From the NCBI RefSeq assembly GCF_016907695.1, contig NZ_JAFBCK010000001.1:558001-622000 (forward strand): a stretch of 64,000 nt of DNA. The letters run 5' to 3'. Within the stretch, counting starts at the first letter, position 1, and each line of letters opens with the position of its first letter. Shown here one piece after another: positions 1 through 64,000 of the stretch. The notes beneath the pieces are model-generated. The model worked only from the letters and a program-made list of their open reading frames with translations, searched no databases and had not been told where the DNA came from. The stretch comes from Actinokineospora baliensis (GTDB lineage Bacteria > Actinomycetota > Actinomycetes > Mycobacteriales > Pseudonocardiaceae). The translations under genes were made by a program, and so were the position numbers.

Positions 1-1188
1 GGGCGCCGCGCTGGAGGTGCTGGCGGGGCCTGAGCCCTGGGGGGTGTTGTTCTTGGAGAACACGCTCGCCACGAGGATGCCGATCAGGGCGGCCGCGACG
101 ATCGCCAGGACCGTCAGCAGCACCGAGCGGACGTCGTGCTTCTTCTTGCGCTCCGGCGCGGGGGGCTGGCGGACAACGCCACCCGGAGGAGTTCGGGGCG
201 GCGGGGGCGTGTAGTTGCGGGGCGGCAACTGCTGGCGCATCGGGCCCGACGGGGTGGGCTCAGCGAACGGGTTGACGTCCAGGCGGGTGCCGGTCACCGG
301 CGGCAGGTTCGTCGGGCGGGGCGCGGGCACCGTGCGCTGGTTCAGCATGGCCACGGCGGGCAGGGGCTTGCCTGCGGCGACGGCCGCGAGGGCCTCCTTC
401 GCCGCGGTCATGGTGGGTCTTTCGGTCGGGTCCGCGCGCAGCAGCTGCATCAGCAGAGCCGTAAGAGGCCCGGCCTGGCGCGGAGGCGTCACCTTGCCCG
501 CGGCGACCGCGTACAGCAGCGCGAGCGTGTTCTCCGACAGCCCGAACGGCGAGTGCCCCTCGACGGCCGTGTACAGGGTCGACCCGAGCGAGAACACGTC
601 CGCCGCGGGCGTGGGCGCCTCGCCCTTGGCGACCTCGGGCGCCAAGTACGCGGGGGTGCCCGCCAGCATCCCGGTGGCGGTCACGGTGATGTCGCCGGTC
701 GCGCGGGAGATGCCGAAGTCGGTGATCTTGACGGTGCCGTCCTCGCCGAGCAGGACGTTGGCGGGCTTCACGTCGCGGTGCACGATCCCGGCCGCGTGCG
801 CGGCGACGAGGGCCGCGGCGATCTGGGTGCCGATCCGCGCCGCCTCGACCGGGGCGAGGACCTCGCTCTCGGTCAGCGCCGTCGCCAGGCTCTTCGACGG
901 CAGGTACTCCATGATCAGCCAGGGCTCGTTGTCGTGCTCGGCCACGTCGTAGACGGTGATCGCGTTGGGGTGCGCGAGCCTGGCCGCGATCCGGCCCTCG
1001 CGCATGGCGCGCTGGCGGGCCTCCTCGGCCTGGTCGGCGGAGAGCCCCGGCTGGGAGAGCAGTTGCTTGACCGCGACGGTGCGGTGCAGCCGCTCGTCGC
1101 GCGCCTGCCAGACCACACCCATGGCGCCGCTGCCGATGCGCGCGCCGAGCCGGTAGCGCCCCGCCACCAAGGTCTGCTCGCTGGTCAT
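1..1188 (-). CDS. Receptor-type serine/threonine protein kinase (3' end beyond window)
   Basis: Membrane-anchored Hanks-type Ser/Thr kinase; 396 codons are visible and no stop is reached before base 1. The kinase domain starts at about residue 11 with a glycine loop (IGSGAMGVVW), then the catalytic HRDVKPAN and DFG motifs. A Pro-rich linker follows, then one membrane span at about residues 350-377 and the start of an outside Ser/Thr/Pro tail. It lies 17 bases downstream of a close paralogue, with which it is probably co-transcribed. The ATG at 1188 gives the same N-terminal pattern as the paralogue (xxxLVAGRYRL). It probably phosphorylates cytoplasmic or envelope proteins in response to an external signal; substrates cannot be inferred. 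Confidence 0.93.
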   Translation of the reverse strand, partial: MTSEQTLVAGRYRLGARIGSGAMGVVWQARDERLHRTVAVKQLLSQPGLSADQAEEARQRAMREGRIAARLAHPNAITVYDVAEHDNEPWLIMEYLPSKSLATALTESEVLAPVEAARIGTQIAAALVAAHAAGIVHRDVKPANVLLGEDGTVKITDFGISRATGDITVTATGMLAGTPAYLAPEVAKGEAPTPAADVFSLGSTLYTAVEGHSPFGLSENTLALLYAVAAGKVTPPRQAGPLTALLMQLLRADPTERPTMTAAKEALAAVAAGKPLPAVAMLNQRTVPAPRPTNLPPVTGTRLDVNPFAEPTPSGPMRQQLPPRNYTPPPPRTPPGGVVRQPPAPERKKKHDVRSVLLTVLAIVAAALIGILVASVFSKNNTPQGSGPASTSSAAP

Positions 1189-1205
1189 GTGCTGCCGCTC
1201 CTGGC

Positions 1206-2528
1206 TCACTGGGTGGTGGTCGGGGTCACGCTCGAGTTGTTGGCGTCGGTCGTGGTGGTGACCGCGGTCGTCGTGGTGGTGGTCGGCGCGGGCGGTGTGG
1301 TGGTGGTCGACGGCGCGGACGGGGTCGTCGTGCTGACCGCGGTGCTGGTCTGCTTCTGCGCGGTCGTGGTCGGGACGACGACCTTGGTGGGCCGCTCGGT
1401 CTCCGACGGCCGATCGCTGGTGGTGGGCACGACGACCACGCTGGGCGGGTTGTCGATCGGGCCGGGCTGGTGGCTCGGCTCGGCGCCGGTCTCGCGGTTG
1501 ATGATGAAGAACGTTCCCACGGCCAGGATCGCGGCCAACCCCACCCCGGCGACCACCAGCGGCATCCGCGAGCGCGGCGGCAGCGGCGGGGGCGCGGCGA
1601 CCGGTCGCGCCCGGCCGGTCCGCGGGTTGACCGCGGTCGGGTCGGCGGCGGCGACCAGGCGGGTGCGCGAGTCGGACGCGGTCGGCACCGGCGGCACGTC
1701 CGGGTCCTCGCCCCTGGCGACCGCGCCGAGCATGTCGCGGGCCTTGGCCGCGCTGGGCCGGTCGTCGACGTCGGAGGCGAGCAGGGCGACCAGCACGTCG
1801 GTCAGCGGGCCGGAGCCGGTTGGCGGGTTGATCTTGCCGGAGGCGACGGCGTGCAGCAGGCCGAGGGTGTTCTCCGAGAGCCCGAACGGCGGCTCGCCCT
1901 CGGTGGCCGCGTAGAGCGTGGAGCCGAGGGAGAACACGTCGGAGGCGGCCGACGGGTCGCGGCCGACGGCGACCTCGGGGGCCAGGTAGGCGGGGGTACC
2001 GGCGATCAGGCCGGTCTTGGTGACGGTGACGTCGTCGGAGGCGCGGGAGATGCCGAAGTCGGTGATCTTCACCGAGCCGTCGTCGCCGAGCAGGATGTTG
2101 CCAGGCTTGATGTCGCGGTGCACGATCCCGGCGGCGTGCGCGGCGGCCAGCGCGGCGGCGACCTGCACGCCGATCGCGGCGACCTCGATCGGGTCGAGCG
2201 GGCCGCGCTCGGTGAGCGCGATGGCCAGGCTCACCGACGGCAGGTACTCCATGATCAGGCAGGGGGCGCCGTCCTCGTCGACGACGTCGAAGACCGCGAT
2301 GGCGTTCGGGTGGTGCAACCGGGCGGCGATGCGGCCCTCGCGCTTGCAGCGGGCCACCGCCTCCTCGGCCTCGTCCTCGGGCAACCCCGGTGGCAGCAAC
2401 AGCTTCTTGATCGCGACCGTCCGGTTGAGCCGCTCGTCGACGCCCTGCCAGACCACGCCCATCGCGCCGCTGCCGATGCGTCGCTCCAGCCGGTAGCGCC
2501 CGGCGACCAGCCGGCCCTCGTCGCTCAT
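1206..2528 (-). CDS. Receptor-type serine/threonine protein kinase
   Basis: 440-residue Hanks-type Ser/Thr kinase. Visible motifs are the glycine loop IGSGAMGVVW (residues 18-27), the catalytic lysine in VAIKK (41), HRDIKPGN (137-144) and DFG (157-159). One transmembrane helix lies near residues 322-345. The outer tail of about 95 residues is dominated by Thr, Val and Pro with no PASTA repeat, so the sensor end looks unstructured. GGGAGG lies about 11 bases before the ATG. It is first in a two-kinase unit; the pair probably arose by tandem duplication because the kinase domains align from end to end. Substrate unknown. Confidence 0.94.
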   Translation of the reverse strand: MSDEGRLVAGRYRLERRIGSGAMGVVWQGVDERLNRTVAIKKLLLPPGLPEDEAEEAVARCKREGRIAARLHHPNAIAVFDVVDEDGAPCLIMEYLPSVSLAIALTERGPLDPIEVAAIGVQVAAALAAAHAAGIVHRDIKPGNILLGDDGSVKITDFGISRASDDVTVTKTGLIAGTPAYLAPEVAVGRDPSAASDVFSLGSTLYAATEGEPPFGLSENTLGLLHAVASGKINPPTGSGPLTDVLVALLASDVDDRPSAAKARDMLGAVARGEDPDVPPVPTASDSRTRLVAAADPTAVNPRTGRARPVAAPPPLPPRSRMPLVVAGVGLAAILAVGTFFIINRETGAEPSHQPGPIDNPPSVVVVPTTSDRPSETERPTKVVVPTTTAQKQTSTAVSTTTPSAPSTTTTPPAPTTTTTTAVTTTTDANNSSVTPTTTQ

Positions 2529-2771
2529 CCCGACCGGAACCTCCCTTGCCCGCGAAGCGCCTCGCGGGCTGTTCGTCTACGGCGCGGGTGCGCGCCACCG
2601 GGCACACCCCCGGCACCGGCGTCGCCGGTTCGCCAACCGGGGGTGGCCGACCGTTCCAGGCTAGGCGTTCACGCAGCGCGCACGAACGCAGTCCCACCAC
2701 CACGGGGGCGCCACCGGTGACCGCTACATATTGTCACAGGCCTGCCCCGAACGGGGGTAGAACAGCGGACC

Positions 2772-3677
2772 TCAGTCCAGCTGCGCGGACACCAACTCGG
2801 CGCCGACGATCCGCTGCGGCGCGGTCCTGGTGACCGTGAGTAGCTGCTGCACGCGCAGGTGAACACCGTCGCGCAGGTGCAGCCGCAGCACCGCGAGCAC
2901 ACCGTCACGCCGCTCGACCACGTCGAGCACCTCGATCCGGCTGACGTCGGTCCACGAGCCCAGGAACTCCCCGAGCGTGGTGCCCAGCACGTCGCCCGCG
3001 ATGAGCTCGAACGCCGAGCGCGGGTTGATCTCGATCAGCCGGTAGTACTCCAGGACCAGCTCGCGGTTGGAGGTGACCGGGCGGGCGCCGCGCTCCCAGT
3101 GCGCCGGGCTGGTGTCGCCCCTGCGCTGGCCGCTGCTCGACGGGACCGGGCTGGTGGTGGTCGGCGGCGGGCTGATGCTGCCGGACGCGGCGCCGGTCGA
3201 CTGCGGCTCGAACCGGGTGTCCGCGGCGTCGTCGGCGCCGGTGACGGCACGGCCGAGCTGGTGCGGCAGCAGGGCGCGCTCGCCGGTGATCTGACCGGCC
3301 GCGGCGACGGCACCCCTGGTGGCGTCCCGGTCGCGGGCGACGATGGTGGCAGCGGCGACCGCGCCGCAGAGGGTGACCACGGCGACGCCGAGGCCGGTGA
3401 GCTTGGCCAGGCGCGCGGCGCGCGAGTCGGGGTCCCGCTCGGCCGGGCCGCCCGCGGTCCTGGCATCAGCGGTCGGGCCGTCGGTGATCCGGTGGTCGAC
3501 CGTCCGGTGCGCCGCGCGGTCCAGCACCACCCGCACCGGTTGGGGGTCCACCGTCGGGGTGAACACCGGCTCGGCGTCGACCGGTTCGCACTCGGCGTCC
3601 GGCCTGCGCTGGATCAGCTCGGCGACGCGAACCGACCCGGAACGCACCCGGCGCCTGCCGGTCGTCGGACGATCCAC
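2772..3677 (-). CDS. Membrane protein with C-terminal NTF2-like domain, paralogue of the next gene
   Basis: 301 residues from a GTG preceded by GGAGG at good spacing (3683-3691 region); a longer reading frame to 3917 exists but has no such site. The order is a basic cytoplasmic N-terminus, one membrane span at about residues 105-130, a Ser/Thr/Pro linker, and a folded C-terminal domain of about 105 residues containing VLEYYRLIEINPRSAFELI. The same pattern (EAYYRDVVADPGAAFAMT) occurs in the gene at 3955-4956, so the two are tandem paralogues. The C-terminal fold resembles NTF2/SnoaL-like domains that follow a single-pass anchor in actinobacteria. Their position beside two Ser/Thr kinases suggests an envelope signalling role, but that is inference. 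Confidence 0.8.
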   Translation of the reverse strand: MDRPTTGRRRVRSGSVRVAELIQRRPDAECEPVDAEPVFTPTVDPQPVRVVLDRAAHRTVDHRITDGPTADARTAGGPAERDPDSRAARLAKLTGLGVAVVTLCGAVAAATIVARDRDATRGAVAAAGQITGERALLPHQLGRAVTGADDAADTRFEPQSTGAASGSISPPPTTTSPVPSSSGQRRGDTSPAHWERGARPVTSNRELVLEYYRLIEINPRSAFELIAGDVLGTTLGEFLGSWTDVSRIEVLDVVERRDGVLAVLRLHLRDGVHLRVQQLLTVTRTAPQRIVGAELVSAQLD

Positions 3678-3802
3678 TGCCGCTTTCCTCCGCCTGACTC
3701 GCTCGTCGGGGCAACTCGTACCGTGCCGCCTTCTGCTCACACCAGTCTTTCTCGGCGCATCACCCGATCGAGGCGATACCTGGCCGTCAGATTCACTCGA
3801 AA

Positions 3803-3826
3803 GGAGCAGTGGTGACTCACTGCTCC
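3803..3826. repeat. 24-bp inverted repeat between the two NTF2-like membrane genes
   Basis: Perfect 9-base arms GGAGCAGTG (3803-3811) and CACTGCTCC (3818-3826) around GTGACT. It lies after the stop of the 3955-4956 gene and before the start of the 2772-3677 gene, so it could be a weak terminator or an operator for the downstream paralogue. No U-run follows. Confidence 0.5.
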
Positions 3827-3954
3827 GGCCGGATCCCGCCGGGTCGGGTGCGATCGGACCAACACCGGGGGCCGCGCGGTCCATCACCGCGACCCCACCC
3901 CGCCCATCATGCCCCACCAGGGCGAAGAGGTGAACCGAGCACGGGTTCCGGCGC

Positions 3955-4956
3955 TCACGGGGTCGTCTTGTCCGCGGTGATGAGCGGGTCCTCGCCGTAG
4001 GAGAAGGTCAGCTCGCGCTGCTCGGTGCTGACCGACCCGTCCTTGCGGAACACCCGCAGCACCGACCTGGTCCGCGCCCGGGTGGGGTCGATGACGATCC
4101 GCTCCACCTCGACCTTGGTCACGTCCGCGTAGCGGCGCTGGATCTGCTCCTGGCCCTGGCGGCGCAGGTGCCCGCTGGTCATCGCGAACGCGGCTCCCGG
4201 GTCGGCGACCACGTCCCGGTAGTAGGCCTCGGTGCGGTCGCCCATGGTGTCCGGGTCGTTCGACGGGACCACCAGCATCGGGGTGACCACGGTGCTGCGC
4301 GGCGCTGCGCCGGTCTGCGGCTCCGCTTCGAAGAACGTGCCCGGCCTGCTGTCGGTGGTGGACGGCCCGATCGCGGCCGAACCGGGTCCGGACGGGGCGG
4401 GGGGCGGCGGCTCGGCGGGCGCGGCGGCCGATTCCGGCGTGGGCGCGGTGCCCGCGGTCGTGGTCGACGGCGTGGCGGACTGGCTGCGGTCCGGGGTCGA
4501 GGTGAGCCCGGACGGGGCGTCGGTCAACGGGCGGGGGAACTGGCTGGGCAGGCCCGGCAGCGCCTCGATCACGTCGGGGCGGCGCGGGCCGGTCATCAGC
4601 GTCACCGCGGCGTAGGTGATGCCGAGGACGACCAGCATCGCCGAGGTGACCGCGAACCAGGCGGCGTGCCGCCACGAGCGTGGCGGGGTCACCGACGCGG
4701 GGATGCTGCCCAGGTCGAACTTGGCCAACCCGGTCGCGGGCCGGTCGACGCGCACGGTGGCGCCGACGACGGGCAGTACGTCGGTGTCGTCTGCGGCGCG
4801 CGCCGCGCTGTTGCGCGAGTGCGCTCCCGCACTGCGCACACGCCGAGCTCGCGAGCCGCAAGCCCGGTGCTTGCCGGGCTCGGCTTCGAAGCCGTCCAGC
4901 TCGTCCGGGCAGTCGCTCGACTCGTCGAGGTGGTCGTCTTCGGGGTCGGGAGCCAT
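3955..4956 (-). CDS. Membrane protein with C-terminal NTF2-like domain
   Basis: 333 residues. The acidic N-terminus (MAPDPEDDHLDESSD) is followed by about 80 cytoplasmic residues, one membrane span at about 100-128, a long Pro/Ser/Thr/Ala linker (about 130-220), and a C-terminal domain of about 105 residues with EAYYRDVVADPGAAFAMT and RTRSVLRVFRKDGS. It has the same architecture as the gene at 2772-3677. The long disordered linker suggests the outer domain is held away from the membrane, across the peptidoglycan. Function unknown. The ATG at 4956 has only a weak ribosome-binding site. Confidence 0.8.
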   Translation of the reverse strand: MAPDPEDDHLDESSDCPDELDGFEAEPGKHRACGSRARRVRSAGAHSRNSAARAADDTDVLPVVGATVRVDRPATGLAKFDLGSIPASVTPPRSWRHAAWFAVTSAMLVVLGITYAAVTLMTGPRRPDVIEALPGLPSQFPRPLTDAPSGLTSTPDRSQSATPSTTTAGTAPTPESAAAPAEPPPPAPSGPGSAAIGPSTTDSRPGTFFEAEPQTGAAPRSTVVTPMLVVPSNDPDTMGDRTEAYYRDVVADPGAAFAMTSGHLRRQGQEQIQRRYADVTKVEVERIVIDPTRARTRSVLRVFRKDGSVSTEQRELTFSYGEDPLITADKTTP

Positions 4957-5160
4957 CGTGCTGGGACCCCGCTTCAGCGTTCGGCCGGTGTTGACGACCG
5001 GGAACGCTCCGGCCCGCGGGAGGACCTGGGGGTGCGCGCGGCAGCTCTGATCACGCGGAGAAGACTAAGCGGTCACGCTCCGTTGTTTCGCCTGCGCCGC
5101 TGTCGCCCGGGTCGCGCTACACGTTCGCGTGAAACGCGGCCGCGGTGTCCCCCGCTGGGT

Positions 5161-5469
5161 TCACTTGTCGGTGCGGTAGCGGTCCATGGTGGCGGTCAGC
5201 GCCTTGCCCGCGGTCGCGCCGGAGCCCGCCGCGATGAGGATCGCCACCACGTCGAGGAAGCCGCCCCCGCTGGTCAGCAACCAGGCGAGCAGCGCCCCGG
5301 CGGTGGTGATCCCGGCGACGGGCCACCGGCTGCGGACGTAGGTGGCGACCGAGTTGCCGCTCACCCCGCGTTTGCGCGCCGCCGAGTTCAGCAGCGCGAG
5401 GTATCCGGTGAGACCGAGGGCGGCCACCAGGGCGACGATGGCGACGAGGACCGCGATGAGATCCAACAT
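5161..5469 (-). CDS. Small membrane protein, function unknown
   Basis: 102 residues with a long N-terminal hydrophobic helix (MLDLIAVLVAIVALVAALGL), a basic stretch with AARKRGVSGN, a second hydrophobic segment (about 55-72) and a third (about 74-90), ending in MDRYRTDK. The ATG at 5469 puts the helix at the very start of the protein; an upstream GTG at 5496 would add nine residues. It lies 72 bases downstream of the chorismate mutase gene on the same strand and could be co-transcribed. I do not recognise a family. Confidence 0.75.
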   Translation of the reverse strand: MLDLIAVLVAIVALVAALGLTGYLALLNSAARKRGVSGNSVATYVRSRWPVAGITTAGALLAWLLTSGGGFLDVVAILIAAGSGATAGKALTATMDRYRTDK

Positions 5470-5541
5470 GGTCCCAGTCTGCCCCACCTGGGCCACCGCC
5501 CAGATGGGGGAAGCCCCCTAGTCGACCCTGGTTGTCCCGGG

Positions 5542-5853
5542 TCAGCGGCCGAGCTTGCCCCGGCTCAGGTCCAGCAGCGCCAGCGCGAGGGTGCGCCCGG
5601 CCGGGCCCAGCTCGCGGTAGCGGGCGAGCACGTCCATCTCGCGGTTGACCACGATCCGCGGCCCACCGGCGGCCATCCGCGACGCGCCGATCGCCTTGGA
5701 CACCTCCGCGCGCCGCTTGACCAGGCGCAGGATCTCCTGGTCGAGCACGTCGATCTCCTTGCGGAGCTCGGCCACTTCCTCGGGGGCGGGCAGCTCGACG
5801 CCCGGCTTGTCGGTCTCGGGCTCGGTCTTGTTCTCGGTGATCGGGCTCATCAT
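5542..5853 (-). CDS. Chorismate mutase, AroQ type
   Basis: 103-residue protein expected to convert chorismate to prephenate, the branch toward Phe and Tyr. The core has the AroQ helix-1 pattern ELRKEIDVLDQEILRLVKRR (residues about 29-48), with the Arg/Lys residues that bind the substrate carboxylates and AEVSKAIGASR after it. It is short, as in the mycobacterial Rv0948c family, which often works with DAHP synthase as partner. It starts at one of two successive ATGs (5853 or 5850) behind GAGGGAAG. Chorismate mutase beside uvrD1/pcrA is the conserved mycobacterial order. A candidate aromatic leader peptide and hairpins lie upstream. Confidence 0.9.
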   Translation of the reverse strand: MMSPITENKTEPETDKPGVELPAPEEVAELRKEIDVLDQEILRLVKRRAEVSKAIGASRMAAGGPRIVVNREMDVLARYRELGPAGRTLALALLDLSRGKLGR

Positions 5854-5899
5854 CTTCCCTCGGTGTTGGATCGCACCAGGTCACGTTCCCGAAGCAACG

Positions 5900-5929
5900 G
5901 AAGCCCCGGGTCCGTGGACTCGGGGCTTC
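5900..5929 (-). terminator. Hairpin in the chorismate mutase leader, candidate attenuator stem
   Basis: Arms GAAGCCCCG and CGGGGCTTC form a 9-bp stem with a 12-base loop about 47 bases upstream of the chorismate mutase start. No U-run follows, as is usual for actinomycete terminators. Its loop carries GGACTC (5916-5921, + strand), which could pair instead with GAGTCC at 5968-5973 inside the upstream hairpin, so two exclusive structures can be drawn. Confidence 0.45.
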
Positions 5930-5947
5930 GCGGTGGGTTTGTGGTGC

Positions 5948-6007
5948 CTACGCCACTACGGGAGCCGGAGTCCGGGTCCCGTAGAAAAACTCGTAGCAGG
6001 TCAGCAC
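5948..6007 (-). CDS. Candidate aromatic leader peptide for chorismate mutase
   Basis: A 19-residue reading frame from a GTG at 6007: V-LTCYEFFYGTRTPAPVVA, ending in TAG 95 bases before the chorismate mutase start. Four of five consecutive codons (Tyr-Glu-Phe-Phe-Tyr) specify the end products of the pathway that the downstream enzyme opens. The last Tyr codon sits in the 5' arm of the hairpin at 5956-5984. This is the arrangement of ribosome-mediated attenuation. No good ribosome-binding site is seen; a GTG at 6025 would add six residues, and leaderless translation is possible. The same frame continues without stop antisense to pcrA, so the start is uncertain. Confidence 0.42.
   Translation of the reverse strand: MLTCYEFFYGTRTPAPVVA
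5956..5984 (-). promoter_or_regulatory. Upstream hairpin of the chorismate mutase leader
   Basis: On the minus strand CTACGGGA pairs with TCCCGTAG (8 bp), and an inner CCGGA/TCCGG pair extends it to a long stem. The hairpin overlaps the last codons of the leader peptide, so a ribosome stalled on the Phe-Phe-Tyr codons would prevent it from forming. The inner strand can alternatively pair with the loop of the hairpin at 5900-5929. Confidence 0.45.
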
Positions 6008-6103
6008 CAGACGAGTTTGGCACACCTCGACGGCGCTGGGCGAGCAGTTGGGTGAATTACTGGGGTCGGTCGGGGGCCCGGTGGCGGCACAGGACTGTCG
6101 GGG

Positions 6104-8503
6104 GTGACCGGTACGGTGGTCGCCACGATGGAAGCTCTCTTCGACCTCCCCGCACCCGATCCCGGCCCGGCCCCCGAGCAGCGGCTCCCGGCGCGGGTGG
6201 CGGCACTGCTCGACGACCTCAACGACCACCAGCGCCGTGCCGTCGAGCACGCCGGTACCCCCCTGCTGGTGGTGGCGGGCGCCGGTTCCGGCAAGACCAG
6301 GGTGCTGACCAGGCGCATCGCCTACCTGCTCGCCGAGCGGCACGTGCACCCCGGCCAGGTGATGGCGATCACCTTCACCAACAAGGCCGCCGCGGAGATG
6401 AAGGAGCGGGTGGCCGACCTGGTCGGCCGCCGGGCGAACGCGATGTGGGTGTCGACGTTCCACTCCATGTGCGTGCGGGTGCTGCGCCGCGAGGGCAAGG
6501 CGCTGGGGATGGGGTCGAGCTTCTCCATCTACGACGCCGACGACTCGCGGCGGCTGCTCACCCTGGTGGCCCGCGACCTGGACCTCGACCCCAAGCGGTA
6601 CCCGGCGCGGACGCTGTCGGTGCACATCTCGAACCTGAAGAACGAGCTCGTCGACGCCGAGACCGCGGCGCAGAACGCGGGCAACGACCTCGAGCGCCGG
6701 GTCGCCGAGGTGTACGCGGAGTACCAGCGCAGGCTCGGCCAGGCCAACGCGGTGGACTTCGACGACCTGATCATGCGCACGGTCGAGGTGCTGCAGGCGT
6801 TCCCCGACGTGGCCGAGTACTACCACCGGCGGTTCCGGCACGTGCTGGTCGACGAGTACCAGGACACCAACCACGCCCAGTACACCCTGGTGCGGGAGCT
6901 GGTCGGCAAGGGCGAGGACGGCCTGCCGCCAGCGGAGCTGTGCGTGGTCGGCGACGCGGACCAGTCCATCTACGCCTTCCGCGGCGCGACCATCCGCAAC
7001 ATCGTCGAGTTCGAACGGGACTACCCGGACGCGACGACCGTCCTGCTGGAACAGAACTACCGGTCCACGCAGAACATCCTCACCGCGGCCAACGCGGTCA
7101 TCTCGCGCAACCCGAACCGGCGCGACAAGCGGCTGTGGACCGCGTCCGGCGACGGCGAGAAGATCGTCGGCTACGTCGGCGACAACGAGCACGACGAGGC
7201 CAGCTTCGTGGCCAACGAGATCGACCGGCTGGTCGACTCCGGGGTGGCCAACAACAGCGACGTCGCGGTGTTCTACCGGACCAACAACCAGTCCCGGGTG
7301 TTCGAGGAGATCTTCATCCGGCTGGGGCTGCCCTACCGGGTGGTCGGCGGGGTCCGGTTCTACGAGCGCCGGGAGATCCGCGACGCCCTGGCGTACCTGC
7401 GGGTGCTGGCCAACCCGGACGACACGGTCAGCCTGCGGCGGGTGCTCAACGTGCCCAAGCGCGGCATCGGCGACCGCGCCGAGGCGTGCGTGTCCGCCTA
7501 CGCCGACCGGGAGCGGATCAGCTTCGCCGCGGCGCTGCGCGCGGCGACCGAGGGCAAGGTCCCGCTGCTCAACCCGCGCTCGCAGCGGGCGGTGTCCGGG
7601 TTCGTGGAGCTGGTGGACGGTCTGCGCCGGTTCGTCGACGACGGGCAGGACGTGGCCGAGGTGCTCGACGCGGTGCTCGACCAGACCGGCTACCGCGCCG
7701 AACTGGAGGCCAGCGACGACCCGCAGGACGCCTCGCGGCTGGAGAACCTGAACGAGCTGCTGACCGTCGCCAGGGAGTTCACCGAGGCGCCGGAGGTCAT
7801 GGCGCCCGACAACGCCCCCGAGGGGATCGCCCCGGTCGAGCAGACCGGGCCCGCCGCCGGGTCGCTCGCGGCGTTCCTGGAGCGGGTGTCGCTGGTGGCC
7901 GACGCGGACTCCATCCCCGACGCCGAGGACTCCGGTGGCGTGGTCACGCTGATGACCCTGCACACCGCGAAGGGCCTGGAGTACCCGGTCGTGTTCAGCA
8001 CCGGCTGGGAGGACGGGATCTTCCCGCACATGCGCGCGCTCAGCGACCCGGTGGAGCTGGCCGAGGAGCGCAGGCTGGCGTACGTCGGCATCACCAGGGC
8101 CCGGGAGCGGCTGTACCTGTCGCGGGCGATCGTGCGCTCGGCGTGGGGCCAGCCGATGACCAACCCGGCGTCGCGGTTCTTCGACGAGATCCCGCCGGAC
8201 CTGCTGGAGTGGCGCCGGATCGGGCCGGAGCGCTCGGCGCCGACCAGGGCGACCACCTGGGGCGGCCGCTCGAGCCAGTCGGTGCAGGCCAGCAGGCAGC
8301 GGGCGTCGCCGACCAGCGGCTGGAAGGACGGCCCGTCGCTGTCGCTGGCGGTCGGCGACCGGGTCAACCACGACAAGTACGGCCTGGGCACCGTGGTCGC
8401 CGCCGACGGCCAGGGGCCGAGGGCCACGGCGACGATCGACTTCGGCACCTCGGGCACCATCCGGCTGATGCTGATCGGCAGCGTGCCGATGGTGAAGCTC
8501 TAG
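6104..8503 (+). CDS. pcrA: ATP-dependent DNA helicase, UvrD1/PcrA family
   Basis: Superfamily 1A 3'-5' DNA helicase used in nucleotide excision repair, replication restart and removal of recombinase from DNA. 799 residues from GTG 6104 (AGGA at 6091) or 791 from ATG 6128. Visible in order: Walker A AGAGSGKT (58-65), the DEYQDTNHAQ motif II, GDADQSIYAFRGA, QNYRSTQNIL, LMTLHTAKGLEYPVVF (motif V) and YVGITRARERLYLS (motif VI). The C-terminal Tudor-like segment starts with VGDRVNHDKYGLGTV; in other bacteria it binds RNA polymerase. Length and C-terminus match mycobacterial UvrD1. It is divergent from chorismate mutase and ends 87 bases before a convergent hydrolase gene. Confidence 0.96.
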   Translation: MTGTVVATMEALFDLPAPDPGPAPEQRLPARVAALLDDLNDHQRRAVEHAGTPLLVVAGAGSGKTRVLTRRIAYLLAERHVHPGQVMAITFTNKAAAEMKERVADLVGRRANAMWVSTFHSMCVRVLRREGKALGMGSSFSIYDADDSRRLLTLVARDLDLDPKRYPARTLSVHISNLKNELVDAETAAQNAGNDLERRVAEVYAEYQRRLGQANAVDFDDLIMRTVEVLQAFPDVAEYYHRRFRHVLVDEYQDTNHAQYTLVRELVGKGEDGLPPAELCVVGDADQSIYAFRGATIRNIVEFERDYPDATTVLLEQNYRSTQNILTAANAVISRNPNRRDKRLWTASGDGEKIVGYVGDNEHDEASFVANEIDRLVDSGVANNSDVAVFYRTNNQSRVFEEIFIRLGLPYRVVGGVRFYERREIRDALAYLRVLANPDDTVSLRRVLNVPKRGIGDRAEACVSAYADRERISFAAALRAATEGKVPLLNPRSQRAVSGFVELVDGLRRFVDDGQDVAEVLDAVLDQTGYRAELEASDDPQDASRLENLNELLTVAREFTEAPEVMAPDNAPEGIAPVEQTGPAAGSLAAFLERVSLVADADSIPDAEDSGGVVTLMTLHTAKGLEYPVVFSTGWEDGIFPHMRALSDPVELAEERRLAYVGITRARERLYLSRAIVRSAWGQPMTNPASRFFDEIPPDLLEWRRIGPERSAPTRATTWGGRSSQSVQASRQRASPTSGWKDGPSLSLAVGDRVNHDKYGLGTVVAADGQGPRATATIDFGTSGTIRLMLIGSVPMVKL

Positions 8504-8590
8504 TTTCACTCTCCCCCGCCACCCGCCCCCACGTCCCCGCCCGGCATCGTTCCCGGCTTGGCGGGGCAGCGTTGCCGTGGGTCGCGGGGA

Positions 8591-9745
8591 TTAGAGGGCC
8601 TGGTAGGCGGAGGTCAGGAAGTCGGAGTAGACCTTCGGGCCAGCCGGGGAGGTCCACGCCTGCTGGGTGAGCAGGATGGTGACCAGGTCCTCGGCGGGGT
8701 CGACCTGCCCGGACGTGCCGAGGCCGCCCTCCCAGCCGAAGCGGCCGGGCGTCTTGTGGATGTCGTCGCGGGCGGTGACGACGCTGAGGCCGAAGCCCCA
8801 AGTCGTGGTGTCGAAGAAGCCGTCGACCAGGCCGCCGCCCGCTTTCTGGGCCGCGGTGAGCTGGTCGGAGGTCATGGTCAGCACCGACGGGCGGGACAGG
8901 ACCGGGCCGCCGCCCGCGCGCAGGGCGGACAGGAACGCGAGGTAGTCGGCGGCGGTCGAGACGAGGCCGCCCGCGCCGGAGCGGAAGGCGGGCGGGGTGC
9001 TCCACTGACCCTCTGGCGGGTCGTAGACGACGCGTTCGCCACTGTCGGTGTTCGAGTAGGCAGTGGCGAGCCGGGCGATCTTGTCGGCGGGGACGTGGAA
9101 CCCGGTGTCGCGCATGCCGAGCGGGGCGAAGATCCGTTCGTCGAGGACGACGTCCAGCGGCTGGCCGGTCGCCCGTTCGATGAGGACACCGAGGACGTCG
9201 TAAGCGGTGTTGTACCACCACTTCTCGCCGGGGTGGCTCAGGAGCGGGATCGTCCCCAGTAGACGCATCGCCTCGTCGGCGTCCGGTGTGGACTGCGGTT
9301 GGGGCGGTCCCGGTTCGAACCCGGCCTCGGCGATGGCGGTCTGGACGGGGTACGTGCCGGGCATCGCCATGATCACGCCTTGCCCGAAGGTGGAGTTCAT
9401 CAGGTGACGCACGGTGATGGGGCGCCGGGCCGGGACGGTGTCGTCCAGCGGGCTGTCGATGGCCTTGAGGACCCGCGGGGTGGCCAGTTCCGGGAGGAGG
9501 TCGCCGATGGGGTCGTCGAGGCGCAGGACGCACTCCTCGACCAGGGTCATGGCGGCGGCGGTCACCACGGGCTTGGTCATCGACGAGATGCGGAAGATCG
9601 TGTCGGCGCCCGCGGGGAGGTCGCCCAGGACGGTCTGGTGCGCCTGGCCGCCGTGGTCGAGCAGCGCCACGACGCCGGGGATGTCGCCGCTGTCGACGTG
9701 CCGTGCCAGGACGTCCCGGTGCCGAGCCAGCCTCACCTGATCCAT
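8591..9745 (-). CDS. Serine hydrolase, beta-lactamase/EstB family
   Basis: 384 residues. The nucleophile motif SxxK appears as SSMTKP (about residue 55), followed by the family's tyrosine region in EKWWYNTAYDVLG and a C-terminal GWEGGLGTSG, which takes the place of the third active-site motif (HTG-like). These are the hallmarks of penicillin-binding-protein-like esterases and D-aminopeptidases (class C fold) rather than of true resistance enzymes. No signal peptide is seen when the ATG at 9745 (MDQVRLARH) is used; an upstream start at 9814 would add 23 residues but no signal. Substrate unknown. It lies inside the otherwise mycobacterial gene order, so it is probably a lineage-specific insertion. 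Confidence 0.85.
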   Translation of the reverse strand: MDQVRLARHRDVLARHVDSGDIPGVVALLDHGGQAHQTVLGDLPAGADTIFRISSMTKPVVTAAAMTLVEECVLRLDDPIGDLLPELATPRVLKAIDSPLDDTVPARRPITVRHLMNSTFGQGVIMAMPGTYPVQTAIAEAGFEPGPPQPQSTPDADEAMRLLGTIPLLSHPGEKWWYNTAYDVLGVLIERATGQPLDVVLDERIFAPLGMRDTGFHVPADKIARLATAYSNTDSGERVVYDPPEGQWSTPPAFRSGAGGLVSTAADYLAFLSALRAGGGPVLSRPSVLTMTSDQLTAAQKAGGGLVDGFFDTTTWGFGLSVVTARDDIHKTPGRFGWEGGLGTSGQVDPAEDLVTILLTQQAWTSPAGPKVYSDFLTSAYQAL

Positions 9746-9914
9746 GGCGGCCAACCTAGCCCACGTCGCACACGGGTTCGAGAAATTGTCGTACCCGTGC
9801 GGTTCACTGCTCACATGGCAGCGGGGGTTTCAAGCAATGGGGGTTTCAGGCAGCGTGATCGGGGGCACTCTGGGGGTGGGTCGGACTAACCGCGTGACAA
9901 CTCAACAGCGGCGG

Positions 9915-10733
9915 TCAGAGCGCGATGCCCCGAGAAGCCAGCCACGGGGTGGGGTTCATCTTGCGCCCGTCCGCGTCCCAGATCTCGAAGTGCAGGTGCG
10001 GACCGGTGGACTGGCCCCGGTTGCCCATGTGCGCGATCATCTGGCCCGCCTTGACCTTCTGGCCCTCGCGGACGACGTAGTCGTTGACGTGGCCGTAGAC
10101 CGAGACGGTGCCGTCGGCGTGCTGGACGCGGACCCAGAGGCCGAAGCCGCTGGCCGTGCCCGCCTCGATCACGACGCCGTCGGCGACCGACAGGATCGGG
10201 GTGCCGATGCGGTTGGCGATGTCCACGCCGTAGTGGGTGACGCCCCAGCGGGCGCCGAAGCCGGAGGTGAAGGTGCCGACGGCCGGGCGGACGAACTTGG
10301 GCCTGGCCGCTTCCTCCTGCTGGGCCTTGAGCACCGCGGCGCGCTCGGCCTTGGCCTGGGTGAGCCGCTCGGTGGTGGCCATCTTCTGGGCCTCGACCGT
10401 GCCGTCGGCCTGGTTGGCCAGGGCGAGCAGCTCGGGGGTGGCGGGTGCGTCACCGCCCATGCCCATCGCCGCCGACGCCTGGCGGGTCCCCGCCAGCGGG
10501 ACGACCTCGTCCGCCGGGGAACCACCGCCCGCCGCGGCCGACTGCAGGGTCTGCCCAGCGGCCGCCGCCGCGAACGCGCCGACCGCCACAGCGGCGACGA
10601 CGACGCGACCGCGCAACGCCGATGACGGCGGAGCGATCCGGTGGGCACCCTTGGCGCGGCGTGCACCGCGTTCGAGCGCTTCGTCGAGCGCGGCGAACTC
10701 GTGTTCGCCGCCGGTGGAGCGATGTCGAGACAA
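9915..10733 (-). CDS. M23 family metallopeptidase (Rv0950c-like)
   Basis: 272 residues. After a basic N-terminus there is one hydrophobic anchor (RVVVAAVAVGAFAAAAAG, about 44-61), a charged coiled-coil-like region (about 108-145), and a C-terminal LytM/M23 domain. The zinc ligands are visible in THYGVDIAN (HxxxD) and GPHLHFEIW (HxH). M23 peptidases cut peptidoglycan cross-bridges or act as activators of amidases. The only possible start after the upstream in-frame stop is a TTG at 10733. Its position between pcrA and sucC matches M. tuberculosis Rv0950c. Confidence 0.9.
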   Translation of the reverse strand: MSRHRSTGGEHEFAALDEALERGARRAKGAHRIAPPSSALRGRVVVAAVAVGAFAAAAAGQTLQSAAAGGGSPADEVVPLAGTRQASAAMGMGGDAPATPELLALANQADGTVEAQKMATTERLTQAKAERAAVLKAQQEEAARPKFVRPAVGTFTSGFGARWGVTHYGVDIANRIGTPILSVADGVVIEAGTASGFGLWVRVQHADGTVSVYGHVNDYVVREGQKVKAGQMIAHMGNRGQSTGPHLHFEIWDADGRKMNPTPWLASRGIAL

Positions 10734-11507
10734 GACCTAGCCTTCCGCCTTCGGGGAGTCGGGCCACACCACCAGCTCGCGGGGGACGAGCTCGTTCGGT
10801 GTCGGACACCGGGCGGGGGACCCGGTTGAGCAGGCATCCGAGCCGGATTCCTACCCCGTCCTGTTCGTGACCAGACCGTGACAACGGACCCGGGGACAGT
10901 AACGGGGAGGCAGCGCCGCAGGCAACAGTGCTCACCCAGATCTCACCGGACACCATACGACCAGAACGCGGCACCCAGCGGCTACTACGCAAAGTTAACC
11001 CGAAGTCACACCTATAGTGTGAGCTGGGTCTCCCATCAATCGTCCATCCGGGTGGCAACCGAATTACCCCCGAGTTCGTCCCGGGCGGGCGCGAAGGTCA
11101 CGACCCGGACACTGGACCCCTCGGAGCCCTCTGCTCGATGGGGCCGACTTGGCTTGCGTGGGGGCTCCGAGTCGCGAGCCGTCCCGCCCAACCCGACGAC
11201 CGCCCCCAGGAAGCCGCCCGCCCAATGCTCGATGGGGCGGACTTGGTTTGTGTGGGGTGGCGGTGCCCGTAGCGTTGTGCGCGGACAGGGCCATGCTTTT
11301 CGGCCCCAGCTTTGCGGTCCTGCCACGGGTGGCGCAGGGGCCCCGCGCAAACCAAGTTCGCCCCATCGAGCACACCCGACCACGACGGGTCCGGGTCGCG
11401 AGCCCGCCCCATCGAGCCTGCCCACGCCACCACGATCCAGCGCAATGCCGAAGGCGAGCCGACGACCCGACGGCGCCCCCAGCACCCGCTTGCTAGCGTT
11501 GCCTGCG
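10734..11507. other. 774-bp intergenic region holding palindromic element copy A and partial copies
   Basis: No convincing gene. The left part (10734-11020) ends in an AT-rich patch with TCACA-cctatag-TGTGA (11007-11023) that includes TATAGT, a good -10 hexamer for the rightward direction, but no matching -35 is clear. From 11098 to 11475 the region is a mosaic of one complete palindromic element (11226-11372), a left-half element at 11132-11180, a right-half element at 11389-11416, and the shoulder sequence also found beside the other two copies (11434-11475). Confidence 0.7.
11226..11372 (-). repeat. 148-bp palindromic repeat, copy A (147 bp)
   Basis: Imperfect palindrome beginning TGCTCGATGGGGCGGACTTG and ending with the inverse complement, CAAGTTCGCCCCATCGAGCA. 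About 32 bases at each end are inverted copies of one another. Read on the minus strand, the middle contains CCGTGGCAGGACCGCA and GGGGCCGAAAAGCATGGCCC, shared with copies B and C. It codes for nothing and carries no transposase. Size, inverted ends and intergenic position are those of a MITE-like or REP-like element. Confidence 0.85.
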
Positions 11508-13181
11508 ATGACTTCGCGGATCACCACCCCGTCCCCCGCTGACTCGCCCGCCGACGACAGAGCCGGGGCTCGGGTTGGGTGGGCCCAGAGTCCGGTCCAA
11601 CTGCGGCTCGCCCTCGGCCTCGCAGCTCTCGGCGCTTTCGCCCAGATCGCGGGCATCGCCATCGGGCTTGTCGACCACGGGCCGCCGCCCGGTTTCTCCT
11701 CTTTTCCCCTGCTGCTCCTGCTCGCCGCGCTCCCCCCTGCCGTGGCGATGGGGCTCGTGGCGGGCAAGCGGCCCGTCGTGGGCGCGGGTGTCCTGGTCGG
11801 GGCCGCCCTCCTCGGGCCTGGGCGGCTGCTGGGCGATCTCCAGTTCCTGGTCGACCCCCTGGTGGTGTCCCGGCCGGAGATTATGGTTCCGACCAGCCTG
11901 GCTCCGCTGCACGCCGGTGCGGGCCTGTGGCTGCTGCTCGCCGGCCACCTCCTCGCGATCACCGCGGGTGTCTTGGCCGCCAACCGGGCTGGAGCGCCCT
12001 ACGGGACTCCTTATGCCGCTGAGGTGCACGACGAGGTCAAGCAGCGGTCGCCGGTGGGGTTGGTGGCGGCGGTCGTGGCCGCGTTCGGGTTGCAGTTGGC
12101 ACCGTTCTATTCGGGGAATGCGTTCCTGCTCGCCGAGGGGCTGATCGACAGCCCGTGGCTGGGGCGGTTCGCGCTGCTGGTCGCCGGGATCGGGGTCGTC
12201 GGCGCGGCGTTGGTGGGGACGCGCGGCGCTGCGGTCGGGGTGGTTCTCGGCGTGGCGGCGATCGCGGTTCCGCAGGTCGCGGCCGGGTTGTGGGTGGGGC
12301 TGCTCGAAGCGGCCCCCGGGCCTTGCGTGGCTCTGCTCGGGGTCGCGGGGCTGGCGGTGTCCGTGTGGGTGACGACCCGGGACGAGCAGGGGACCGATCC
12401 GGTGGCTGCGGTGCACCGGATCGCGGGCGTGCTCGGGGTCCTGTCCGGACTGTCGGGTATCGCCGCCGCGACCACCACCGTTCTGGCTGTCGACGGCGTC
12501 GAGCAGGAGACCTTCTCCAACCGGCTGTTCCTCCCGGCCGGGATCCTGGTGGCCGCGCTCGCCATACCCCTTCTGATCCCCAGGGTCGCGGCACCGGTGC
12601 GGCCCGCCTTCGCCGCCGCCCTCGCCTCGATCGCACTGGCCGGTACGTCCACTTTGGACGCGGTGGTGACCGCGACCGGCGTCGGCGCCCCCATCAGCAC
12701 CGGCGCGGCCGTCTGGTTCACCGCGGCAGCCGTGGTGTTCGCGGGCGCGGCGACGATCACCGTGCTGTTCGCGGGCAACGCCGAGCGCGGCGAACCGCAG
12801 GACCGGCCGCTCGACCTCGCGCTGGTCGCCCCGCTGGCCGTGGCCGGGCTGCTGGCGGTCGGCGCTTTCGGCCTGCCCGTCGGCAAGGCCCGCGGGCTGG
12901 TGCCCCCGGGGATCTGGACCGAGTTCCGGCTCGCCTCCCTCGGCCTGTTGCTCGCCGTGATCACCGTCGTCGTGGCGGTGGCTCTGACGCCCGCGTCACG
13001 GCCGCACCGGGCGGGCGCGCTGCTGCTCGGCTGCGCGGGCCTGGTCGGGGTCCGCGCCATGGAGTACCCGCTGACCTCGGCCCGCGCGATCGGCTCGGTG
13101 CCCGGCCCCGGCCTGTGGCTGTCGTTGGCCTGCGCGGCCGCCCTGGTGGTGGCAGCGCTGATGGTGCTGAGCCGCCGGTGA
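11508..13181 (+). CDS. Polytopic membrane protein, function unknown
   Basis: 557 residues from ATG 11508 (MTSRITTPSPADSPADDRAG). About 12-13 hydrophobic segments separated by short loops, rich in Ala, Gly, Val and Leu; the first span is LRLALGLAALGAFAQIAGIA at about residue 30. The reading frame is open far upstream, but that stretch is the intergenic repeat region and has no protein character. The stop overlaps the start of the small gene at 13178, so the two are translationally coupled. No transporter signature is recognised. It is absent from the M. tuberculosis version of this gene order as I know it. Confidence 0.82.
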   Translation: MTSRITTPSPADSPADDRAGARVGWAQSPVQLRLALGLAALGAFAQIAGIAIGLVDHGPPPGFSSFPLLLLLAALPPAVAMGLVAGKRPVVGAGVLVGAALLGPGRLLGDLQFLVDPLVVSRPEIMVPTSLAPLHAGAGLWLLLAGHLLAITAGVLAANRAGAPYGTPYAAEVHDEVKQRSPVGLVAAVVAAFGLQLAPFYSGNAFLLAEGLIDSPWLGRFALLVAGIGVVGAALVGTRGAAVGVVLGVAAIAVPQVAAGLWVGLLEAAPGPCVALLGVAGLAVSVWVTTRDEQGTDPVAAVHRIAGVLGVLSGLSGIAAATTTVLAVDGVEQETFSNRLFLPAGILVAALAIPLLIPRVAAPVRPAFAAALASIALAGTSTLDAVVTATGVGAPISTGAAVWFTAAAVVFAGAATITVLFAGNAERGEPQDRPLDLALVAPLAVAGLLAVGAFGLPVGKARGLVPPGIWTEFRLASLGLLLAVITVVVAVALTPASRPHRAGALLLGCAGLVGVRAMEYPLTSARAIGSVPGPGLWLSLACAAALVVAALMVLSRR

Positions 13182-13435
13182 GGGTGGTGCTGGTCAGCCA
13201 GGACACCGCGGTGGCCGCGGCGCTGCGCGACCTGGGGGTCGAGGTCGTCTACCTGGCGGCGGCGACCCCTGAGGCGCTGGTCAGCACGGCCATGCAGGAG
13301 GACGCCGATGCCGTGGCCGCGCCGGGCGCTCTAGGGGCGATCACCGCGCTGTTGGCCGACAATGGCGCCACCGACATAGCCGTGGTCGGCGTGGACTCGA
13401 TCGCCGCCTGGGTCGTCGCCACGGCCGGTGAGTGA
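13178..13435 (+). CDS. Small cobalamin-binding-domain-like protein
   Basis: 85 residues starting at a GTG that overlaps the preceding stop (GTGA). The sequence (RVVLVSQDTAVAAALRDLGV, then EVVYLAAATPEALVSTAMQE and ADAVAAPG) has the alternating beta-strand/helix pattern and phrasing of the B12-binding Rossmann-like domain at the C-terminus of methylmalonyl-CoA mutase. The B12-coordinating DxHxxG is missing: the place where it should stand reads SQDTAV. It is therefore more likely a structural relative than a cobalamin binder. Coupling to the membrane protein upstream suggests a joint role. Confidence 0.7.
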   Translation: MRVVLVSQDTAVAAALRDLGVEVVYLAAATPEALVSTAMQEDADAVAAPGALGAITALLADNGATDIAVVGVDSIAAWVVATAGE

Positions 13436-13442
13436 GCTCACC
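13427..13442. promoter_or_regulatory. Possible Crp/GlxR-type operator upstream of sucC
   Basis: GGTGAGTGAGCTCACC has the arms GTGA-N6-TCAC typical of Crp/GlxR-family sites, which often control TCA-cycle genes in actinobacteria. It overlaps the stop of the preceding small gene and lies about 146 bases before the sucC start. Confidence 0.35.
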
Positions 13443-13474
13443 ACCGGTCGTGACGGACCTCACCGGGTGCGAAG

Positions 13475-13503
13475 TGTCAAGCCCCATCCCACGTCGCTAG
13501 GGT
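13475..13503 (+). promoter_or_regulatory. Candidate sucCD promoter
   Basis: TGTCAA (13475-13480), 17 bases, TAGGGT (13498-13503). The spacing is ideal and the -10 fits the actinobacterial TANNNT rule; the -35 is only a partial match. It lies about 85 bases before the sucC GTG. Confidence 0.35.
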
Positions 13504-13587
13504 TCCCGTGTCGTCAGACAGCGCGACCTCACCCAAGCCTGTCGTCCCACAGCAGCACGTCGACACCGTAAGTCAGGAGACTGTCGA

Positions 13588-14757
13588 GTGGACCTGTACG
13601 AGTACCAGGCGAAGGATCTCTTCGCCGCCCACGGGGTCCCGGTCCTGCCGGGCGACGTGGCAAGCACCCCCGAGGAAGCCCACGCGATCGCGCAGGGGCT
13701 CGGGCAGACCGTGGTCATCAAGGCCCAGGTGAAGACCGGCGGCCGCGGCAAGGCGGGCGGCGTGAAGCTCGCCGACGACGCCGACGGCGCCAAGGAGAAG
13801 GCCGAGGCGATCCTCGGCCTCGACATCAAGGGCCACATCACCCGCAAGGTGCTGGTGACCGTCGCCTCCGACATCGCCGAGGAGTACTACTTCTCCTTCC
13901 TGCTCGACCGCGCCAACCGGACCTTCCTGGCGATGGCCTCGGCCGAGGGCGGCATGGAGATCGAGCAGCTGGCCGTGGAGCGCCCCGACGCGCTGGCCAA
14001 GGTGCCGGTCGACGCGATCAAGGGCGTCGACCTGGCGACCGCGCGCGACATCGCGACCCAGGCCAGGATCCCGGCCGAGGTGCTGGAGCAGGCCGCCGAG
14101 GTGATCGTCAAGCTGTGGGAGACCTTCGTCAGCGAGGACGCCACCCTCGTCGAGGTCAACCCGCTGGTGCGCGACCCGCAGGACAAGGTCATCGCCCTCG
14201 ACGGCAAGGTGACCCTGGACGAGAACGCCGCCTTCCGCCAGCCCGGCCACGCCGCGCTGGTCGACAAGGACGCCGAGGACCCGCTGGAGGCCGCGGCCAA
14301 GGCCAAGGACCTCAACTACGTCAAGCTCGACGGCCAGGTCGGCATCATCGGCAACGGCGCGGGCCTGGTCATGTCCACCCTGGACGTCGTCGCCTACGCC
14401 GGTGAGAAGCACAAGGGCGTCAAGCCCGCGAACTTCCTCGACATCGGTGGCGGCGCCTCGGCCGAGGTGATGGCCAACGGCCTGCACATCATCCTGGGCG
14501 ACCCGGACGTGAAGTCCGTCTTCGTCAACGTCTTCGGCGGCATCACCTCCTGCGACGCGGTCGCCAACGGCATCGTCGCGGCGCTGCAGATCCTGGGCGA
14601 CGAGGCCACCAAGCCGCTGGTCGTCCGCCTGGACGGCAACAACGTCGACGAGGGTCGGCGGATTCTGGCCGAGGCCAACCACCCGCTGGTGACGGTCGTC
14701 GACACTATGGACAACGCGGCTGACAAGGCCGCCGAGCTCGCGGCTGCGGGGGTCTGA
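13588..14757 (+). CDS. sucC: Succinyl-CoA ligase (ADP/GDP-forming), beta subunit
   Basis: 389 residues, the usual length. The beta subunit of succinyl-CoA synthetase binds the nucleotide and, with SucD, converts succinyl-CoA, phosphate and NDP to succinate, CoA and NTP in the TCA cycle. It begins with the family hallmark [19 protein letters not shown], and carries [16 protein letters not shown] of the ATP-grasp domain, EINPL-like VEVNPLVRD, and the C-terminal [16 protein letters not shown] that contacts the alpha subunit. The GTG at 13588 follows AGGAGA at 8 bases. sucD begins 6 bases after its stop. Confidence 0.97.
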
Positions 14758-14762
14758 CCCAG

Positions 14763-15653
14763 ATGGCTATCTTCCTGACCGAGAACAGCAAGGTCATCGT
14801 CCAGGGCATCACCGGCTCCGAGGGCACCAAGCACACCGCGCGGATGCTCAAGTCGGGCACGAACATCGTCGGCGGGGTGAACCCGCGCAAGGCGGGCACC
14901 AAGGTCGAGATCGAGGGCCAGTCGCTGCCGGTGTTCGCCACCGTCGCCGAGGCCATCGCCGAGACCGGCGCGGACGTGTCGGTCATCTTCGTGCCGCCGA
15001 AGTTCGCCAAGGACGCCGTCATCGAGGCGATCGACGCCGAGATCGGCCTCGCGGTCGTCATCACCGAGGGCATCCCGGTGCACGACTCCGCCTACTTCTG
15101 GGCGCACGCGGTCGCCACCGGGCACAAGACCCGGATCATCGGCCCGAACTGCCCCGGCCTGATCTCCCCCGGGAAGTCCAACGCGGGCATCATCCCGGCC
15201 GACATCACCGGCCCCGGCAAGATCGGCCTGGTGTCCAAGTCGGGCACGCTGACCTACCAGATGATGTACGAGCTGCGCGACATCGGCTTCTCGTCCGCGG
15301 TCGGCATCGGCGGTGACCCGATCATCGGCACCACGCACATCGACGCGCTCGCCGCGTTCGAGGCCGACCCCGAGACCGAGCTGATCGTGATGATCGGCGA
15401 GATCGGCGGCGACGCCGAGGAGCGGGCCGCGGCCTACATCAAGGAGAACGTGACCAAGCCGGTCGTCGGCTACGTCGCGGGCTTCACCGCCCCCGAGGGC
15501 AAGACGATGGGCCACGCGGGCGCGATCGTGTCCGGCTCGGCCGGTACCGCGCAGGCGAAGAAGGAGGCCCTCGAGGCCGCAGGCGTCAAGGTCGGCAAGA
15601 CGCCGTCGGAGACCGCCGCGCTGGCGCGGGAGCTGTTCACCGCGCGCGGCTAG
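14763..15653 (+). CDS. sucD: Succinyl-CoA ligase, alpha subunit
   Basis: 296 residues. The alpha subunit binds CoA and carries the phosphohistidine. Visible are the CoA-binding Rossmann segment [39 protein letters not shown] and the catalytic histidine in [11 protein letters not shown] (His about 251). It forms the heterodimer with the product of sucC immediately upstream; the operon ends at a strong hairpin 18 bases after the stop. Confidence 0.97.
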
Positions 15654-15670
15654 GGAGTGTTGAGCACTAC

Positions 15671-15705
15671 CGTGGGGCCGGGCGCTGGTAGCGTCCGGCC
15701 CCACG
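15671..15705 (+). terminator. sucCD terminator hairpin
   Basis: CGTGGGGCCGG pairs with CCGGCCCCACG (11 bp, 13-base loop), 18 bases after the sucD stop. G+C-rich and without a U-run. Confidence 0.7.
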
Positions 15706-15814
15706 CTCGTTCATCCGCCCGGGAACCGGACACGGTCGGGTGACGTCCAACGGGCAGGGATGGGCTAGCGTTTCGTTGGCTCTGATGTTTCTTCGTCGCT
15801 GAGGAGAGCACGCG

Positions 15815-16486
15815 ATGACCTACCCAGGTGCGCCGGGCGGATACCCGGGGCCGGGACAACCGCAGCAGCCACCGCAGCCCCAGCCGGGGTTCGGCCCGCC
15901 GCCGGTGGCCTCGGGCAGCAGGTTCACCCTGGCGCAGACGCTGCACTTGGTCGTGCTCGGTCTCGGCGCGCTGAACCTGTTCCTCGGGTTCGCCCCGCTC
16001 GCGGCGTCGATCAGCTTCTACGAGGGCGGCTTCGGCTGGGTGCCCGGTCTGCTGTTCGCCGGTGGCCTGCTCGCGCTGCCCGCGGTGCTCGCCGGTGACA
16101 AGAAGGTCGGCGTGCACTCGGTCGCCCTGGTGCTCGGCGCGACGCTGGCGTTCCTGTTCAGCGTGTTCGCCAGCGACGGCGAGCTCAAGGCTGGCGGCAT
16201 CATGGTGCTGATCTTCGGCTTGCTGCAGTCCGGTGGCGCCATCGCCGCGTTCCTGTTCGAGGCGGGCATCCTCAAGCCGCCCGCGCCCGCGCAGCACCAC
16301 GGCCACTTCGGACAGCCGGGCGGCTACAACCCGCCGTCCGGGCAGTTCCAGCAGCCCTACGGCCAGCCGCCGGTGCAGCAGCCGCAGCCGGGCGCGCAGA
16401 CCACCTTCGCCCCGCAGCAGGGCCAGTTCGGCCAGCCCCCGCACGCCCCCGGCACGCCGCCGGGTGGGTACCCGCAGCAGGGCTGA
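15815..16486 (+). CDS. DUF5336-type membrane protein with Pro/Gln-rich tail (Rv0954-like)
   Basis: 223 residues. A Pro/Gly/Gln-rich cytoplasmic start (MTYPGAPGGYPGPGQPQQPP) is followed by four hydrophobic segments between about residues 40 and 155, then a second Gln/Pro/Gly-rich tail ending in HAPGTPPGGYPQQG. This matches the mycobacterial Rv0954 family, which is implicated in cell division/envelope function there. A good ribosome-binding site (GAGGAGA) precedes the ATG. The disordered tails on both sides of the membrane core suggest partner or phase-type interactions, as in other divisome accessory proteins. Confidence 0.87.
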   Translation: MTYPGAPGGYPGPGQPQQPPQPQPGFGPPPVASGSRFTLAQTLHLVVLGLGALNLFLGFAPLAASISFYEGGFGWVPGLLFAGGLLALPAVLAGDKKVGVHSVALVLGATLAFLFSVFASDGELKAGGIMVLIFGLLQSGGAIAAFLFEAGILKPPAPAQHHGHFGQPGGYNPPSGQFQQPYGQPPVQQPQPGAQTTFAPQQGQFGQPPHAPGTPPGGYPQQG

Positions 16487-16837
16487 CGCGCTTTCTCGCC
16501 GGAACGGGCGGGGTCACCGGGAAACCGGAGACCCCGCCCGTTCCGCGTTTCCGGGGTGGTGGCGGTGATGAGGCTGATCAACCTCGGCGCAGGTGGCTGC
16601 CTGCCGGGGGCAGCAGTGCCAGATCCGGGGCGGCTGCCCGAACACAGGAATGGCAGCCGGATTCGGCTGACCGCCACCGCCGCTGGGCGGGTGCCGTTGG
16701 CGATGTCCGCACCTCGCCGTCGTCGGGCCCGAGGCGGTCGGGGTCCGTCGCCGACCTCGTTTCCGGGCGTTCACCGGATTGGTGGGTGGCGGCGTGGCTG
16801 AACCGATCGGCGGAGCGCGGGTGTCAGAGTGGGGGCC
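16487..16837. other. Intergenic region (351 bp)
   Basis: Contains the strong terminator at 16501-16544. The remaining 290 bases show no gene, repeat or clear promoter that I can support. Confidence 0.6.
16501..16544 (+). terminator. Strong terminator hairpin
   Basis: GGAACGGGCGGGGTC pairs perfectly with GACCCCGCCCGTTCC (15 bp) around a 14-base loop, 15 bases after the DUF5336 gene. Confidence 0.8.
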
Positions 16838-18160
16838 ATGCCGGACACCGACCTGTTGGAGGCCGAGGAGACCGACCGGGTCGTGATCACCCGGTCGCTG
16901 CGCGGGCGGGTGCTCGCTGTCGCCGCTGTTGGGCCGGTGCTCACCGGGTACGCGGCTGTGGCGGCGGTGTTGGCGCTGGTCACGGCGATCGCGGCGCGGG
17001 CGTTGTTCACCACGCCCGGTGTTCTGGCCGCGGCGGTGCCGGGCTGGCTAGCGGCTTACCAGGTGCCGGTGCGGATCGAGGGCCATGAACTCGGTGCTCT
17101 GCCCCTGTTGCCGACGCTGCTGGTGTTGGTGCTGGTGTGGCGGACGGCGGCTGCGGCAGCGGAACGGTTGGACGTGGAGACGCCGCGGGAGGCTGGGCAG
17201 GTGGTGGGTGCCGTTGTCGGCGCGCATGCCGTGGTGGGCCTAACGCTGGCGTTGTTGTGTTCGGGTGGAACGGTCACGATCGACCCCTTGGCGGGGTTGT
17301 ACTACCCGGCTCTCCTGTCCGGTATCGCCGCCGTAGCCGGGGTGATTCCGCGCGCTGGGGTATTGCACGTGTTGTCCGAGCGGATGGACGCGGTAGCGCT
17401 AAGAGGCCTGCGAGCCGGTCTGCTCGCGGTGGCGGCACTGCTTGCCACGGGCGCGGTTGTGCTGACCCTGGCGTTGGCCCTGTCGTTCTCGACCGTGAAG
17501 GGCCTCTTCGCCATAGAGGGCCTCGGCGGCGGTGTCGGCATGTTGTTGCTGTCGCTGGGATATCTGCCTAACGCGGTGATCGCGGCCACGGGGTTCGCAG
17601 CGGGCCCAGGCTTCTCCTTGGGGACGGTTGTGGTGTCCCCTATGGACTTCTCCGGTGGCGTAGTGCCGCCGCTGCCGCTTCTAGGCGCCTTGCCGGAGCA
17701 TGGTCAACCGTGGTGGTTGGTGCTGTTCGCGTTGCCCGGCGCTGTCGGGACGCTGGTGGGCTGGGTACTGCGCGAGGTCGACGAGTCACCCCGGATGCGG
17801 TTGCGCGCGGTGGCGGTGGCCTCCGTTGTGGTGGCGATGGTGTTCGCGGTGCTGGGTGGGGCGGCGGGCGGAGCGCTGGGCGGTGGCCCCTTCAACCCGT
17901 TGGACCTGCGGGCGGCGTGGTTGTCGTTGGCGCTGGTGGCCTGGGTCGCGGTCCCCGGCGGCCTGATCGCCTGGACTGCGGGACCGCAGCCCGAACCGGA
18001 ACCAGAGCCTGATCCCGAGCCGGACGACGAGACCGACGAGACCGAAGAAGACCCCGACGAGGTCGAGGAACCAGAAGACCCGGTGGACGAGGCGGTCGCG
18101 GACGAGGCCGAGCCGGAGGACGAGCACGAGGGCGGGGACACAGCCAAGCCCGGGTCCTGA
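16838..18160 (+). CDS. DUF6350-type polytopic membrane protein (Rv0955-like)
   Basis: 440 residues from ATG 16838 (a GTG at 16829 is possible). About ten hydrophobic segments fill residues 25-385. The C-terminus is a highly acidic cytoplasmic tail of about 55 residues built of Glu/Asp/Pro ([20 protein letters not shown]), which is not part of the membrane core. The position directly before purN matches M. tuberculosis Rv0955. Function unknown. Confidence 0.87.
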
Positions 18161-18223
18161 GCAAGATCGACTTCCCACGGCCTAGTCTGGGCGCGTCCTG
18201 GTCCGGCCTTCGCAGGGAGCACG

Positions 18224-18853
18224 TTGAGCGCTCAGTACCCGCCCGCTTCCCCAGCCAGGGTCGTCGTCCTGGTCTCCGGGTCCGGCACCCTGCTGCAGGC
18301 CCTGCTCGACGCGGCCGCGTCGCCGGACTACCCGGCCGAGGTGGTGGCCGTCGGCGCCGACCGGACCGGGATCGAGGGCCTGGCCAGGGCCGAACGCGCG
18401 GGGGTGCCGACCTTCTCGGTGCGCCTGCGCGACCACGCCGACCGCGCGGCCTGGGACGCGGCGCTGACCGAGGCGGTCGCGGCGCACCGGCCGGACCTGG
18501 TGGTCTCGGCCGGGTTCATGAAGATCGTCGGCGCCGGGTTCGTGGCCCGCTTCGGCGGCCGGACGATCAACACGCACCCCGCGCTGCTGCCCGCCTTCCC
18601 CGGCGCGCACCCGGTGCGCGACGCCCTCGAGCACGGCGTCCTGGTCACCGGGGCCACCGTGCACCTGGTCGACTCGGGCGTGGACTCCGGGCCGATCCTG
18701 GGCCAGGCGCCGGTGCTGGTCGAGCCGGGCGACGACGAGGCGGGGCTGCACGAGCGCGTCAAGGTGGTGGAGCGGCGGCTGCTGGTGGACGTGGTCGCCG
18801 GGATGGCCGCCGAGGGCTACACCGTGGACGGACGAAAGGTGAGCATCCCGTGA
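18224..18853 (+). CDS. purN: Phosphoribosylglycinamide formyltransferase
   Basis: 209 residues. Transfers a formyl group from 10-formyltetrahydrofolate to GAR in step 3 of purine synthesis. The N-terminal phosphate loop is [13 protein letters not shown], the substrate/folate segment is SAGFMKIVG, the catalytic histidine sits in [16 protein letters not shown] and the conserved aspartate in [12 protein letters not shown]. The usual Asn of SGxGTN is Leu, as in the mycobacterial enzyme. Start is TTG behind AGGGAG. Its stop overlaps the purH start (GTGA), so the two are translationally coupled. Confidence 0.96.
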
Positions 18854-20427
18854 GCGTTACCGAGGCGGCCCAGCGGCGGCGGATCCGCCGCGCGCTGATC
18901 GGCGTGTCGGACAAGAGCGGCCTGCTGGAGCTGGCGACCGGCCTGCACGCGGCCGGGGTGGAGATCGTGTCCACCGGCGGCACCGCGAAGACCATCGCCG
19001 ACGCCGGGGTCCCGGTGACGCCGGTGGAGGAGGTGACCGGGTTCCCCGAGTCGCTGGGCGGCCGGGTCAAGACGCTGCACCCGAGGGTGCACGCCGGGCT
19101 GCTGGCCGACATGCGCGACCCGGCGCACGTGGCGCAGCTCGACCAGCTGGAGATCGCCCCGTTCGACCTGCTGGTGGTGAACCTGTACCCGTTCGTCAAG
19201 ACGGTGTCCTCGGGTGCCTCGCCGGAGGAGTGCGTCGAGCAGATCGATATCGGCGGTCCGGCGATGGTGCGCGCGGCGGCGAAGAACCACGCCAGCGTGG
19301 CCGTTGTCGTCGACCCCGCGAGGTACTCGTGGCTGTTGGAGCAGGTCGCGGCTGGCGGCTTCACCTTGGCCGACAGGCAGTCCTTGGCCGCTGCGGCCTA
19401 TAGGCACACCGCGTCCTACGACGTCGCTGTGGCGTCGTGGATCGGCAACGTCCTCGCCCCCGATGACGAGGGGTCGGGCTTCCCGGGCTGGGTCGGCGCC
19501 ACCTGGGAGCGGAAGAACGTCTTGCGCTACGGCGAGAACCCGCACCAGAGCGCGGCTCTATACGTGCAAGGGGACGGGTCGTCCGGGCTGGCCACTGCGA
19601 CCCAGCTGCACGGCAAAGACATGTCGTACAACAACTACGTCGACGCGGACGCCGCTTGGCGGGCCGCGCACGACCACGCGTCGGCGTGCGTGGCGATCAT
19701 CAAACACGCCAACCCGTGCGGTATCGCGGTGTCCGACGTGGACATCGCGCAGGCGCACCGCAACGCGCACGCCTGCGACCCGACCAGCGCGTTCGGCGGC
19801 GTGATCGCGGCCAACCGCGAGGTCAGCGTGGCCATGGCCGAGCAGGTGGCGGAGATCTTCACCGAGGTCGTCGTCGCCCCCGCCTACGCCGACGGCGCGG
19901 TGGAGGTGCTGACCCGCAAGAAGAACATCCGGATCCTGCTCGCCGAGCCGCCGCGCCGGTCGGGTGCCGAGCTGCGGCCGGTGTCGGGCGGGCTGCTCCT
20001 GCAGACCATCGACACCCTCGACGCCGAGGGCGACGACCCGGCCAAGTGGACGCTGGCGACCGGTGCGGCGGTGGACGACGCCACCCTCGCCGACCTGGCC
20101 TTCGCCTGGCGGGCCTGCCGCGCGGTGAAGTCGAACGCGATCCTGATCGCCAAGGACGGCGCCACCGTCGGCGCGGGCATGGGGCAGGTCAACCGGGTGG
20201 ACGCCGCTCGGCTCGCGGTGTCGCGCGCCGGGGACCGCACGGTCGGCGCGGTCGCCGCGTCGGACGCGTTCTTCCCGTTCCCGGACGGTCTTGAGGTCCT
20301 CGTGGCGGCCGGGGTGCGCGCGATCGTGCAGCCCGGTGGTTCGGTTCGCGACGCCGAGGTCATCGCGGCCGCCGAGGCAGCCGGGGTGTCGCTGTACCTG
20401 ACCGGTACCCGGCACTTCGCGCACTGA
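18850..20427 (+). CDS. purH: Bifunctional AICAR formyltransferase / IMP cyclohydrolase
   Basis: 525 residues, full length. Performs the last two steps of IMP synthesis. The N-terminal IMP cyclohydrolase domain (about 1-200) begins [17 protein letters not shown] and includes [19 protein letters not shown] and [12 protein letters not shown]; the AICAR formyltransferase domain carries the KHANPCGIA motif and ends with [11 protein letters not shown]. The GTG start lies inside the purN stop. A convergent terminator follows. Confidence 0.97.
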
Positions 20428-20431
20428 CGTG

Positions 20432-20458
20432 GTGGGGGCGAGGGTTCCTCGCCCCCAC
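20432..20458. terminator. Bidirectional terminator between purH and the thioesterase
   Basis: GTGGGGGCGAGG pairs with CCTCGCCCCCAC (12 bp, 3-base loop) and is followed by TTT in the purH direction. It serves both convergent genes. Confidence 0.8.
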
Positions 20459-20460
20459 TT

Positions 20461-21210
20461 TCAGCCTTCGAGGATGCGGCGGGTCTGCCTGCCGGTGGCG
20501 ACGAGGTCGCCGTTGCGGTCCCACACCTCGCTGCCGTCAACGCACCAGCCCGCGTTCGCGTGCTCGGTGTGGATGCGCGCGAAGGCCCACTCACCCGCGT
20601 TGAAGGTGTGCGCCGCCTCGGTGAAGTGCACGGCCAGTTCCACGGTGGGGATGGGTACCGGGGTAGTGCGCGTCGCATAGAGGGCTGGCGCCAGCACGTC
20701 CAACAACACCGTTGCCGCCGACTCTGGCCGCGCGGGCGGATTGATCAGGCGGACCCAAGAGGTCAGGACTGGGCTATCACCGCCGCTTAGCGGAACGCCG
20801 CCTACAGGCCGGAACTCGATGTGCTGCGCGAAGGGCACCAACCCCGGCGGCAGCGTGAACGGCTCCAGGTCCTCGACATCAGGGATGCCTTGAAGGGCCA
20901 GGGCTGGGCTCTTAGGGCCGCTATCCCCGCCGCCGAAGGTTCCGGTGGCGAGCAAGGCAAGCTTGTCCCCCGCCTCTAGGCGCGCGGTGACGGTGGAGCT
21001 GCTGCGGCCCGCCTTGATCAGGTCGGCCGATACGCGCACCTCGTCGGACCGGACGGCGGCGAGGAAGGACGCGTGCAGCGCCCGCGCCGGGAGTCCCGGG
21101 ACGCGCCTACCGGCGTGTTCGAGGGCGATGCCCGCCAGCAGGCCGCCGTGGGCCCCGGTCCACGAGCGCCAACTCTCGTCCACGCGCTCGACGTCGACCA
21201 GCGCGGTCAT
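20461..21210 (-). CDS. Acyl-CoA thioesterase-like protein (double hotdog)
   Basis: 249 residues from ATG 21210 (MTALVDVERVDESWRSWTGA). The protein shows the two-hotdog layout of TesB-like/thioesterase-family proteins: GGLLAGIALEHAGRRVPGLP in the first half and a C-terminal hotdog with IPTVELAVHFTEAAH, EWAFARIHTEHANAGWCVDG and WDRNGDLVATGRQTRRI. The last block (DRNGxLVAxGxQ) is the typical end of this family. Likely hydrolyses acyl-CoA esters; substrate chain unknown. It is divergent from the SOS mutasome operon. Confidence 0.85.
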   Translation of the reverse strand: MTALVDVERVDESWRSWTGAHGGLLAGIALEHAGRRVPGLPARALHASFLAAVRSDEVRVSADLIKAGRSSSTVTARLEAGDKLALLATGTFGGGDSGPKSPALALQGIPDVEDLEPFTLPPGLVPFAQHIEFRPVGGVPLSGGDSPVLTSWVRLINPPARPESAATVLLDVLAPALYATRTTPVPIPTVELAVHFTEAAHTFNAGEWAFARIHTEHANAGWCVDGSEVWDRNGDLVATGRQTRRILEG

Positions 21211-21311
21211 CGCTACCCCCAGCTCAGTGGTTTTGTGCAACTGACCATAGTCCGAGGTGGCGGCCGGTGCGCGGAGATCTGCGTCATGCCGGGAGTCCTG
21301 TGTGCACGGGT

Positions 21312-21339
21312 TTGACAGGCCGCCGGTCTGGGGTATTCT
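21312..21339 (+). promoter_or_regulatory. Consensus promoter of the imuA'-imuB operon
   Basis: TTGACA (21312-21317), 16 bases, TATTCT (21334-21339): near-consensus for a housekeeping sigma factor. The LexA box starts 7 bases downstream and so covers the transcription start. Confidence 0.7.
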
Positions 21340-21346
21340 TCCGATG

Positions 21347-21362
21347 TCGAACACACGTTCGA
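21347..21362. promoter_or_regulatory. LexA box 1
   Basis: TCGAACACACGTTCGA matches the actinobacterial SOS box TCGAAC-N4-GTTCGA at every fixed position. It overlaps the expected transcription start of the mutasome operon, so LexA bound here should block it. Confidence 0.9.
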
Positions 21363-21589
21363 ATCCGGGCGGTCGGAGTCGAGGCCAACCACCCGGAACC
21401 GCCGTCTCCCCACGGTGAAGCGCGCGCGACTTGAGCGGCGCTCGTGCCGATCTGTGGAGGTAACCGCGGTGTGGTCGCTATCCGCTCCCGACGCGGGGAA
21501 GTACCCGGGAGCGGGTAGCGGCCACTTTTTACTGTCACCCCCGGTAGGCGTGCCCGTGGCGCGCCCACCCCGTCTCGCGGCGGCTGAGC

Positions 21590-22255
21590 ATGTCGGCGCA
21601 TCCGAGCCCACACCCCCTTCGCGTCGAACCGGGCACCCTCGCCGGTCCGCGCGTCCTTCCCGTCCACCCCGAACTGGCCGACCTCTTCCCCTGGGGTGGC
21701 CTCCGGCGTGGCGGCACAGTCTCGGTACAGGGGTCTTCCGGGCTCTTGCTCGCCCTGCTCGCCGAAGCCAGCTCGCAGGGGGCCTGGACAGCCGTGGTCG
21801 GCATGCCGGACCTCGGGGTGCTGGCCGCCGCCGAGATGGGCATGGCCGTCGAGCGGACCGCACTGGTCCCCCGCCCCGGCGGCGAGCTCGCCGCCGTCGT
21901 CGCGGCGCTGCTGGACGGCTTCGACCTGGTGGCCGTGGCCGCCAACCGGATCGGCGACCCGTTGGCCCGCAAGCTGTCGGCGCGCGCCCGCAACCGGGGC
22001 GCGGCACTGGTCGCGGTCGGTTCGTGGCCGGGCGCCGAGGTGGAGCTGAGCGTGGCGCGCGGCCGCTGGTCCGGCCTGGGGGTCGGCCACGGCCACCTCA
22101 GCAGCCACCGGGTCGAGGTGCGGGCCAGGGGCCGGGGCGCGGCCGCCCGACCTCGGCGAACGACGTTCACCCTGCGGGGTGGAACACCCTTGACGCCACC
22201 CCCGTTCGAACATATGTTCGACACCACCAACCCTGCTGTCAGGAGAGAACCGTGA
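21590..22255 (+). CDS. ImuA'-type SOS mutagenesis protein
   Basis: 221 residues. It occupies the position of the RecA-like ImuA' subunit, which recruits or assembles the ImuB/DnaE2 translesion mutasome in actinobacteria. A RecA-like beginning is visible (LFPWGGLRRGGTVSVQGSSGLLLALL, quoted in part), but the Walker A lysine-threonine is replaced, so ATP use is doubtful, as in other ImuA' proteins. The only usable start after the upstream stop is ATG 21590. Its last codons (FEHMFDTT) contain the second LexA box, and its stop overlaps the imuB start. Confidence 0.85.
   Translation: MSAHPSPHPLRVEPGTLAGPRVLPVHPELADLFPWGGLRRGGTVSVQGSSGLLLALLAEASSQGAWTAVVGMPDLGVLAAAEMGMAVERTALVPRPGGELAAVVAALLDGFDLVAVAANRIGDPLARKLSARARNRGAALVAVGSWPGAEVELSVARGRWSGLGVGHGHLSSHRVEVRARGRGAAARPRRTTFTLRGGTPLTPPPFEHMFDTTNPAVRREP
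22206..22221. promoter_or_regulatory. LexA box 2, inside the imuA' coding sequence
   Basis: TCGAACATATGTTCGA is a perfect SOS box 31 bases before the imuB start and in frame within the last codons of imuA'. It implies an internal SOS promoter for imuB. Confidence 0.88.
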
Positions 22256-23793
22256 CCCGCCTGCTCGTGCTCTGGTGCCCGGACTGGCCGGTCGTCGCCG
22301 CGGGTATGGCGGCCGGGCTGGCGGTCGACGCGCCCGCGGTGGTGGTCTCGGCGAACGAGGTGGTCACCGCGAACGCCCAGGCCCGCCGGGAGGGCGTCCG
22401 GCCGGGCCTGCGCCGCCGGGAGGCGCAGGGCCGGTGCCCGGACATCGCCGTGCTGCAGGCCGACGCCGACCGCGACGCGCGGCTGTTCGAGCCGGTGGCC
22501 GCCGCGGTGGAGGAGTTGGCGGTGGGGGTGGAGGTGGTCGCCCCCGGGGTGGTCGCCGTCCCCGCCAGAGGTCCGTCCGGCTACTTCGGGTCGGAGGAGG
22601 CCGCCGCCGAGCGCCTGATCGACCAGGTGGCGATCCGCACCGGCGCCGAGGCCCAGGTGGGCGTGGCCGACGGCCTGTTCGCCGCCACCCTGGCCGCCCA
22701 CCGCGGCCTGGTCGTGCCACCGGGCGGGAGCGCGGCTTTCCTCGCCCCGCTGGACATCCGCGAACTACCGGACCGCCCGGACCTGGTGGACCTCTTGCGC
22801 CGCCTGGGGATCCTCACCCTCGGCGCCTTCGCCGCCCTCCCGCACGCGGACGTCACCTCCCGCTTCGGCGCCGACGCGGGCCACGCCCACCGCCTGTCGA
22901 GCGGCCTGGAACAACGCCCGCCCTCCCGCCGTCGCCCCCCGGTAGACCTGTCCGTCGCGCACACCCCAGATCCCCCGATCGACCGGGTCGACGCCGCCGC
23001 CTTCGCAGCCAGAACCCTCGGCGACCGGCTGCACAGCCTCTTGGCGTCCCACGGCCTCGCCTGCACCCGCCTGGCCATCCACGCCGTCACCGCCAACGGT
23101 GAAGAACTGGTTCGCCTATGGCGCTGCGCAGACCCTCTTACCCCGTCCGGCATCTCCGACCGGGTCCGCTGGCAGCTGGACGGCTGGCTTCGCGGCTCAG
23201 ACCGCCCCTCAGCCGGAATCACCCTGCTACGCCTAGAACCCGAAGAGACCGTAGACGGCCACGCCCTACAACTGGAACTGTGGCAAGGCGGCGAACAAAC
23301 CACCCGAGCCGCCAGAGCCATGGTCCACGTCCAAGGCCTCTTAGGACAAGAAGGCGTCCTCACCCCAACCCTCAGCGGCGGCCGGGGCCCCGCGGAACAG
23401 GTCACGCTAACTCCCTGGGGAGACGAACAACGCCCCGAAACCCCACCAGACCTCCCCTGGCCCGGCCGATTACCCCCACCCGCCCCGGCGACGATCCCCA
23501 CCCAACGCGTCCCCGCGACGGTGTTCGACCGCGACGGCGCAGAAGTGGGCGTGACCGGCCGCTTCACCCTGACCGGCCAACCAGACGAGGTGGCGGTCGG
23601 CGGGACGTCCCGGCGGGTGATCGCGTGGGCTGGACCGTGGCCTGCCGACGAGCGGTGGTGGGAGAAGGACAACGGGCGCCGCCGGGCGCGGTTGCAAGTC
23701 CTGCTGGCGGAGCGGTCCGAAGTGGAGAACCAGGACGCGCTGCTGCTGGTGCGGGAGAACGAGAAGTGGTCCGTGGAAGGGGTGTACGACTGA
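22252..23793 (+). CDS. imuB: ImuB, catalytically inactive Y-family polymerase homologue
   Basis: 513 residues. ImuB is the hub of the SOS mutasome: it binds the sliding clamp, ImuA' and DnaE2, and lacks polymerase activity. The N-terminus reads LLVLWCPDWPVVAAG, where active Y-family polymerases have Asp-Asp; later acidic catalytic residues are also not evident. The helix-hairpin-helix segment LLRRLGILTLGAFAALP and little-finger region follow. HALQLELWQGG (about residue 340) resembles the clamp-binding QLxLW motif of mycobacterial ImuB. GTG start with AGGAGA upstream; the stop overlaps the next small frame (TGATG). Confidence 0.93.
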   Translation: MTRLLVLWCPDWPVVAAGMAAGLAVDAPAVVVSANEVVTANAQARREGVRPGLRRREAQGRCPDIAVLQADADRDARLFEPVAAAVEELAVGVEVVAPGVVAVPARGPSGYFGSEEAAAERLIDQVAIRTGAEAQVGVADGLFAATLAAHRGLVVPPGGSAAFLAPLDIRELPDRPDLVDLLRRLGILTLGAFAALPHADVTSRFGADAGHAHRLSSGLEQRPPSRRRPPVDLSVAHTPDPPIDRVDAAAFAARTLGDRLHSLLASHGLACTRLAIHAVTANGEELVRLWRCADPLTPSGISDRVRWQLDGWLRGSDRPSAGITLLRLEPEETVDGHALQLELWQGGEQTTRAARAMVHVQGLLGQEGVLTPTLSGGRGPAEQVTLTPWGDEQRPETPPDLPWPGRLPPPAPATIPTQRVPATVFDRDGAEVGVTGRFTLTGQPDEVAVGGTSRRVIAWAGPWPADERWWEKDNGRRRARLQVLLAERSEVENQDALLLVRENEKWSVEGVYD

Positions 23794-23900
23794 TGTCGCC
23801 GGGTGATCCGATCCTGGACGAGTGGCTGGATCTCTTCGATCTGGCGGAGTTGATACCGGAGCAGCGGCGGTCGCCGGAGGATCCGGTGGTGGAGGGGTAG
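23793..23900 (+). CDS. Candidate 35-residue protein coupled to imuB
   Basis: ATG overlaps the imuB stop (TGATG). The product is MSPGDPILDEWLDLFDLAEL followed by IPEQRRSPEDPVVEG: an acidic, probably amphipathic helix with WLDLF, which resembles the core of clamp-binding motifs (QL[S/D]LF), then a basic-acidic end. The tight coupling argues for translation. It is too short to assign with certainty, and a chance frame cannot be excluded. Confidence 0.38.
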   Translation: MSPGDPILDEWLDLFDLAELIPEQRRSPEDPVVEG

Positions 23901-24259
23901 CGGCGGCATCGGCTCGCCTGCGGCATTGCACTGGATCCCTGGGTGGTCCGGTGTGCTCGATGGGGCGAACTTGTTTTGCGCGGGGCCCCTGCACCAGCCG
24001 TGGCAGGACCGCACAAGCCGGGGCCGAAAAGCATGGCCCTGCAGCGAGGCAAGGCTACGACTGCCGCCACCCCACACAAAACAAGTCCGCCCCATCGAGC
24101 AGTTGGGTGGGCGGCTTCCGAGTGTCCAGTGGCCGGGCTGGCGGGGCTGGCTCGGTGGGTTGGGTTTGGGTGGGCTGACTCGGTGGGCTGGTTTGGCACG
24201 CCAGCTTCCGGGGAGCGGTGGTCAACCAGGTGGGCTGGCTCGGAGGGTGGGTTGGGGAA
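23901..24259. other. Intergenic region between imuB and dnaE2 with palindromic copy B
   Basis: 359 bp. Shoulder sequence 23905-23938, palindromic element 23954-24101, downstream shoulder CTTCCGAGTGTCCAGTGG (24115-24132), then a G-rich tract with repeated GGGTGGGCTG/GGCTCGGTGGG words. No LexA box (no TTCGAA or GAACN4GTTC) is present, so dnaE2 has no SOS operator of its own here. Confidence 0.7.
23954..24101 (+). repeat. 148-bp palindromic repeat, copy B
   Basis: Starts TGCTCGATGGGGCGAACTTG and ends CAAGTCCGCCCCATCGAGCA, inverted ends of about 31 bases. The middle reads GCCGTGGCAGGACCGCACAA, then GGGGCCGAAAAGCATGGCCC, then TGCAGCGAGGCAAGGCTACG. It is very close to copy C over the whole 148 bases and close to copy A read in reverse. 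Confidence 0.88.
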
Positions 24260-27200
24260 ATGGGGTGGAGCAACCCGCCGGTGCGGTGGTCGGAGTTGGA
24301 GCGGATCCTGTCGGGGCGGGCGGCCGCTGTGGGGGATGGTGGGGACAGTCCGGCGTGGACGCACCATCGGGAGAGGTATGTTTCGCCTTCGGGGGCCCGG
24401 GTGGTCGCCGATCAGGGGGATGGGGATGGGCGGGTTCCGTACGCGGAGCTGCACTGCCACAGCAACTTCAGCTTCCTCGACGGGGCCAGTCATCCGGAGG
24501 AGTTGGCTGAGGCGGCTTCGTTGTTGGGGCTCGACGCCGTTGCGATCACTGATCATGACGGGATGTACGGGGTGGTCAGGTTCGCGGAGGCGGCCAAGGA
24601 GGTCGGGGTTCGGACTGTCTTCGGCACCGAGCTCAGTCTGGGGTTGACTGCGCCGCAGAACGGGGTGGCTGATCCTGAGGGGGAGCACCTCCTCTTACTG
24701 GCTGCCGGGCAAGAGGGGTATCACCGGTTGTGCCGGGTTCTCACCTCTGGGCATCTTGAGGGCAAGGAGAAGGGGAAGCCTCTATACAACTTGCAGGAGG
24801 TGTTCGAAGAGACGCGGGAGCACTGTGTGGTGCTGACTGGGTGCCGCAAGGGGGCGGTTCGCAAGGCTTTGGCTGAGGGTGGGCCTGCCGCCGGGTTTGA
24901 GCAGTTGAGGTTGTTGACGGTCTCTTACGGTAAGGACCGCGTGTTTGTGGAGCTGGTCGACCACGGGTACCCGGAGGACTCCAAGCGCAACGACCTGCTG
25001 AACAAGATGGCAGCCGAGTTGGGGCTGCCGACCGTGGCCACCAATGCTGTGCACTACGCGAATCCGAGTCGAGGCCGGTTGGCGGCGGCTATGGCGGCGG
25101 TGCGAGCGCGGCGGAGTCTGGACGAACTAGAGGGGTGGTTGCCGCCCGCAGCTGTGGCGCATCTTCGTAGTGGGAAGGAGATGGCGGAGCGGTTCGAGCG
25201 GTACCCGGGGGCGGTGCAGCGGGCCGCGGTGCTGGGGGTCGCCCTGTCGTTCGACCTGGAGGTGGTGGCGCCGGAGTTGCCGCCGTTCACCGTGCCCGAT
25301 GGGCACACCGAGGCGAGCTACCTGCGTGAGCTGGTCCGGGAGGGGGCGGCGACGAGGTACGGGGCGGGCGCGGACAAGGCGCACGCGCAGATCGAGCACG
25401 AGCTGACCGTGATCGAGGAACTCGGCTTCCCCGGGTACTTCCTGATCGTCTGGGACATCGTGCGGTTCTGCAAGGACAACGGGATCTACTGCCAGGGCCG
25501 GGGTTCGGCGGCGAACTCGGCGGTCTGCTACGCGCTGGGCATCACCAACGTCGACGCGGTGCGGTGGGAGCTGCTGTTCGAGCGGTTCCTGGCCCCGGCG
25601 CGGGACGGGCCGCCGGACATCGACCTGGACATCGAGTCGGACCGGCGGGAGGAGGCCATCCAGTACGTCTACACCAAGCACGGCAGGCGGCACGCGGCGC
25701 AGGTGGCGAACGTGATCACCTACCGGGCCAAGTCGACCGTGCGGGACATGGCGCGGGCGCTGGGGTACTCGCCGGGGCAGCAGGACGCGTGGAGCAAGCA
25801 GATCGACCGGTGGGGGCCGCTGACCAGCACCGTCGGCGACAACCACCTCGACGTGCCGGTCGCGGTGCTCGAGCTGGCCGGGCAACTGGAGGACTTCCCA
25901 CGGCACCTGGGCATCCACTCCGGCGGCATGGTCATCTGCGACCGGCCGGTCAGCGAGGTGTGCCCGGTGGAGCCCGCGCGGATGGCCGACCGGACCGTGC
26001 TGCAGTGGGACAAGGACGACTGCGCCGCCGTCGGGCTGGTGAAGTTCGACCTGCTCGGGCTCGGGATGCTCTCCGCGCTGCGGTACATGGTGGAACTGGT
26101 GGCCGAGCACCACAGCGCGGCCGTCGAACTCGGCGAGCTCAACCTGGCCGACGCCGGGGTGTACGACATGCTGTGCGCGGCCGATTCGGTGGGTGTGTTC
26201 CAAGTGGAGAGTCGGGCGCAGATGGCGACGTTGCCCCGGTTGCAGCCGCGCGAGTTCTACGACCTGGTGGTGGAGGTCGCGCTGATCCGGCCGGGGCCGA
26301 TCCAGGGCGGGTCGGTGCACCCGTACATCCGGCGCAAGAACGGCACCGAGAAGATCACCTACGACCACCCGCTGCTGGAGAAGGCCCTGCACAAGACCAA
26401 GGGCGTCCCGCTGTTCCAGGAACAGCTCATGCAGATGGCGGTCGACATCGCCGACTTCACCCCCGCCGAGGCCGACGAGCTGCGCCGGGCCATGGGCGCC
26501 AAGCGCTCTACCCGGCGCATGGAGCGGCTGCGGGAGCGCTTCTACGCGGGTGCGGCCACGCACGGGATCGACGAGGAACTGGCGGGCCGCATCTACGCGA
26601 AGCTGCTGGCGTTCGCGAACTTCGGTTTCCCGGAGAGCCACGCTCTTAGCTTCGCGTACCTGGTCTTCGCGAGCGCGTGGTTCAAGCTCTATTACCCGGA
26701 AGCCTTCTGCGCGGCGCTCTTGCGCGCCCAGCCCATGGGCTTCTATTCACCGCAGTCCCTAGTAGCCGACGCCCGCCGCCACGGCGTAACCGTTCTAGGG
26801 CCAGACATCAACGCCAGCCTCTCTTACCCCACCCTCGAACCAGCAGGCGAACGCCCCGCCATCCGTCTTGGCCTAAGCACGATCCGCAACATCGGCGAGA
26901 AACTGGCCACCCGCATCATCGCCGCCCGCGGCGAAACCCCCTTCGCGGACATGACCGACCTCGCCCGCCGAGTCGAACTGACCCGCCCCCAGATAGAGGC
27001 CCTGGCCACCGCGGGTGCTTTCGGCAGCTTCACCCCACACCGGCGAGAAGCCCTGTGGACCGCGGGAGCCGTTGTCTCCGAAGGCAAAGGCCACCTCCCC
27101 GGCACGGTCGTCGGCGCCACCGCCCCCACCCTCCCCGGCATGGACACCCTCGACCAGGCCATAGCCGACGTCTGGGCCACCGGCATCTCCCCGGACAGCT

Positions 27201-27553
27201 TCCCCACCCAGTTCATCCGCCCCTACCTCAACCGGATCGGCGCCCTCCCGGTGTCCGGCCTGTCCTCGGTGGAGAACGGAACCCGAATCCTCCTCGGCGG
27301 CGCGGTGACCCACCGGCAACGCCCCCAGACCGCGGGCGGGGTGACCTTCATGAACATCGAAGACGAGACGGGGATGGTGAACGTGGTGTGCTCCCCGGGC
27401 CTGTGGGTGCGCTACCGCCGGATCGCCCGGACCAGCGCGGCGCTGTTGATCCGCGGGATGGTGGAGAAGTCCGAGGGCGTGATCAGCCTCTATGCCGACC
27501 ACATGCAGACCCTGCACATGCGCATAGAGGCCAAATCCCGCGACTTCAGATGA
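24260..27553 (+). CDS. dnaE2: Error-prone DNA polymerase III alpha subunit homologue
   Basis: 1,097 residues from ATG 24260 (MGWSNPPVRWSELERIL, the usual start of actinobacterial DnaE2). C-family polymerase that performs SOS translesion synthesis with ImuA' and ImuB. The PHP domain starts YAELHCHSNFSFLDGASHPE; the palm carries GRGSAANSAVCYALGIT and PDIDLDIESDRREE (catalytic Asp residues); later RPGPIQGGSVHPYIRRKNG and FGFPESHALSFAYLVFASAW; an OB fold follows near the C-terminus (FMNIEDETGMVNVV). Its stop overlaps the convergent phosphatase stop by 8 bases. Codon choice shifts visibly near 25,200 and again near 26,650. Confidence 0.96.
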   Translation: MGWSNPPVRWSELERILSGRAAAVGDGGDSPAWTHHRERYVSPSGARVVADQGDGDGRVPYAELHCHSNFSFLDGASHPEELAEAASLLGLDAVAITDHDGMYGVVRFAEAAKEVGVRTVFGTELSLGLTAPQNGVADPEGEHLLLLAAGQEGYHRLCRVLTSGHLEGKEKGKPLYNLQEVFEETREHCVVLTGCRKGAVRKALAEGGPAAGFEQLRLLTVSYGKDRVFVELVDHGYPEDSKRNDLLNKMAAELGLPTVATNAVHYANPSRGRLAAAMAAVRARRSLDELEGWLPPAAVAHLRSGKEMAERFERYPGAVQRAAVLGVALSFDLEVVAPELPPFTVPDGHTEASYLRELVREGAATRYGAGADKAHAQIEHELTVIEELGFPGYFLIVWDIVRFCKDNGIYCQGRGSAANSAVCYALGITNVDAVRWELLFERFLAPARDGPPDIDLDIESDRREEAIQYVYTKHGRRHAAQVANVITYRAKSTVRDMARALGYSPGQQDAWSKQIDRWGPLTSTVGDNHLDVPVAVLELAGQLEDFPRHLGIHSGGMVICDRPVSEVCPVEPARMADRTVLQWDKDDCAAVGLVKFDLLGLGMLSALRYMVELVAEHHSAAVELGELNLADAGVYDMLCAADSVGVFQVESRAQMATLPRLQPREFYDLVVEVALIRPGPIQGGSVHPYIRRKNGTEKITYDHPLLEKALHKTKGVPLFQEQLMQMAVDIADFTPAEADELRRAMGAKRSTRRMERLRERFYAGAATHGIDEELAGRIYAKLLAFANFGFPESHALSFAYLVFASAWFKLYYPEAFCAALLRAQPMGFYSPQSLVADARRHGVTVLGPDINASLSYPTLEPAGERPAIRLGLSTIRNIGEKLATRIIAARGETPFADMTDLARRVELTRPQIEALATAGAFGSFTPHRREALWTAGAVVSEGKGHLPGTVVGATAPTLPGMDTLDQAIADVWATGISPDSFPTQFIRPYLNRIGALPVSGLSSVENGTRILLGGAVTHRQRPQTAGGVTFMNIEDETGMVNVVCSPGLWVRYRRIARTSAALLIRGMVEKSEGVISLYADHMQTLHMRIEAKSRDFR

Positions 27554-27968
27554 ACTTCTCCACCCAGCGCTTCTGCCACGGGGTCTCCACCGCGCCGGGC
27601 AGGTAGTGCTTCCGCGTCCACGCAACCGCTTCCGCAGGGGCTACCCCGCTCAGGATGGCCAGGCACGACAGCACGGTGCCCGTTCGGCCGATACCGCCAC
27701 CGCAGGCGATTTCCACGACTTCGCCCGAAGCCGCGCGCACATGTGCGTCCTTGATCAGCCGTATGGCTTCGGAGCGGTCGCGCGGGAGCCAGAAGTCCGG
27801 CCAGTCGATCCAGGTGTGGGGCCAGGTGAGGGTGGGTTCGTACCGGCGTAGGCGGGAGCCTCCCAGATAGAGGCCGTAGTCGGGGGCGTCGGTGATGGGG
27901 CCGTTGCGGAGACCCCTGGCTCGGACGCGGGTGCCGTCGGGGAGGTCGACCGGAGTGGGGCTGGTCAT
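27546..27968 (-). CDS. Protein-tyrosine-phosphatase-family protein
   Basis: 140 residues. Cys-based phosphatase signature CX5R(T) appears as IACGGGIGRTGTVLSC (Cys about 92, Arg 98), with the general-acid loop probably in WIDWPDFWLPRD. This is the small actinobacterial dual-specificity/tyrosine phosphatase type, where the usual His before Cys is Ala. Substrate unknown. Its 3' end overlaps the end of dnaE2 by 8 bases. Confidence 0.85.
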   Translation of the reverse strand: MTSPTPVDLPDGTRVRARGLRNGPITDAPDYGLYLGGSRLRRYEPTLTWPHTWIDWPDFWLPRDRSEAIRLIKDAHVRAASGEVVEIACGGGIGRTGTVLSCLAILSGVAPAEAVAWTRKHYLPGAVETPWQKRWVEKFI

Positions 27969-28008
27969 CGGGTACTAGTACCAGCGGGATGACCAGCCCC
28001 ACAAACGC

Positions 28009-29466
28009 CTATAGGTCGATCCCGGACAGGACCATCACCTGTTCCTCGGTGAAGTCGTCCATCGCGGACCGCAGACCCTCGCGCCCGGTCCCAGAGCCCT
28101 TCACGCCGCCGTAAGGCATCTGGTCGGCGCGGTAGGACGGCACGTCGCCGATGACGACGCCGCCGACCTCGAGTTCGGCCGAAGCCTTGAACGCGACCTG
28201 CAGGTCACGGGTGAACACACCCGCCTGCAGCCCGTAGTCGGTCCCGTTGGCGACCTCGAAGGCCTCCTCCAGGGTGTCCACAACGGTCACCACGAGGACC
28301 GGCCCGAAGACCTCCTCGCACGACACCTTCTCCGCGGCCGGGACCCCGCTGAGCACGGTCGGGGCCACGGTCGCGCCGGATCTCGTGCCGCCGGTCAGCA
28401 GGGTCGCCCCGGCCGCCACGGCCTCCGACACCCAGGTCTCGACCCGCTCGGCGTTGCGCTCGTCGATCAGCGGACCGACGTCGACGTTCGGGTCGTGCGG
28501 GTCGCCGGTGTGCAGGGCCTCGACCTCGGCGACCAGGCGGGGGATGAACTCGTCGGCCAGCGAGCGGTGCACGACGACCCGCTGGACGGCGATGCAGGAC
28601 TGGCCCGCCTGGTAGTTGCCGAAGGTGGCGATCCGGCGGGCGGCGAAGTCCAGGTCCGTCCAGTCCGGGCACAGGATCGCCGCGCTGTTGCTGCCCAACT
28701 CCATCACCACGTGCTTGCGCGGCGCGGCGGAGGTGATGCCGTGGCCGACGCCGGTGGAGCCGGTGAACGAGATGACCGGGATCCGGGGGTCCTCGATCAG
28801 CGCCGACATGGCCGAGCCGCGCACCGGCAGCACCGAGAACGACCCGGCTGGCAGGTCCGTCTCGGCCAGGATCTCGCCGAGCAGCAGCGACGACAGCGGG
28901 GTGGCCGACGCGGGCTTGACGATCACCGGGGCGCCGACCGCCAGCGCCGGGGCGACCTTGTGCGCGACCAGGTTCAGCGGGAAGTTGAACGGCGCCACCG
29001 CCAGCACCGGACCGCGCGGGCGGCGGCGGATCAGGCCCAGCCTGCGCTCGCCGTTGGCGTCGGTGTCCAGCCGCTGCAGCTCCCCGATGTGCCTGCGCGC
29101 CTCCTCGGCGGCGAACTTGAACACCGACACCGCCCTGGCCACCTCGATGGTCGACCACTTCAGCGGCTTGCCGTTCTCCGCGGTGATCGTCTCGGCGATC
29201 TCCTCGGTGCGCTCGGCCAGCGTGCGCGAGACGTGCTCCAGCGCGTTCGCCCGCACGTGCGCTGGCACCGAGCGCAGCGGCTTGGCCGCGGCGGCAGCGG
29301 CGGCGATGGCCGCCTCCACGTGCTCCGGGGTGGGCACCGACACCGTCGCCACGTCGGTCCCGTCGTAGGGGTGGCGCACCTCAAGGGTGTCCTCGCTGCT
29401 CTGCGGCCTGCCCGCCACCCAGAACGGGCGCGGCTTGGCCACCACGGCGTCTTGTTCGTCGGTCAT
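28009..29466 (-). CDS. Aldehyde dehydrogenase family protein
   Basis: 485 residues from ATG 29466 (or 488 from GTG 29475). NAD(P)-dependent oxidation of an aldehyde to the acid. Visible are the cofactor region VIVKPASATPLSS and FTGSTGVGHGI, the catalytic glutamate in VMELGSNS, the nucleophilic cysteine in GQSCIAVQR, and EEVFGPVLVV. The phrase PFNFPLNLVAHKVAPALAVG and the C-terminal YGGVKGSGTGREG place it near the lactaldehyde/glyceraldehyde-type dehydrogenases. Substrate not determined. Divergent from guaA. Confidence 0.93.
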   Translation of the reverse strand: MTDEQDAVVAKPRPFWVAGRPQSSEDTLEVRHPYDGTDVATVSVPTPEHVEAAIAAAAAAAKPLRSVPAHVRANALEHVSRTLAERTEEIAETITAENGKPLKWSTIEVARAVSVFKFAAEEARRHIGELQRLDTDANGERRLGLIRRRPRGPVLAVAPFNFPLNLVAHKVAPALAVGAPVIVKPASATPLSSLLLGEILAETDLPAGSFSVLPVRGSAMSALIEDPRIPVISFTGSTGVGHGITSAAPRKHVVMELGSNSAAILCPDWTDLDFAARRIATFGNYQAGQSCIAVQRVVVHRSLADEFIPRLVAEVEALHTGDPHDPNVDVGPLIDERNAERVETWVSEAVAAGATLLTGGTRSGATVAPTVLSGVPAAEKVSCEEVFGPVLVVTVVDTLEEAFEVANGTDYGLQAGVFTRDLQVAFKASAELEVGGVVIGDVPSYRADQMPYGGVKGSGTGREGLRSAMDDFTEEQVMVLSGIDL

Positions 29467-29607
29467 GGGCTCCACGGTAGGCCGCGACCGGGCGTGCGGC
29501 TTGGCCGAGAAGGCCCCGGGTTAGGATGTCGGCGGCTGACCGACGGTGGTGACTAGGGTTCCGCCGCGCCGCACCTGGGCGCGGGTCTGGTTCGAGCGTC
29601 ACGGAAA

Positions 29608-29695
29608 GCCCGCGCGACAGGTGCGCGGGCAGGCATCTCCGGGAGAGAAACCCAGGGAGGGACCGGTCGGCGCACGGTGCTGGACGCCGTGCGCC
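29608..29695 (+). other. Two hairpins in the guaA leader
   Basis: CCCGCGC-gacaggt-GCGCGGG near 29608-29630 and GGCGCACGG-N9-CCGTGCGCC at 29669-29695, separated by a purine-rich stretch (GGGAGAGAAACCCAGGGAGG). They lie 55-145 bases before the guaA start. They could be a structured 5' leader; no known riboswitch consensus is recognised. Confidence 0.3.
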
Positions 29696-29750
29696 GATGG
29701 GGTGTCCCATCCGGTGCTCCGGCTTCCGCGACAACGGAAGGTCATGTGTC

Positions 29751-31310
<1,560 letters not shown>

Positions 31311-31327
31311 GCCAGACGGCATAGCCC

Positions 31328-31903
31328 CAACACCGCTCTTCCACACCCTCGCGCGCGGCACAGCCCTCGTTGCCTTTTCGTAGTTCCTGATCAGGGAGCT
31401 GTGGTCACCAGGCCCGGCATGACAAGCCCCCACTCGAATCCATGATCCGGGGGTGGTGTCACCGGGTCTGGTGGCATCGAGGGACCGCTGAACAGAGACA
31501 TGGCCACCGGCTTGGCGGGTCTCGTCGTGACGTGGGTGCCGGCCATCGATGCCTACATGCCCGGTCGGCGATGCGCCGCTTTGCCGACCTCTACCTGGGC
31601 CGGGCGAAACCGATGCCCCGGGACGCGTTCATCATCGCCGACGCCGCCCGCTCCCTGCCTTGCACCCTGCGCCGGGTCGACGTCCGCGACGGGCGGAGGT
31701 GCTGGTCACCCGTAGCTCCAGCACGAGGATCAAGGGCGAGCATCCAGCCTGGACCGGCACCCGCCAGCTCACACGCGCGTCCTTCTTCGCCGCCTTCGCC
31801 TCGTTGTCCGACTCCACCAGCCGGACCTACTACGCCCCCAAGAGAGCCGAGGGCAAGAACCACAACACCGCTCTTCCGTAGCGCCTCGCGCGCGGCACAG
31901 CCC
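31328..31903 (+). pseudogene. Remnants of an IS110-family transposase
   Basis: In one frame (about 31690-31881) the product FFAAFASLSDSTSRTYYAPK followed by RAEGKNHNTAL matches the C-terminal block of IS110-family transposases (typically ASRxYYxRKRAEGKxHNxAL). The stop falls where the family continues LARRR, and the DNA after the stop (CTCGCGCGCGG) still reads LAR in another frame. The segment CAACACCGCTCTTCC plus CCTCGCGCGCGGCACAGCCC occurs twice, at 31328-31366 and 31863-31903, i.e. two copies of the same transposase 3' end about 535 bases apart. The intervening piece (FADLYLGRAKPMPRDAFIIA, near 31580-31635) is in another frame and is not recognised. Confidence 0.55.
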
Positions 31904-32108
31904 CCACCCTCTCCGGGGGGGGCGGCCCCGGGGCCAGTCTATCGGGGCAGGCGGGGCGGTGGGGGGTTGGCGAAATGCCGTGGATGGCTGGGCGGGTTGT
32001 GGACAACTCGGCGGAAGCGGGCCGGGGTGGTGATCGGGTTCCGGCTTCGCCGTCGGATCTTCGGCTCGTCGCTTCGCGACATTGCGCTGGATCCGCGATT
32101 TGAGTGCA

Positions 32109-32256
32109 GGCTCGATGCGGTGGACCTGTTTTGCGTGGGGCCCCTACGACAGCCGTGGCAGGACCGCAAAAGCCGGGGCCGAAAAGCATGGCCCTGCAGC
32201 GAAGCAAGGCTACGACTGACGTCCCCCCACACAAAACAGGTCCACCCCATCGAGCA
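32109..32256 (+). repeat. 148-bp palindromic repeat, copy C
   Basis: Starts (G)GCTCGATGCGGTGGACCTG and ends CAGGTCCACCCCATCGAGCA. The changes in one arm relative to copy B (ACTTG to ACCTG, CGGAC to TGGAC) are matched in the other arm, i.e. compensatory. The core GGGGCCGAAAAGCATGGCCC is identical to copy B. Confidence 0.88.
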
Positions 32257-32260
32257 GTTG

Positions 32261-32350
32261 GCACCAGCGACTCCGAGTGTCCAGTGGTTACTTTGGGTGG
32301 GCTGGCTCGGCGGGCTGGGGTGGCACCAGCGACTTCCGAGTGTCCAGTGG
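32261..32350 (+). repeat. Direct repeat beside palindromic copy C
   Basis: GCACCAGCGACTCCGAGTGT... at 32261-32287 and GCACCAGCGACTTCCGAGTG... at 32323-32350 differ by one base. The inner part (CTTCCGAGTGTCCAGTGG) also follows copy B at 24115-24132. Confidence 0.75.
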
Positions 32351-32437
32351 CTGGCAATGCGGTCGGGGCGGGCGGGCGGGCGGGACGGCGCGGGACGGGC
32401 GGGACGGGCGGGGAGACGTCGGCGCCCAGCAAGAGAC

Positions 32438-32467
32438 GAAGGGCCCGACCGGGTGGTCGGGCCCTTC
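32438..32467. terminator. Bidirectional terminator
   Basis: GAAGGGCCCGACC pairs perfectly with GGTCGGGCCCTTC (13 bp) around GGGT. It ends the leftward PspC operon. Confidence 0.8.
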
Positions 32468-32489
32468 GCGTGAGTGGCGGTGAAGGGGG

Positions 32490-32693
32490 CTATTTGCGCT
32501 TGCCGCGCAGTGAGCCGCCGAGGAGGAGGACGCCCACCAGGACGGCTACGCCTGCCAGTAGCCAGCGGGGGTCCAGGGACGGCAGCCAGATGCGGCCGTC
32601 GGTGAGGACGAAGGCGGAGGCGGCGAGGGTGGCCAGGCCCGCGAGCAGGGTCAGCGGGTCGATCCGCCGGGGGGTCTTGGTCTCGTCAGCCAC
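32490..32693 (-). CDS. Small two-span membrane protein
   Basis: 67 residues: charged start (MADETKTPRRIDPL), hydrophobic helix (LLAGLATLAASAFVLTD), a short loop with Trp (RIWLPSLDPRW), a second helix (LLAGVAVLVGVLLLGG) and a basic end (SLRGKRK). The GTG start overlaps the end of the PspC gene by 8 bases, so the two are coupled; it probably works with that envelope-stress protein. Confidence 0.82.
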   Translation of the reverse strand: MADETKTPRRIDPLTLLAGLATLAASAFVLTDGRIWLPSLDPRWLLAGVAVLVGVLLLGGSLRGKRK

Positions 32694-33987
32694 GTCGCAC
32701 GCTCACAGTCCCGGGTCCGGTGACCTCGGCTCGCAGTTCGATCTTCAGGCCGCCCGCGCCGTCCGGGCCCAGGTCGGTGCGCCTGACGGAGGTGTCGGTG
32801 CCGCCGCGCTGTTCGCCGAGGCAGTCGACGTCGCCGATGCCCGCGTCGCAGAACACGGTGACGTCGGCGTTCTCCGGGACGGTGACGGTGACGTCACCGA
32901 TGCCGACCTCGGCGACGGTGCTGACCGTGCCGCTGGTGGGCAGGCCGGTGAGGTCGACGTTGATGGAGCCGATGTCGCGGCTGTAGACGGCCTGGACGTC
33001 GGCGATCGTGGTCGGGTTCGCCTGCACGTCGCCGACGCCGTTGGCCTTGAAGCCGTCGGGCCACACGACCGTCGCGGCGATGCCCAGCGCGGCCAGCGGC
33101 ATCGCCAGCCCGATCAGGCCGCGGCCGCCGCCGGTGAACGAGCCGACGACCATGCCGAGGCCGAGCAGGCCGAGCACGACGCCGACGACGTGCCACGGGC
33201 TGAACCAGGTACCGGCGTAGGGCTCGATGATCACCGCGGTGCCGACGAACAGGAACGCGGTGGCCACGGTGACCGCGCCGACCTTGGAGCGCCGCCGGGG
33301 GGCGAGCGGCTCCGGGTCCGGCAGCGGGGTGGCGGGCTCGGGCAGGTCCCACGCGAAGGGCGCCGCGCCGAGCGGGTCCCACGCGGGGGGCTGCTCCGGG
33401 GTGTAGGCGTAGGGCGGGGGCGCGGTCGTCGTCGGGACCGCGATCGGCTGGGTCATCGGGGTCGGCACCTCGGTCGTCGTGCCCACCGGCACGGTCATCA
33501 GCGGTGTGGTCATCTGCGGGCCGGTCTCGTGCTCGGGCGCCGCGGGCCGGTTCAGGTGCCCCCGGTAGCGGTGCAGCAGGAACATCAGCCCCGCGACGAC
33601 GACCAGGCCGAGGAAGCCGCGGAAGTCGAACCAGAAGCTGATCGCGGCGATGACCGCGACCACGAGCCCGACGGTGAAGTGCGTTGAGCTGGAGGACCGG
33701 CCGCGGCCGATGAGCGCCTCGGCTGGCGAGGTCTCGTCGTCGGTCTCGGGGAACAGCAGCCAGCTGAGCAGGTAGAACACGATTCCGGCGCCGCCGTAGA
33801 AGGTGGCGACGACGAAGGCGACCCGGAGGATGACCGGGTCGATGCCGTAGCGGTTGCCGATGGCAGCCGCGACGCCCGCGACCTTGCGGCCCTGCCGGGG
33901 CCTGCGCGGTCGGGACGCCCAGAAGTCCTTGAGCGTCTCCTCGACGCTCGCTGCGCCGGGGCGCGTCTGGTTCGATGTGCCACTCAC
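32686..33987 (-). CDS. PspC-domain membrane protein with toast-rack-like C-terminus
   Basis: 433 residues from GTG 33987. N-terminal PspC domain (RRPRQGRKVAGVAAAIGNRY, ILRVAFVVATFYGGAGIVFY), two further spans after it, a Pro-rich cytoplasmic linker (about 195-275), a second membrane bundle (about 285-365), and an outer beta-rich C-terminal domain (about 370-433) with repeated GIGDV and Cys residues, like the LiaF/DUF4097 toast-rack fold. Such proteins sense or transmit envelope stress to a partner histidine kinase. The divergent PspC-type kinase supports this. No ribosome-binding site is seen, so the message may be leaderless. Confidence 0.85.
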   Translation of the reverse strand: MSGTSNQTRPGAASVEETLKDFWASRPRRPRQGRKVAGVAAAIGNRYGIDPVILRVAFVVATFYGGAGIVFYLLSWLLFPETDDETSPAEALIGRGRSSSSTHFTVGLVVAVIAAISFWFDFRGFLGLVVVAGLMFLLHRYRGHLNRPAAPEHETGPQMTTPLMTVPVGTTTEVPTPMTQPIAVPTTTAPPPYAYTPEQPPAWDPLGAAPFAWDLPEPATPLPDPEPLAPRRRSKVGAVTVATAFLFVGTAVIIEPYAGTWFSPWHVVGVVLGLLGLGMVVGSFTGGGRGLIGLAMPLAALGIAATVVWPDGFKANGVGDVQANPTTIADVQAVYSRDIGSINVDLTGLPTSGTVSTVAEVGIGDVTVTVPENADVTVFCDAGIGDVDCLGEQRGGTDTSVRRTDLGPDGAGGLKIELRAEVTGPGTVSVRRG

Positions 33988-34031
33988 GATGACAAGAATG
34001 GCTCCCGACCTGGGCGTTCGGCATCCGGGAA

Positions 34032-34055
34032 CGACCCTGACTTTGCCTTCAGGGT
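34032..34055. promoter_or_regulatory. Inverted repeat in the divergent PspC promoter region
   Basis: GACCCTGA-N8-TCAGGGTC, perfect 8-base arms, in the 98-bp space between the two divergent PspC genes. Size and position suit a dimeric response regulator such as the one encoded at 35381. Confidence 0.55.
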
Positions 34056-34085
34056 CAAACCCCGATGTGGCGCGGGGGCCCGCGT

Positions 34086-35384
34086 GTGAGCATTCTTGAC
34101 GTGACAGCTGTACTGCGCGAGCAGGGGGCGGACATCGAGCGATCGGTCGTGGGCGTCGAACGGGCCGCGGCGGCACCTGAGCACCCCAAGGTGTACCGCC
34201 GCCGGTCCGGTCGTGCCATGGCCGGGGTCGCCGGTGGGCTCGCCGACCACCTCGGTATCCCGGTCCTCTACACCCGGGTGGCGTTCACGCTGCTCGCGGC
34301 GCTGGGCGGCGCCGGGGTGGTGGCCTACGGACTGCTGTGGATCTTCGTGCAGCAGGTGTCCTCGGACGAGCCCGCCCGCGAGATCAGCGGCAAGGAGCGG
34401 CAGCAGGCGTTCGGCCTGGTCGCGCTGGGGCTGGGGCTGGCGATCGGGGCGGGCACGCTGGCCGGGACGGTCAACGGCTGGGTCGCCGGGTCGACCAGCG
34501 TCGCGCTGGTCGGTGCCGCGCTGGTCTGGCGGGAGGCCGACCAGAGCCAGCGGCGCCGGGTCCGCGGCGCGGTGCTCGGCGGTGGCGGTCGTTCGGCGGT
34601 CATCCGGGTGGTCAGCGGGGCCGCGCTGGTCGCCGCGGGCATCGTCATCTTCCTGATCAGCAGCATCGGCCTCGACCAGGTGCAGTTCGCGCTGCTGGCG
34701 GTGGTGGCCGCGCTGGTCGGGGTCGCGGTGATCACGGTGCCGTGGTGGCTGCGGCTGGTGCGCGACCTCGGCGACGAGCGGCGGGCCCGCATCCGCACCG
34801 AGGAACGCGCCGAGATCGCCGCCCACCTGCACGACTCGGTGCTGCAAACGCTTGCGCTCATCCAGAAGCAGGCCGACGCGCCGCGTGAGGTGCTGCGGTT
34901 GGCGCGCGGGCAGGAGCGGCAGCTGCGGAGCTGGTTGTACGGGCCGTCCGGGTACGGGCGCGGGGTCGCCGACGGGCGGATCGAGGGCGGGCTGCTGGCC
35001 GAGGCGCTGGCGCGCGCGGCGGGCGAGGTCGAGGACACCTTCGCGATCAAGGTCCAGCACGTGGCCGTCGGCGACTGCGAGCTCGACGAGCGGCTGTTCG
35101 CGGTGGTCATGGCCGCCCGCGAGGCGATGGTGAACGCGGCCAAGCACGCCGGGGTCGCCGAGGTGTCGGTGTACGCGGAGGTCGAGCCGGAGAAGGTCAC
35201 CGTGTTCGTCCGCGACCGGGGCAAGGGCTTCGACCCGGAGGCCGTCCCCGACGACCGGCACGGGCTGGCCGACTCCATCCGGGGTCGCGTCGAGCGCAAC
35301 GGCGGCGAGATCCGCCTGCGCACCGCACCCGGCGACGGGACAGAGGTACAGCTGCACATGCCGCGTGCGAAGGTGAGCACATGA
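34086..35384 (+). CDS. PspC-domain sensor histidine kinase
   Basis: 432 residues from GTG 34086 (GGGGG 8 bases upstream; ATG 34065 and GTG 34101 are alternatives). N-terminal PspC domain (VYRRRSGRAMAGVAGGLADH and VLYTRVAFTLLAALGGAG), about six membrane spans, then a HisKA_3 dimerisation helix with the phospho-acceptor His in RAEIAAHLHDSVLQTLALI and a HATPase domain (EAMVNAAKHAG, DRGKGFDP, RHGLADSI). It is of the NarL/LiaS/DesK class and like the actinobacterial PspC-kinases of the MacS type. The stop overlaps the regulator start (ATGA). Confidence 0.92.
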   Translation: MSILDVTAVLREQGADIERSVVGVERAAAAPEHPKVYRRRSGRAMAGVAGGLADHLGIPVLYTRVAFTLLAALGGAGVVAYGLLWIFVQQVSSDEPAREISGKERQQAFGLVALGLGLAIGAGTLAGTVNGWVAGSTSVALVGAALVWREADQSQRRRVRGAVLGGGGRSAVIRVVSGAALVAAGIVIFLISSIGLDQVQFALLAVVAALVGVAVITVPWWLRLVRDLGDERRARIRTEERAEIAAHLHDSVLQTLALIQKQADAPREVLRLARGQERQLRSWLYGPSGYGRGVADGRIEGGLLAEALARAAGEVEDTFAIKVQHVAVGDCELDERLFAVVMAAREAMVNAAKHAGVAEVSVYAEVEPEKVTVFVRDRGKGFDPEAVPDDRHGLADSIRGRVERNGGEIRLRTAPGDGTEVQLHMPRAKVST

Positions 35385-36043
35385 GTGACAAGCGCTTGGT
35401 CCGGGTCTTCCTGGTCGACGACCACAGCATGTTCCGCGCGGGTGTGCGCGCCGAGCTCGACACCCTCACCGACGACATCGAGGTGGTCGGCGAGGCGGGC
35501 ACGGTCGGCGAGGCGGTCGCCGGTATCGGTCACCTGCGCCCGGACGTGGTGCTGCTCGACGTGCACATGCCCGACGGCGGCGGCGCCGAGGTGCTGCGGC
35601 AGTCGCGCAAGGCTTTCCCGGAGGTCGTGTTCCTGGCGCTGTCGGTGTCGGACGCGGCCGAGGACGTCATCGCGGTGATCAGGGCTGGCGCGCGGGGGTA
35701 CGTGACGAAGACGATCTCCAGCCAGGAGTTGGTGACCGCCGTCCTGCGCGTGTCCGAGGGCGACGCGGTGTTCTCGCCCCGGCTGGCCGGGTTCGTCCTG
35801 GACGCCTTCGCCGACCGGCCGGGCGCGGCGCCGATCAGCGACCCGGAGCTGGACCTGCTGACCCCCCGCGAGCGCGACGTGCTGCGTTTACTGGCCCGCG
35901 GGTACGCGTACAAGGAGATCGCGTCCGAGCTGTTCATCTCAGTGAAGACGGTCGAGACCCACGTGTCCAGCGTCCTGCGCAAGACCCAGCTGTCCAACCG
36001 GTACGAGCTCTCCCGCTGGGCCTCCGACCGGCGCCTGGTCTAG
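35381..36043 (+). CDS. LuxR/NarL-type response regulator
   Basis: 220 residues. Receiver domain with acidic pocket LVDDHS, phospho-acceptor Asp in VVLLDVHMPDGGG (about 57) and the Lys in YVTKTIS; C-terminal LuxR helix-turn-helix LTPRERDVLRLLARGYAYKE, LFISVKTVETHVSSVLRK. Partner of the PspC kinase upstream (4-base overlap). Its likely operator is the inverted repeat at 34032-34055. It ends sharing CTAG with the convergent transporter gene. Confidence 0.95.
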   Translation: MSDKRLVRVFLVDDHSMFRAGVRAELDTLTDDIEVVGEAGTVGEAVAGIGHLRPDVVLLDVHMPDGGGAEVLRQSRKAFPEVVFLALSVSDAAEDVIAVIRAGARGYVTKTISSQELVTAVLRVSEGDAVFSPRLAGFVLDAFADRPGAAPISDPELDLLTPRERDVLRLLARGYAYKEIASELFISVKTVETHVSSVLRKTQLSNRYELSRWASDRRLV

Positions 36044-36972
36044 GGGGCCTTGGCGAGCACGGCGGTGGTGTCCTCGGCGACGACCGGGGACGGGGCCTTC
36101 TTCTGCCAGCGGGTCATGCCGACGCCGATGAGCACCACGACCATGCCCAAGACGACGCGCACGGTGATGCCCTCGCCCAGGAACGCCGCGCCGAGCAGCA
36201 CGGAGACGACCGGGAGCAGGTAGCCGACGGTGGTGGCGTTGGTGGGGCCCTCGTCGGCGATCAGCCGGTAGTTGATGGCGAAGGCGAACCCGGTGCCGAA
36301 GACGCCCAGGACGCCGATCGCGATGAGGACGGCCGGGGTGAGGTCGACGGTGTGGAAGCCGCCGACCGGCAGGGCCAGCGCGCTGAGGCCGGTGGCGGTG
36401 AGCAGCTGCGCGGCGGACAGGGCGATCGGGGCGACGCCGCGGCCGGAGAGGGTGCGACCGATGTAGGTGTAGCTGACGGCGTAGCTCGCGGCGGCGGCGA
36501 GGATGGCCAGCGAGCCCCAGCTGGCCAGGCCCGCCTGCTGCCACGGCGCGAAGATCAGCAGGGTGCCGCCGAAACCGAGCAGCAGGCCCGCCAGGCGCAC
36601 CGGCTTGAGGGTGCGCTCGGTGCCGATGAGGATGCCGATCAGCAGCGCCCACAGCGGGGTGGTCGAGTTGATGACCCCCGCGACGCCGGAGTCGACGGTC
36701 CGCTCGCCGATGCCGAAGAGGGCGAACGGCAGCGCGTTGCCGAAGAACGCCGCCACGACCAGGTGACCCCAGACCCGGGGTTCGCGGGGCAGCTTGTGTC
36801 GCGCTGAGTAGCAGAGCACGACCACCACGAGCGCCCCGAGCGCGCACCGCGCGACGGTGATCTGGACCGGGTTCAGGCCGTGCAGCGCCAGCTTGATCCA
36901 GAGGAAGCTGGACCCCCACAGGAGCGCGAGCAGGCCCATCCTGACCAAGGTGCCCCTACTGCCGCTGATCAC
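36040..36972 (-). CDS. EamA/DMT family transporter
   Basis: 310 residues, ten predicted membrane spans in two EamA repeats. It begins MGLLALLWGSSFLWIKLAL (the usual first span of the family); the second repeat starts near residue 155 (LAILAAAASYAVSYTYIGR). Family members export metabolites, amino acids or drugs. GTG start behind GAGGGGGG. Divergent from a LysR regulator, a standard pairing in which the regulator controls the exporter. Both stops with the convergent response regulator share the palindrome CTAG. Confidence 0.9.
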   Translation of the reverse strand: MISGSRGTLVRMGLLALLWGSSFLWIKLALHGLNPVQITVARCALGALVVVVLCYSARHKLPREPRVWGHLVVAAFFGNALPFALFGIGERTVDSGVAGVINSTTPLWALLIGILIGTERTLKPVRLAGLLLGFGGTLLIFAPWQQAGLASWGSLAILAAAASYAVSYTYIGRTLSGRGVAPIALSAAQLLTATGLSALALPVGGFHTVDLTPAVLIAIGVLGVFGTGFAFAINYRLIADEGPTNATTVGYLLPVVSVLLGAAFLGEGITVRVVLGMVVVLIGVGMTRWQKKAPSPVVAEDTTAVLAKAP

Positions 36973-37029
36973 TCGTTTCCCCCCTCGATCAGGTCATCCC
37001 ATCGGCAACTGTGCTGGAGACCTTCGTCC

Positions 37030-37048
37030 AGGACAAGTGAAATGTCCT
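37030..37048. promoter_or_regulatory. Inverted repeat in the EamA/LysR divergent promoter
   Basis: AGGACA-N7-TGTCCT between the divergent transporter and LysR genes, 25 bases before the LysR start. Dyad of LysR-site size. Confidence 0.5.
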
Positions 37049-37072
37049 GCATGGACCGTTAAGCTGGACTAC

Positions 37073-37978
37073 ATGCTTGATGTGCGACGCATGCAGGTGC
37101 TGCGGGCCGTGGTGACCAGCGGTTCGGTGACGGCGGCGGCCACCAACCTCGGTTACACACCGTCAGCGGTCAGCCAGCAGATAGCGACCCTGGAGCGCGA
37201 GGCGGGCATCCCGCTGCTCGAGCGCGTCGGCCGCGGCGTCCAACCCACGGCGGCGGGCAGGCTGCTGACCGAACACGCCGCGATCATCTCCCGGCACGTC
37301 GCCGAGGCCGAGACCGCGCTGGCCGACCTGCGCGCGGGCCGCACCGGCAGGCTCGCCATCCGCTACTTCGCCACCGCCGGGTCCGCCCTGGTGCCGCCCG
37401 CCCTGGCCCGCCTGCGCGCAGTGCACCCGGGCGTCCAGGTGGACCTGAAGCTGGTCGACCCCGGCGACCCGCTGCCCGAGGTGGCCCAGGGCCAAGCCGA
37501 CCTGGCCATCGTCGTGCACCCCAGAACCGCCCCCCGCGGCGTCCACATGACCCACCTGCTCGACGACCCGTACCGCGTGGTCCTCCCCCGAGGCCACCGC
37601 CTGGCCAGCAAGCGCATCATCGACCTCGCCGACCTGGCCGAAGAACCCTGGGTGGGCGAATGGCCCATCGGCGGCCCCTGCTGGCAAATAATCCTCGACG
37701 CCTGCGCCGCCGCGGGCTTCACCCCGAACGTCACGGTGGAGAGCGAGGACTACACCAACGCCCAGGGTTTCGTCGCCGCGGGCCTCGGCATCAGCCTCAT
37801 CCCCGTGATGGGCCTGTCCAACCCCCACCCCGGCACCGTCGCCCGCCGAATCCGCAACCCCGAACCCATCCGCCAAATCCACGCCGCGATCCGCGAAACA
37901 GCCATGGAGAACCCCCCGCTGACCGAACTCCTCACCGCCCTCCGCAACGCCGCCCACCAAGCCGTCCACGGGAAGTAG
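37073..37978 (+). CDS. LysR-family transcriptional regulator
   Basis: 301 residues from ATG 37073. Winged helix-turn-helix at residues 1-60 (VLRAVVTSGSVTAAATNLGY, TPSAVSQQIATLEREAGIPL), followed by a periplasmic-binding-type effector domain (LAIRYFATAGSALVPPALAR and AAGLGISLIPVMGL). Probably controls the divergent EamA exporter and itself through the dyad at 37030-37048. Effector unknown. Confidence 0.92.
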   Translation: MLDVRRMQVLRAVVTSGSVTAAATNLGYTPSAVSQQIATLEREAGIPLLERVGRGVQPTAAGRLLTEHAAIISRHVAEAETALADLRAGRTGRLAIRYFATAGSALVPPALARLRAVHPGVQVDLKLVDPGDPLPEVAQGQADLAIVVHPRTAPRGVHMTHLLDDPYRVVLPRGHRLASKRIIDLADLAEEPWVGEWPIGGPCWQIILDACAAAGFTPNVTVESEDYTNAQGFVAAGLGISLIPVMGLSNPHPGTVARRIRNPEPIRQIHAAIRETAMENPPLTELLTALRNAAHQAVHGK

Positions 37979-37980
37979 GG

Positions 37981-38406
37981 CTACCGACCCTCGGCCCAGA
38001 ACCGCTGCGCCCTGGCCACGACCTCGTCCCGGCTCATGGCGGCGACCTCGGCCTCGGGCAGGCCCGCTTTGTGGATCAAGGTGTAGACGAGGTTCGCTGG
38101 CAACGTCGCAGCGGGTGGCGTTGGCACACCCCGACTCGGCAGGACTCCCTTGTGGACACACGCCCAGAACGCCGCCTCGTCCACCTCCAACTGGTCGCGG
38201 AGGATGTGGCCCCACAGGTTGGCACCGTAATCGGAGCGGTCGACCGGGTGGGACACCCGTGTCCGCAGCACCCGCCCGTCCGGCAGGTGCAACTCGTAGG
38301 TGACGTGGTGGGTCACGGTCCGACCGACCGCGTCACGCACCCTCTCCCAGCCCTCACCGCGGCAGAACGCGTCATGGTCCTGCCTCGTCGGCTGGGGCCA
38401 CTTCAC
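37981..38406 (-). CDS. Toxin-like protein of an actinobacterial toxin-antitoxin pair
   Basis: 141 residues: KWPQPTRQDHDAFCRGEGWE, RDAVGRTVTHHVTYELHLPD, RTRVSHPVDRSDYGANLWGH, ILRDQL, then AAFWACVHKGVLPSRG. This matches proteins commonly annotated in streptomycetes as cytotoxic translational repressor of a toxin-antitoxin system; I know of no experimental proof for this exact family. Its GTG start overlaps the stop of the antitoxin-type gene (GTGA), and its stop lies 2 bases after the convergent LysR stop. Confidence 0.75.
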   Translation of the reverse strand: MKWPQPTRQDHDAFCRGEGWERVRDAVGRTVTHHVTYELHLPDGRVLRTRVSHPVDRSDYGANLWGHILRDQLEVDEAAFWACVHKGVLPSRGVPTPPAATLPANLVYTLIHKAGLPEAEVAAMSRDEVVARAQRFWAEGR

Positions 38407-38819
38407 CGACTGACCCCCACCAGCCAGTCACGCAACTGCTCATCGGTGCTCAGGCTGATCAACTGGACCAACCCCCAGTTGTCGCGGTGATTCGGCGCCG
38501 CGGAAAGCCGCTCTTGCCAGTCCTCGGCGTACTCCCGAAGCGCGTCGACCATCTCCCCCAAAGCCCCGTCGAACGTCGCCCCGTCCGCGGCCACCGGAAG
38601 CCCCGGGATGAACACCGACCAACCAGCCCCCTCCTGCACCACCTCCGCGCGCGAGGAGATGATCGAAGCCAGGAAGTGCTGCATCCGAACGACATCCACC
38701 AACGCGACCTGAACCCCATCACGGGTCACCGTCGCCACGTGCCCCCGCTGAGCGGTGTCGAGCAACTCCTTCATCCGAGTTCGCGCGGAAGTGGAACTCT
38801 CCACATGCATGGCCGACAT
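38403..38819 (-). CDS. Antitoxin of the Phd/YefM-like type
   Basis: 138 residues from ATG 38819, with GGAGG 4 bases upstream. The N-terminus (STSARTRMKELLDTAQRGH and VATVTRDGVQVALVDV) is the Phd/YefM fold: short strand, helix, then TRxGxPVAxxV. The C-terminal half (GWSVFIPGLPVAADGATFDG, MVDALREYAEDWQERL) is longer than in classical Phd proteins and probably binds the toxin. It precedes the toxin with a 4-base overlap. An operator dyad lies 43 bases upstream. Confidence 0.8.
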   Translation of the reverse strand: MSAMHVESSTSARTRMKELLDTAQRGHVATVTRDGVQVALVDVVRMQHFLASIISSRAEVVQEGAGWSVFIPGLPVAADGATFDGALGEMVDALREYAEDWQERLSAAPNHRDNWGLVQLISLSTDEQLRDWLVGVSR

Positions 38820-38861
38820 GACACCTCCAAGTCTCCCCCATGATGAGCCGAGACCCGCCGG

Positions 38862-38899
38862 TTCGTCAAGTACGTCAAGTACCTGAAGTACTTGACGAA
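38862..38899. promoter_or_regulatory. Operator dyad of the toxin-antitoxin pair
   Basis: Perfect 12-base arms TTCGTCAAGTAC (38862-38873) and GTACTTGACGAA (38888-38899), with a third direct copy CGTCAAGTAC (38873-38882) between. It sits in an AT-rich patch just upstream of the antitoxin gene, where autorepressors of such systems bind. Confidence 0.65.
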
Positions 38900-38955
38900 G
38901 AGTTACCTTCAACTACCTTATGTAGCAGCCCCGGCGCGCCGCCTGACCATGCGTT

Positions 38956-38995
38956 AGTTGTTCGGTTCGGTTGACGGGGCGTCAACCGAACAACT
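38956..38995. repeat. Inverted repeat with 5-base duplication in one arm
   Basis: AGTTGTTCGGTTCGGTTGAC - ggggc - GTCAACCGAACAACT. The left arm equals the inverse of the right arm except for an extra CGGTT. It lies between the toxin-antitoxin pair and the small HTH frame, and could be a terminator or an operator. Confidence 0.6.
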
Positions 38996-39013
38996 CAGGA
39001 CCTGTACAAGTTC

Positions 39014-39178
39014 GTGATGCCCGCGGTCGCAGGCCCGGTCAAATTGGTCCCCCTGGCAGCCCTCGCCACACCCGACCTCTCAGAAAACGCCCTACGCGTG
39101 GCGGCCAGCCGCAACAGGCTGCAGGCAGTCAAGGGCGACGACGGCCACTGGCGCTCCCATGCCACGATGACCCCATGA
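39014..39178 (+). CDS. Small helix-turn-helix protein or fragment
   Basis: 54 residues from GTG 39014 (or ATG 39017): MPAVAGPVKLVPLAALATPD then LSENALRVAASRNRLQAVKG. The pattern LAALATPDLSENALRVAASRNRLQAVKGxDGxW is that of short MerR/excisionase-like helix-turn-helix proteins. The stop overlaps the ATG of the truncated glycosylase start (ATGA). It has no ribosome-binding site and may itself be the remaining 3' end of a larger gene. Confidence 0.4.
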   Translation: MMPAVAGPVKLVPLAALATPDLSENALRVAASRNRLQAVKGDDGHWRSHATMTP

Positions 39179-39282
39179 CGCCGAAGATCTGCATCGCCCA
39201 GAACCCCGAGGCAGACGCCCTGCTGTCCGAGAGCCAGCCCGCACTGCTGGTCGGGATGCTGCTGGATCAGCAGGTGTCTTGA
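39175..39282 (+). pseudogene. Truncated 5' copy of the HhH-GPD DNA glycosylase gene
   Basis: Codons for MTPKICIAQNPEADALLSES then QPALLVGMLLDQQ-VS-stop. This is the start of the intact gene at 40443 (MTPKLCIAQDPDADALLVES, PLALLIGMLLDQQ), broken exactly after DQQ. The two copies have diverged clearly in both DNA and protein, so this is not a recent duplication of the neighbour. Confidence 0.8.
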
Positions 39283-39289
39283 TATATGC

Positions 39290-40051
39290 CTAGGCGCCGT
39301 CGCGCGCTTCGAGCAACTCCGCTGCCGCAACGGGATCCATCAAGTTGGAGTACGCCTGTTCATTGGCCCGGAGTTGCCGCTCCGGCATTGCGAACTCCGG
39401 GTACCAGCCGTCGCGATCGCACCCCGGTACAAGGCTTAGCACTACCGCCACAAGGTCGTCGGGAACCGATCCCACGATCCGCAGGGCCACATACGTCGCG
39501 TTGTCCTCAGCCGCACGCACGACGACTCCGAGTTCAGCCCCGGAGATCTCTGAGGTGTGCTCATACCCGTCCAGCAACGACGCATGGACAACGCCGTGCA
39601 CAGCCGCTCGTAGCTCACGAAGTAGTCGGACCCCCGCTTCCGCGCGGTATCGGTCCTTGTCGTCGACGGTGGGCAACAGCCCGGCACTGTAGGTCTGCGT
39701 CGCCAACGATTGGGCGTGTTCGGCGTTGTACCAGATGCGCGCCGCGTTCAGGGACTCCGCGAGTGCCGCGTAGAAGTCATCACGGCTGCCATCCTCGCGG
39801 ATACCAGCAGCAACCAGCCAACTAGGCTCACCCGCATCAACCAGGGCACCGCGCCAACGCCGCACCTTGACCTTGAACATCACCGTGTCATCAACGGCCC
39901 TGATCCGCTCTCGCGGGCCCGAGGGCGCCGAGAACTGGTCATTCGCTTTCCGAACCAACGGATGGTCGACTTCGTTCAGCGGCACGGTAACCGGCGGCAC
40001 CTCAAGCCCCAGTTCATCGCGCAGGCAACGCAGAGTGGGACGAACTGACAT
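39290..40051 (-). CDS. Unrecognised 253-residue protein, partner of an RHH antitoxin-like protein
   Basis: 253 residues, no signal or membrane segment, charged and soluble in appearance. It begins MSVRPTLRCLRDELGLEVPP; later segments include DDTVMFKVKVRRWRGALVDA, a helical stretch RDDFYAALAESLNAARIWYN, and HASLLDGYEHTSEISGAELG. The ATG overlaps the stop of the upstream small gene (TGATG). No catalytic signature of known toxins (RelE, PIN, Fic, HipA, MazF) could be identified. The gene order (DNA-binding small protein first, larger protein second, own operator) is that of a toxin-antitoxin module, so it is a candidate new toxin; this is inference. Confidence 0.75.
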   Translation of the reverse strand: MSVRPTLRCLRDELGLEVPPVTVPLNEVDHPLVRKANDQFSAPSGPRERIRAVDDTVMFKVKVRRWRGALVDAGEPSWLVAAGIREDGSRDDFYAALAESLNAARIWYNAEHAQSLATQTYSAGLLPTVDDKDRYRAEAGVRLLRELRAAVHGVVHASLLDGYEHTSEISGAELGVVVRAAEDNATYVALRIVGSVPDDLVAVVLSLVPGCDRDGWYPEFAMPERQLRANEQAYSNLMDPVAAAELLEARDGA

Positions 40052-40314
40052 CAGGACTCGTCGACCCCACCGAGCTCGTCCAGACGTTCCCGCGACATTC
40101 CGGTCAACGCCGCCACACGGCTCGCATCAGTCCCGTCAATCAACTGCATGGTGCGCCGAAGCGCGGCCCCGATCTCCTCACGTCTGGCAGCCAGGTACTC
40201 ACGTACCGCCGCCTCAAGGAGATCCTTCTGGGTCGTGCGTAGTGCCGTAGCCGCATGCGCGAGCAACGCATGCGTCTCCTGGTCGACCTTTACCGGCATC
40301 GAAGCACCAGCCAT
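40051..40314 (-). CDS. Ribbon-helix-helix (CopG/Arc-like) antitoxin-type protein
   Basis: 87 residues from ATG 40314 with GGAGG upstream. MPVKVDQETHALLAHAATAL, RTTQKDLLEAAVREYLAARR is the ribbon-helix-helix pattern: a short strand that reads DNA, then two helices. The C-terminal 40 residues (MQLIDGTDASRVAALTGMSR) would contact the partner protein. Likely represses its own operon at the CCAAGG dyads just upstream. Confidence 0.8.
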   Translation of the reverse strand: MAGASMPVKVDQETHALLAHAATALRTTQKDLLEAAVREYLAARREEIGAALRRTMQLIDGTDASRVAALTGMSRERLDELGGVDES

Positions 40315-40325
40315 AACACACCTCC

Positions 40326-40352
40326 GGTACCCAAGGCTACCTTGGTACCAAG
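40326..40352. promoter_or_regulatory. CCAAGG operator of the RHH cassette
   Basis: Half-sites CCAAGG-cta-CCTTGG-ta-CCAAGG, including the perfect palindrome CCTTGGTACCAAGG, begin 12 bases upstream of the RHH gene. Spaced short half-sites are typical of ribbon-helix-helix repressors. Confidence 0.65.
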
Positions 40353-40442
40353 GATAGTCAAGGGGTCTGCGCACGACCCTGACCAGCAACAACACCCAAC
40401 ACTCCCAGCACGGCAGACGCCCACCGTGCCACGATGTGCTCC

Positions 40443-41018
40443 ATGACACCCAAGTTGTGCATTGCCCAAGATCCCGACGCCGACGCGTTGCTGGTGGAGA
40501 GTCCGCTCGCGTTGCTGATCGGGATGCTGCTGGACCAGCAGATCCAGATGGAGATCGCGTTCAAGGGGCCGCACAAGCTCTACACCCGCCTGGGCAACAA
40601 GCTCGATGTGCACGAGATCGCCGAGTACGACACCGAGGCCTTCGTGGAGTTGGCGGTTACTCCGCCTGCCATCCACAGGTATGGGGGGTCTATGGGCAAG
40701 CGGGTTCAGGTGTTGTGCCAGTTCATAGTCGAGCAGTACGACGGGGATGTGGCTGGGATTTGGACTGTGGGGAAGCCCAATGGGGCTGAGGTGTTCAAGA
40801 GGTTGAAGGCGCTGCCCGGGTTCGGGGAGCAGAAGGCGAAGATCTTCGTTGCGCTGCTTGGCAAGCAGTACGGGGTGAAGCCTGCTGGGTGGCGTGAGGC
40901 TGCGGGGGACTACGGGGTGGCCGGCTCGCGGAAGTCGGTCGCGGACGTCACCGGGGTTGAGTCGTTGGGGGAGGTTCGGGCTTACAAGAAGGCGGCGAAG
41001 GCGGCGGCCAAGGGGTAG
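40443..41018 (+). CDS. HhH-GPD family DNA glycosylase-type base-excision repair protein
   Basis: 191 residues. Family start MTPKLCIAQDPDADALLVES and LIGMLLDQQ; helix-hairpin-helix LKALPGFGEQKAKIFVALLG (about 122-141). Members are annotated as base-excision DNA repair proteins of the HhH-GPD superfamily; the catalytic Asp expected after the hairpin is not obvious, the region reading GDYGVAGSRKSVADV. ATG 40443 chosen by comparison with the truncated copy at 39175; a GTG at 40434 is in frame. Codon choice is less G+C-rich at third positions than in neighbouring genes. Confidence 0.85.
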   Translation: MTPKLCIAQDPDADALLVESPLALLIGMLLDQQIQMEIAFKGPHKLYTRLGNKLDVHEIAEYDTEAFVELAVTPPAIHRYGGSMGKRVQVLCQFIVEQYDGDVAGIWTVGKPNGAEVFKRLKALPGFGEQKAKIFVALLGKQYGVKPAGWREAAGDYGVAGSRKSVADVTGVESLGEVRAYKKAAKAAAKG

Positions 41019-41040
41019 CGGCCACCAGTAGATTCCACCC

Positions 41041-42441
41041 GTGCATGTGACACCTCGGCCGCCGACGATTCCTGGGCTGACGCTCGCTGGGCCGCTCGGG
41101 CAGGGTGGGTTCGGGACCGTCTTCCTCGCCCGCCAGGACCGGCTGCACCGCGATGTGGCGGTCAAAGTGGACAACCGGGTCCTGCAGACGGATCGGGACC
41201 GGGATCGGTTCCTGCGCGAGGCCCGCGCGGCCGCCCGGCTCTCGGGGCACCCGCACGTCGTCAACGTCTACGACGCCGGGGTGACCGCTGATGGGCGGCC
41301 CTACATCGTCATGGAGCTCTGCACCGGCGGGTCTCTGGCCGACGTGTTGGCGCAGCGGGGGCGGTTGCCCACCAGTGAGGTCGTCGAGATGGGGGCGCGG
41401 CTCGCGGACGCTCTTGCCCAGGCGCACCAGGTCGGCATCCTGCACCGGGACATCAAGCCCGCGAACATCCTGGTCAACTCCTTCGGTGCCGTGAAGCTCG
41501 CCGACTTCGGCCTAGCGGCGATCCTCGACGCACACGCGGAGAGCACCGTGACCGTTGGGGCGCTTAGCCCCTACTACGCCGCGCCTGAGGTCTTCGCGCA
41601 TGCGGCGCCTAGTGCGGCTGGTGACATCTACTCCCTCGCCGCGACCCTCTATACCCTCGCGGCTGGTGCGCGTCCGCGCGATATCCCTTGGCCCGCGCAG
41701 TCATTAGACGGTCTCATCGCGGCCTTACGGGCTCCGGTCGCGCCTATAGCGGACGCGTCGCCTGCTCTGAACGCGGCGCTGCTCAACGCCCTTGCGTCGG
41801 ATTCGTCGCGGCGCACCACCAACGCCGCGCAGCTGCGGGATGAGCTCGACGGGTTGCGGCCGATTCGGCCTCTTCCGCAGGTGTCGAGCAACCGCGCGCG
41901 GGCCGTGAAGATCGCCGCGGCCGTGGTGGCGGTACCTGCATTGTTGGCGGCTGGGTACTTCGGGCGTTCCTTGACGAAGCAGGAGACCTCGCAGGTGGCC
42001 CAGTCGGGGTCGCAGCCGACATCGGCGGCACAGCAGCTGGCTGCCGCGCCGCCGGGGATGTCCGCCTGTGCGGACAGCGGGGCCAATGGCTTCTGCGTAG
42101 CCGACAAGTGCTTCGGCGGGCTGGTGAACATCGCCGACGTGGACATCAAGGCGCGGCCGACCGAGTGCGCCGAAGACCACAGCTGGCAGGCGTTCACCGG
42201 CACCTGGCTCCCCAAGGAGGCCACGGACATGACCGGGACCGCCATCGCGGAGTTGCCCGAGGTCAGCCGCGTCTGCACCGCCGAGGTGATGGCGGCGCGC
42301 ACCGCCGAGGGGCAGAACACCGCCGGTTGGCAGATCGAGATCTTGCCCAGCGAAACGGGCAGTCAGGACCGCCCGTACCTGTACTGTTTGGCCCGGCCAG
42401 CCGACGGCGAGCCCAAGGGAAGCGCCTTCGTCACCGGCTAA
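41041..42441 (+). CDS. Receptor-type Ser/Thr kinase with Cys-containing outer domain
   Basis: 466 residues. Kinase domain about 12-275: glycine loop LGQGGFGTVF, catalytic Lys in VAVKVD, HRDIKPAN and DFG. A membrane span at about 290-312 (AVKIAAAVVAVPALLAAGYF) is followed by an outer domain of about 150 residues with five or more Cys (ACADSGANGFC, DKCFGGL, TECAEDHSWQAF, VCTAEV, LYCLARP), resembling septum-formation-type domains. The Cys pairs would be disulphides outside the cell. Starts at GTG 41041 without a clear ribosome-binding site. Followed at 53 bases by a lipoprotein gene on the same strand. Confidence 0.92.
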   Translation: MHVTPRPPTIPGLTLAGPLGQGGFGTVFLARQDRLHRDVAVKVDNRVLQTDRDRDRFLREARAAARLSGHPHVVNVYDAGVTADGRPYIVMELCTGGSLADVLAQRGRLPTSEVVEMGARLADALAQAHQVGILHRDIKPANILVNSFGAVKLADFGLAAILDAHAESTVTVGALSPYYAAPEVFAHAAPSAAGDIYSLAATLYTLAAGARPRDIPWPAQSLDGLIAALRAPVAPIADASPALNAALLNALASDSSRRTTNAAQLRDELDGLRPIRPLPQVSSNRARAVKIAAAVVAVPALLAAGYFGRSLTKQETSQVAQSGSQPTSAAQQLAAAPPGMSACADSGANGFCVADKCFGGLVNIADVDIKARPTECAEDHSWQAFTGTWLPKEATDMTGTAIAELPEVSRVCTAEVMAARTAEGQNTAGWQIEILPSETGSQDRPYLYCLARPADGEPKGSAFVTG

Positions 42442-42494
42442 CCCGGCAAAACGGATAACCTGGACTCTCACCCACACTCCCCAGGGGGCACACA

Positions 42495-42863
42495 GTGCGA
42501 CACCGGCTGACCACCGCGCTCACCGCGGCGGCCCTCCTCGGCGCGCTCACCGCGTGTCAAGCCGTCCAGGACGCGAGCAACACCGCCGACAAGGCAGGCA
42601 TCTGCCTCGAGGCGCTGCGGCTGGCGAACTTCAGCCCGAGCACGCAGAACCTGGAGCAGACCGCCGAGGACGCCAAGAAGACCTCGCAGGACCTGACCGA
42701 CCTGGCCAACAAGGCGGCCGACACCACGCTGCGCGACGCGATCAACGGCATGGCCGAGCAGGTGCAGTCGCTCAGCGTGCCCGACCTCGACCCGACCACG
42801 GTCACCAGCTGGGCGCAGCAGAAGCTCAACGCCTTCAACACCTTGGCCCAGGCCTGCGCCTGA
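42495..42863 (+). CDS. Small lipoprotein
   Basis: 122 residues. Signal MRHRLTTALTAAALLGALTAC with lipobox LTAC (Cys 21), then a helical mature part (SQDLTDLANKAADTTLRDAI) that ends in LAQACA. GTG start behind AGGGGG. Probably co-transcribed with the kinase and ending at the hairpin at 42876-42904. Function unknown; the helical repeat suggests a coiled coil at the membrane surface. Confidence 0.85.
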   Translation: MRHRLTTALTAAALLGALTACQAVQDASNTADKAGICLEALRLANFSPSTQNLEQTAEDAKKTSQDLTDLANKAADTTLRDAINGMAEQVQSLSVPDLDPTTVTSWAQQKLNAFNTLAQACA

Positions 42864-42875
42864 GCCGGGAACGCC

Positions 42876-42904
42876 GACGGCCGCCTGGTGCGCAGGCGGC
42901 CGTC
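42876..42904. terminator. Terminator hairpin
   Basis: GACGGCCGCCT pairs with AGGCGGCCGTC (11 bp, 7-base loop) 12 bases after the lipoprotein stop. Confidence 0.75.
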
Positions 42905-42982
42905 GGTCGTGCACTCGGTACGCAGTCCACCTGCCCACCCCCTCAGTGATCCGTCCACATCGGTCAGGGTTGGCAGAGCGGG

Positions 42983-43387
42983 TCAGACGTTGGTGATCTC
43001 CTCGATCAGCGCGTCGATGTCGAAGAAGTCCGCCTCGCCGCCCAGCGGGACCATGGCGGTGGTGGTGGCGAAGAACGACTGGACCGCGGCGTGGTCGAGC
43101 TCCAGCACGGCGTGGCCGTCGGGGGACTCGATCTCCAGCGCCAGCACGGCGCGACCGCCGCTGGTGACCGGCGCGAACCGGACGTCGCCGTCGCCAGCGG
43201 CGCGGACCAGGCCCTCGGCCAGCAGGTCGCGGCCGAAGATCCACTCGACCCAGCGGTCGGCGTCGGCCTGGAAGGCGGCGACGACCGTGTAGGGCTCGGT
43301 GGCGCGGTAGGTCCAACGCGAGCGGACAGGAGTGCTGCCGCCGTAGTGCGAGATGATCTGCTCGGTGTGCTCGGCCTCGTTGGTCAT
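42983..43387 (-). CDS. SsgA-family sporulation/cell-division regulator
   Basis: 134 residues from ATG 43387 with AGGAGG 6 bases upstream. Family features: RSRWTYRATEPYTVVAAFQA, WIFGRDLLAEGL, GDGDVRFAP, and the C-terminal LELDHAAVQSFFATTTAMVP. SsgA-like proteins occur only in morphologically complex actinomycetes and direct septum placement and peptidoglycan maturation in sporulation. This supports a filamentous host. Which SsgA-like protein (A-G) it matches cannot be told by eye. Confidence 0.88.
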   Translation of the reverse strand: MTNEAEHTEQIISHYGGSTPVRSRWTYRATEPYTVVAAFQADADRWVEWIFGRDLLAEGLVRAAGDGDVRFAPVTSGGRAVLALEIESPDGHAVLELDHAAVQSFFATTTAMVPLGGEADFFDIDALIEEITNV

Positions 43388-43653
43388 CTCGTGCCTCCTG
43401 TCCTGGTGTTCGCATCGGGGTGGCGAACCTTCAGCAGGGAAACGCATTCGGCGGCAGCCCGTGATGCCAATGGCCGTAGGTTCACGCTATCGGGGCATAC
43501 AGCCTCGTTCGGGCCACGATTTGACCCGCATTCGATGCTCGTCTCCGGATAACCGGGCGACACCGCTACCCGATAGTGGGACTGTCCCCCCGGCTCCAGC
43601 CTCAGTGGACCGTCCCGCCTAGGCGCACAGCGGGACCTGACCGCAGGAAGCCG

Positions 43654-44082
43654 CTACTTGCAGATGGGGATCTCGACGTCGGTGGGGTGGAAAATAACCT
43701 CCGACGGCTTTCCCACGATGGTTGCCGGCTCCACCTTGAACCGCAAAGTCCGATCATCGAGAAGTACGACGCGTCCCGAGATGAACCCGTCGTTGGTGAC
43801 CTTGCCGTCTGGTCCGGGAGCACGTTCCGGGTCCGGCCACTCACGTTCCGCGACCCAGTTCTGGCCCGCGAAAGTCAGGTACTTGATGCCGCAGTGGGTC
43901 AGCAGCCGGTACGGCACCGACTCGCCTACCTGCACGAATGGCACTGGGGCGCCCATCGCGCTTGAGGCGTTGGAAGTCGACGACGGCCCGTTTTGGCCTG
44001 GGAGCGGAGTGGCTTCAGGGGTCGTGCAGGCGGCGAGGGTGAGAACAGCCCCCAGCACGGCACAGATTGCCCGAGCGGCCAT
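43654..44082 (-). CDS. Lipoprotein, function unknown
   Basis: 142 residues. Signal MAARAICAVLGAVLTLAAC with lipobox LAAC (Cys 19), a short Ser/Pro linker, and a beta-rich mature part (VPYRLLTHCGIKYLTFAGQN, GFISGRVVLLDDRTLRFKVE) with a second Cys pair (HCG, PIC). No family recognised beyond a general actinobacterial secreted lipoprotein. The upstream 266 bases (43388-43653) hold nothing I can support. Confidence 0.82.
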   Translation of the reverse strand: MAARAICAVLGAVLTLAACTTPEATPLPGQNGPSSTSNASSAMGAPVPFVQVGESVPYRLLTHCGIKYLTFAGQNWVAEREWPDPERAPGPDGKVTNDGFISGRVVLLDDRTLRFKVEPATIVGKPSEVIFHPTDVEIPICK

Positions 44083-44136
44083 TAGAACTCCCCCATCGGT
44101 CAGCGCTACGGGTCCAGACTCTCATAGCCGCCGGGG

Positions 44137-44952
44137 TCAGCCCAGAATCGCCTCCGCCACTTGGTCGGCCAACGCCGAACTGGCTGCCGCGATGCCTGAC
44201 CAGCGGCGGGTCAGGTCCGGGTCGAAGTCCAGCGGCCTGCCGTTGGCGTCGATGACCGCGCCGCCTGCGGCCGGGACGAGCACCAGCGCGGCGGCGAGGT
44301 CGACGATCCGCAGTGTGTCCGACCCGGGGTCCGCGAAGGCGTCCACCGAGCCCTCTGCGACCAGGGCGGTCTCCAGGCACGTCGTGCCGAGGATGCGCAG
44401 TCGCCCGGCGCGGGCGGCGACGCGCTGCCAGGCGTCGCCGTTGTTGCGCTTCGGGCGCAGCAGCGACACCGCCGCGCCGTCCAGGGTCGTGCGGCCGGTG
44501 GTGCGGTACGGAGTGGACTGACCTACCCGCGCCCACCAGACCCGGCCTGTGTCCAACCACACCGTCATCGCCTCTACCGCGATGGAGTCCCTGGCGAGCA
44601 CCCCGGAGAAGCACGAGAGTGGCACCCCGGACGCGGCGTTGGCAGAACCGTCCAGCGGATCGACAACAAGAGTGGTCGAGGAGCCGTTGTCGATGAAACC
44701 TGCCTCCTCGGACAAGAGGTTGATGCGGTTGCTCTGCGCGGACTCGGCGATGGCGTCCTCTACGAGCGAGTCAACGAACATGGTGGGCGTGCCGTCCGCG
44801 CCCATGGCGACCTCTTCGGCCAGTTCAGGCCGGGTGTGCAGGCGGCGCGCAGACCTATAGGCGACGACCGCGGCGCTGGCCGCATCAGCCAGGGCAGGAC
44901 TAACGCTCGCCGGTAAGACCGGCTCGGGGATGGGCCACGGGATGAAGGTCAC
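44137..44952 (-). CDS. Inositol monophosphatase family protein
   Basis: 271 residues from GTG 44952. The metal site of this Mg2+-dependent phosphatase family is visible: LLSEEAGF (Glu-Glu), [13 protein letters not shown] (the DPLDGS/T motif) and, toward the C-terminus, [14 protein letters not shown] in the place of the usual WDxAAG region. That last motif is atypical, so the substrate may differ from inositol phosphate (FBPase/CysQ-like relatives are possible). Convergent/adjacent to mdh with a shared terminator. Confidence 0.83.
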
Positions 44953-44971
44953 CCCAGCACCGTAAAACACA

Positions 44972-45009
44972 GCGGCGGCCCCCACCGCCGAAACAGTGGG
45001 GGCCGCCGC
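44972..45009. terminator. Terminator hairpin downstream of mdh
   Basis: GCGGCGGCCCCCAC pairs with GTGGGGGCCGCCGC (14 bp, 10-base loop), between the mdh stop and the phosphatase gene on the same strand. Confidence 0.8.
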
Positions 45010-45016
45010 CGTCGAC

Positions 45017-47050
<2,034 letters not shown>

Positions 47051-47061
<11 letters not shown>

Positions 47062-47353
47062 GCCAGCCGCCCTCGATGGTCAGCGCCACGGCGATCACGA
47101 CGATGCCGAACAGGCCGTAGAGCAGCACGTCGACCGCCCGGCTGCGGATGGCGACCAGGCCCGCCTGCTCGTCGCGCAGCAGCACCCGCAGGCCAGCGGC
47201 CAGCAGCAGCGCCAGGCCGATCCAGACGGTGCCCTCGCGCCAGGAGAACTGGATGATCCGGACAAGGCCGAGCGCGACGACGGCCATGACCAGGGCGAAC
47301 GGCAGGTGCACCAGCGCGGGGTGCTTACCACCGCGCTGCGGGCCGTCGTTCAC
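47051..47353 (-). CDS. DUF3017 membrane protein (Rv3355c-like)
   Basis: 100 residues with three hydrophobic helices: [37 protein letters not shown], and [20 protein letters not shown]. It follows folD with a GTGA overlap, exactly as in mycobacteria (Rv3355c-Rv3356c). The conservation of this pairing suggests a link to folate metabolism, but the function is unknown. Confidence 0.87.
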
Positions 47354-48204
47354 GCGCGCAGGCTCCGCTCCGCCGCCTCCACGGTGTTGCGCAGCAGCAT
47401 CGCGATGGTCATCGGGCCGACGCCGCCCGGCATCGGCGCGAGCCAGCCCGCGACCTCGCGGACGTCCTCGTGCACGTCGCCGACCAGGCCCGCCTCGGTG
47501 CGGGTGACGCCGACGTCGAGCACGGCCGCGCCCGGCTTGATCATGTCGGCGGTGATCAGGCCCGCGTTGCCCGCAGCGGCCACGACGATGTCGGCGCGCC
47601 GGACCTCGGCGGCCAGGTCCTTGGTGCCGGTGTGGCAGAGGGTGACGGTGGCGTTCTCGCTGCGGCGGGTCAGCAGCAGGCCCAGGGGGCGGCCGACGGT
47701 GACGCCGCGGCCGACGACGGTGACCCGCGCACCCGCGAGGGGGACCTCGTAGCGGCGCAGCAACTCGACGATGCCGACTGGGGTGCACGGCAGCGGGCCC
47801 GCGTCGCCGAGGACGAGCTTGCCCAGGCTGACCGGGTGCAGGCCGTCGGAGTCCTTGGCCGGGTCGATCCGCTCCAGCACGCGGCCCTGGTCGAGGTGGC
47901 CGGGCAGCGGCAGCTGGACCAGGTAGCCGGTGCAGTCGCGGTTGCCGTTGAGCTCCTCGATGACCCCTTCGAGCTCGGCCTGCGTGGTGTGCGCGGGCAG
48001 GTCGCGGCGGATCGAGTTGAGGCCGATCTTCTTGCAGAAGTTGTGCTTGCTGCGCACGTAAGCGTGCGAGCCGGGATCGTCGCCGACGAGCACCGTGCCC
48101 AGCCCGGGGACGACGCCGCGCTCGGCGAGGGCGGCGACCCGGACGCGGAGTTCGTCGAGGATCGCGTTGCGGGTGGCCTTGCCGTCAAGGATCGTCGCGG
48201 TCAC
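47350..48204 (-). CDS. folD: Methylenetetrahydrofolate dehydrogenase/cyclohydrolase
   Basis: 284 residues from GTG 48204 ([18 protein letters not shown] upstream); ATG 48213 is an alternative. Interconverts 5,10-methylene-THF and 10-formyl-THF, supplying the formyl donor used by PurN and PurH in this same window. Visible are [16 protein letters not shown] (catalytic Lys region), [31 protein letters not shown] (NADP loop) and [28 protein letters not shown]. Confidence 0.96.
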
Positions 48205-48220
48205 GGTGGTCATCCTCTCA

Positions 48221-49174
48221 CTAGGTCCGCGAGCCCTTGAGCGGGCGGCCACTGGGGATCGAGGCCACCCCGGCCGCAGCCAGGGTGACCACGGCACCGA
48301 CCAGCGTCGCCGTCTCGATCCCCGGGCCGGTGAGGTCGAACAACACCGCGCCCGCGACCTGGCCGGAGATCATGCCCAGGCTCACCATGAGCACGCCTAC
48401 GTACCGCACCGCGAACACGCTCGCCGACACGCCCAGGACGCCGAGCGCGCCGCCCACATAGAGGATCGCGTCGGACGGAAGCGCCGTAGGAAGTCCTCGG
48501 GCCAGGGCGTCGATGACACAGGCCAAGGCCAGTCCGAGAGTGCCTACGCCGAAGTTGACGAGCGAGGCGACGCTGACGCTGCCCGCGACAACGCGGACCC
48601 GCCCGTTCACGGCTTGCGCCCACGCGAGCCCAAAGCCACCTAGTGCCGGGATCAGCGACAACCACAGCCGCGACGGTGAGTCGAACTTGTCCGACACAGC
48701 GACTGTGACCGCCGTGACCGCAAGAACAGCACCGAAGGCACGGGTGGGCGTAATCGGCCGGGCTCCTCCGGGACCGAGGCCAGCACGGTCGACTAAGAGC
48801 CCACTGACCACCTGCCCACACACAGCGGCGACGGTGAACATGGCCACGCCTAACGCGGCCACCGTGATGCCTTGCGAGGTGACGAAGAACGCCCCAGCTG
48901 CCCCGCCCAAGACCTGCCATGGGCGCAAGCGGTGCTCTCGAACGGCGGCAATGACCTTCGGCAACCCCGCCCGCGAACCAGCAGACACAGCGACGACTAC
49001 AACCAGGATGAGCAGGCCCACGGTGAACGAGATGAGTGCCGCGAACAGCCCGTCGTGGATGTGCGCCCCGAGCTGACCGTTCACCCTGCTCTGCGCGGCG
49101 AGCGCGACTCCGCCTAGGACGGTGACAACCACCGCGAGAGCGCGGGCGAGTACTTGCCTGTTCGCTAGATCCAT
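48221..49174 (-). CDS. DMT/YdcZ-type (DUF606) transporter
   Basis: 317 residues with about ten hydrophobic segments in two halves. First half: [20 protein letters not shown] then [20 protein letters not shown], the sequence style of the DUF606/YdcZ family. [20 protein letters not shown] follows. Substrate unknown. Its start overlaps the stop of the regulator gene by 10 bases, so the regulator probably controls it. Confidence 0.86.
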
Positions 49175-50151
49175 CGGTGCCGCACAGCGTGCACAGCTAA
49201 CTGGAACCGGGATGTCGCACCCGCGTGGTCCATCAGCCGCTGGAGGTGCCGGAAGACAGTGCGACGGCTTACGCCGAGCTGGCGAGCGATGGAGTCGTCG
49301 TTGGCACCGGCCGCGAGTAGGCCAAGCAGCCGCTGCTCTATAGGCAACACCGGCGAAGGAGCCCGTGCACCAGCATGTAGAGGTACCGCCAACCGCCAGG
49401 AAGCCTCGAACAGGCCTATAAGCGCCGACAGGAGACTGCTGGGGCGGACCACCAAGAGCGAGCGGTTCACATCGGCCTCCGCGACCGGTAGAGACACCGT
49501 GGCGAACTGCTGGTCGACGATGGTCAGCTTCACCGGCACCTCGGGCAGCACCCTGGCTTGCTCCCCCGCGGACACGCAAGGCTGGATGTTCTGCGCGTAG
49601 CGGCCGGGATCCTCTATGGCCGCACGCGCGTAGACGACCTTGTAGGTGACCTCACCGCGGGCGAGTTGCTCGAGTTCGGCGTTGTTGACGTGGCCCTCGG
49701 TGAAGTACGGCGGCGAGTCGAGCCTCCGGATCTCCTTGCGCGCACTGAGCTCCATCTGCTGGATCCGCTGGGCGATCGCGGTACCGGTGACCACCTCTAT
49801 GAGGTCGTCGGTGCGCTGCGGGGAGATCGCGCGGCGGAAGGTGTCGTACGCGTTGAGGGTGGCGACCCTCGCTTGCTCCAGTTCGGACTCGCGGCGGCGG
49901 CTCAGGATCTGCAGACCGCTGGCGGGCGGCACCGGGGTGACGACCTTGCCGTCCACCCCGCCCGCGCCGACCAGACCCGCGTCAACGAGGGTGCGCACGG
50001 CGGGGCCGACGATGTCGATCGGCTCGGCCAGCCCCAGGCTGACCTGGTCGACCGTGGACGGGCCGGTCCGCAGCAGGTAGAGGTAGGCGCGGATCTCGTC
50101 GTCCGGCAGACCCAGCCTGCTCAGGTGCGGCGTGAGGTCGCCATCGGACAT
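49165..50151 (-). CDS. TrmB/LuxR-type transcriptional regulator
   Basis: 328 residues from ATG 50151 with GGAGGAACC upstream. N-terminal winged helix of the TrmB type (HLSRLGLPDDEIRAYLYLLR), a middle phosphatidylserine-like/TrmB sensor part (AIAQRIQQMELSARKEIRRL), and a C-terminal LuxR helix-turn-helix (LLAAGANDDSIARQLGVSRR, TVFRHLQRLM). This two-HTH architecture is common in actinomycetes. It lies between an MFS and a DMT transporter gene on the same strand, which it probably regulates. Confidence 0.88.
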   Translation of the reverse strand: MSDGDLTPHLSRLGLPDDEIRAYLYLLRTGPSTVDQVSLGLAEPIDIVGPAVRTLVDAGLVGAGGVDGKVVTPVPPASGLQILSRRRESELEQARVATLNAYDTFRRAISPQRTDDLIEVVTGTAIAQRIQQMELSARKEIRRLDSPPYFTEGHVNNAELEQLARGEVTYKVVYARAAIEDPGRYAQNIQPCVSAGEQARVLPEVPVKLTIVDQQFATVSLPVAEADVNRSLLVVRPSSLLSALIGLFEASWRLAVPLHAGARAPSPVLPIEQRLLGLLAAGANDDSIARQLGVSRRTVFRHLQRLMDHAGATSRFQLAVHAVRHRWI

Positions 50152-50211
50152 GCTTGGTTCCTCCTGGTGGGGCCGCAGCAGGTTGGCACAGATGTGACGT
50201 TGACACAAACA

Positions 50212-51468
50212 TCACTCGGTGCTGATCTGCCTGTTGGGATCTGGCACCGCCATGGCGAAGAGAGCGGCCACCACCGCGAGCAGCGCCGCGGCACCTGCGG
50301 CGGCGCCGGGGCCCACGTGGTCGAGCAGCCAACCGGCCACCGGCAGCGTCAACGCCGACCCCAGCGTCGCGGCCGTCATGACCCAGCCGAACACCTCGGC
50401 AGTCCGCCCCGCCGGGGCGAGTTCCCCGATGCGCACGTTGGTCGCCGCCAGCGCGGGCGCCACGGCGACACCGCCGATGGCGAGGACCGCCCCGATCAGC
50501 CAGACCGACCCGTCGGTCGCGGGCGGCAGCACCGGGACCAGGGCCGCGAACCCGACCGCCATGAGCACGATCCGCAGCGCCAACCTCGGCGGCGCGGTCT
50601 TGGCCCCCATGTAGAAGCCACCGACGAGTGATCCGATCGACCAGACGGCCAGCAGCGCGCCCGCGGCGGCCGAGGTGCCGTAGTCGCGCGCCCACGCCAC
50701 GACCGCCATGTCCATGATCGTCAGCGGGGCGATCACGCACAGGCTCATGGTCAGCGCGGCCCGCATGCCGTGGGCACGCAGCACCGACCCAGGGGTGCGG
50801 TGCTCACGCTCTATAGGCGCCCGCAGCCCGACTCGGTGCAAGACGAGGGCGAACCCCGCGGAGCCCGCCAGCGCCAAACCCGCGCAGGTGAACATGCCCG
50901 CGCTACCGCCCCCGACGGCCACGATGACGGCGATGAGCACCGGCCCGACCACCCAGAGCAACTCCTGCAGGGTGGCCTCCACGGTGAACACCGACCTGCG
51001 CGCGGCAAGGTCATCAGTCAGTCTTGGCCACGCCGCCCGTGCGATCTGGGTCACCGGGGGCTGGGCCAGCCCGGTCACCAGCGCGACGGCGGCGGCTATC
51101 GGCCACCAGCCCGGCCCGACCAGGGAAGGTCCGAGAGCCAGTGCGCAGAGACCGGTCGCGTAGGCGAGAGAAATGGCGATCAAGAGCCGCGACGGGTCAC
51201 CCTGGTCAGCAGATCGACCCCGAACCGGGCCACCGACGGCGACACCCACCGTGTACAGACCGCCGACGACCCCGGACGCGACGTAGGAACCGGTCCACCC
51301 GGCGACGAGGAAGGTGGTGGCCAGCGGAGTACCCGGCAGGTGCAGTCTGCCCAGCAGTGACCAGACGAGCACGCTCGGTAGACCGCGGACGGTGAGGAGT
51401 TGACGATATGGGCCCAGCACGTGGTCACTGTGCCCCACACCCCCGACTGGCTGATAACGGTATGTCAT
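50212..51468 (-). CDS. MFS transporter
   Basis: 418 residues from ATG 51468; GTG at 51438 and 51420 are alternatives and would give starts nearer the first membrane span. Twelve hydrophobic segments; MFS loop signature in VGGPVRGRSADQGDPSRLLI after helix 2, and Glu/Thr-rich helices in the second half. Effluxers of small molecules are the commonest members. It heads the leftward run MFS-regulator-DMT-folD-DUF3017 and is divergent from the TNT protein gene. Confidence 0.88.
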   Translation of the reverse strand: MTYRYQPVGGVGHSDHVLGPYRQLLTVRGLPSVLVWSLLGRLHLPGTPLATTFLVAGWTGSYVASGVVGGLYTVGVAVGGPVRGRSADQGDPSRLLIAISLAYATGLCALALGPSLVGPGWWPIAAAVALVTGLAQPPVTQIARAAWPRLTDDLAARRSVFTVEATLQELLWVVGPVLIAVIVAVGGGSAGMFTCAGLALAGSAGFALVLHRVGLRAPIEREHRTPGSVLRAHGMRAALTMSLCVIAPLTIMDMAVVAWARDYGTSAAAGALLAVWSIGSLVGGFYMGAKTAPPRLALRIVLMAVGFAALVPVLPPATDGSVWLIGAVLAIGGVAVAPALAATNVRIGELAPAGRTAEVFGWVMTAATLGSALTLPVAGWLLDHVGPGAAAGAAALLAVVAALFAMAVPDPNRQISTE

Positions 51469-51532
51469 TGTCGCTGGCAGACCGGTACCCCTCGATCCAC
51501 CGTATGCCGAAGGCATGCCCCCAGGAGAAGAT

Positions 51533-54500
51533 GTGACCGTGGCACTACCGACGCAGCTGAACCCGACCGAACAGGACGCCCTGGTCAAGCAGATCGGGCT
51601 GGCCCTGCTGAGGGGCGCTCCGCAGCGGTGGGCGTCCATCGTCGTCGAGTACCGCGCCCTCGGCCGCTACATGGAGACCGTGGGCAAGGTCACCGTCCAG
51701 GACCACGAGGGCGCCGAGGAACTGCCGGTGTCCCCGGACATCACGATGCTGTTCAGCAGGCTGCGCGCGGGCATGTACCGCGAGGCCAGGGGCACCTGGT
51801 TCAACGCGCGCTACCAACTCGACCAGCCCTCGGCCTACAACCTCGAGTACGACCGCGACGAGCCGAAGTGGCTGCAGCCGCCGCCACCGCCCGCCTTCGC
51901 CGACGACCTGCGGATCTTCCCCCGCGACGAGGAGAACGTGCCGGAGTGGCTCGTGCGCAGGCTCGCCGCGCTCAAGCCCCCGTTCCGCGTCGCGCGCATC
52001 TTCGACGGCCAAGGCCCCGCCGGACGGCCATTGGTCAACCGGCCGCAGGTGGACGACACCGAGCGCGAGGCCCTCTTGCGCTACCTCGACGAGGCGCCGT
52101 TCGCGCTGCCGCCCCGGGGTCTCGACACGGACCACATGGACGACGAAGGCCGCCAGAGCGTGCCAGTGGCGTTCCACACCGATGGCGACTGGATCTGGCC
52201 CGCGGCGGTCAACTACTACCTGCGCGCGCACGGGGTGGCCCCCGAGCCGGAACTGGTCGACCACATCCGCCGCGCGGAGTTCACGCTGCCCGAGGTCGAG
52301 GAGCACGTCAGGGCCAACGCCGCCGCCTTCCTCAACCGCGGTCGGCCGCCCAGGCCCATGCCGGTGAACGGTTCAGCACCGGTCGCCGCGCCGGTCGAAG
52401 CAGAGGCGCCCCGACTCCCGGACCCCCGCTCTGTCCAGGCGAAGGTGGCCGCGGGCGCGCCCGCGGAGCCCGAGATCGGCCCGTTCGGCACCACGTTCGA
52501 CGCGTTCAGCCCGGCACCGGTGAACCTGGAGACCCCGCCGCCGTGGTCGCGCACCCCGGCCGAGGACTGGACGCCCGCTGACGCGGACAAGCCCGAGTCG
52601 CCGTGGGCGCCCAAGGACGAGGACACCGCGGACGAACCCCGCAACGGCCACTCCCACGCGGACGCGACCGAGCCAGCCCCTTGGGAGCGGGCCCCCGAGG
52701 ACAACCCGCTCGACGTCGACGCACCCGAGGACACGGCCAAGGGCCTGCAGCCCGTCGCGGACCCCGCCGCGGACGAGGACGCCACCGCGCCGTGGCAGCC
52801 GCAGGCTGAGGACAGCGCCGAGCCGGCTGGGCCGCCGTGGCAGCGCGCGGCAGAGGTCGAGCGGGCTGAGCCGGTGGTCAACGGGGCCGAACACGGCACG
52901 TGGAAGCCGGTAGCGGCACCCGTGGACGCCCCTTGGCACGCCGAGCAGGCCGCTGAGCAGTCCACCGGGCAGTCCGCCCTCGCGGCTGAGCAGACCCCAG
53001 CAGCGCAGGCCAGTGGAAAGGCACCGGAGCGGACTCAGGCGTGGCAGCCAGAACCTGTCCTTGACCAGCCCGCGAGCGCTGAGCAAACCCCGGCGGCGCA
53101 GTGGCAGCCCACCGAGCAGCCCGCGGCCGACGAGCCATGGAACGCCGAGCGGGCAGCCAACGCCAGCCAGACCCCCGCAGCGCAACGGCACGCCGCCCAG
53201 CAGCCTTCGGCAGGCGAACCGTGGCAGGCCGAGCAGCACACGAGCGCTGACCAGGGCCCCGCAGCACCGTGGCAGGCGGCCGAGCAGCCCGCAGGTGTTG
53301 AGCAGGCCCCCGCGCCGCAGTGGCAGCCCACCGCGGAATCCACGACCAACGAGCCTTGGCACGCCGAGCGCGCGGCTGACGCCAGCCCCACATCGGCCAA
53401 CGAGCCGTGGCAGGCCGAGCAGCGCACGAACGCCGAGCAGAACCCGGCCGCGCAGTGGCAGGCCAGCGAGCAGCCATCCGCCAACGAGCCGTGGCACGCA
53501 GAGAAGGCGGCTGGGCAGTCCGCGAATGCCGAGCCCGCCGCGGGGGCCCACTGGCAGCCCGCCGACCAACCAGCGGCCAGCGAGCCATGGCACGCGGAGA
53601 AGGCCGCCGACCAAGCCAAGGGTGCCGAGCAGGCCCCTGGATCCCAGTGGCAGCCCGCCGATCAGGCGACTGAACAGCCCGCTGACCAGGCTCCCGCAGC
53701 GCAATGGCAGCCAACCGAACAGCCAGCCACCAACGAGCCATGGCACGCCGAGCGGAGAACTGAACAGCCCGCGAACACCGACCAGGCTCCCGGATCCCAC
53801 TGGCAGCCCATCGACCAGCCAGCGGCAAGCGAGCCGTGGCGGGCGACCGAGCCCACGAACGCCGACCAAGGCCCCACAGCGCCCTGGCAACCCACCGAAC
53901 AGCCATCCGCTGGCGAGCCATGGCACGCAGAGAAGGCCGCCGACCAAGCGGCCCGTGCCGAGCAGGCTCCTGGATCCCACTGGCAGCCCGCCGACCAGCC
54001 AGCGGCAAGCGAGCCGTGGCGGGCAACCGAGCAGCCCACGAACGCCGACCAAGGCCCCGCAGCACCCTGGCAACCCACCGAACAACCATCCGCCAGCGAA
54101 CCGTGGCACGCGGAGCGGGCGGCCGAGCACGCCGCGGGTGAGCAAGCCTCGGGGGGGCAGTGGCAGCCCATCGAGCAGCCACCGGCCAGCGGGCCGTGGC
54201 GTGCGGACCAGGCGGCCGAGCAGAACCCGGCCGCACAGTGGCAGACCACTGAACCCACGGCAGGCGAGCGACGGCACGCGGAGCGGCCCACCAACCAGGC
54301 TCCCGCAGCGCGACGGCACGCCGCCGAGCAGTCCTCGGCCAGCGAACCGCGGCAGCCGGAATCTGACCTCGACCAGCCCACGGCAGGCGAACCCTGGCAG
54401 GCGGGCCGGACGCCCGAGCAGACCCAAGCGTGGACTCCTGACCTCGACGAGGCCGCGGGCACCGACCAGACCCCTCCGGCCCAACGGCATGCCGCCGAGC

Positions 54501-56659
54501 AGCCCACGGCCAGCGAAGCGTGGCACGCGGACCGGGCACCGGAGCAGACCCAGGCGTGGCAGCCAGAATCTGCTATTGAGCAGCCCACGGGCGCCCCGCA
54601 GACCCCAGCCGCGCAGTGGCAGCCCACCGAACAGCCCACGGCCAACGAGCCGTGGCAGGCGGAGCGGGCACTGGAATCGACCCAAGCGTGGCAGCCGGAA
54701 TCCGCTCTCGAACAGCCCGCCACCGCCGAGCAGCCAGGCGAACCGAGGCAGGCGACCCGGACACCCGAGCGGACCCAGGCGTGGCGGCCGGAACCCGACC
54801 AGCCCACGGGCGCCGAGCAGCCCACGGCCAGCGAACCGTGGCACGCAGACCGGGCACCCGAGCAGACCCAGGCATGGCAGCCGGAACCCGACCAGCCCTC
54901 CGGCACCGAGACGCGCTCGGCAGACGAACCCTGGCACGCGAACCAGGCACCCCAGCAGACCCAGGCGTGGCAGCCGGAACCCGACCAGTCCACGGGCGCC
55001 GAGCCGCGCTCGGCAGACGAACCCTGGCACGCGAACCAGGCACCCGACCGGACCCAGGCATGGCAGCCGGAACCCGACCTCGACCAGCCCTCCGGCACCG
55101 AGCGGCCCTCGGCAGACGAACCGTCGCACGCCGAGCGGGCACCCCAGCAGACCCAGGCGTGGCAGCCGGAACCCGACCAGTCCACGGGTGCCGAGCAGGC
55201 CGCTGAACCCGTGGCCACTGAGCCGTGGCACGCGGACCGGGCACCCGAGAAGGCAGACCCTGCCCTCGGCCAGTCCGCCAACGCTGAGCAGCCCGCGGCA
55301 GGCGAGCCGTGGCGGCCGGAGGTGCAGGCCAGTGGAACGTGGCAGTCGGTGAGCCAGGATCAACCCGGTACCGCTGGTGAGCCGGAGGCGGCACGTGCGG
55401 CTGGGGCCTGGCAGCCTGCCGAGCAGGTGACCAACGGGGCGAGTGCGCCCTGGCAGGTCGAGCGCGATTCGGCGCACGCGGCTCCGCCGTGGCACCCGGA
55501 GGCGACTCCTGCGCCGTCGCAGGCCATCTCGGGGCAGGCGAGCGGGACTTGGCGGCCGGTGGACGCCGCTGGCGAGCAGTGGCAGGACGCGCCGTTGACG
55601 CGGGGGCAGGTCGCGCGGGCTGAGCAGGCCGGGGTTGAGCCGCCCGGGCACATCCAGCCGGACTTCACGCCCCCCGGGGAAGCGTCGGCCAAGGAGACCA
55701 AGGACATGCGCACGCCCCCCGCGGCTGCGCTTCCGTCGCAGGGGCCCGCCGCCGACGTTGTGGCTCGGGTGCGGGCGAGGCTCACCGAGCTCGGGGCCGC
55801 TCCTGGTCGCTACCACATCGGGACGCCCGCGAGCGCCGCTTGGACCATGGAGCAGGTCGGCGAAGGCTGGCGTGTTGGCTGGTACGACGAGCGTTATGTG
55901 GCACCGGCGGTGTTCGAGGACGTCGCGGACGCCGCGGCGTTCTTGATCGGCAAGGTCTTGTTGGACTCCGGGGTGGCCGTACCGCGGGATCCCGGACCGT
56001 CGACCGTGCAGGCGTCGTTGGCCGAACTGGAGGCTGAGGCGCCGCGGTCGCCGGACCTGTTCACCCCGCCGCGACGCCCGGAACCGACTGCCCCCGCTCA
56101 GGCCTTCGACGACGATGACGACGACTTCACGCCGCGCCGTTCGCAGCCGCGTCCGATGCCGCGCAAGCCCGAGCCCGCCGTGCGTAGGCCGGAGCCCGTG
56201 GCGCAGCGGCCTGAGCCGCTCCCGCACCGCCCCGAGCCCGTACCGCCGCGGCCGGAGCTGGTGGCGCCGAGGCCGGAGCCGCACCGGACGGAACCGACCA
56301 GCCGCAAGCCCCAGGACTGGCCGATCCAGCCCCGCCCGGGCGAGCCGCCCTTGACCCTGTTCCGCGGTAAGCAGCTCATGGAGCTGCTGCCCGGTACGGA
56401 TGTGGACCGCTACGGCGATGCCACCGGCAACCTCACCTACGCGGCGGGCACCCCCTTCGAGCGGCGGTCCCTCGTCCCGGAGTGGGTGAACCGCCCGTAC
56501 CGCTCGTACCGCGTGGTCAAGCCGACCGCCGCGCTGACCGGCGTGGCGATCCCCTGGTTCGACCAGCCCGGCGGTGGTGTGGCCTACCTGCTCAACCAGT
56601 CCATCGCAGAGCTCCTGGAAACCGGCCACCTGATCGAGGCCGACGACCGGGACCTATAG
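51533..56659 (+). CDS. Very long TNT-domain (NAD+ glycohydrolase) toxin-type protein
   Basis: 1,708 residues from GTG 51533 (AGGAG 5 bases upstream). Order: an N-terminal domain of about 270 residues (LPTQLNPTEQDALVKQIGLA, FSRLRAGMYREARGTWFNAR, FPRDEENVPEWLVRRLAALK) that accompanies TNT domains in other actinomycetes; an acidic/Pro linker; about 800 residues (about 465-1275) of degenerate Gln/Trp/Pro/Ala/Glu repeat such as EPWHAERA and QTQAWQPE; a small folded domain (about 1409-1481, GRYHIGTPASAAWTMEQVGE); Pro/Arg-rich linker; and a C-terminal TNT domain (about 1597-1708) with DRYG, GTPFERRSL and WFDQPGGGVAYLL. TNT domains hydrolyse NAD+. No signal peptide and no obvious immunity gene on the same strand. 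Confidence 0.88.
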   Translation: MTVALPTQLNPTEQDALVKQIGLALLRGAPQRWASIVVEYRALGRYMETVGKVTVQDHEGAEELPVSPDITMLFSRLRAGMYREARGTWFNARYQLDQPSAYNLEYDRDEPKWLQPPPPPAFADDLRIFPRDEENVPEWLVRRLAALKPPFRVARIFDGQGPAGRPLVNRPQVDDTEREALLRYLDEAPFALPPRGLDTDHMDDEGRQSVPVAFHTDGDWIWPAAVNYYLRAHGVAPEPELVDHIRRAEFTLPEVEEHVRANAAAFLNRGRPPRPMPVNGSAPVAAPVEAEAPRLPDPRSVQAKVAAGAPAEPEIGPFGTTFDAFSPAPVNLETPPPWSRTPAEDWTPADADKPESPWAPKDEDTADEPRNGHSHADATEPAPWERAPEDNPLDVDAPEDTAKGLQPVADPAADEDATAPWQPQAEDSAEPAGPPWQRAAEVERAEPVVNGAEHGTWKPVAAPVDAPWHAEQAAEQSTGQSALAAEQTPAAQASGKAPERTQAWQPEPVLDQPASAEQTPAAQWQPTEQPAADEPWNAERAANASQTPAAQRHAAQQPSAGEPWQAEQHTSADQGPAAPWQAAEQPAGVEQAPAPQWQPTAESTTNEPWHAERAADASPTSANEPWQAEQRTNAEQNPAAQWQASEQPSANEPWHAEKAAGQSANAEPAAGAHWQPADQPAASEPWHAEKAADQAKGAEQAPGSQWQPADQATEQPADQAPAAQWQPTEQPATNEPWHAERRTEQPANTDQAPGSHWQPIDQPAASEPWRATEPTNADQGPTAPWQPTEQPSAGEPWHAEKAADQAARAEQAPGSHWQPADQPAASEPWRATEQPTNADQGPAAPWQPTEQPSASEPWHAERAAEHAAGEQASGGQWQPIEQPPASGPWRADQAAEQNPAAQWQTTEPTAGERRHAERPTNQAPAARRHAAEQSSASEPRQPESDLDQPTAGEPWQAGRTPEQTQAWTPDLDEAAGTDQTPPAQRHAAEQPTASEAWHADRAPEQTQAWQPESAIEQPTGAPQTPAAQWQPTEQPTANEPWQAERALESTQAWQPESALEQPATAEQPGEPRQATRTPERTQAWRPEPDQPTGAEQPTASEPWHADRAPEQTQAWQPEPDQPSGTETRSADEPWHANQAPQQTQAWQPEPDQSTGAEPRSADEPWHANQAPDRTQAWQPEPDLDQPSGTERPSADEPSHAERAPQQTQAWQPEPDQSTGAEQAAEPVATEPWHADRAPEKADPALGQSANAEQPAAGEPWRPEVQASGTWQSVSQDQPGTAGEPEAARAAGAWQPAEQVTNGASAPWQVERDSAHAAPPWHPEATPAPSQAISGQASGTWRPVDAAGEQWQDAPLTRGQVARAEQAGVEPPGHIQPDFTPPGEASAKETKDMRTPPAAALPSQGPAADVVARVRARLTELGAAPGRYHIGTPASAAWTMEQVGEGWRVGWYDERYVAPAVFEDVADAAAFLIGKVLLDSGVAVPRDPGPSTVQASLAELEAEAPRSPDLFTPPRRPEPTAPAQAFDDDDDDFTPRRSQPRPMPRKPEPAVRRPEPVAQRPEPLPHRPEPVPPRPELVAPRPEPHRTEPTSRKPQDWPIQPRPGEPPLTLFRGKQLMELLPGTDVDRYGDATGNLTYAAGTPFERRSLVPEWVNRPYRSYRVVKPTAALTGVAIPWFDQPGGGVAYLLNQSIAELLETGHLIEADDRDL
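52925..55350 (+). repeat. In-frame low-complexity repeat region of the TNT protein gene
   Basis: About 2.4 kb of degenerate tandem repeats coding for Gln/Trp/Pro/Glu/Ala. Parts are nearly identical at DNA level: the segment coding for GSHWQPxDQPAASEPWRATE near 53785-53945 recurs near 53968-54120, a period of about 186 bases. Copies elsewhere have drifted, so the array looks continually reshaped by unequal exchange while staying in frame. Both strands are free of stops over much of it, a consequence of codon choice. Confidence 0.85.
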
Positions 56660-56675
56660 GCACTAGGCACGGCTC

Positions 56676-56708
56676 AAGGCCGCGAAGGCTCCTCGCCTTC
56701 GCGGCCTT
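56676..56708. terminator. Bidirectional terminator after the TNT gene
   Basis: AAGGCCGCGAAGG pairs with CCTTCGCGGCCTT (13 bp, 7-base loop), followed by GCTGTTT in the TNT direction, shared with the convergent pentapeptide gene. Confidence 0.8.
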
Positions 56709-56721
56709 GCTGTTTACTCGC

Positions 56722-57315
56722 TTAGCTGATCTCCAGCCCATGTGCCGCCGCGAACGCGATAGCGGTGTCCAGGTCGACCTTCGACCCCCGCAGTCGCGCC
56801 CCGACCAACCCGTCCGCGTCCAACCGGGCCCCGCGCAGATCGGCCTTCTCCAAGCGGGTCCCGGTGAGCCGGGCCCCCGTCAGGTCGACCTCCCGCAAGT
56901 CGGCCTCCCGCAGATCGGCCTCGATGAGGTTCGCCTCCCGGAACCGCAGCCCCCGCAACGTGGACTTCTGCAGGGCGGCGCGAGCCAGGCTGACCAGGGT
57001 GAAGTCGCTGTCGCGCACGGTGAACGGCCGGAAGCGGACGTCGGTGAAGGTGGAGCCGATGAACGAGCAGCCGGTGAACTCGCTGTCGGTGAGGGTGGTG
57101 CGGTCGAACACGCAGTTGCGGAAGGCCGAGGTGCGGTGCACGGACTCCCCGAGGTCGGCCCTGGTGAAGCGGCAGTCGACGAACACGCAGCCGGTCGTGG
57201 TCGTGGCGCGCAGGTCGGCGCCGCTGAAGTCGCAGGCGGTGAAGGTCAGCTGGTCCCACTGCTGCTCGTGCAGGTCGGTCTCGCTGAAGTCTTCACCCAC
57301 GGTCTCACTGTCCAC
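56722..57315 (-). CDS. Pentapeptide-repeat protein
   Basis: 197 residues built of the five-residue repeat A(D/N)LxX: ANLIEADLREADLREVDLTG, ARLTGTRLEKADLRGARLDA. Such proteins form a right-handed square helix; some protect DNA gyrase, others have unknown partners. It lies convergent to the TNT toxin-type gene. No clear ribosome-binding site at GTG 57315; an internal GTG (VGEDFSETDL) is possible. Confidence 0.9.
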   Translation of the reverse strand: MDSETVGEDFSETDLHEQQWDQLTFTACDFSGADLRATTTTGCVFVDCRFTRADLGESVHRTSAFRNCVFDRTTLTDSEFTGCSFIGSTFTDVRFRPFTVRDSDFTLVSLARAALQKSTLRGLRFREANLIEADLREADLREVDLTGARLTGTRLEKADLRGARLDADGLVGARLRGSKVDLDTAIAFAAAHGLEIS

Positions 57316-57327
57316 CCGCTCAGCCTG

Positions 57328-57735
57328 TCACGGCACTACGACAACCGGGCGGGCAGCGTCCGCGATGAGGTTGCGGGTGACCCGGCCCTGCCGGGAGCGA
57401 CCGACGACAATGCAGTCAGCGCCTACCTGTTCCGCAGCGGCCTCTATGCCGCGGGCGGGGTCGCCTGCGATGTGCACGACATCCCAGGCGACGCCTATAG
57501 GGTCCAAGTATCGGGTGCCGTCGAGGCGGAGTTCGTCGACGTAGGCCTCGGCGGCTTCTCGGGCGCCAGCGACGCCTATCCCAGTCCAGTAGGCAGGGTT
57601 GGCCAGCGGCTCGACGTACACCAAGACGAGCTTCGCGTGTTCGCGTCTGGCCAGCCCGGCAGACCAGGCGAACGCGTTAAGCGAGGCCTGGCTGCCGTCG
57701 ACCCCGACGACGATGACCGCGAGACCATCCTTCAC
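57328..57735 (-). CDS. Universal stress protein
   Basis: 135 residues from GTG 57735. UspA fold: AVIVVGVDGSQASLNAFAWS at the start, then VVHIAGDPARGIEAAAEQVG, and the C-terminal nucleotide loop VVGRSRQGRVTRNLIADAAR, VVVVP. The loop deviates from the usual G2xG9xGS/T, so ATP binding is uncertain. It is 12 bases upstream of the pentapeptide gene on the same strand and may be co-transcribed with it. Confidence 0.87.
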   Translation of the reverse strand: MKDGLAVIVVGVDGSQASLNAFAWSAGLARREHAKLVLVYVEPLANPAYWTGIGVAGAREAAEAYVDELRLDGTRYLDPIGVAWDVVHIAGDPARGIEAAAEQVGADCIVVGRSRQGRVTRNLIADAARPVVVVP

Positions 57736-57777
57736 GCCTATAGATCGTAGGCGGCTGCGGCATGAATGCTTCTCCAA

Positions 57778-59283
57778 TCATGCGCGGTGGATCGACTGGG
57801 GGAAGCTGAACACCGCGTCCGGGTCGTAGCGGCGGGCGACGCTGTCGAGCCTGCTGAGGTTGGAGCCGTAGTAGGCGGTGCCCCAGTCGGGCATGGCGGT
57901 CTCGATGTAGTTGACGTAGCCACCCGACGCGCCGAGGCGACCCAGCGCGTCGCGCACCTGGGCGACGGATCGGTTCGCCGCCTCTTGTTTGTCCACTGTG
58001 GTCTTTTGGTAGATCTGGACGGTGCCGAGCGCCTTGCGGTGCGGGAACGCCGTCGCCGACGGGTCTACCCGCGAAACGGCGCCGCCGAGGGAATCCAGCA
58101 GCAGGTCCATGTCCGTGCGGCCGTCGATCACCTCGACCAGGGCGGCCGGTTCTGCGATGGGGTTGGTAATCACGCGCGAAGAGGCGGCGAAGGTGCTCCT
58201 GGGCAGGCTTTCCGGCGTGCAGTTGGTCCGCTGGGCGCACCCCGCGAAGTAGCGCATCGCGTCGAGGTAAGACTTCTGCTGCACGAACCGGTTGCTGGGC
58301 TTGCCGGTGTTGACGATGAACCGGTCCAGCATCGGGTTGAGAGCTGTCTGGGGGCCGATGAAGCACCCGCTCAGCCGTGCGGCCGGGGTCGGTCCGCCGG
58401 TGACCACGACCGTTGACCAGAGTTCGTCCGGCGCGTTCACGGCCCACTCTTGCCACGCACCGACCACAGCGGCAGCCGAGCCCTCGGGGAAGCCGAGCTG
58501 GAAGACCGTGACCGCGGGGGCCGGTTCGGTGGAGAAGGTGAACGAGGTGACGATGCCGAAGTTGCCTCCCCCGCCTCCGCGTAGTGCCCAGAAGAGGTCG
58601 TCTTCGTTGTTGGGAGTCGCAGTGCGAACAACGCTGTCCGCGGTGACCACCTGAGCTGAGACAAGGCGGTCGCACGTAAGGCCGTACTTGCGGGTGAGTA
58701 CGCCTAGGCCGCCGCCAAGGGTGAGCCCGGCGATGCCAACGGTGGGGCACGTGCCCGCGGGCAGGCAGCGGCCTGCTGCGGCAAGAGCGGTGTAGACGTC
58801 GATGAGCCGAGCACCTGCGCCGATCACGGCCGTTCCGTCGGGCCGGACGTCCACTGCGGACATTCCACGGACGTCGACGATGAGCCCGCCTTCCGGCGCG
58901 GAGTACCCGGCATAGCTGTGTCCACCGCTGCGCGCGGCGATCGGCAGGTAAGAGTCACGAGCCACGGCGACACAGGCCTGCACGTGGTCGCTGGTCGTGC
59001 ACAGCGCCACGGCCGCTGGCTTCCGCTGGTCATAGAGGGGGTTGTACGACAGCCTTGCCTTGTCGAAGCCCTCGTCACCAGGTTGACGTAGTGCGCCGCC
59101 GAGCCGTTTGCGCAGACCGTCGAAGTCAGGCGGTACCGCGGCTGGGCGCGTGGGCTCAGGCACGGCGCTTGGCGTAGTGGTCGACGACTGCGCCCCTCCC
59201 TGCTGTCCGCCTACCGAACACGAGACGGCCGTGGCCGCCGCGCCAACACCGGCCGCCCGCAGAAAGACCCTCCTGCTGAACAC
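57778..59283 (-). CDS. Exported FAD-linked oxidase, berberine-bridge-enzyme type
   Basis: 501 residues from GTG 59283 behind GGGGAGG. N-terminal twin-arginine signal SRRVFLRAAGVGAAATAVSC, then a Ser/Thr/Pro linker, an FAD_binding_4 domain and a C-terminal BBE segment (YYGSNLSRLDSVARRYDPDA). The covalent-flavin His is in ARSGGHSYAGYS and a Cys in GTCPTVGIAGLTLGGG, so FAD is probably held by both residues, as in bicovalent flavoenzymes. They oxidise alcohols, sugars or secondary-metabolite intermediates; substrate unknown. Cys 28 after the signal might be lipidated, though the lipobox (AVSC) is weak. Confidence 0.9.
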   Translation of the reverse strand: MFSRRVFLRAAGVGAAATAVSCSVGGQQGGAQSSTTTPSAVPEPTRPAAVPPDFDGLRKRLGGALRQPGDEGFDKARLSYNPLYDQRKPAAVALCTTSDHVQACVAVARDSYLPIAARSGGHSYAGYSAPEGGLIVDVRGMSAVDVRPDGTAVIGAGARLIDVYTALAAAGRCLPAGTCPTVGIAGLTLGGGLGVLTRKYGLTCDRLVSAQVVTADSVVRTATPNNEDDLFWALRGGGGGNFGIVTSFTFSTEPAPAVTVFQLGFPEGSAAAVVGAWQEWAVNAPDELWSTVVVTGGPTPAARLSGCFIGPQTALNPMLDRFIVNTGKPSNRFVQQKSYLDAMRYFAGCAQRTNCTPESLPRSTFAASSRVITNPIAEPAALVEVIDGRTDMDLLLDSLGGAVSRVDPSATAFPHRKALGTVQIYQKTTVDKQEAANRSVAQVRDALGRLGASGGYVNYIETAMPDWGTAYYGSNLSRLDSVARRYDPDAVFSFPQSIHRA

Positions 59284-59460
59284 GCCCCGACCTCCCCGAC
59301 CCGCTCCACAGTGTCCCCGGTCACAAAGCCCGATCACACCAGCCGATCACATCACGCGGACGCCCGCCGCGCATAGCCCCAGGTCCAGACCAGACCGAGT
59401 TGTCCACAGGTCCGCGGCACCCCCTGTACCCGGGCGCCGACCGGTGGCAGGGTGGCCGGT

Positions 59461-60429
59461 GTGACAAAGTCATTCGCATCCAGCGCCGACCTCGAGCGCA
59501 AAGTCGAGACCTTCACCGAGCTGGCCGACGGCGTCTACGCGTTGACCGCCGAGGGCGATCCCAACGTCGGGGCCATCGAGGGCGAGGACTTCCTGGTCTG
59601 CTTCGAGGCGCGGGCCACCCCGGTCGCCGCCCGCCGCTGGCTCGAGCAGCTGCGCGAGCGCACCGACAAGCCCGTGCGGTACCTGGTGCTCAGCCACTAC
59701 CACGCGGTGCGGGTGCTGGGCGCGAGCGCGTTCGACGCCCAGGAGATCGTCACGCACGAGACCACCAGGATGCTGATCGCCGAGCGCGGCGAGGCGGACT
59801 GGGCCAGCGAGCTGGGCCGGATGCCCCGGCTGTTCGAGGAGCCCGACAGCGTCCCCGGCCTGACCTGGCCGACGCTGACCTTCACCGACCGGATGGTCAT
59901 CCCGCTCGGCGGCGACCGGGGCGATCTGGTGCTGGCCTACTGCGGGCGCGGGCACACCGCGGGCGACATCGTCGCCTGGCTGCCCAAACACAAGATCCTC
60001 TTCGCCGGTGACCTGGTGGAGTCGCAGGCCGCGCTGTACACCGGCGACGCCTTCCACGACGACTGGGCGACTTCCACTTTGGACACCGTGGCCACCTTCC
60101 CGGCCGAGCTGCTCGTGGGCGGCCGCGGCGCGGTCGCCAGGGGCAGCGCCGAGGTGGCCGCGGCCATCGCGCAGAGCCGCCACTTCCTCGACGAGCTGCG
60201 CCGCATCGTCGGCGACACGCACCGCAGGGGCGGCACGGTCGCGGAGGCGTTCCGGGCCACGCACGCCGCGCTGGAGCCCGAGTACGGCCGCTGGCCGATC
60301 TTCGAGCACTGCCTGCCCTTCGACGTGCAGCGCTACTGGGACGAGCTCGACGGGCACGACTGGCCGGTCGTGTGGACCGCCGAGCGCGACCGCGAGGTGT
60401 GGGCGGCGCTGCAGGACGGCCAGCGGTGA
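59461..60429 (+). CDS. Metallo-beta-lactamase-fold hydrolase with altered metal motif
   Basis: 322 residues from GTG 59461 (GTG 59452 also in frame). The fold is clear: LTAEGDPNVGAIEGEDFLVC, then LSHYHAVRVLGASAF, then CGRGHTAGDIVAWLP, ILFAGDLVE. The normal HxHxDH metal motif reads H-Y-H-A-V-R: the last Asp and His are replaced. The third His and the GD(L) Asp remain. Either one metal only is bound or the activity differs. Stop overlaps the start of the FAD hydroxylase gene (GTGA), so the two are coupled and probably act in one catabolic pathway. Confidence 0.85.
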   Translation: MTKSFASSADLERKVETFTELADGVYALTAEGDPNVGAIEGEDFLVCFEARATPVAARRWLEQLRERTDKPVRYLVLSHYHAVRVLGASAFDAQEIVTHETTRMLIAERGEADWASELGRMPRLFEEPDSVPGLTWPTLTFTDRMVIPLGGDRGDLVLAYCGRGHTAGDIVAWLPKHKILFAGDLVESQAALYTGDAFHDDWATSTLDTVATFPAELLVGGRGAVARGSAEVAAAIAQSRHFLDELRRIVGDTHRRGGTVAEAFRATHAALEPEYGRWPIFEHCLPFDVQRYWDELDGHDWPVVWTAERDREVWAALQDGQR

Positions 60430-61982
60430 TCGAGCCGGTCCTCGTCGTCGGCGCGGGCCCGGTCGGCATGACCGGCGCCCTGGTCCTGGCCAGGCACGGC
60501 GTGCCGAGCGTGGTGGTCGACGCGCTGCCAGGGCGGATGCTGGAGGGCAGCAGGGCGATCTGCGTGCAGCGCGACGTGCTCGACGTGCTGGAGCGGGTCG
60601 GCGCGGGCCACGAGGTGGTCGAGCGGGGCGTCACCTGGTACTCGGGGCGGATCTTCTACCGGGGCGACGAGGTGTTCTCGATGACGCTGCCGCAGCCGGC
60701 CCCCGGGCACTTCCCGCCGTTCGTGAACACCCCGCAGAACAGCATCGAGCACGTGCTGGAGCGGCGGGTGCTGGCCGAGCCGCTGATCCAGCTGCGCTAC
60801 CGCACCAAGGCCGTCGCCATCAGCCAGGACGCCGACGGCGTGACCCTGGAGGTGGCGGGGCCCGACGGGCCGGACACGCTGCGCGGGTCGCACTGCATCG
60901 CCGCCGACGGCAACCGCTCGACGCTGCGCAAGCTGCTCGGCGTGCCGTTCGAGGGGCACTCCTTCGGGGACAAGTTCCTGATCACCGACATCCGGGCGGA
61001 GTTCGACTTCCCGGTGCCGGAGCGGCGGTTCTACTTCGACCCGGAGTGGAACCCGGGCCGCCAGGCGCTGCTGCACCCGCAGCCGGACTCGGTGTGGCGC
61101 ATCGACTGGCAGGTGCCAGACGAGTACGACCTGACCGAGGAGCAGGCCAACGGCGACCTGGACAAGCGGATCAGGACCGTCATCGGTGACATCGACTACG
61201 AGCTGGTCTGGGCGTCGCTCTACCGCTTCCACCAGCGGCGGGTGCCCACGATGCAGGTCGACCGGGTGGTGCTGGCAGGCGACTCGGCGCACATCATGAG
61301 CCCGTTCGGCGCGCGCGGGATGAACTCGGGGCTGGCGGACGTGGAGAACGCGGCGTGGAAGATCGCCGCCATCCGGTCCGGTTGGGGCGGGCCGGGGCTG
61401 CTGGCCAGCTACGACCTCGAGCGCGGCCCGGCCACCGACGAGAACCTGCGGGTGACCAGCACGACCATGCGGTTCCTGTGCCCGGCCGACGAGGGCGAGT
61501 GGGAGCGGCGGCGCGACATCCTGGAGCGCAGCGTCACCGACCGGTCGGTGAGCGCGGAGATCGACTCCGGCAAGTTGTCCGAGCCGTTCTGGTACCTGGA
61601 GTCGCCGCTGACCACGAGGGCCACGGCCGAGGAGATCGCGGCGTTCCCCACCGAACCGGGGGTGCCCAGGCCGCCGTTGCCCGGCGTGCTGTGCCCGGAC
61701 TTCGGCTTCCCGGACGGGAGCCGGTTGCGCGACCACCTCGGGGTCCGGTTCACCTTGTTGGTGGCGGCGGACACGGCAGCGGACACAGTCGAGGGCCCCG
61801 TTGATCCAGCCGACCCCGGGCACGGCCTGGAAGTCGTCGTCTTACCGCAGGGACAGACGAGTGTGGACGTTCCCGAGGGCGGGGGTGTCCTGGTGCGGCC
61901 GGACGGTTTCATCGCCGCGGTGCTGCCGCGAGGGGCCTCGCTCGACGACGCGTTGCGGCGCGCCACCGGGTGGGTGGCCTGA
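60426..61982 (+). CDS. FAD-dependent aromatic monooxygenase (PHBH/MhpA type)
   Basis: 518 residues. Dinucleotide loop VLVVGAGPVGMTGALVLARH, the second FAD motif LAGDSAHIMSPFGARGMNSG, and a C-terminal thioredoxin-like segment of about 90 residues, as in class A flavoprotein hydroxylases such as 3-(3-hydroxyphenyl)propionate hydroxylase and its relatives. Substrate is likely a phenol or aromatic acid. Coupled to the metallo-hydrolase-fold gene upstream, which might process its product. Confidence 0.9.
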   Translation: MIEPVLVVGAGPVGMTGALVLARHGVPSVVVDALPGRMLEGSRAICVQRDVLDVLERVGAGHEVVERGVTWYSGRIFYRGDEVFSMTLPQPAPGHFPPFVNTPQNSIEHVLERRVLAEPLIQLRYRTKAVAISQDADGVTLEVAGPDGPDTLRGSHCIAADGNRSTLRKLLGVPFEGHSFGDKFLITDIRAEFDFPVPERRFYFDPEWNPGRQALLHPQPDSVWRIDWQVPDEYDLTEEQANGDLDKRIRTVIGDIDYELVWASLYRFHQRRVPTMQVDRVVLAGDSAHIMSPFGARGMNSGLADVENAAWKIAAIRSGWGGPGLLASYDLERGPATDENLRVTSTTMRFLCPADEGEWERRRDILERSVTDRSVSAEIDSGKLSEPFWYLESPLTTRATAEEIAAFPTEPGVPRPPLPGVLCPDFGFPDGSRLRDHLGVRFTLLVAADTAADTVEGPVDPADPGHGLEVVVLPQGQTSVDVPEGGGVLVRPDGFIAAVLPRGASLDDALRRATGWVA

Positions 61983-62018
61983 GAGCCTCGGGCTCGGCGT
62001 CAGCCGCGGCGCCGAGCC

Positions 62019-63734
62019 CTAGGACTTGATCTCCACCGGTCGGAGCGCGGCCGGGGCGGACGCGGGTACCGCCGGGCTGGCCGGGGGCACCTGCGCGACC
62101 CGGCGGTAGTCGGCGCCCTGGTCAGGGCGGGGATCGGGTTCGCCGTTGTTCGGCCAGAACGAGAACGCGCGTTCGGCCTGGGCGGTGATGGTCAGGGAGG
62201 GGTTCACGCCGAGGTTGGCGGTGATGGCGGAGCCGTCGACGACCGAGAGCCCCGGGTAGTGGTGCACCCGGTGGTAGGGGTCGAGGACACCGTCGTCGGC
62301 GGTGGCGCCGATGGGGCACCCGCCGATGAAGTGCGCGGTCAGCGGGATGTTGGCCAGCTCGCCCCAGGTACCGCCGGGCATGCCGCCGATGTGCTTGGCG
62401 GTGAGCTGGTTCGCGTCGTAGCCCGCCTGGATGAACGACGGGTTGGGCTCGCCGTGGCCCTGCCTGGAGGTGTACTTGCGGCGGCCGAACAGGCCCCGGC
62501 GGGTGTAGGTGGTGATGGAGTTGTCCAGGCTCTGCATCACCAGCAGGATCACCGTGCGCTCGCTCCACCGGTAGCCCTGCAGCAGCCGGGCCGTCTGGAC
62601 GGGGTGCCGGGCGGCGAACCTGAGGGCCTGGCGGTAGCGCGGTACCGGCAGTGAACCGTCGGTGGCGAGGGTTTGCAGCAGGCTCATGGCGTTGCTGCCC
62701 TTGCCGTAGCGGACCGGTTCGATGTGGGTGTTCTCGTCGGGGTGGAAGGACGACGTGATCGCGACCCCCCGGCTGTAGTCGTGGGCGGGGTCCACTGTGG
62801 TGCGTCCCGCGCCGACGATCGATTCGGAGTTGGTGCGGGTGAGCTCGCCCAGGCGCGGCGAGAGCTTCGGCAGTGAACCGGTGTCGCGCATGGCGTGCAG
62901 CAGGTTCTGCGTGCCCCAGGTACCCGCCGCTAAGACGACCTGCCCGGCCGTGATGGTGGTGCGGAACCTCTTAGAGCGTGTGCCGGTCTTACGCAGATCC
63001 AGTTCGTACCCGCCATCTCCCCGCGGGCGGACGGCGGTGACCGTCGTGAGTGGAATGACCTGCGCGCCGTTCTTCTCCGCCAGGTAGAGGTAGTTCTTCA
63101 CGAGCGTGTTCTTGGCGCCAACACGGCACCCGGTCATGCAGGAGCCGCACTCCGTGCACCCCACCCGCTTGGGCCCCTCGCCACCGAAGAACGGGTCGTC
63201 GACGGTCTCACCCGGAGAGCCGAAGAACACCCCCACCGGCGTCGGGTGGTAGCTGTCGGCGACGTCCATCTCCGCGGCGACCTTCTGCATGACCTCGTCC
63301 GACGGCGTCACTGTGGGGTTCGTGACGACCCCCAGCATCCGCGTCGCCTGGTCGTAGTGCGGCGCCAACTCGGCTTCCCAGTCGGTGATGTGCGCCCACT
63401 GCCGGTCTTGGTAGAAGGGCTTGAGCGGCCGGTAGAGCGTATTCGCGTAGACCAGCGACCCGCCGCCGACGCCTGCGCCCGCGAGCACCAGCACGTCCTT
63501 GAGCAGGTGGATCCGCTGGATGCCGTAGCAGCCCAGCGGCGGCGCCCAGAGGTACTTGCGAACGTCCCACGAGGTCTTGGCGAACTCGTCGTCGGCGAAC
63601 CGGCGGCCCGCTTCGACCACGGCGACCCGGTAGCCCTTCTCGGTCAGCCGGAGCGCGGCGACGCTGCCGCCGAACCCGGAACCCACCACCACGACGTCGT
63701 AGTCCGGCTTGTTACCGGTGAGTTGCGCGCCCAT
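62019..63734 (-). CDS. GMC oxidoreductase, ChoD-like (cholesterol oxidase family)
   Basis: 571 residues from ATG 63734. N-terminal FAD loop VVVVGSGFGGSVAALRLTEK; GYRVAVVEAGRRFADDEFAK, LWAPPLGCYGIQRIHLL and LAGAGVGGGSLVYANTLY follow M. tuberculosis ChoD (Rv3409c) closely. A Cys-rich segment CTECGSCMTGCRVGAKNTLV is present as in ChoD. C-terminal GMC part: DPYHRVHHYPGLSVVDGSAI, TANLGVNPSLTITAQAERA with the catalytic His/Asn region. Whether the real substrate is a sterol is unproven in this family. Confidence 0.93.
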   Translation of the reverse strand: MGAQLTGNKPDYDVVVVGSGFGGSVAALRLTEKGYRVAVVEAGRRFADDEFAKTSWDVRKYLWAPPLGCYGIQRIHLLKDVLVLAGAGVGGGSLVYANTLYRPLKPFYQDRQWAHITDWEAELAPHYDQATRMLGVVTNPTVTPSDEVMQKVAAEMDVADSYHPTPVGVFFGSPGETVDDPFFGGEGPKRVGCTECGSCMTGCRVGAKNTLVKNYLYLAEKNGAQVIPLTTVTAVRPRGDGGYELDLRKTGTRSKRFRTTITAGQVVLAAGTWGTQNLLHAMRDTGSLPKLSPRLGELTRTNSESIVGAGRTTVDPAHDYSRGVAITSSFHPDENTHIEPVRYGKGSNAMSLLQTLATDGSLPVPRYRQALRFAARHPVQTARLLQGYRWSERTVILLVMQSLDNSITTYTRRGLFGRRKYTSRQGHGEPNPSFIQAGYDANQLTAKHIGGMPGGTWGELANIPLTAHFIGGCPIGATADDGVLDPYHRVHHYPGLSVVDGSAITANLGVNPSLTITAQAERAFSFWPNNGEPDPRPDQGADYRRVAQVPPASPAVPASAPAALRPVEIKS

Positions 63735-63810
63735 GGGCGCCAGGCTAAGCGCAGGCGGCGGCAGCGGGCTAGGGCCCGAACGGATTTTTCTGTGACCGCC
63801 GGTAACAGAG

Positions 63811-64000
63811 TCAGCCCAGGTCGGACCGCAGCAGCCCGAACAGCACCATGTCCCTGCGCTGCCCGCCGCGCAGCTGCGCCCCGCGCGCCACGCCCTCCTC
63901 GCGCAGGCCCGCACCGGCGATCGCCCGGCGCGCGGCCACGTTGGTCACGTCGGTGGACGCCTCGACCCGGTCCAGGTCGGTCGTGGCGAACAGGTGCTCC
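63811..64000 (-). CDS. GNAT-family N-acetyltransferase (5' end beyond window)
   Basis: 63 codons of the C-terminal end are visible: LDRVEASTDVTNVAARRAIA, GAGLREEGVARGAQLRGGQR, RDMVLFGLLRSDLG, stop. The pattern N-x-A-A-R-R-A-I-x-x-A-G-x-x-x-E-G is the RimJ/RimL-like GNAT end, where Asn and Arg contact acetyl-CoA. Acceptor unknown. It is cut by the end of the window. Confidence 0.85.
   Translation of the reverse strand, partial: EHLFATTDLDRVEASTDVTNVAARRAIAGAGLREEGVARGAQLRGGQRRDMVLFGLLRSDLG

Follow-up and report, generated by a model that had tools for sequence, protein, structure and literature searches.

The occurrence of three imperfectly palindromic elements of about 148 bp in a window of 64,000 nucleotides from the Actinokineospora baliensis genome raises the question whether they are non-autonomous mobile elements, REP-like sequences or structured RNAs, as the original prediction had variously proposed. 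All three copies were recovered exactly where they had been placed, namely copy A at 11226..11372 on the plus strand, copy B at 23954..24101 on the minus strand, between an imuB-like gene (ending at 23793 in our own gene call) and an error-prone DNA polymerase gene, and copy C at 32109..32256 on the minus strand, between guaA and a reverse-strand gene. These orientations refer to the S strand, defined as the better-folding strand with GCAGGGGCCCC towards its 3' end. The expected terminal inverted repeats of about 32 bases are present as arms of 31-32 nt with 91-94% complementarity, and the folding z values of the three copies range from -7.3 to -9.4 on both strands. Copy A sits in a divergent gap, unlike most copies, and is adjoined by an isolated arm remnant (11132..11163, plus strand) and a second, short arm-start remnant (11406..11418, minus strand).

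A genome-wide count shows that a family of three copies was an understatement, as about 190 scattered copies of the hairpin are present in the 7.68-Mb genome. The core GGGGCCGAAAAGCATGGCCC matches 195 times in the whole genome with up to three mismatches (99 on the plus and 96 on the minus strand), compared to three matches of the reversed control pattern, while TGCTCGATGGGGC with up to two mismatches occurs 14 times in the window versus 3.88 expected, a number reached by none of 100 shuffles. A DNA search listed about 50 full-length copies, with 40 of 205 candidates scored. The analysed stretches of this genome contain about 134 full-length copies versus four longer fragments; a minimum of eight short arm-start pieces also lie next to elements, and arms of the A. 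baliensis type are also found on subfamilies with different interiors. An origin by truncated retrocopies was rejected on these numbers, the fragments being few and without a clear one-sided pattern. A search with the 148-mer gave no match to phage or plasmid relatives, and no account of this hairpin family was found among the open-licence papers listed for Actinokineospora repeats, actinobacterial palindromes, stem-loop families, Pseudonocardiaceae MITEs, actinobacterial RAYT or DnaA boxes.

The 148-bp copies are real, but the recurrent unit is longer than predicted, because flanking modules recur in a fixed register. Copy B is bordered on the plus strand by a left module (CGGCTCGCCTGCGGCATTGC..GGTG) at 23910..23953 and a right module (..TTCCGAGTGTCCAGTGG) at 24102..24132, and copy C by a type II left module (GATCCGCGATTTGAGTGCA) at 32090..32108 and the right module GTTGGCACCAGCGACTCCGAGTGTCCAGTGG at 32257..32287, likewise on the plus strand. 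Of 84 matches to module L, 56 lie about 40 bp to the left of an element and share its strand, and the type II left module lies directly to the left of one in 14 of 17 matches; one copy (L232, at 15781) lacks both flanking modules.

The window plus 60 stretches of the same genome contain 125 copies, only one of which overlaps a gene as called by our own codon model, in agreement with the predicted intergenic location. The family is biased to the 3' ends of genes and avoids coding regions and divergent gaps: among gaps of 80 bp or more within the analysed stretches, some of the gaps being counted twice as a few stretches overlap, 46 of 84 convergent, 31 of 248 codirectional and 4 of 165 divergent ones are occupied. 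An apparent orientation bias relative to the genes in codirectional gaps of A. baliensis (19:5, with 7 mixed) was dropped because three relatives give 9:13 (pooled p = 0.18), and no strand bias by genome half is evident among 150 listed copies (34:41 and 40:35). The statement that no transposase is adjacent does not strictly hold, since IS110-like DNA lies about 0.4 kb to the left of copy C: seven Streptomyces plasmid records contain DNA that matches approximately 31551-31691 of the window and is annotated there as IS110-family transposase. Two of the three plus-strand frames of 31440-31900 contain stops and the third is open, and we judge this stretch to be probably a remnant.

A structure model of the hairpin matches 15 of 16 Actinokineospora genomes and 15 genomes of seven other genera of the Pseudonocardiaceae, with no match in genome G012 and in 267 of 297 genomes of the family at the search sensitivity used. 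Extending the search to the taxonomic class outside the family, with nine candidates scored per genome, yielded two positives among 394 genomes, both of them Actinokineospora. A long hairpin in another genome (G056, locus L153) fits model R1 without containing AGGGGCCCC and was set aside. Several sites occupied in A. baliensis are empty in relatives: the element is absent from the gap of copy A in all three aligned relatives and from that of copy C in all 12 relatives shown, three more being unaligned. Of 15 sites of this genome that were looked up, four (L226, L272, L219 and L259) lack the element in both G005 and G011, and L268 lacks it in G011 with an unclear match in G005; no locus aligned to L220, L231, L244 or L255, and the anchors of L257 and L269 were one-sided or partial. 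Where a gap is occupied here and empty in relatives, the inserted stretch includes the flanking modules, and the gaps are too diverged for a junction or target-site duplication to be read. The many copies and empty gaps support in outline the idea of a non-autonomous mobile element. One gap following an IclR-like gene carries the element in 8 of 14 congeners, in a single orientation in all eight, which speaks for long retention and so perhaps for a cellular role. Copies within one genome stay alike even at sites common with relatives, as the positional counterpart is less similar than the mean of the genome's own copies at 12 of 13 shared sites, and its identity averages 0.015 below the mean cross-species identity.

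The proposed compensation of arm changes is confirmed, and comparisons across species and genera lend strong support to selection for hairpin folding. The relatives share one architecture: helix P1 measures about 31 bp, less in other genera, and is accompanied by an asymmetric (A)GGGG bulge next to CCCC, a helix P2 and an apical hairpin P3. In a covariation alignment of 23 rows from 13 species (A5; 23 of 34 representatives used), 95.9% of the cells are paired and double changes occur at 41 of 51 pairs, with a covariation score of 0.647 versus 0.186 ± 0.012 for shuffled alignments (0 of 500 reaching it) and at most 0.118 for slid controls; P2 and P3 also covary across the 13 species. A second alignment of 17 rows, eight of them from other genera (A6; 17 of 29 segmented sequences, omitting L303, L306, L307, L312 and eight Actinokineospora rows), shows double changes at 23 of 25 pairs and a score of 0.976 versus 0.220 ± 0.024 (0 of 500 shuffles; slid controls at most 0.163), these structural alignments having been placed partly by pairing, which biases them in favour of structure. 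Of 74 collected copies, 72 went into alignment A1 and 52 into alignment A2. The shape is conserved through compensatory changes even as many letters of the helices are replaced. The outer 16 bp or so of the arms (TGCTCGATGGGGTGGA-like) can still be recognised in most of these 13 species and the arm middle varies between species; the arm ends in G006 and in other genera are unrelated. All 34 copies examined from the 13 species retain the bulge, which occurs as variants in other genera. Pairing of P1 on the S strand of these 34 copies comprises 1003 Watson-Crick, 55 G.U, 0 A.C and 2 other pairs, the mismatches seen across species being wobble pairs on a single strand; when each species is represented once, 19 of the 21 G.U cells fall at three positions, and outside these the A. 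baliensis genome shows 20 G.U versus 11 A.C (p = 0.15, not significant). This one-sidedness makes it seem that a folded single strand, either RNA or ssDNA, is what is kept, and the retention of the shape in distant relatives with changed sequences suggests that it is recognised by the cell or a putative mobilising enzyme.

A comparison with known systems places the element closest to ERIC (enterobacterial repetitive intergenic consensus) sequences and similar stem-loop families, which are not known to have an enzyme of their own. In one published description, ERIC elements are 127 bp long, interspersed, intergenic and fold into a single long hairpin (PMC2267715), a likeness in dispersal, location, shape and approximate length that holds at the level of a described class and not of a sequence family. 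The Actinokineospora element is equally multi-copy and intergenic with a long hairpin, and its 148 bp leave no room for a transposase gene; it differs by its host family, the conserved asymmetric bulge and the turnover of stem letters between congeners. REP/BIME sequences mobilised with RAYT (TnpA-REP) are similarly palindromic, intergenic, clustered and strand-polar in folding, yet have a length of about 20-40 as against 148 nt here, and a foot tetranucleotide of the GTAG/GGAG type, which is absent from the element (its ends are TGCTCGAT-like or other, with GTAGGGG inside the hairpin). A strictly REP-like nature fails because Y1_Tnp (PF01797) has no match in A. baliensis, with G014 and G006 as the only matching genomes among 16 of the genus. 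RVT_1 (PF00078) is likewise without a match in this genome, with matches in 3 of the 16, and a SINE-, intron- or retron-like element mobilised by a resident reverse transcriptase was rejected accordingly. Integron attC sites also conserve structure over sequence and fold as one strand, but no attC end motifs were noticed by eye in the element. Rfam gave no gathering-score matches in the window, a single MIR9672 match at E <= 1 on three loci of this genome (27.3 bits against a cut-off of 74) and no matches on six loci of other genera.

The best reading is an ERIC-like hairpin of a known dispersed kind with a putative mobiliser, and we give about even credence to a dispersed, non-autonomous Pseudonocardiaceae family whose S-strand fold is read in trans and whose copies are overwritten within each genome. 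A putative protein would recognise the folded S strand, as RNA or ssDNA, through its bulge and helix; new copies would enter gene-end gaps accompanied by or adjacent to older repeats, and earlier copies may be overwritten via gene conversion or re-insertion, which would give each genome its own arm type. A cellular structured RNA or 3'-end element, acting in gene-end transcripts as terminator, stability determinant or protein-binding site and multiplying only as a passenger of duplication and gene conversion, is less probable: it would account for the convergent gene-end bias, the site shared in one orientation by eight congeners, the one-strand wobble pairs and the apparent stop codons that were recognised by eye some 14-70 bp ahead of the element in no fewer than 9 of the 19 left flanks listed from other species. 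It is harder to reconcile with the many gaps empty in relatives, the missing matches in G012 and most family genomes at the sensitivity used, the inconsistent orientation in codirectional gaps and the lack of an Rfam family.

A classical MITE, whose arms would be terminal inverted repeats recognised in double-stranded form by a trans-acting DDE transposase, appears rather unlikely. It shares with the element short length, near-perfect inverted arms, many copies and gaps empty in relatives, and the preponderance of full-length copies and the subfamilies with own-type arms on other interiors fit as well; a duplex-binding transposase would also explain the better conservation of the outer arms, and a DDE transposase, lying 64 bp away from element L302, is the one such enzyme among ten proteins examined next to elements at six loci in other genera. 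A MITE interior, however, need not carry an invariant bulge, the arm ends are unrelated in G006 and other genera, and no gene flanked by the same arms was noticed among the matches listed with a permissive pattern in about 1.25 Mb of the 7.68 Mb, nor was an autonomous relative. A plain MITE bounded by its terminal repeats is disfavoured because of the recurrent modules outside the arms, the divergence of the arm middle and the one-strand wobble mismatches across species. Purely mutational upkeep of the palindrome, by template switching during replication that copies arm onto arm and creates covariation without selection on folding, would be expected to yield near-perfect arms and coordinated double changes, but arm copying should have erased the asymmetric bulge that survives in 34 of 34 copies, and the wobble bias and the covariation of P2 and P3 add to making it highly improbable.

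In a subclade, the gaps with elements further contain TTGTCCACA, a motif reported to be the high-affinity box for DnaA in S. coelicolor and M. tuberculosis (PMC4285127). Its density per kb in element-containing versus other gaps is 2.02 versus 0.23 in A. diospyrosa, 0.94 versus 0 in A. terrae, 1.41 versus 0.24 in A. globicatena and 0.40 versus 0.20 in A. baliensis, and the gaps containing it number 25/36 versus 4/102, 11/16 versus 0/36, 18/29 versus 4/68 and 20/84 versus 17/436, respectively; reversed and shuffled 9-mer controls occur 0-1 times in gaps. Box and closest element share their orientation in 26 of 28 cases in A. baliensis and in 115 of 119 in the relatives. That the hairpin is the structural part of a DnaA-binding, replication-related composite, such as a DnaA titration or origin-like unit, would fit this enrichment and orientation, but is improbable: in A. 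baliensis the density per kb rises no more than twofold and gaps with an element are longer than the others, the listed copies show no strand bias by genome half, and a single TTGTCCACA within 700 bp of 45 loci of other species and genera (some places fetched twice) makes the link lineage-specific. A class of fold-recognised mobile or domesticated elements, defined by the one-strand hairpin and the invariant GGGG bulge, with subclade hairpins joined to oriented DnaA boxes and TAGGCTGTGTAT, is a speculative proposal of low likelihood.

About a dozen natural versions of one fold are available in related genomes, from which the recognised features (bulge, helix lengths and arm ends) may be read, and the spread and uniformity of enzyme-less ERIC-like hairpins become testable in A. 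diospyrosa, A. globicatena and A. terrae, with the DnaA-box association accessible to a direct ChIP test. If the fold-recognised class were real, the letters of its helices would be replaced genome-wide as species diverge, and the gene-end units of the Actinokineospora subclade would be DnaA-binding and possibly transcribed, tying scattered sites to replication control.

The three copies of the roughly 148-bp element in the window, copy A at 11226-11372 on the plus strand and copies B (23954-24101) and C (32109-32256) on the minus strand, were confirmed on the window sequence as originally described. The proposed family extends to further copies in the genome of Actinokineospora baliensis, as judged from 195 matches to a 20-base core, allowing up to three mismatches over the whole 7.68-Mb one-contig genome (reversed control, 3 matches). 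A covariance model search recorded at least 150 copies there, in addition to subfamilies with a different interior and arms mostly of the A. baliensis type. The exact core was also present in 79 stretches in a search of genome contigs, which possibly did not include the A. baliensis record; all were from A. diospyrosa, A. globicatena, or A. terrae.

The better-folding strand of the element (S strand) carries AGGGGCCCC near its 3' end and folds into an outer long helix (P1) of 31-32 bp within the genus, a second helix (P2) of about 11-14 bp, a frequently AAGCTT-like linker, and an apical hairpin (P3), whose loop is frequently CTTTTC-like, with an unpaired (GU)AGGGG bulge lying ahead of CCCC and opposite GGGG. 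P1 is shorter in the folds from other genera, and four loci from these (L302, L303, L304, and L306) show an AGAGG bulge together with GGAG/CTCC replacing GGGG/CCCC, which is a compensated change within the motif itself. Compensation between the arms, as claimed in the original prediction, was recovered in two structural alignments, whose scores were reached by none of 500 shuffles each. The first one (A5; 23 rows, 13 species) shows double-sided changes in 41 of 51 pairs and a covariation of 0.647, compared to 0.186 ± 0.012 after shuffling and at most 0.118 with partners slid by 1-3 columns, but tilts toward structure because the arms were placed by pairing and P2 and P3 were taken from single folds. 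The corresponding values for the second one (A6; 17 rows, 8 of them outside Actinokineospora) are 23 of 25 pairs, 0.976, 0.220 ± 0.024, and at most 0.163. The kept feature of the element is its structure. The letters do not turn over evenly: most of the 13 species still have TGCTCGATGGGGTGGA-like outer ends of P1 (~16 bp), while its central part and the whole of P2 and P3 differ widely; copies from genome G006 have almost no arm-end likeness to the rest, and those of three near relatives share a mean identity of ~86% with the A. baliensis copies.

Across 34 copies of the 13 species, the P1 cells read on the S strand comprise 1003 Watson-Crick, 55 G.U, no A.C, and 2 other pairs, with three positions holding 19 of the 21 G.U cells if one representative per species is taken. 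Within A. baliensis, 262 G.U, 11 A.C, and 45 other cells were counted after excluding two motif-less copies, and 20 G.U versus 11 A.C remain without those three positions (p = 0.15). The comparison of species supports a strand polarity of the fold; inside a single species the support is weak.

In the window and 60 further A. baliensis stretches, with genes called by a purpose-made codon model and gaps of at least 80 bp considered, elements sit in 46 of the 84 gaps between convergent genes, 31 of the 248 between codirectional genes, and 4 of the 165 between divergent genes. These figures are raised because the stretches were picked for holding elements. We see no reason for this selection to produce the contrast between gap types (convergent vs. 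divergent, Fisher p = 3e-22). Orientation in the codirectional gaps of A. baliensis was reference-sense in 19, antisense in 5, and mixed in 7 cases; three relatives gave 9 and 13, and no significant preference was left after pooling (p = 0.18).

A first structure-model search found the hairpin in 15 of 61 genomes; 13 of these belong to Actinokineospora, A. baliensis among them, and G010, G012, and G014 gave no match. Scoring the best 10 candidates per genome, which makes the counts lower bounds, a second search was positive in at least 30 of 297 Pseudonocardiaceae genomes, comprising 15 of 16 Actinokineospora (G012 being the sole exception) and at least 15 genomes from seven other genera. Of 15 loci from other genera whose folds were inspected, most have this bulge motif, either as such or slightly altered; L300 is the least typical. 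Among 394 genomes of the class, at least two were positive on the best 9 candidates each, both Actinokineospora, and the 148-mer had no match in phage and plasmid records.

In one subclade, element gaps also contain TTGTCCACA, the nine-mer that in S. coelicolor and M. tuberculosis is the high-affinity DnaA box (PMC4285127). Of these boxes, 26 of 28 in A. baliensis and 92 of 119 in relatives lie to the left of the element; they mostly share its orientation and are frequently paired 19 bp apart. A second motif, TTGTCGG..CGGTAGGCTGTGTAT..GGGGG, shares this side and orientation. At A. diospyrosa loci such as L186 and L331, oriented TTGTCCACA boxes and a TAGGCTGTGTAT motif, mostly 100-500 bp left of the elements, are enriched in element gaps; in A. 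baliensis the enrichment of the boxes is only twofold per kb. In the stretches from the four species, the pattern TAGGNTGTGTAT matched 46 times in element gaps and never in gaps lacking an element or within coding sequence. The hairpin is more widespread than this composite, because the surroundings (700 bp) of 45 loci of other species and genera yielded one TTGTCCACA in total, and the second motif at just two loci, both from G008; it is probably also older.

Occupancy differs between relatives. The copy A gap is element-free in all three relatives aligned there (G011, G008, and G005), and the copy C gap in all 12 displayed, three more being unaligned across it. The copy B gap is occupied in G015, G011, and, reversed, in G008, and is a 36-bp element-free gap in G005. 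Among 15 further A. baliensis sites looked up, L226, L272, L219, and L259 are element-free in G005 and G011, L264 in G005, L276 in G015, and L232 in all three, and no element was found for L268 in G011; elements at L226, L272, L264, L268, and L217 are common to A. baliensis and G015, as is that at L257 in reversed orientation. One gap lies behind an IclR-like gene that has a leuC-like gene as its divergent neighbor (names given by eye on the basis of sequence); it is occupied in 8 of 14 congeners, always in the same orientation, and the arms displayed for G004, G008, and A. baliensis are each of the own species' type. Positional counterparts at 13 shared sites are no closer than random copies of that species. 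Shared sites with species-typed arms fit old retained sites with genome-wide overwriting, and also fit repeated insertion into the same gaps. A 3-kb segment with elements near both ends (L259, 10268-13293) is inverted relative to A. diospyrosa L099, as recombination between element copies would give.

A partner enzyme, such as the transposase considered in the original prediction, did not come to light in the searches of the A. baliensis genome: neither Y1_Tnp nor RVT_1 had a match, and no arm pair flanking a gene was noticed among the matches listed (~1.25 of 7.68 Mb). Some other sequences were noticed as well. Positions 31440-31900 of the window, between guaA and copy C, resemble Streptomyces plasmid DNA that carries an IS110-family transposase annotation, and a DDE-superfamily transposase gene lies 64 bp from the element of L302 (1701-2894) in another genus. 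A different repeat, in which a TAGACTGG-like box precedes a GCCCCC..GGGGGC hairpin, occurs at L330 and L332 of relatives and reversed at ~31880-31950 of the window, and a long coding repeat region (53000-55350) with many direct repeats of 38-201 nt lies inside a 1714-aa ORF (51515-56659).

The hairpin family is real, large, and shape-conserved, and searches of Rfam 15 and of open-licence paper listings did not bring it up. It is of the same kind as the ERIC-like dispersed hairpins, but is set apart from them by its invariant asymmetric bulge and the compensated turnover of its stem letters.
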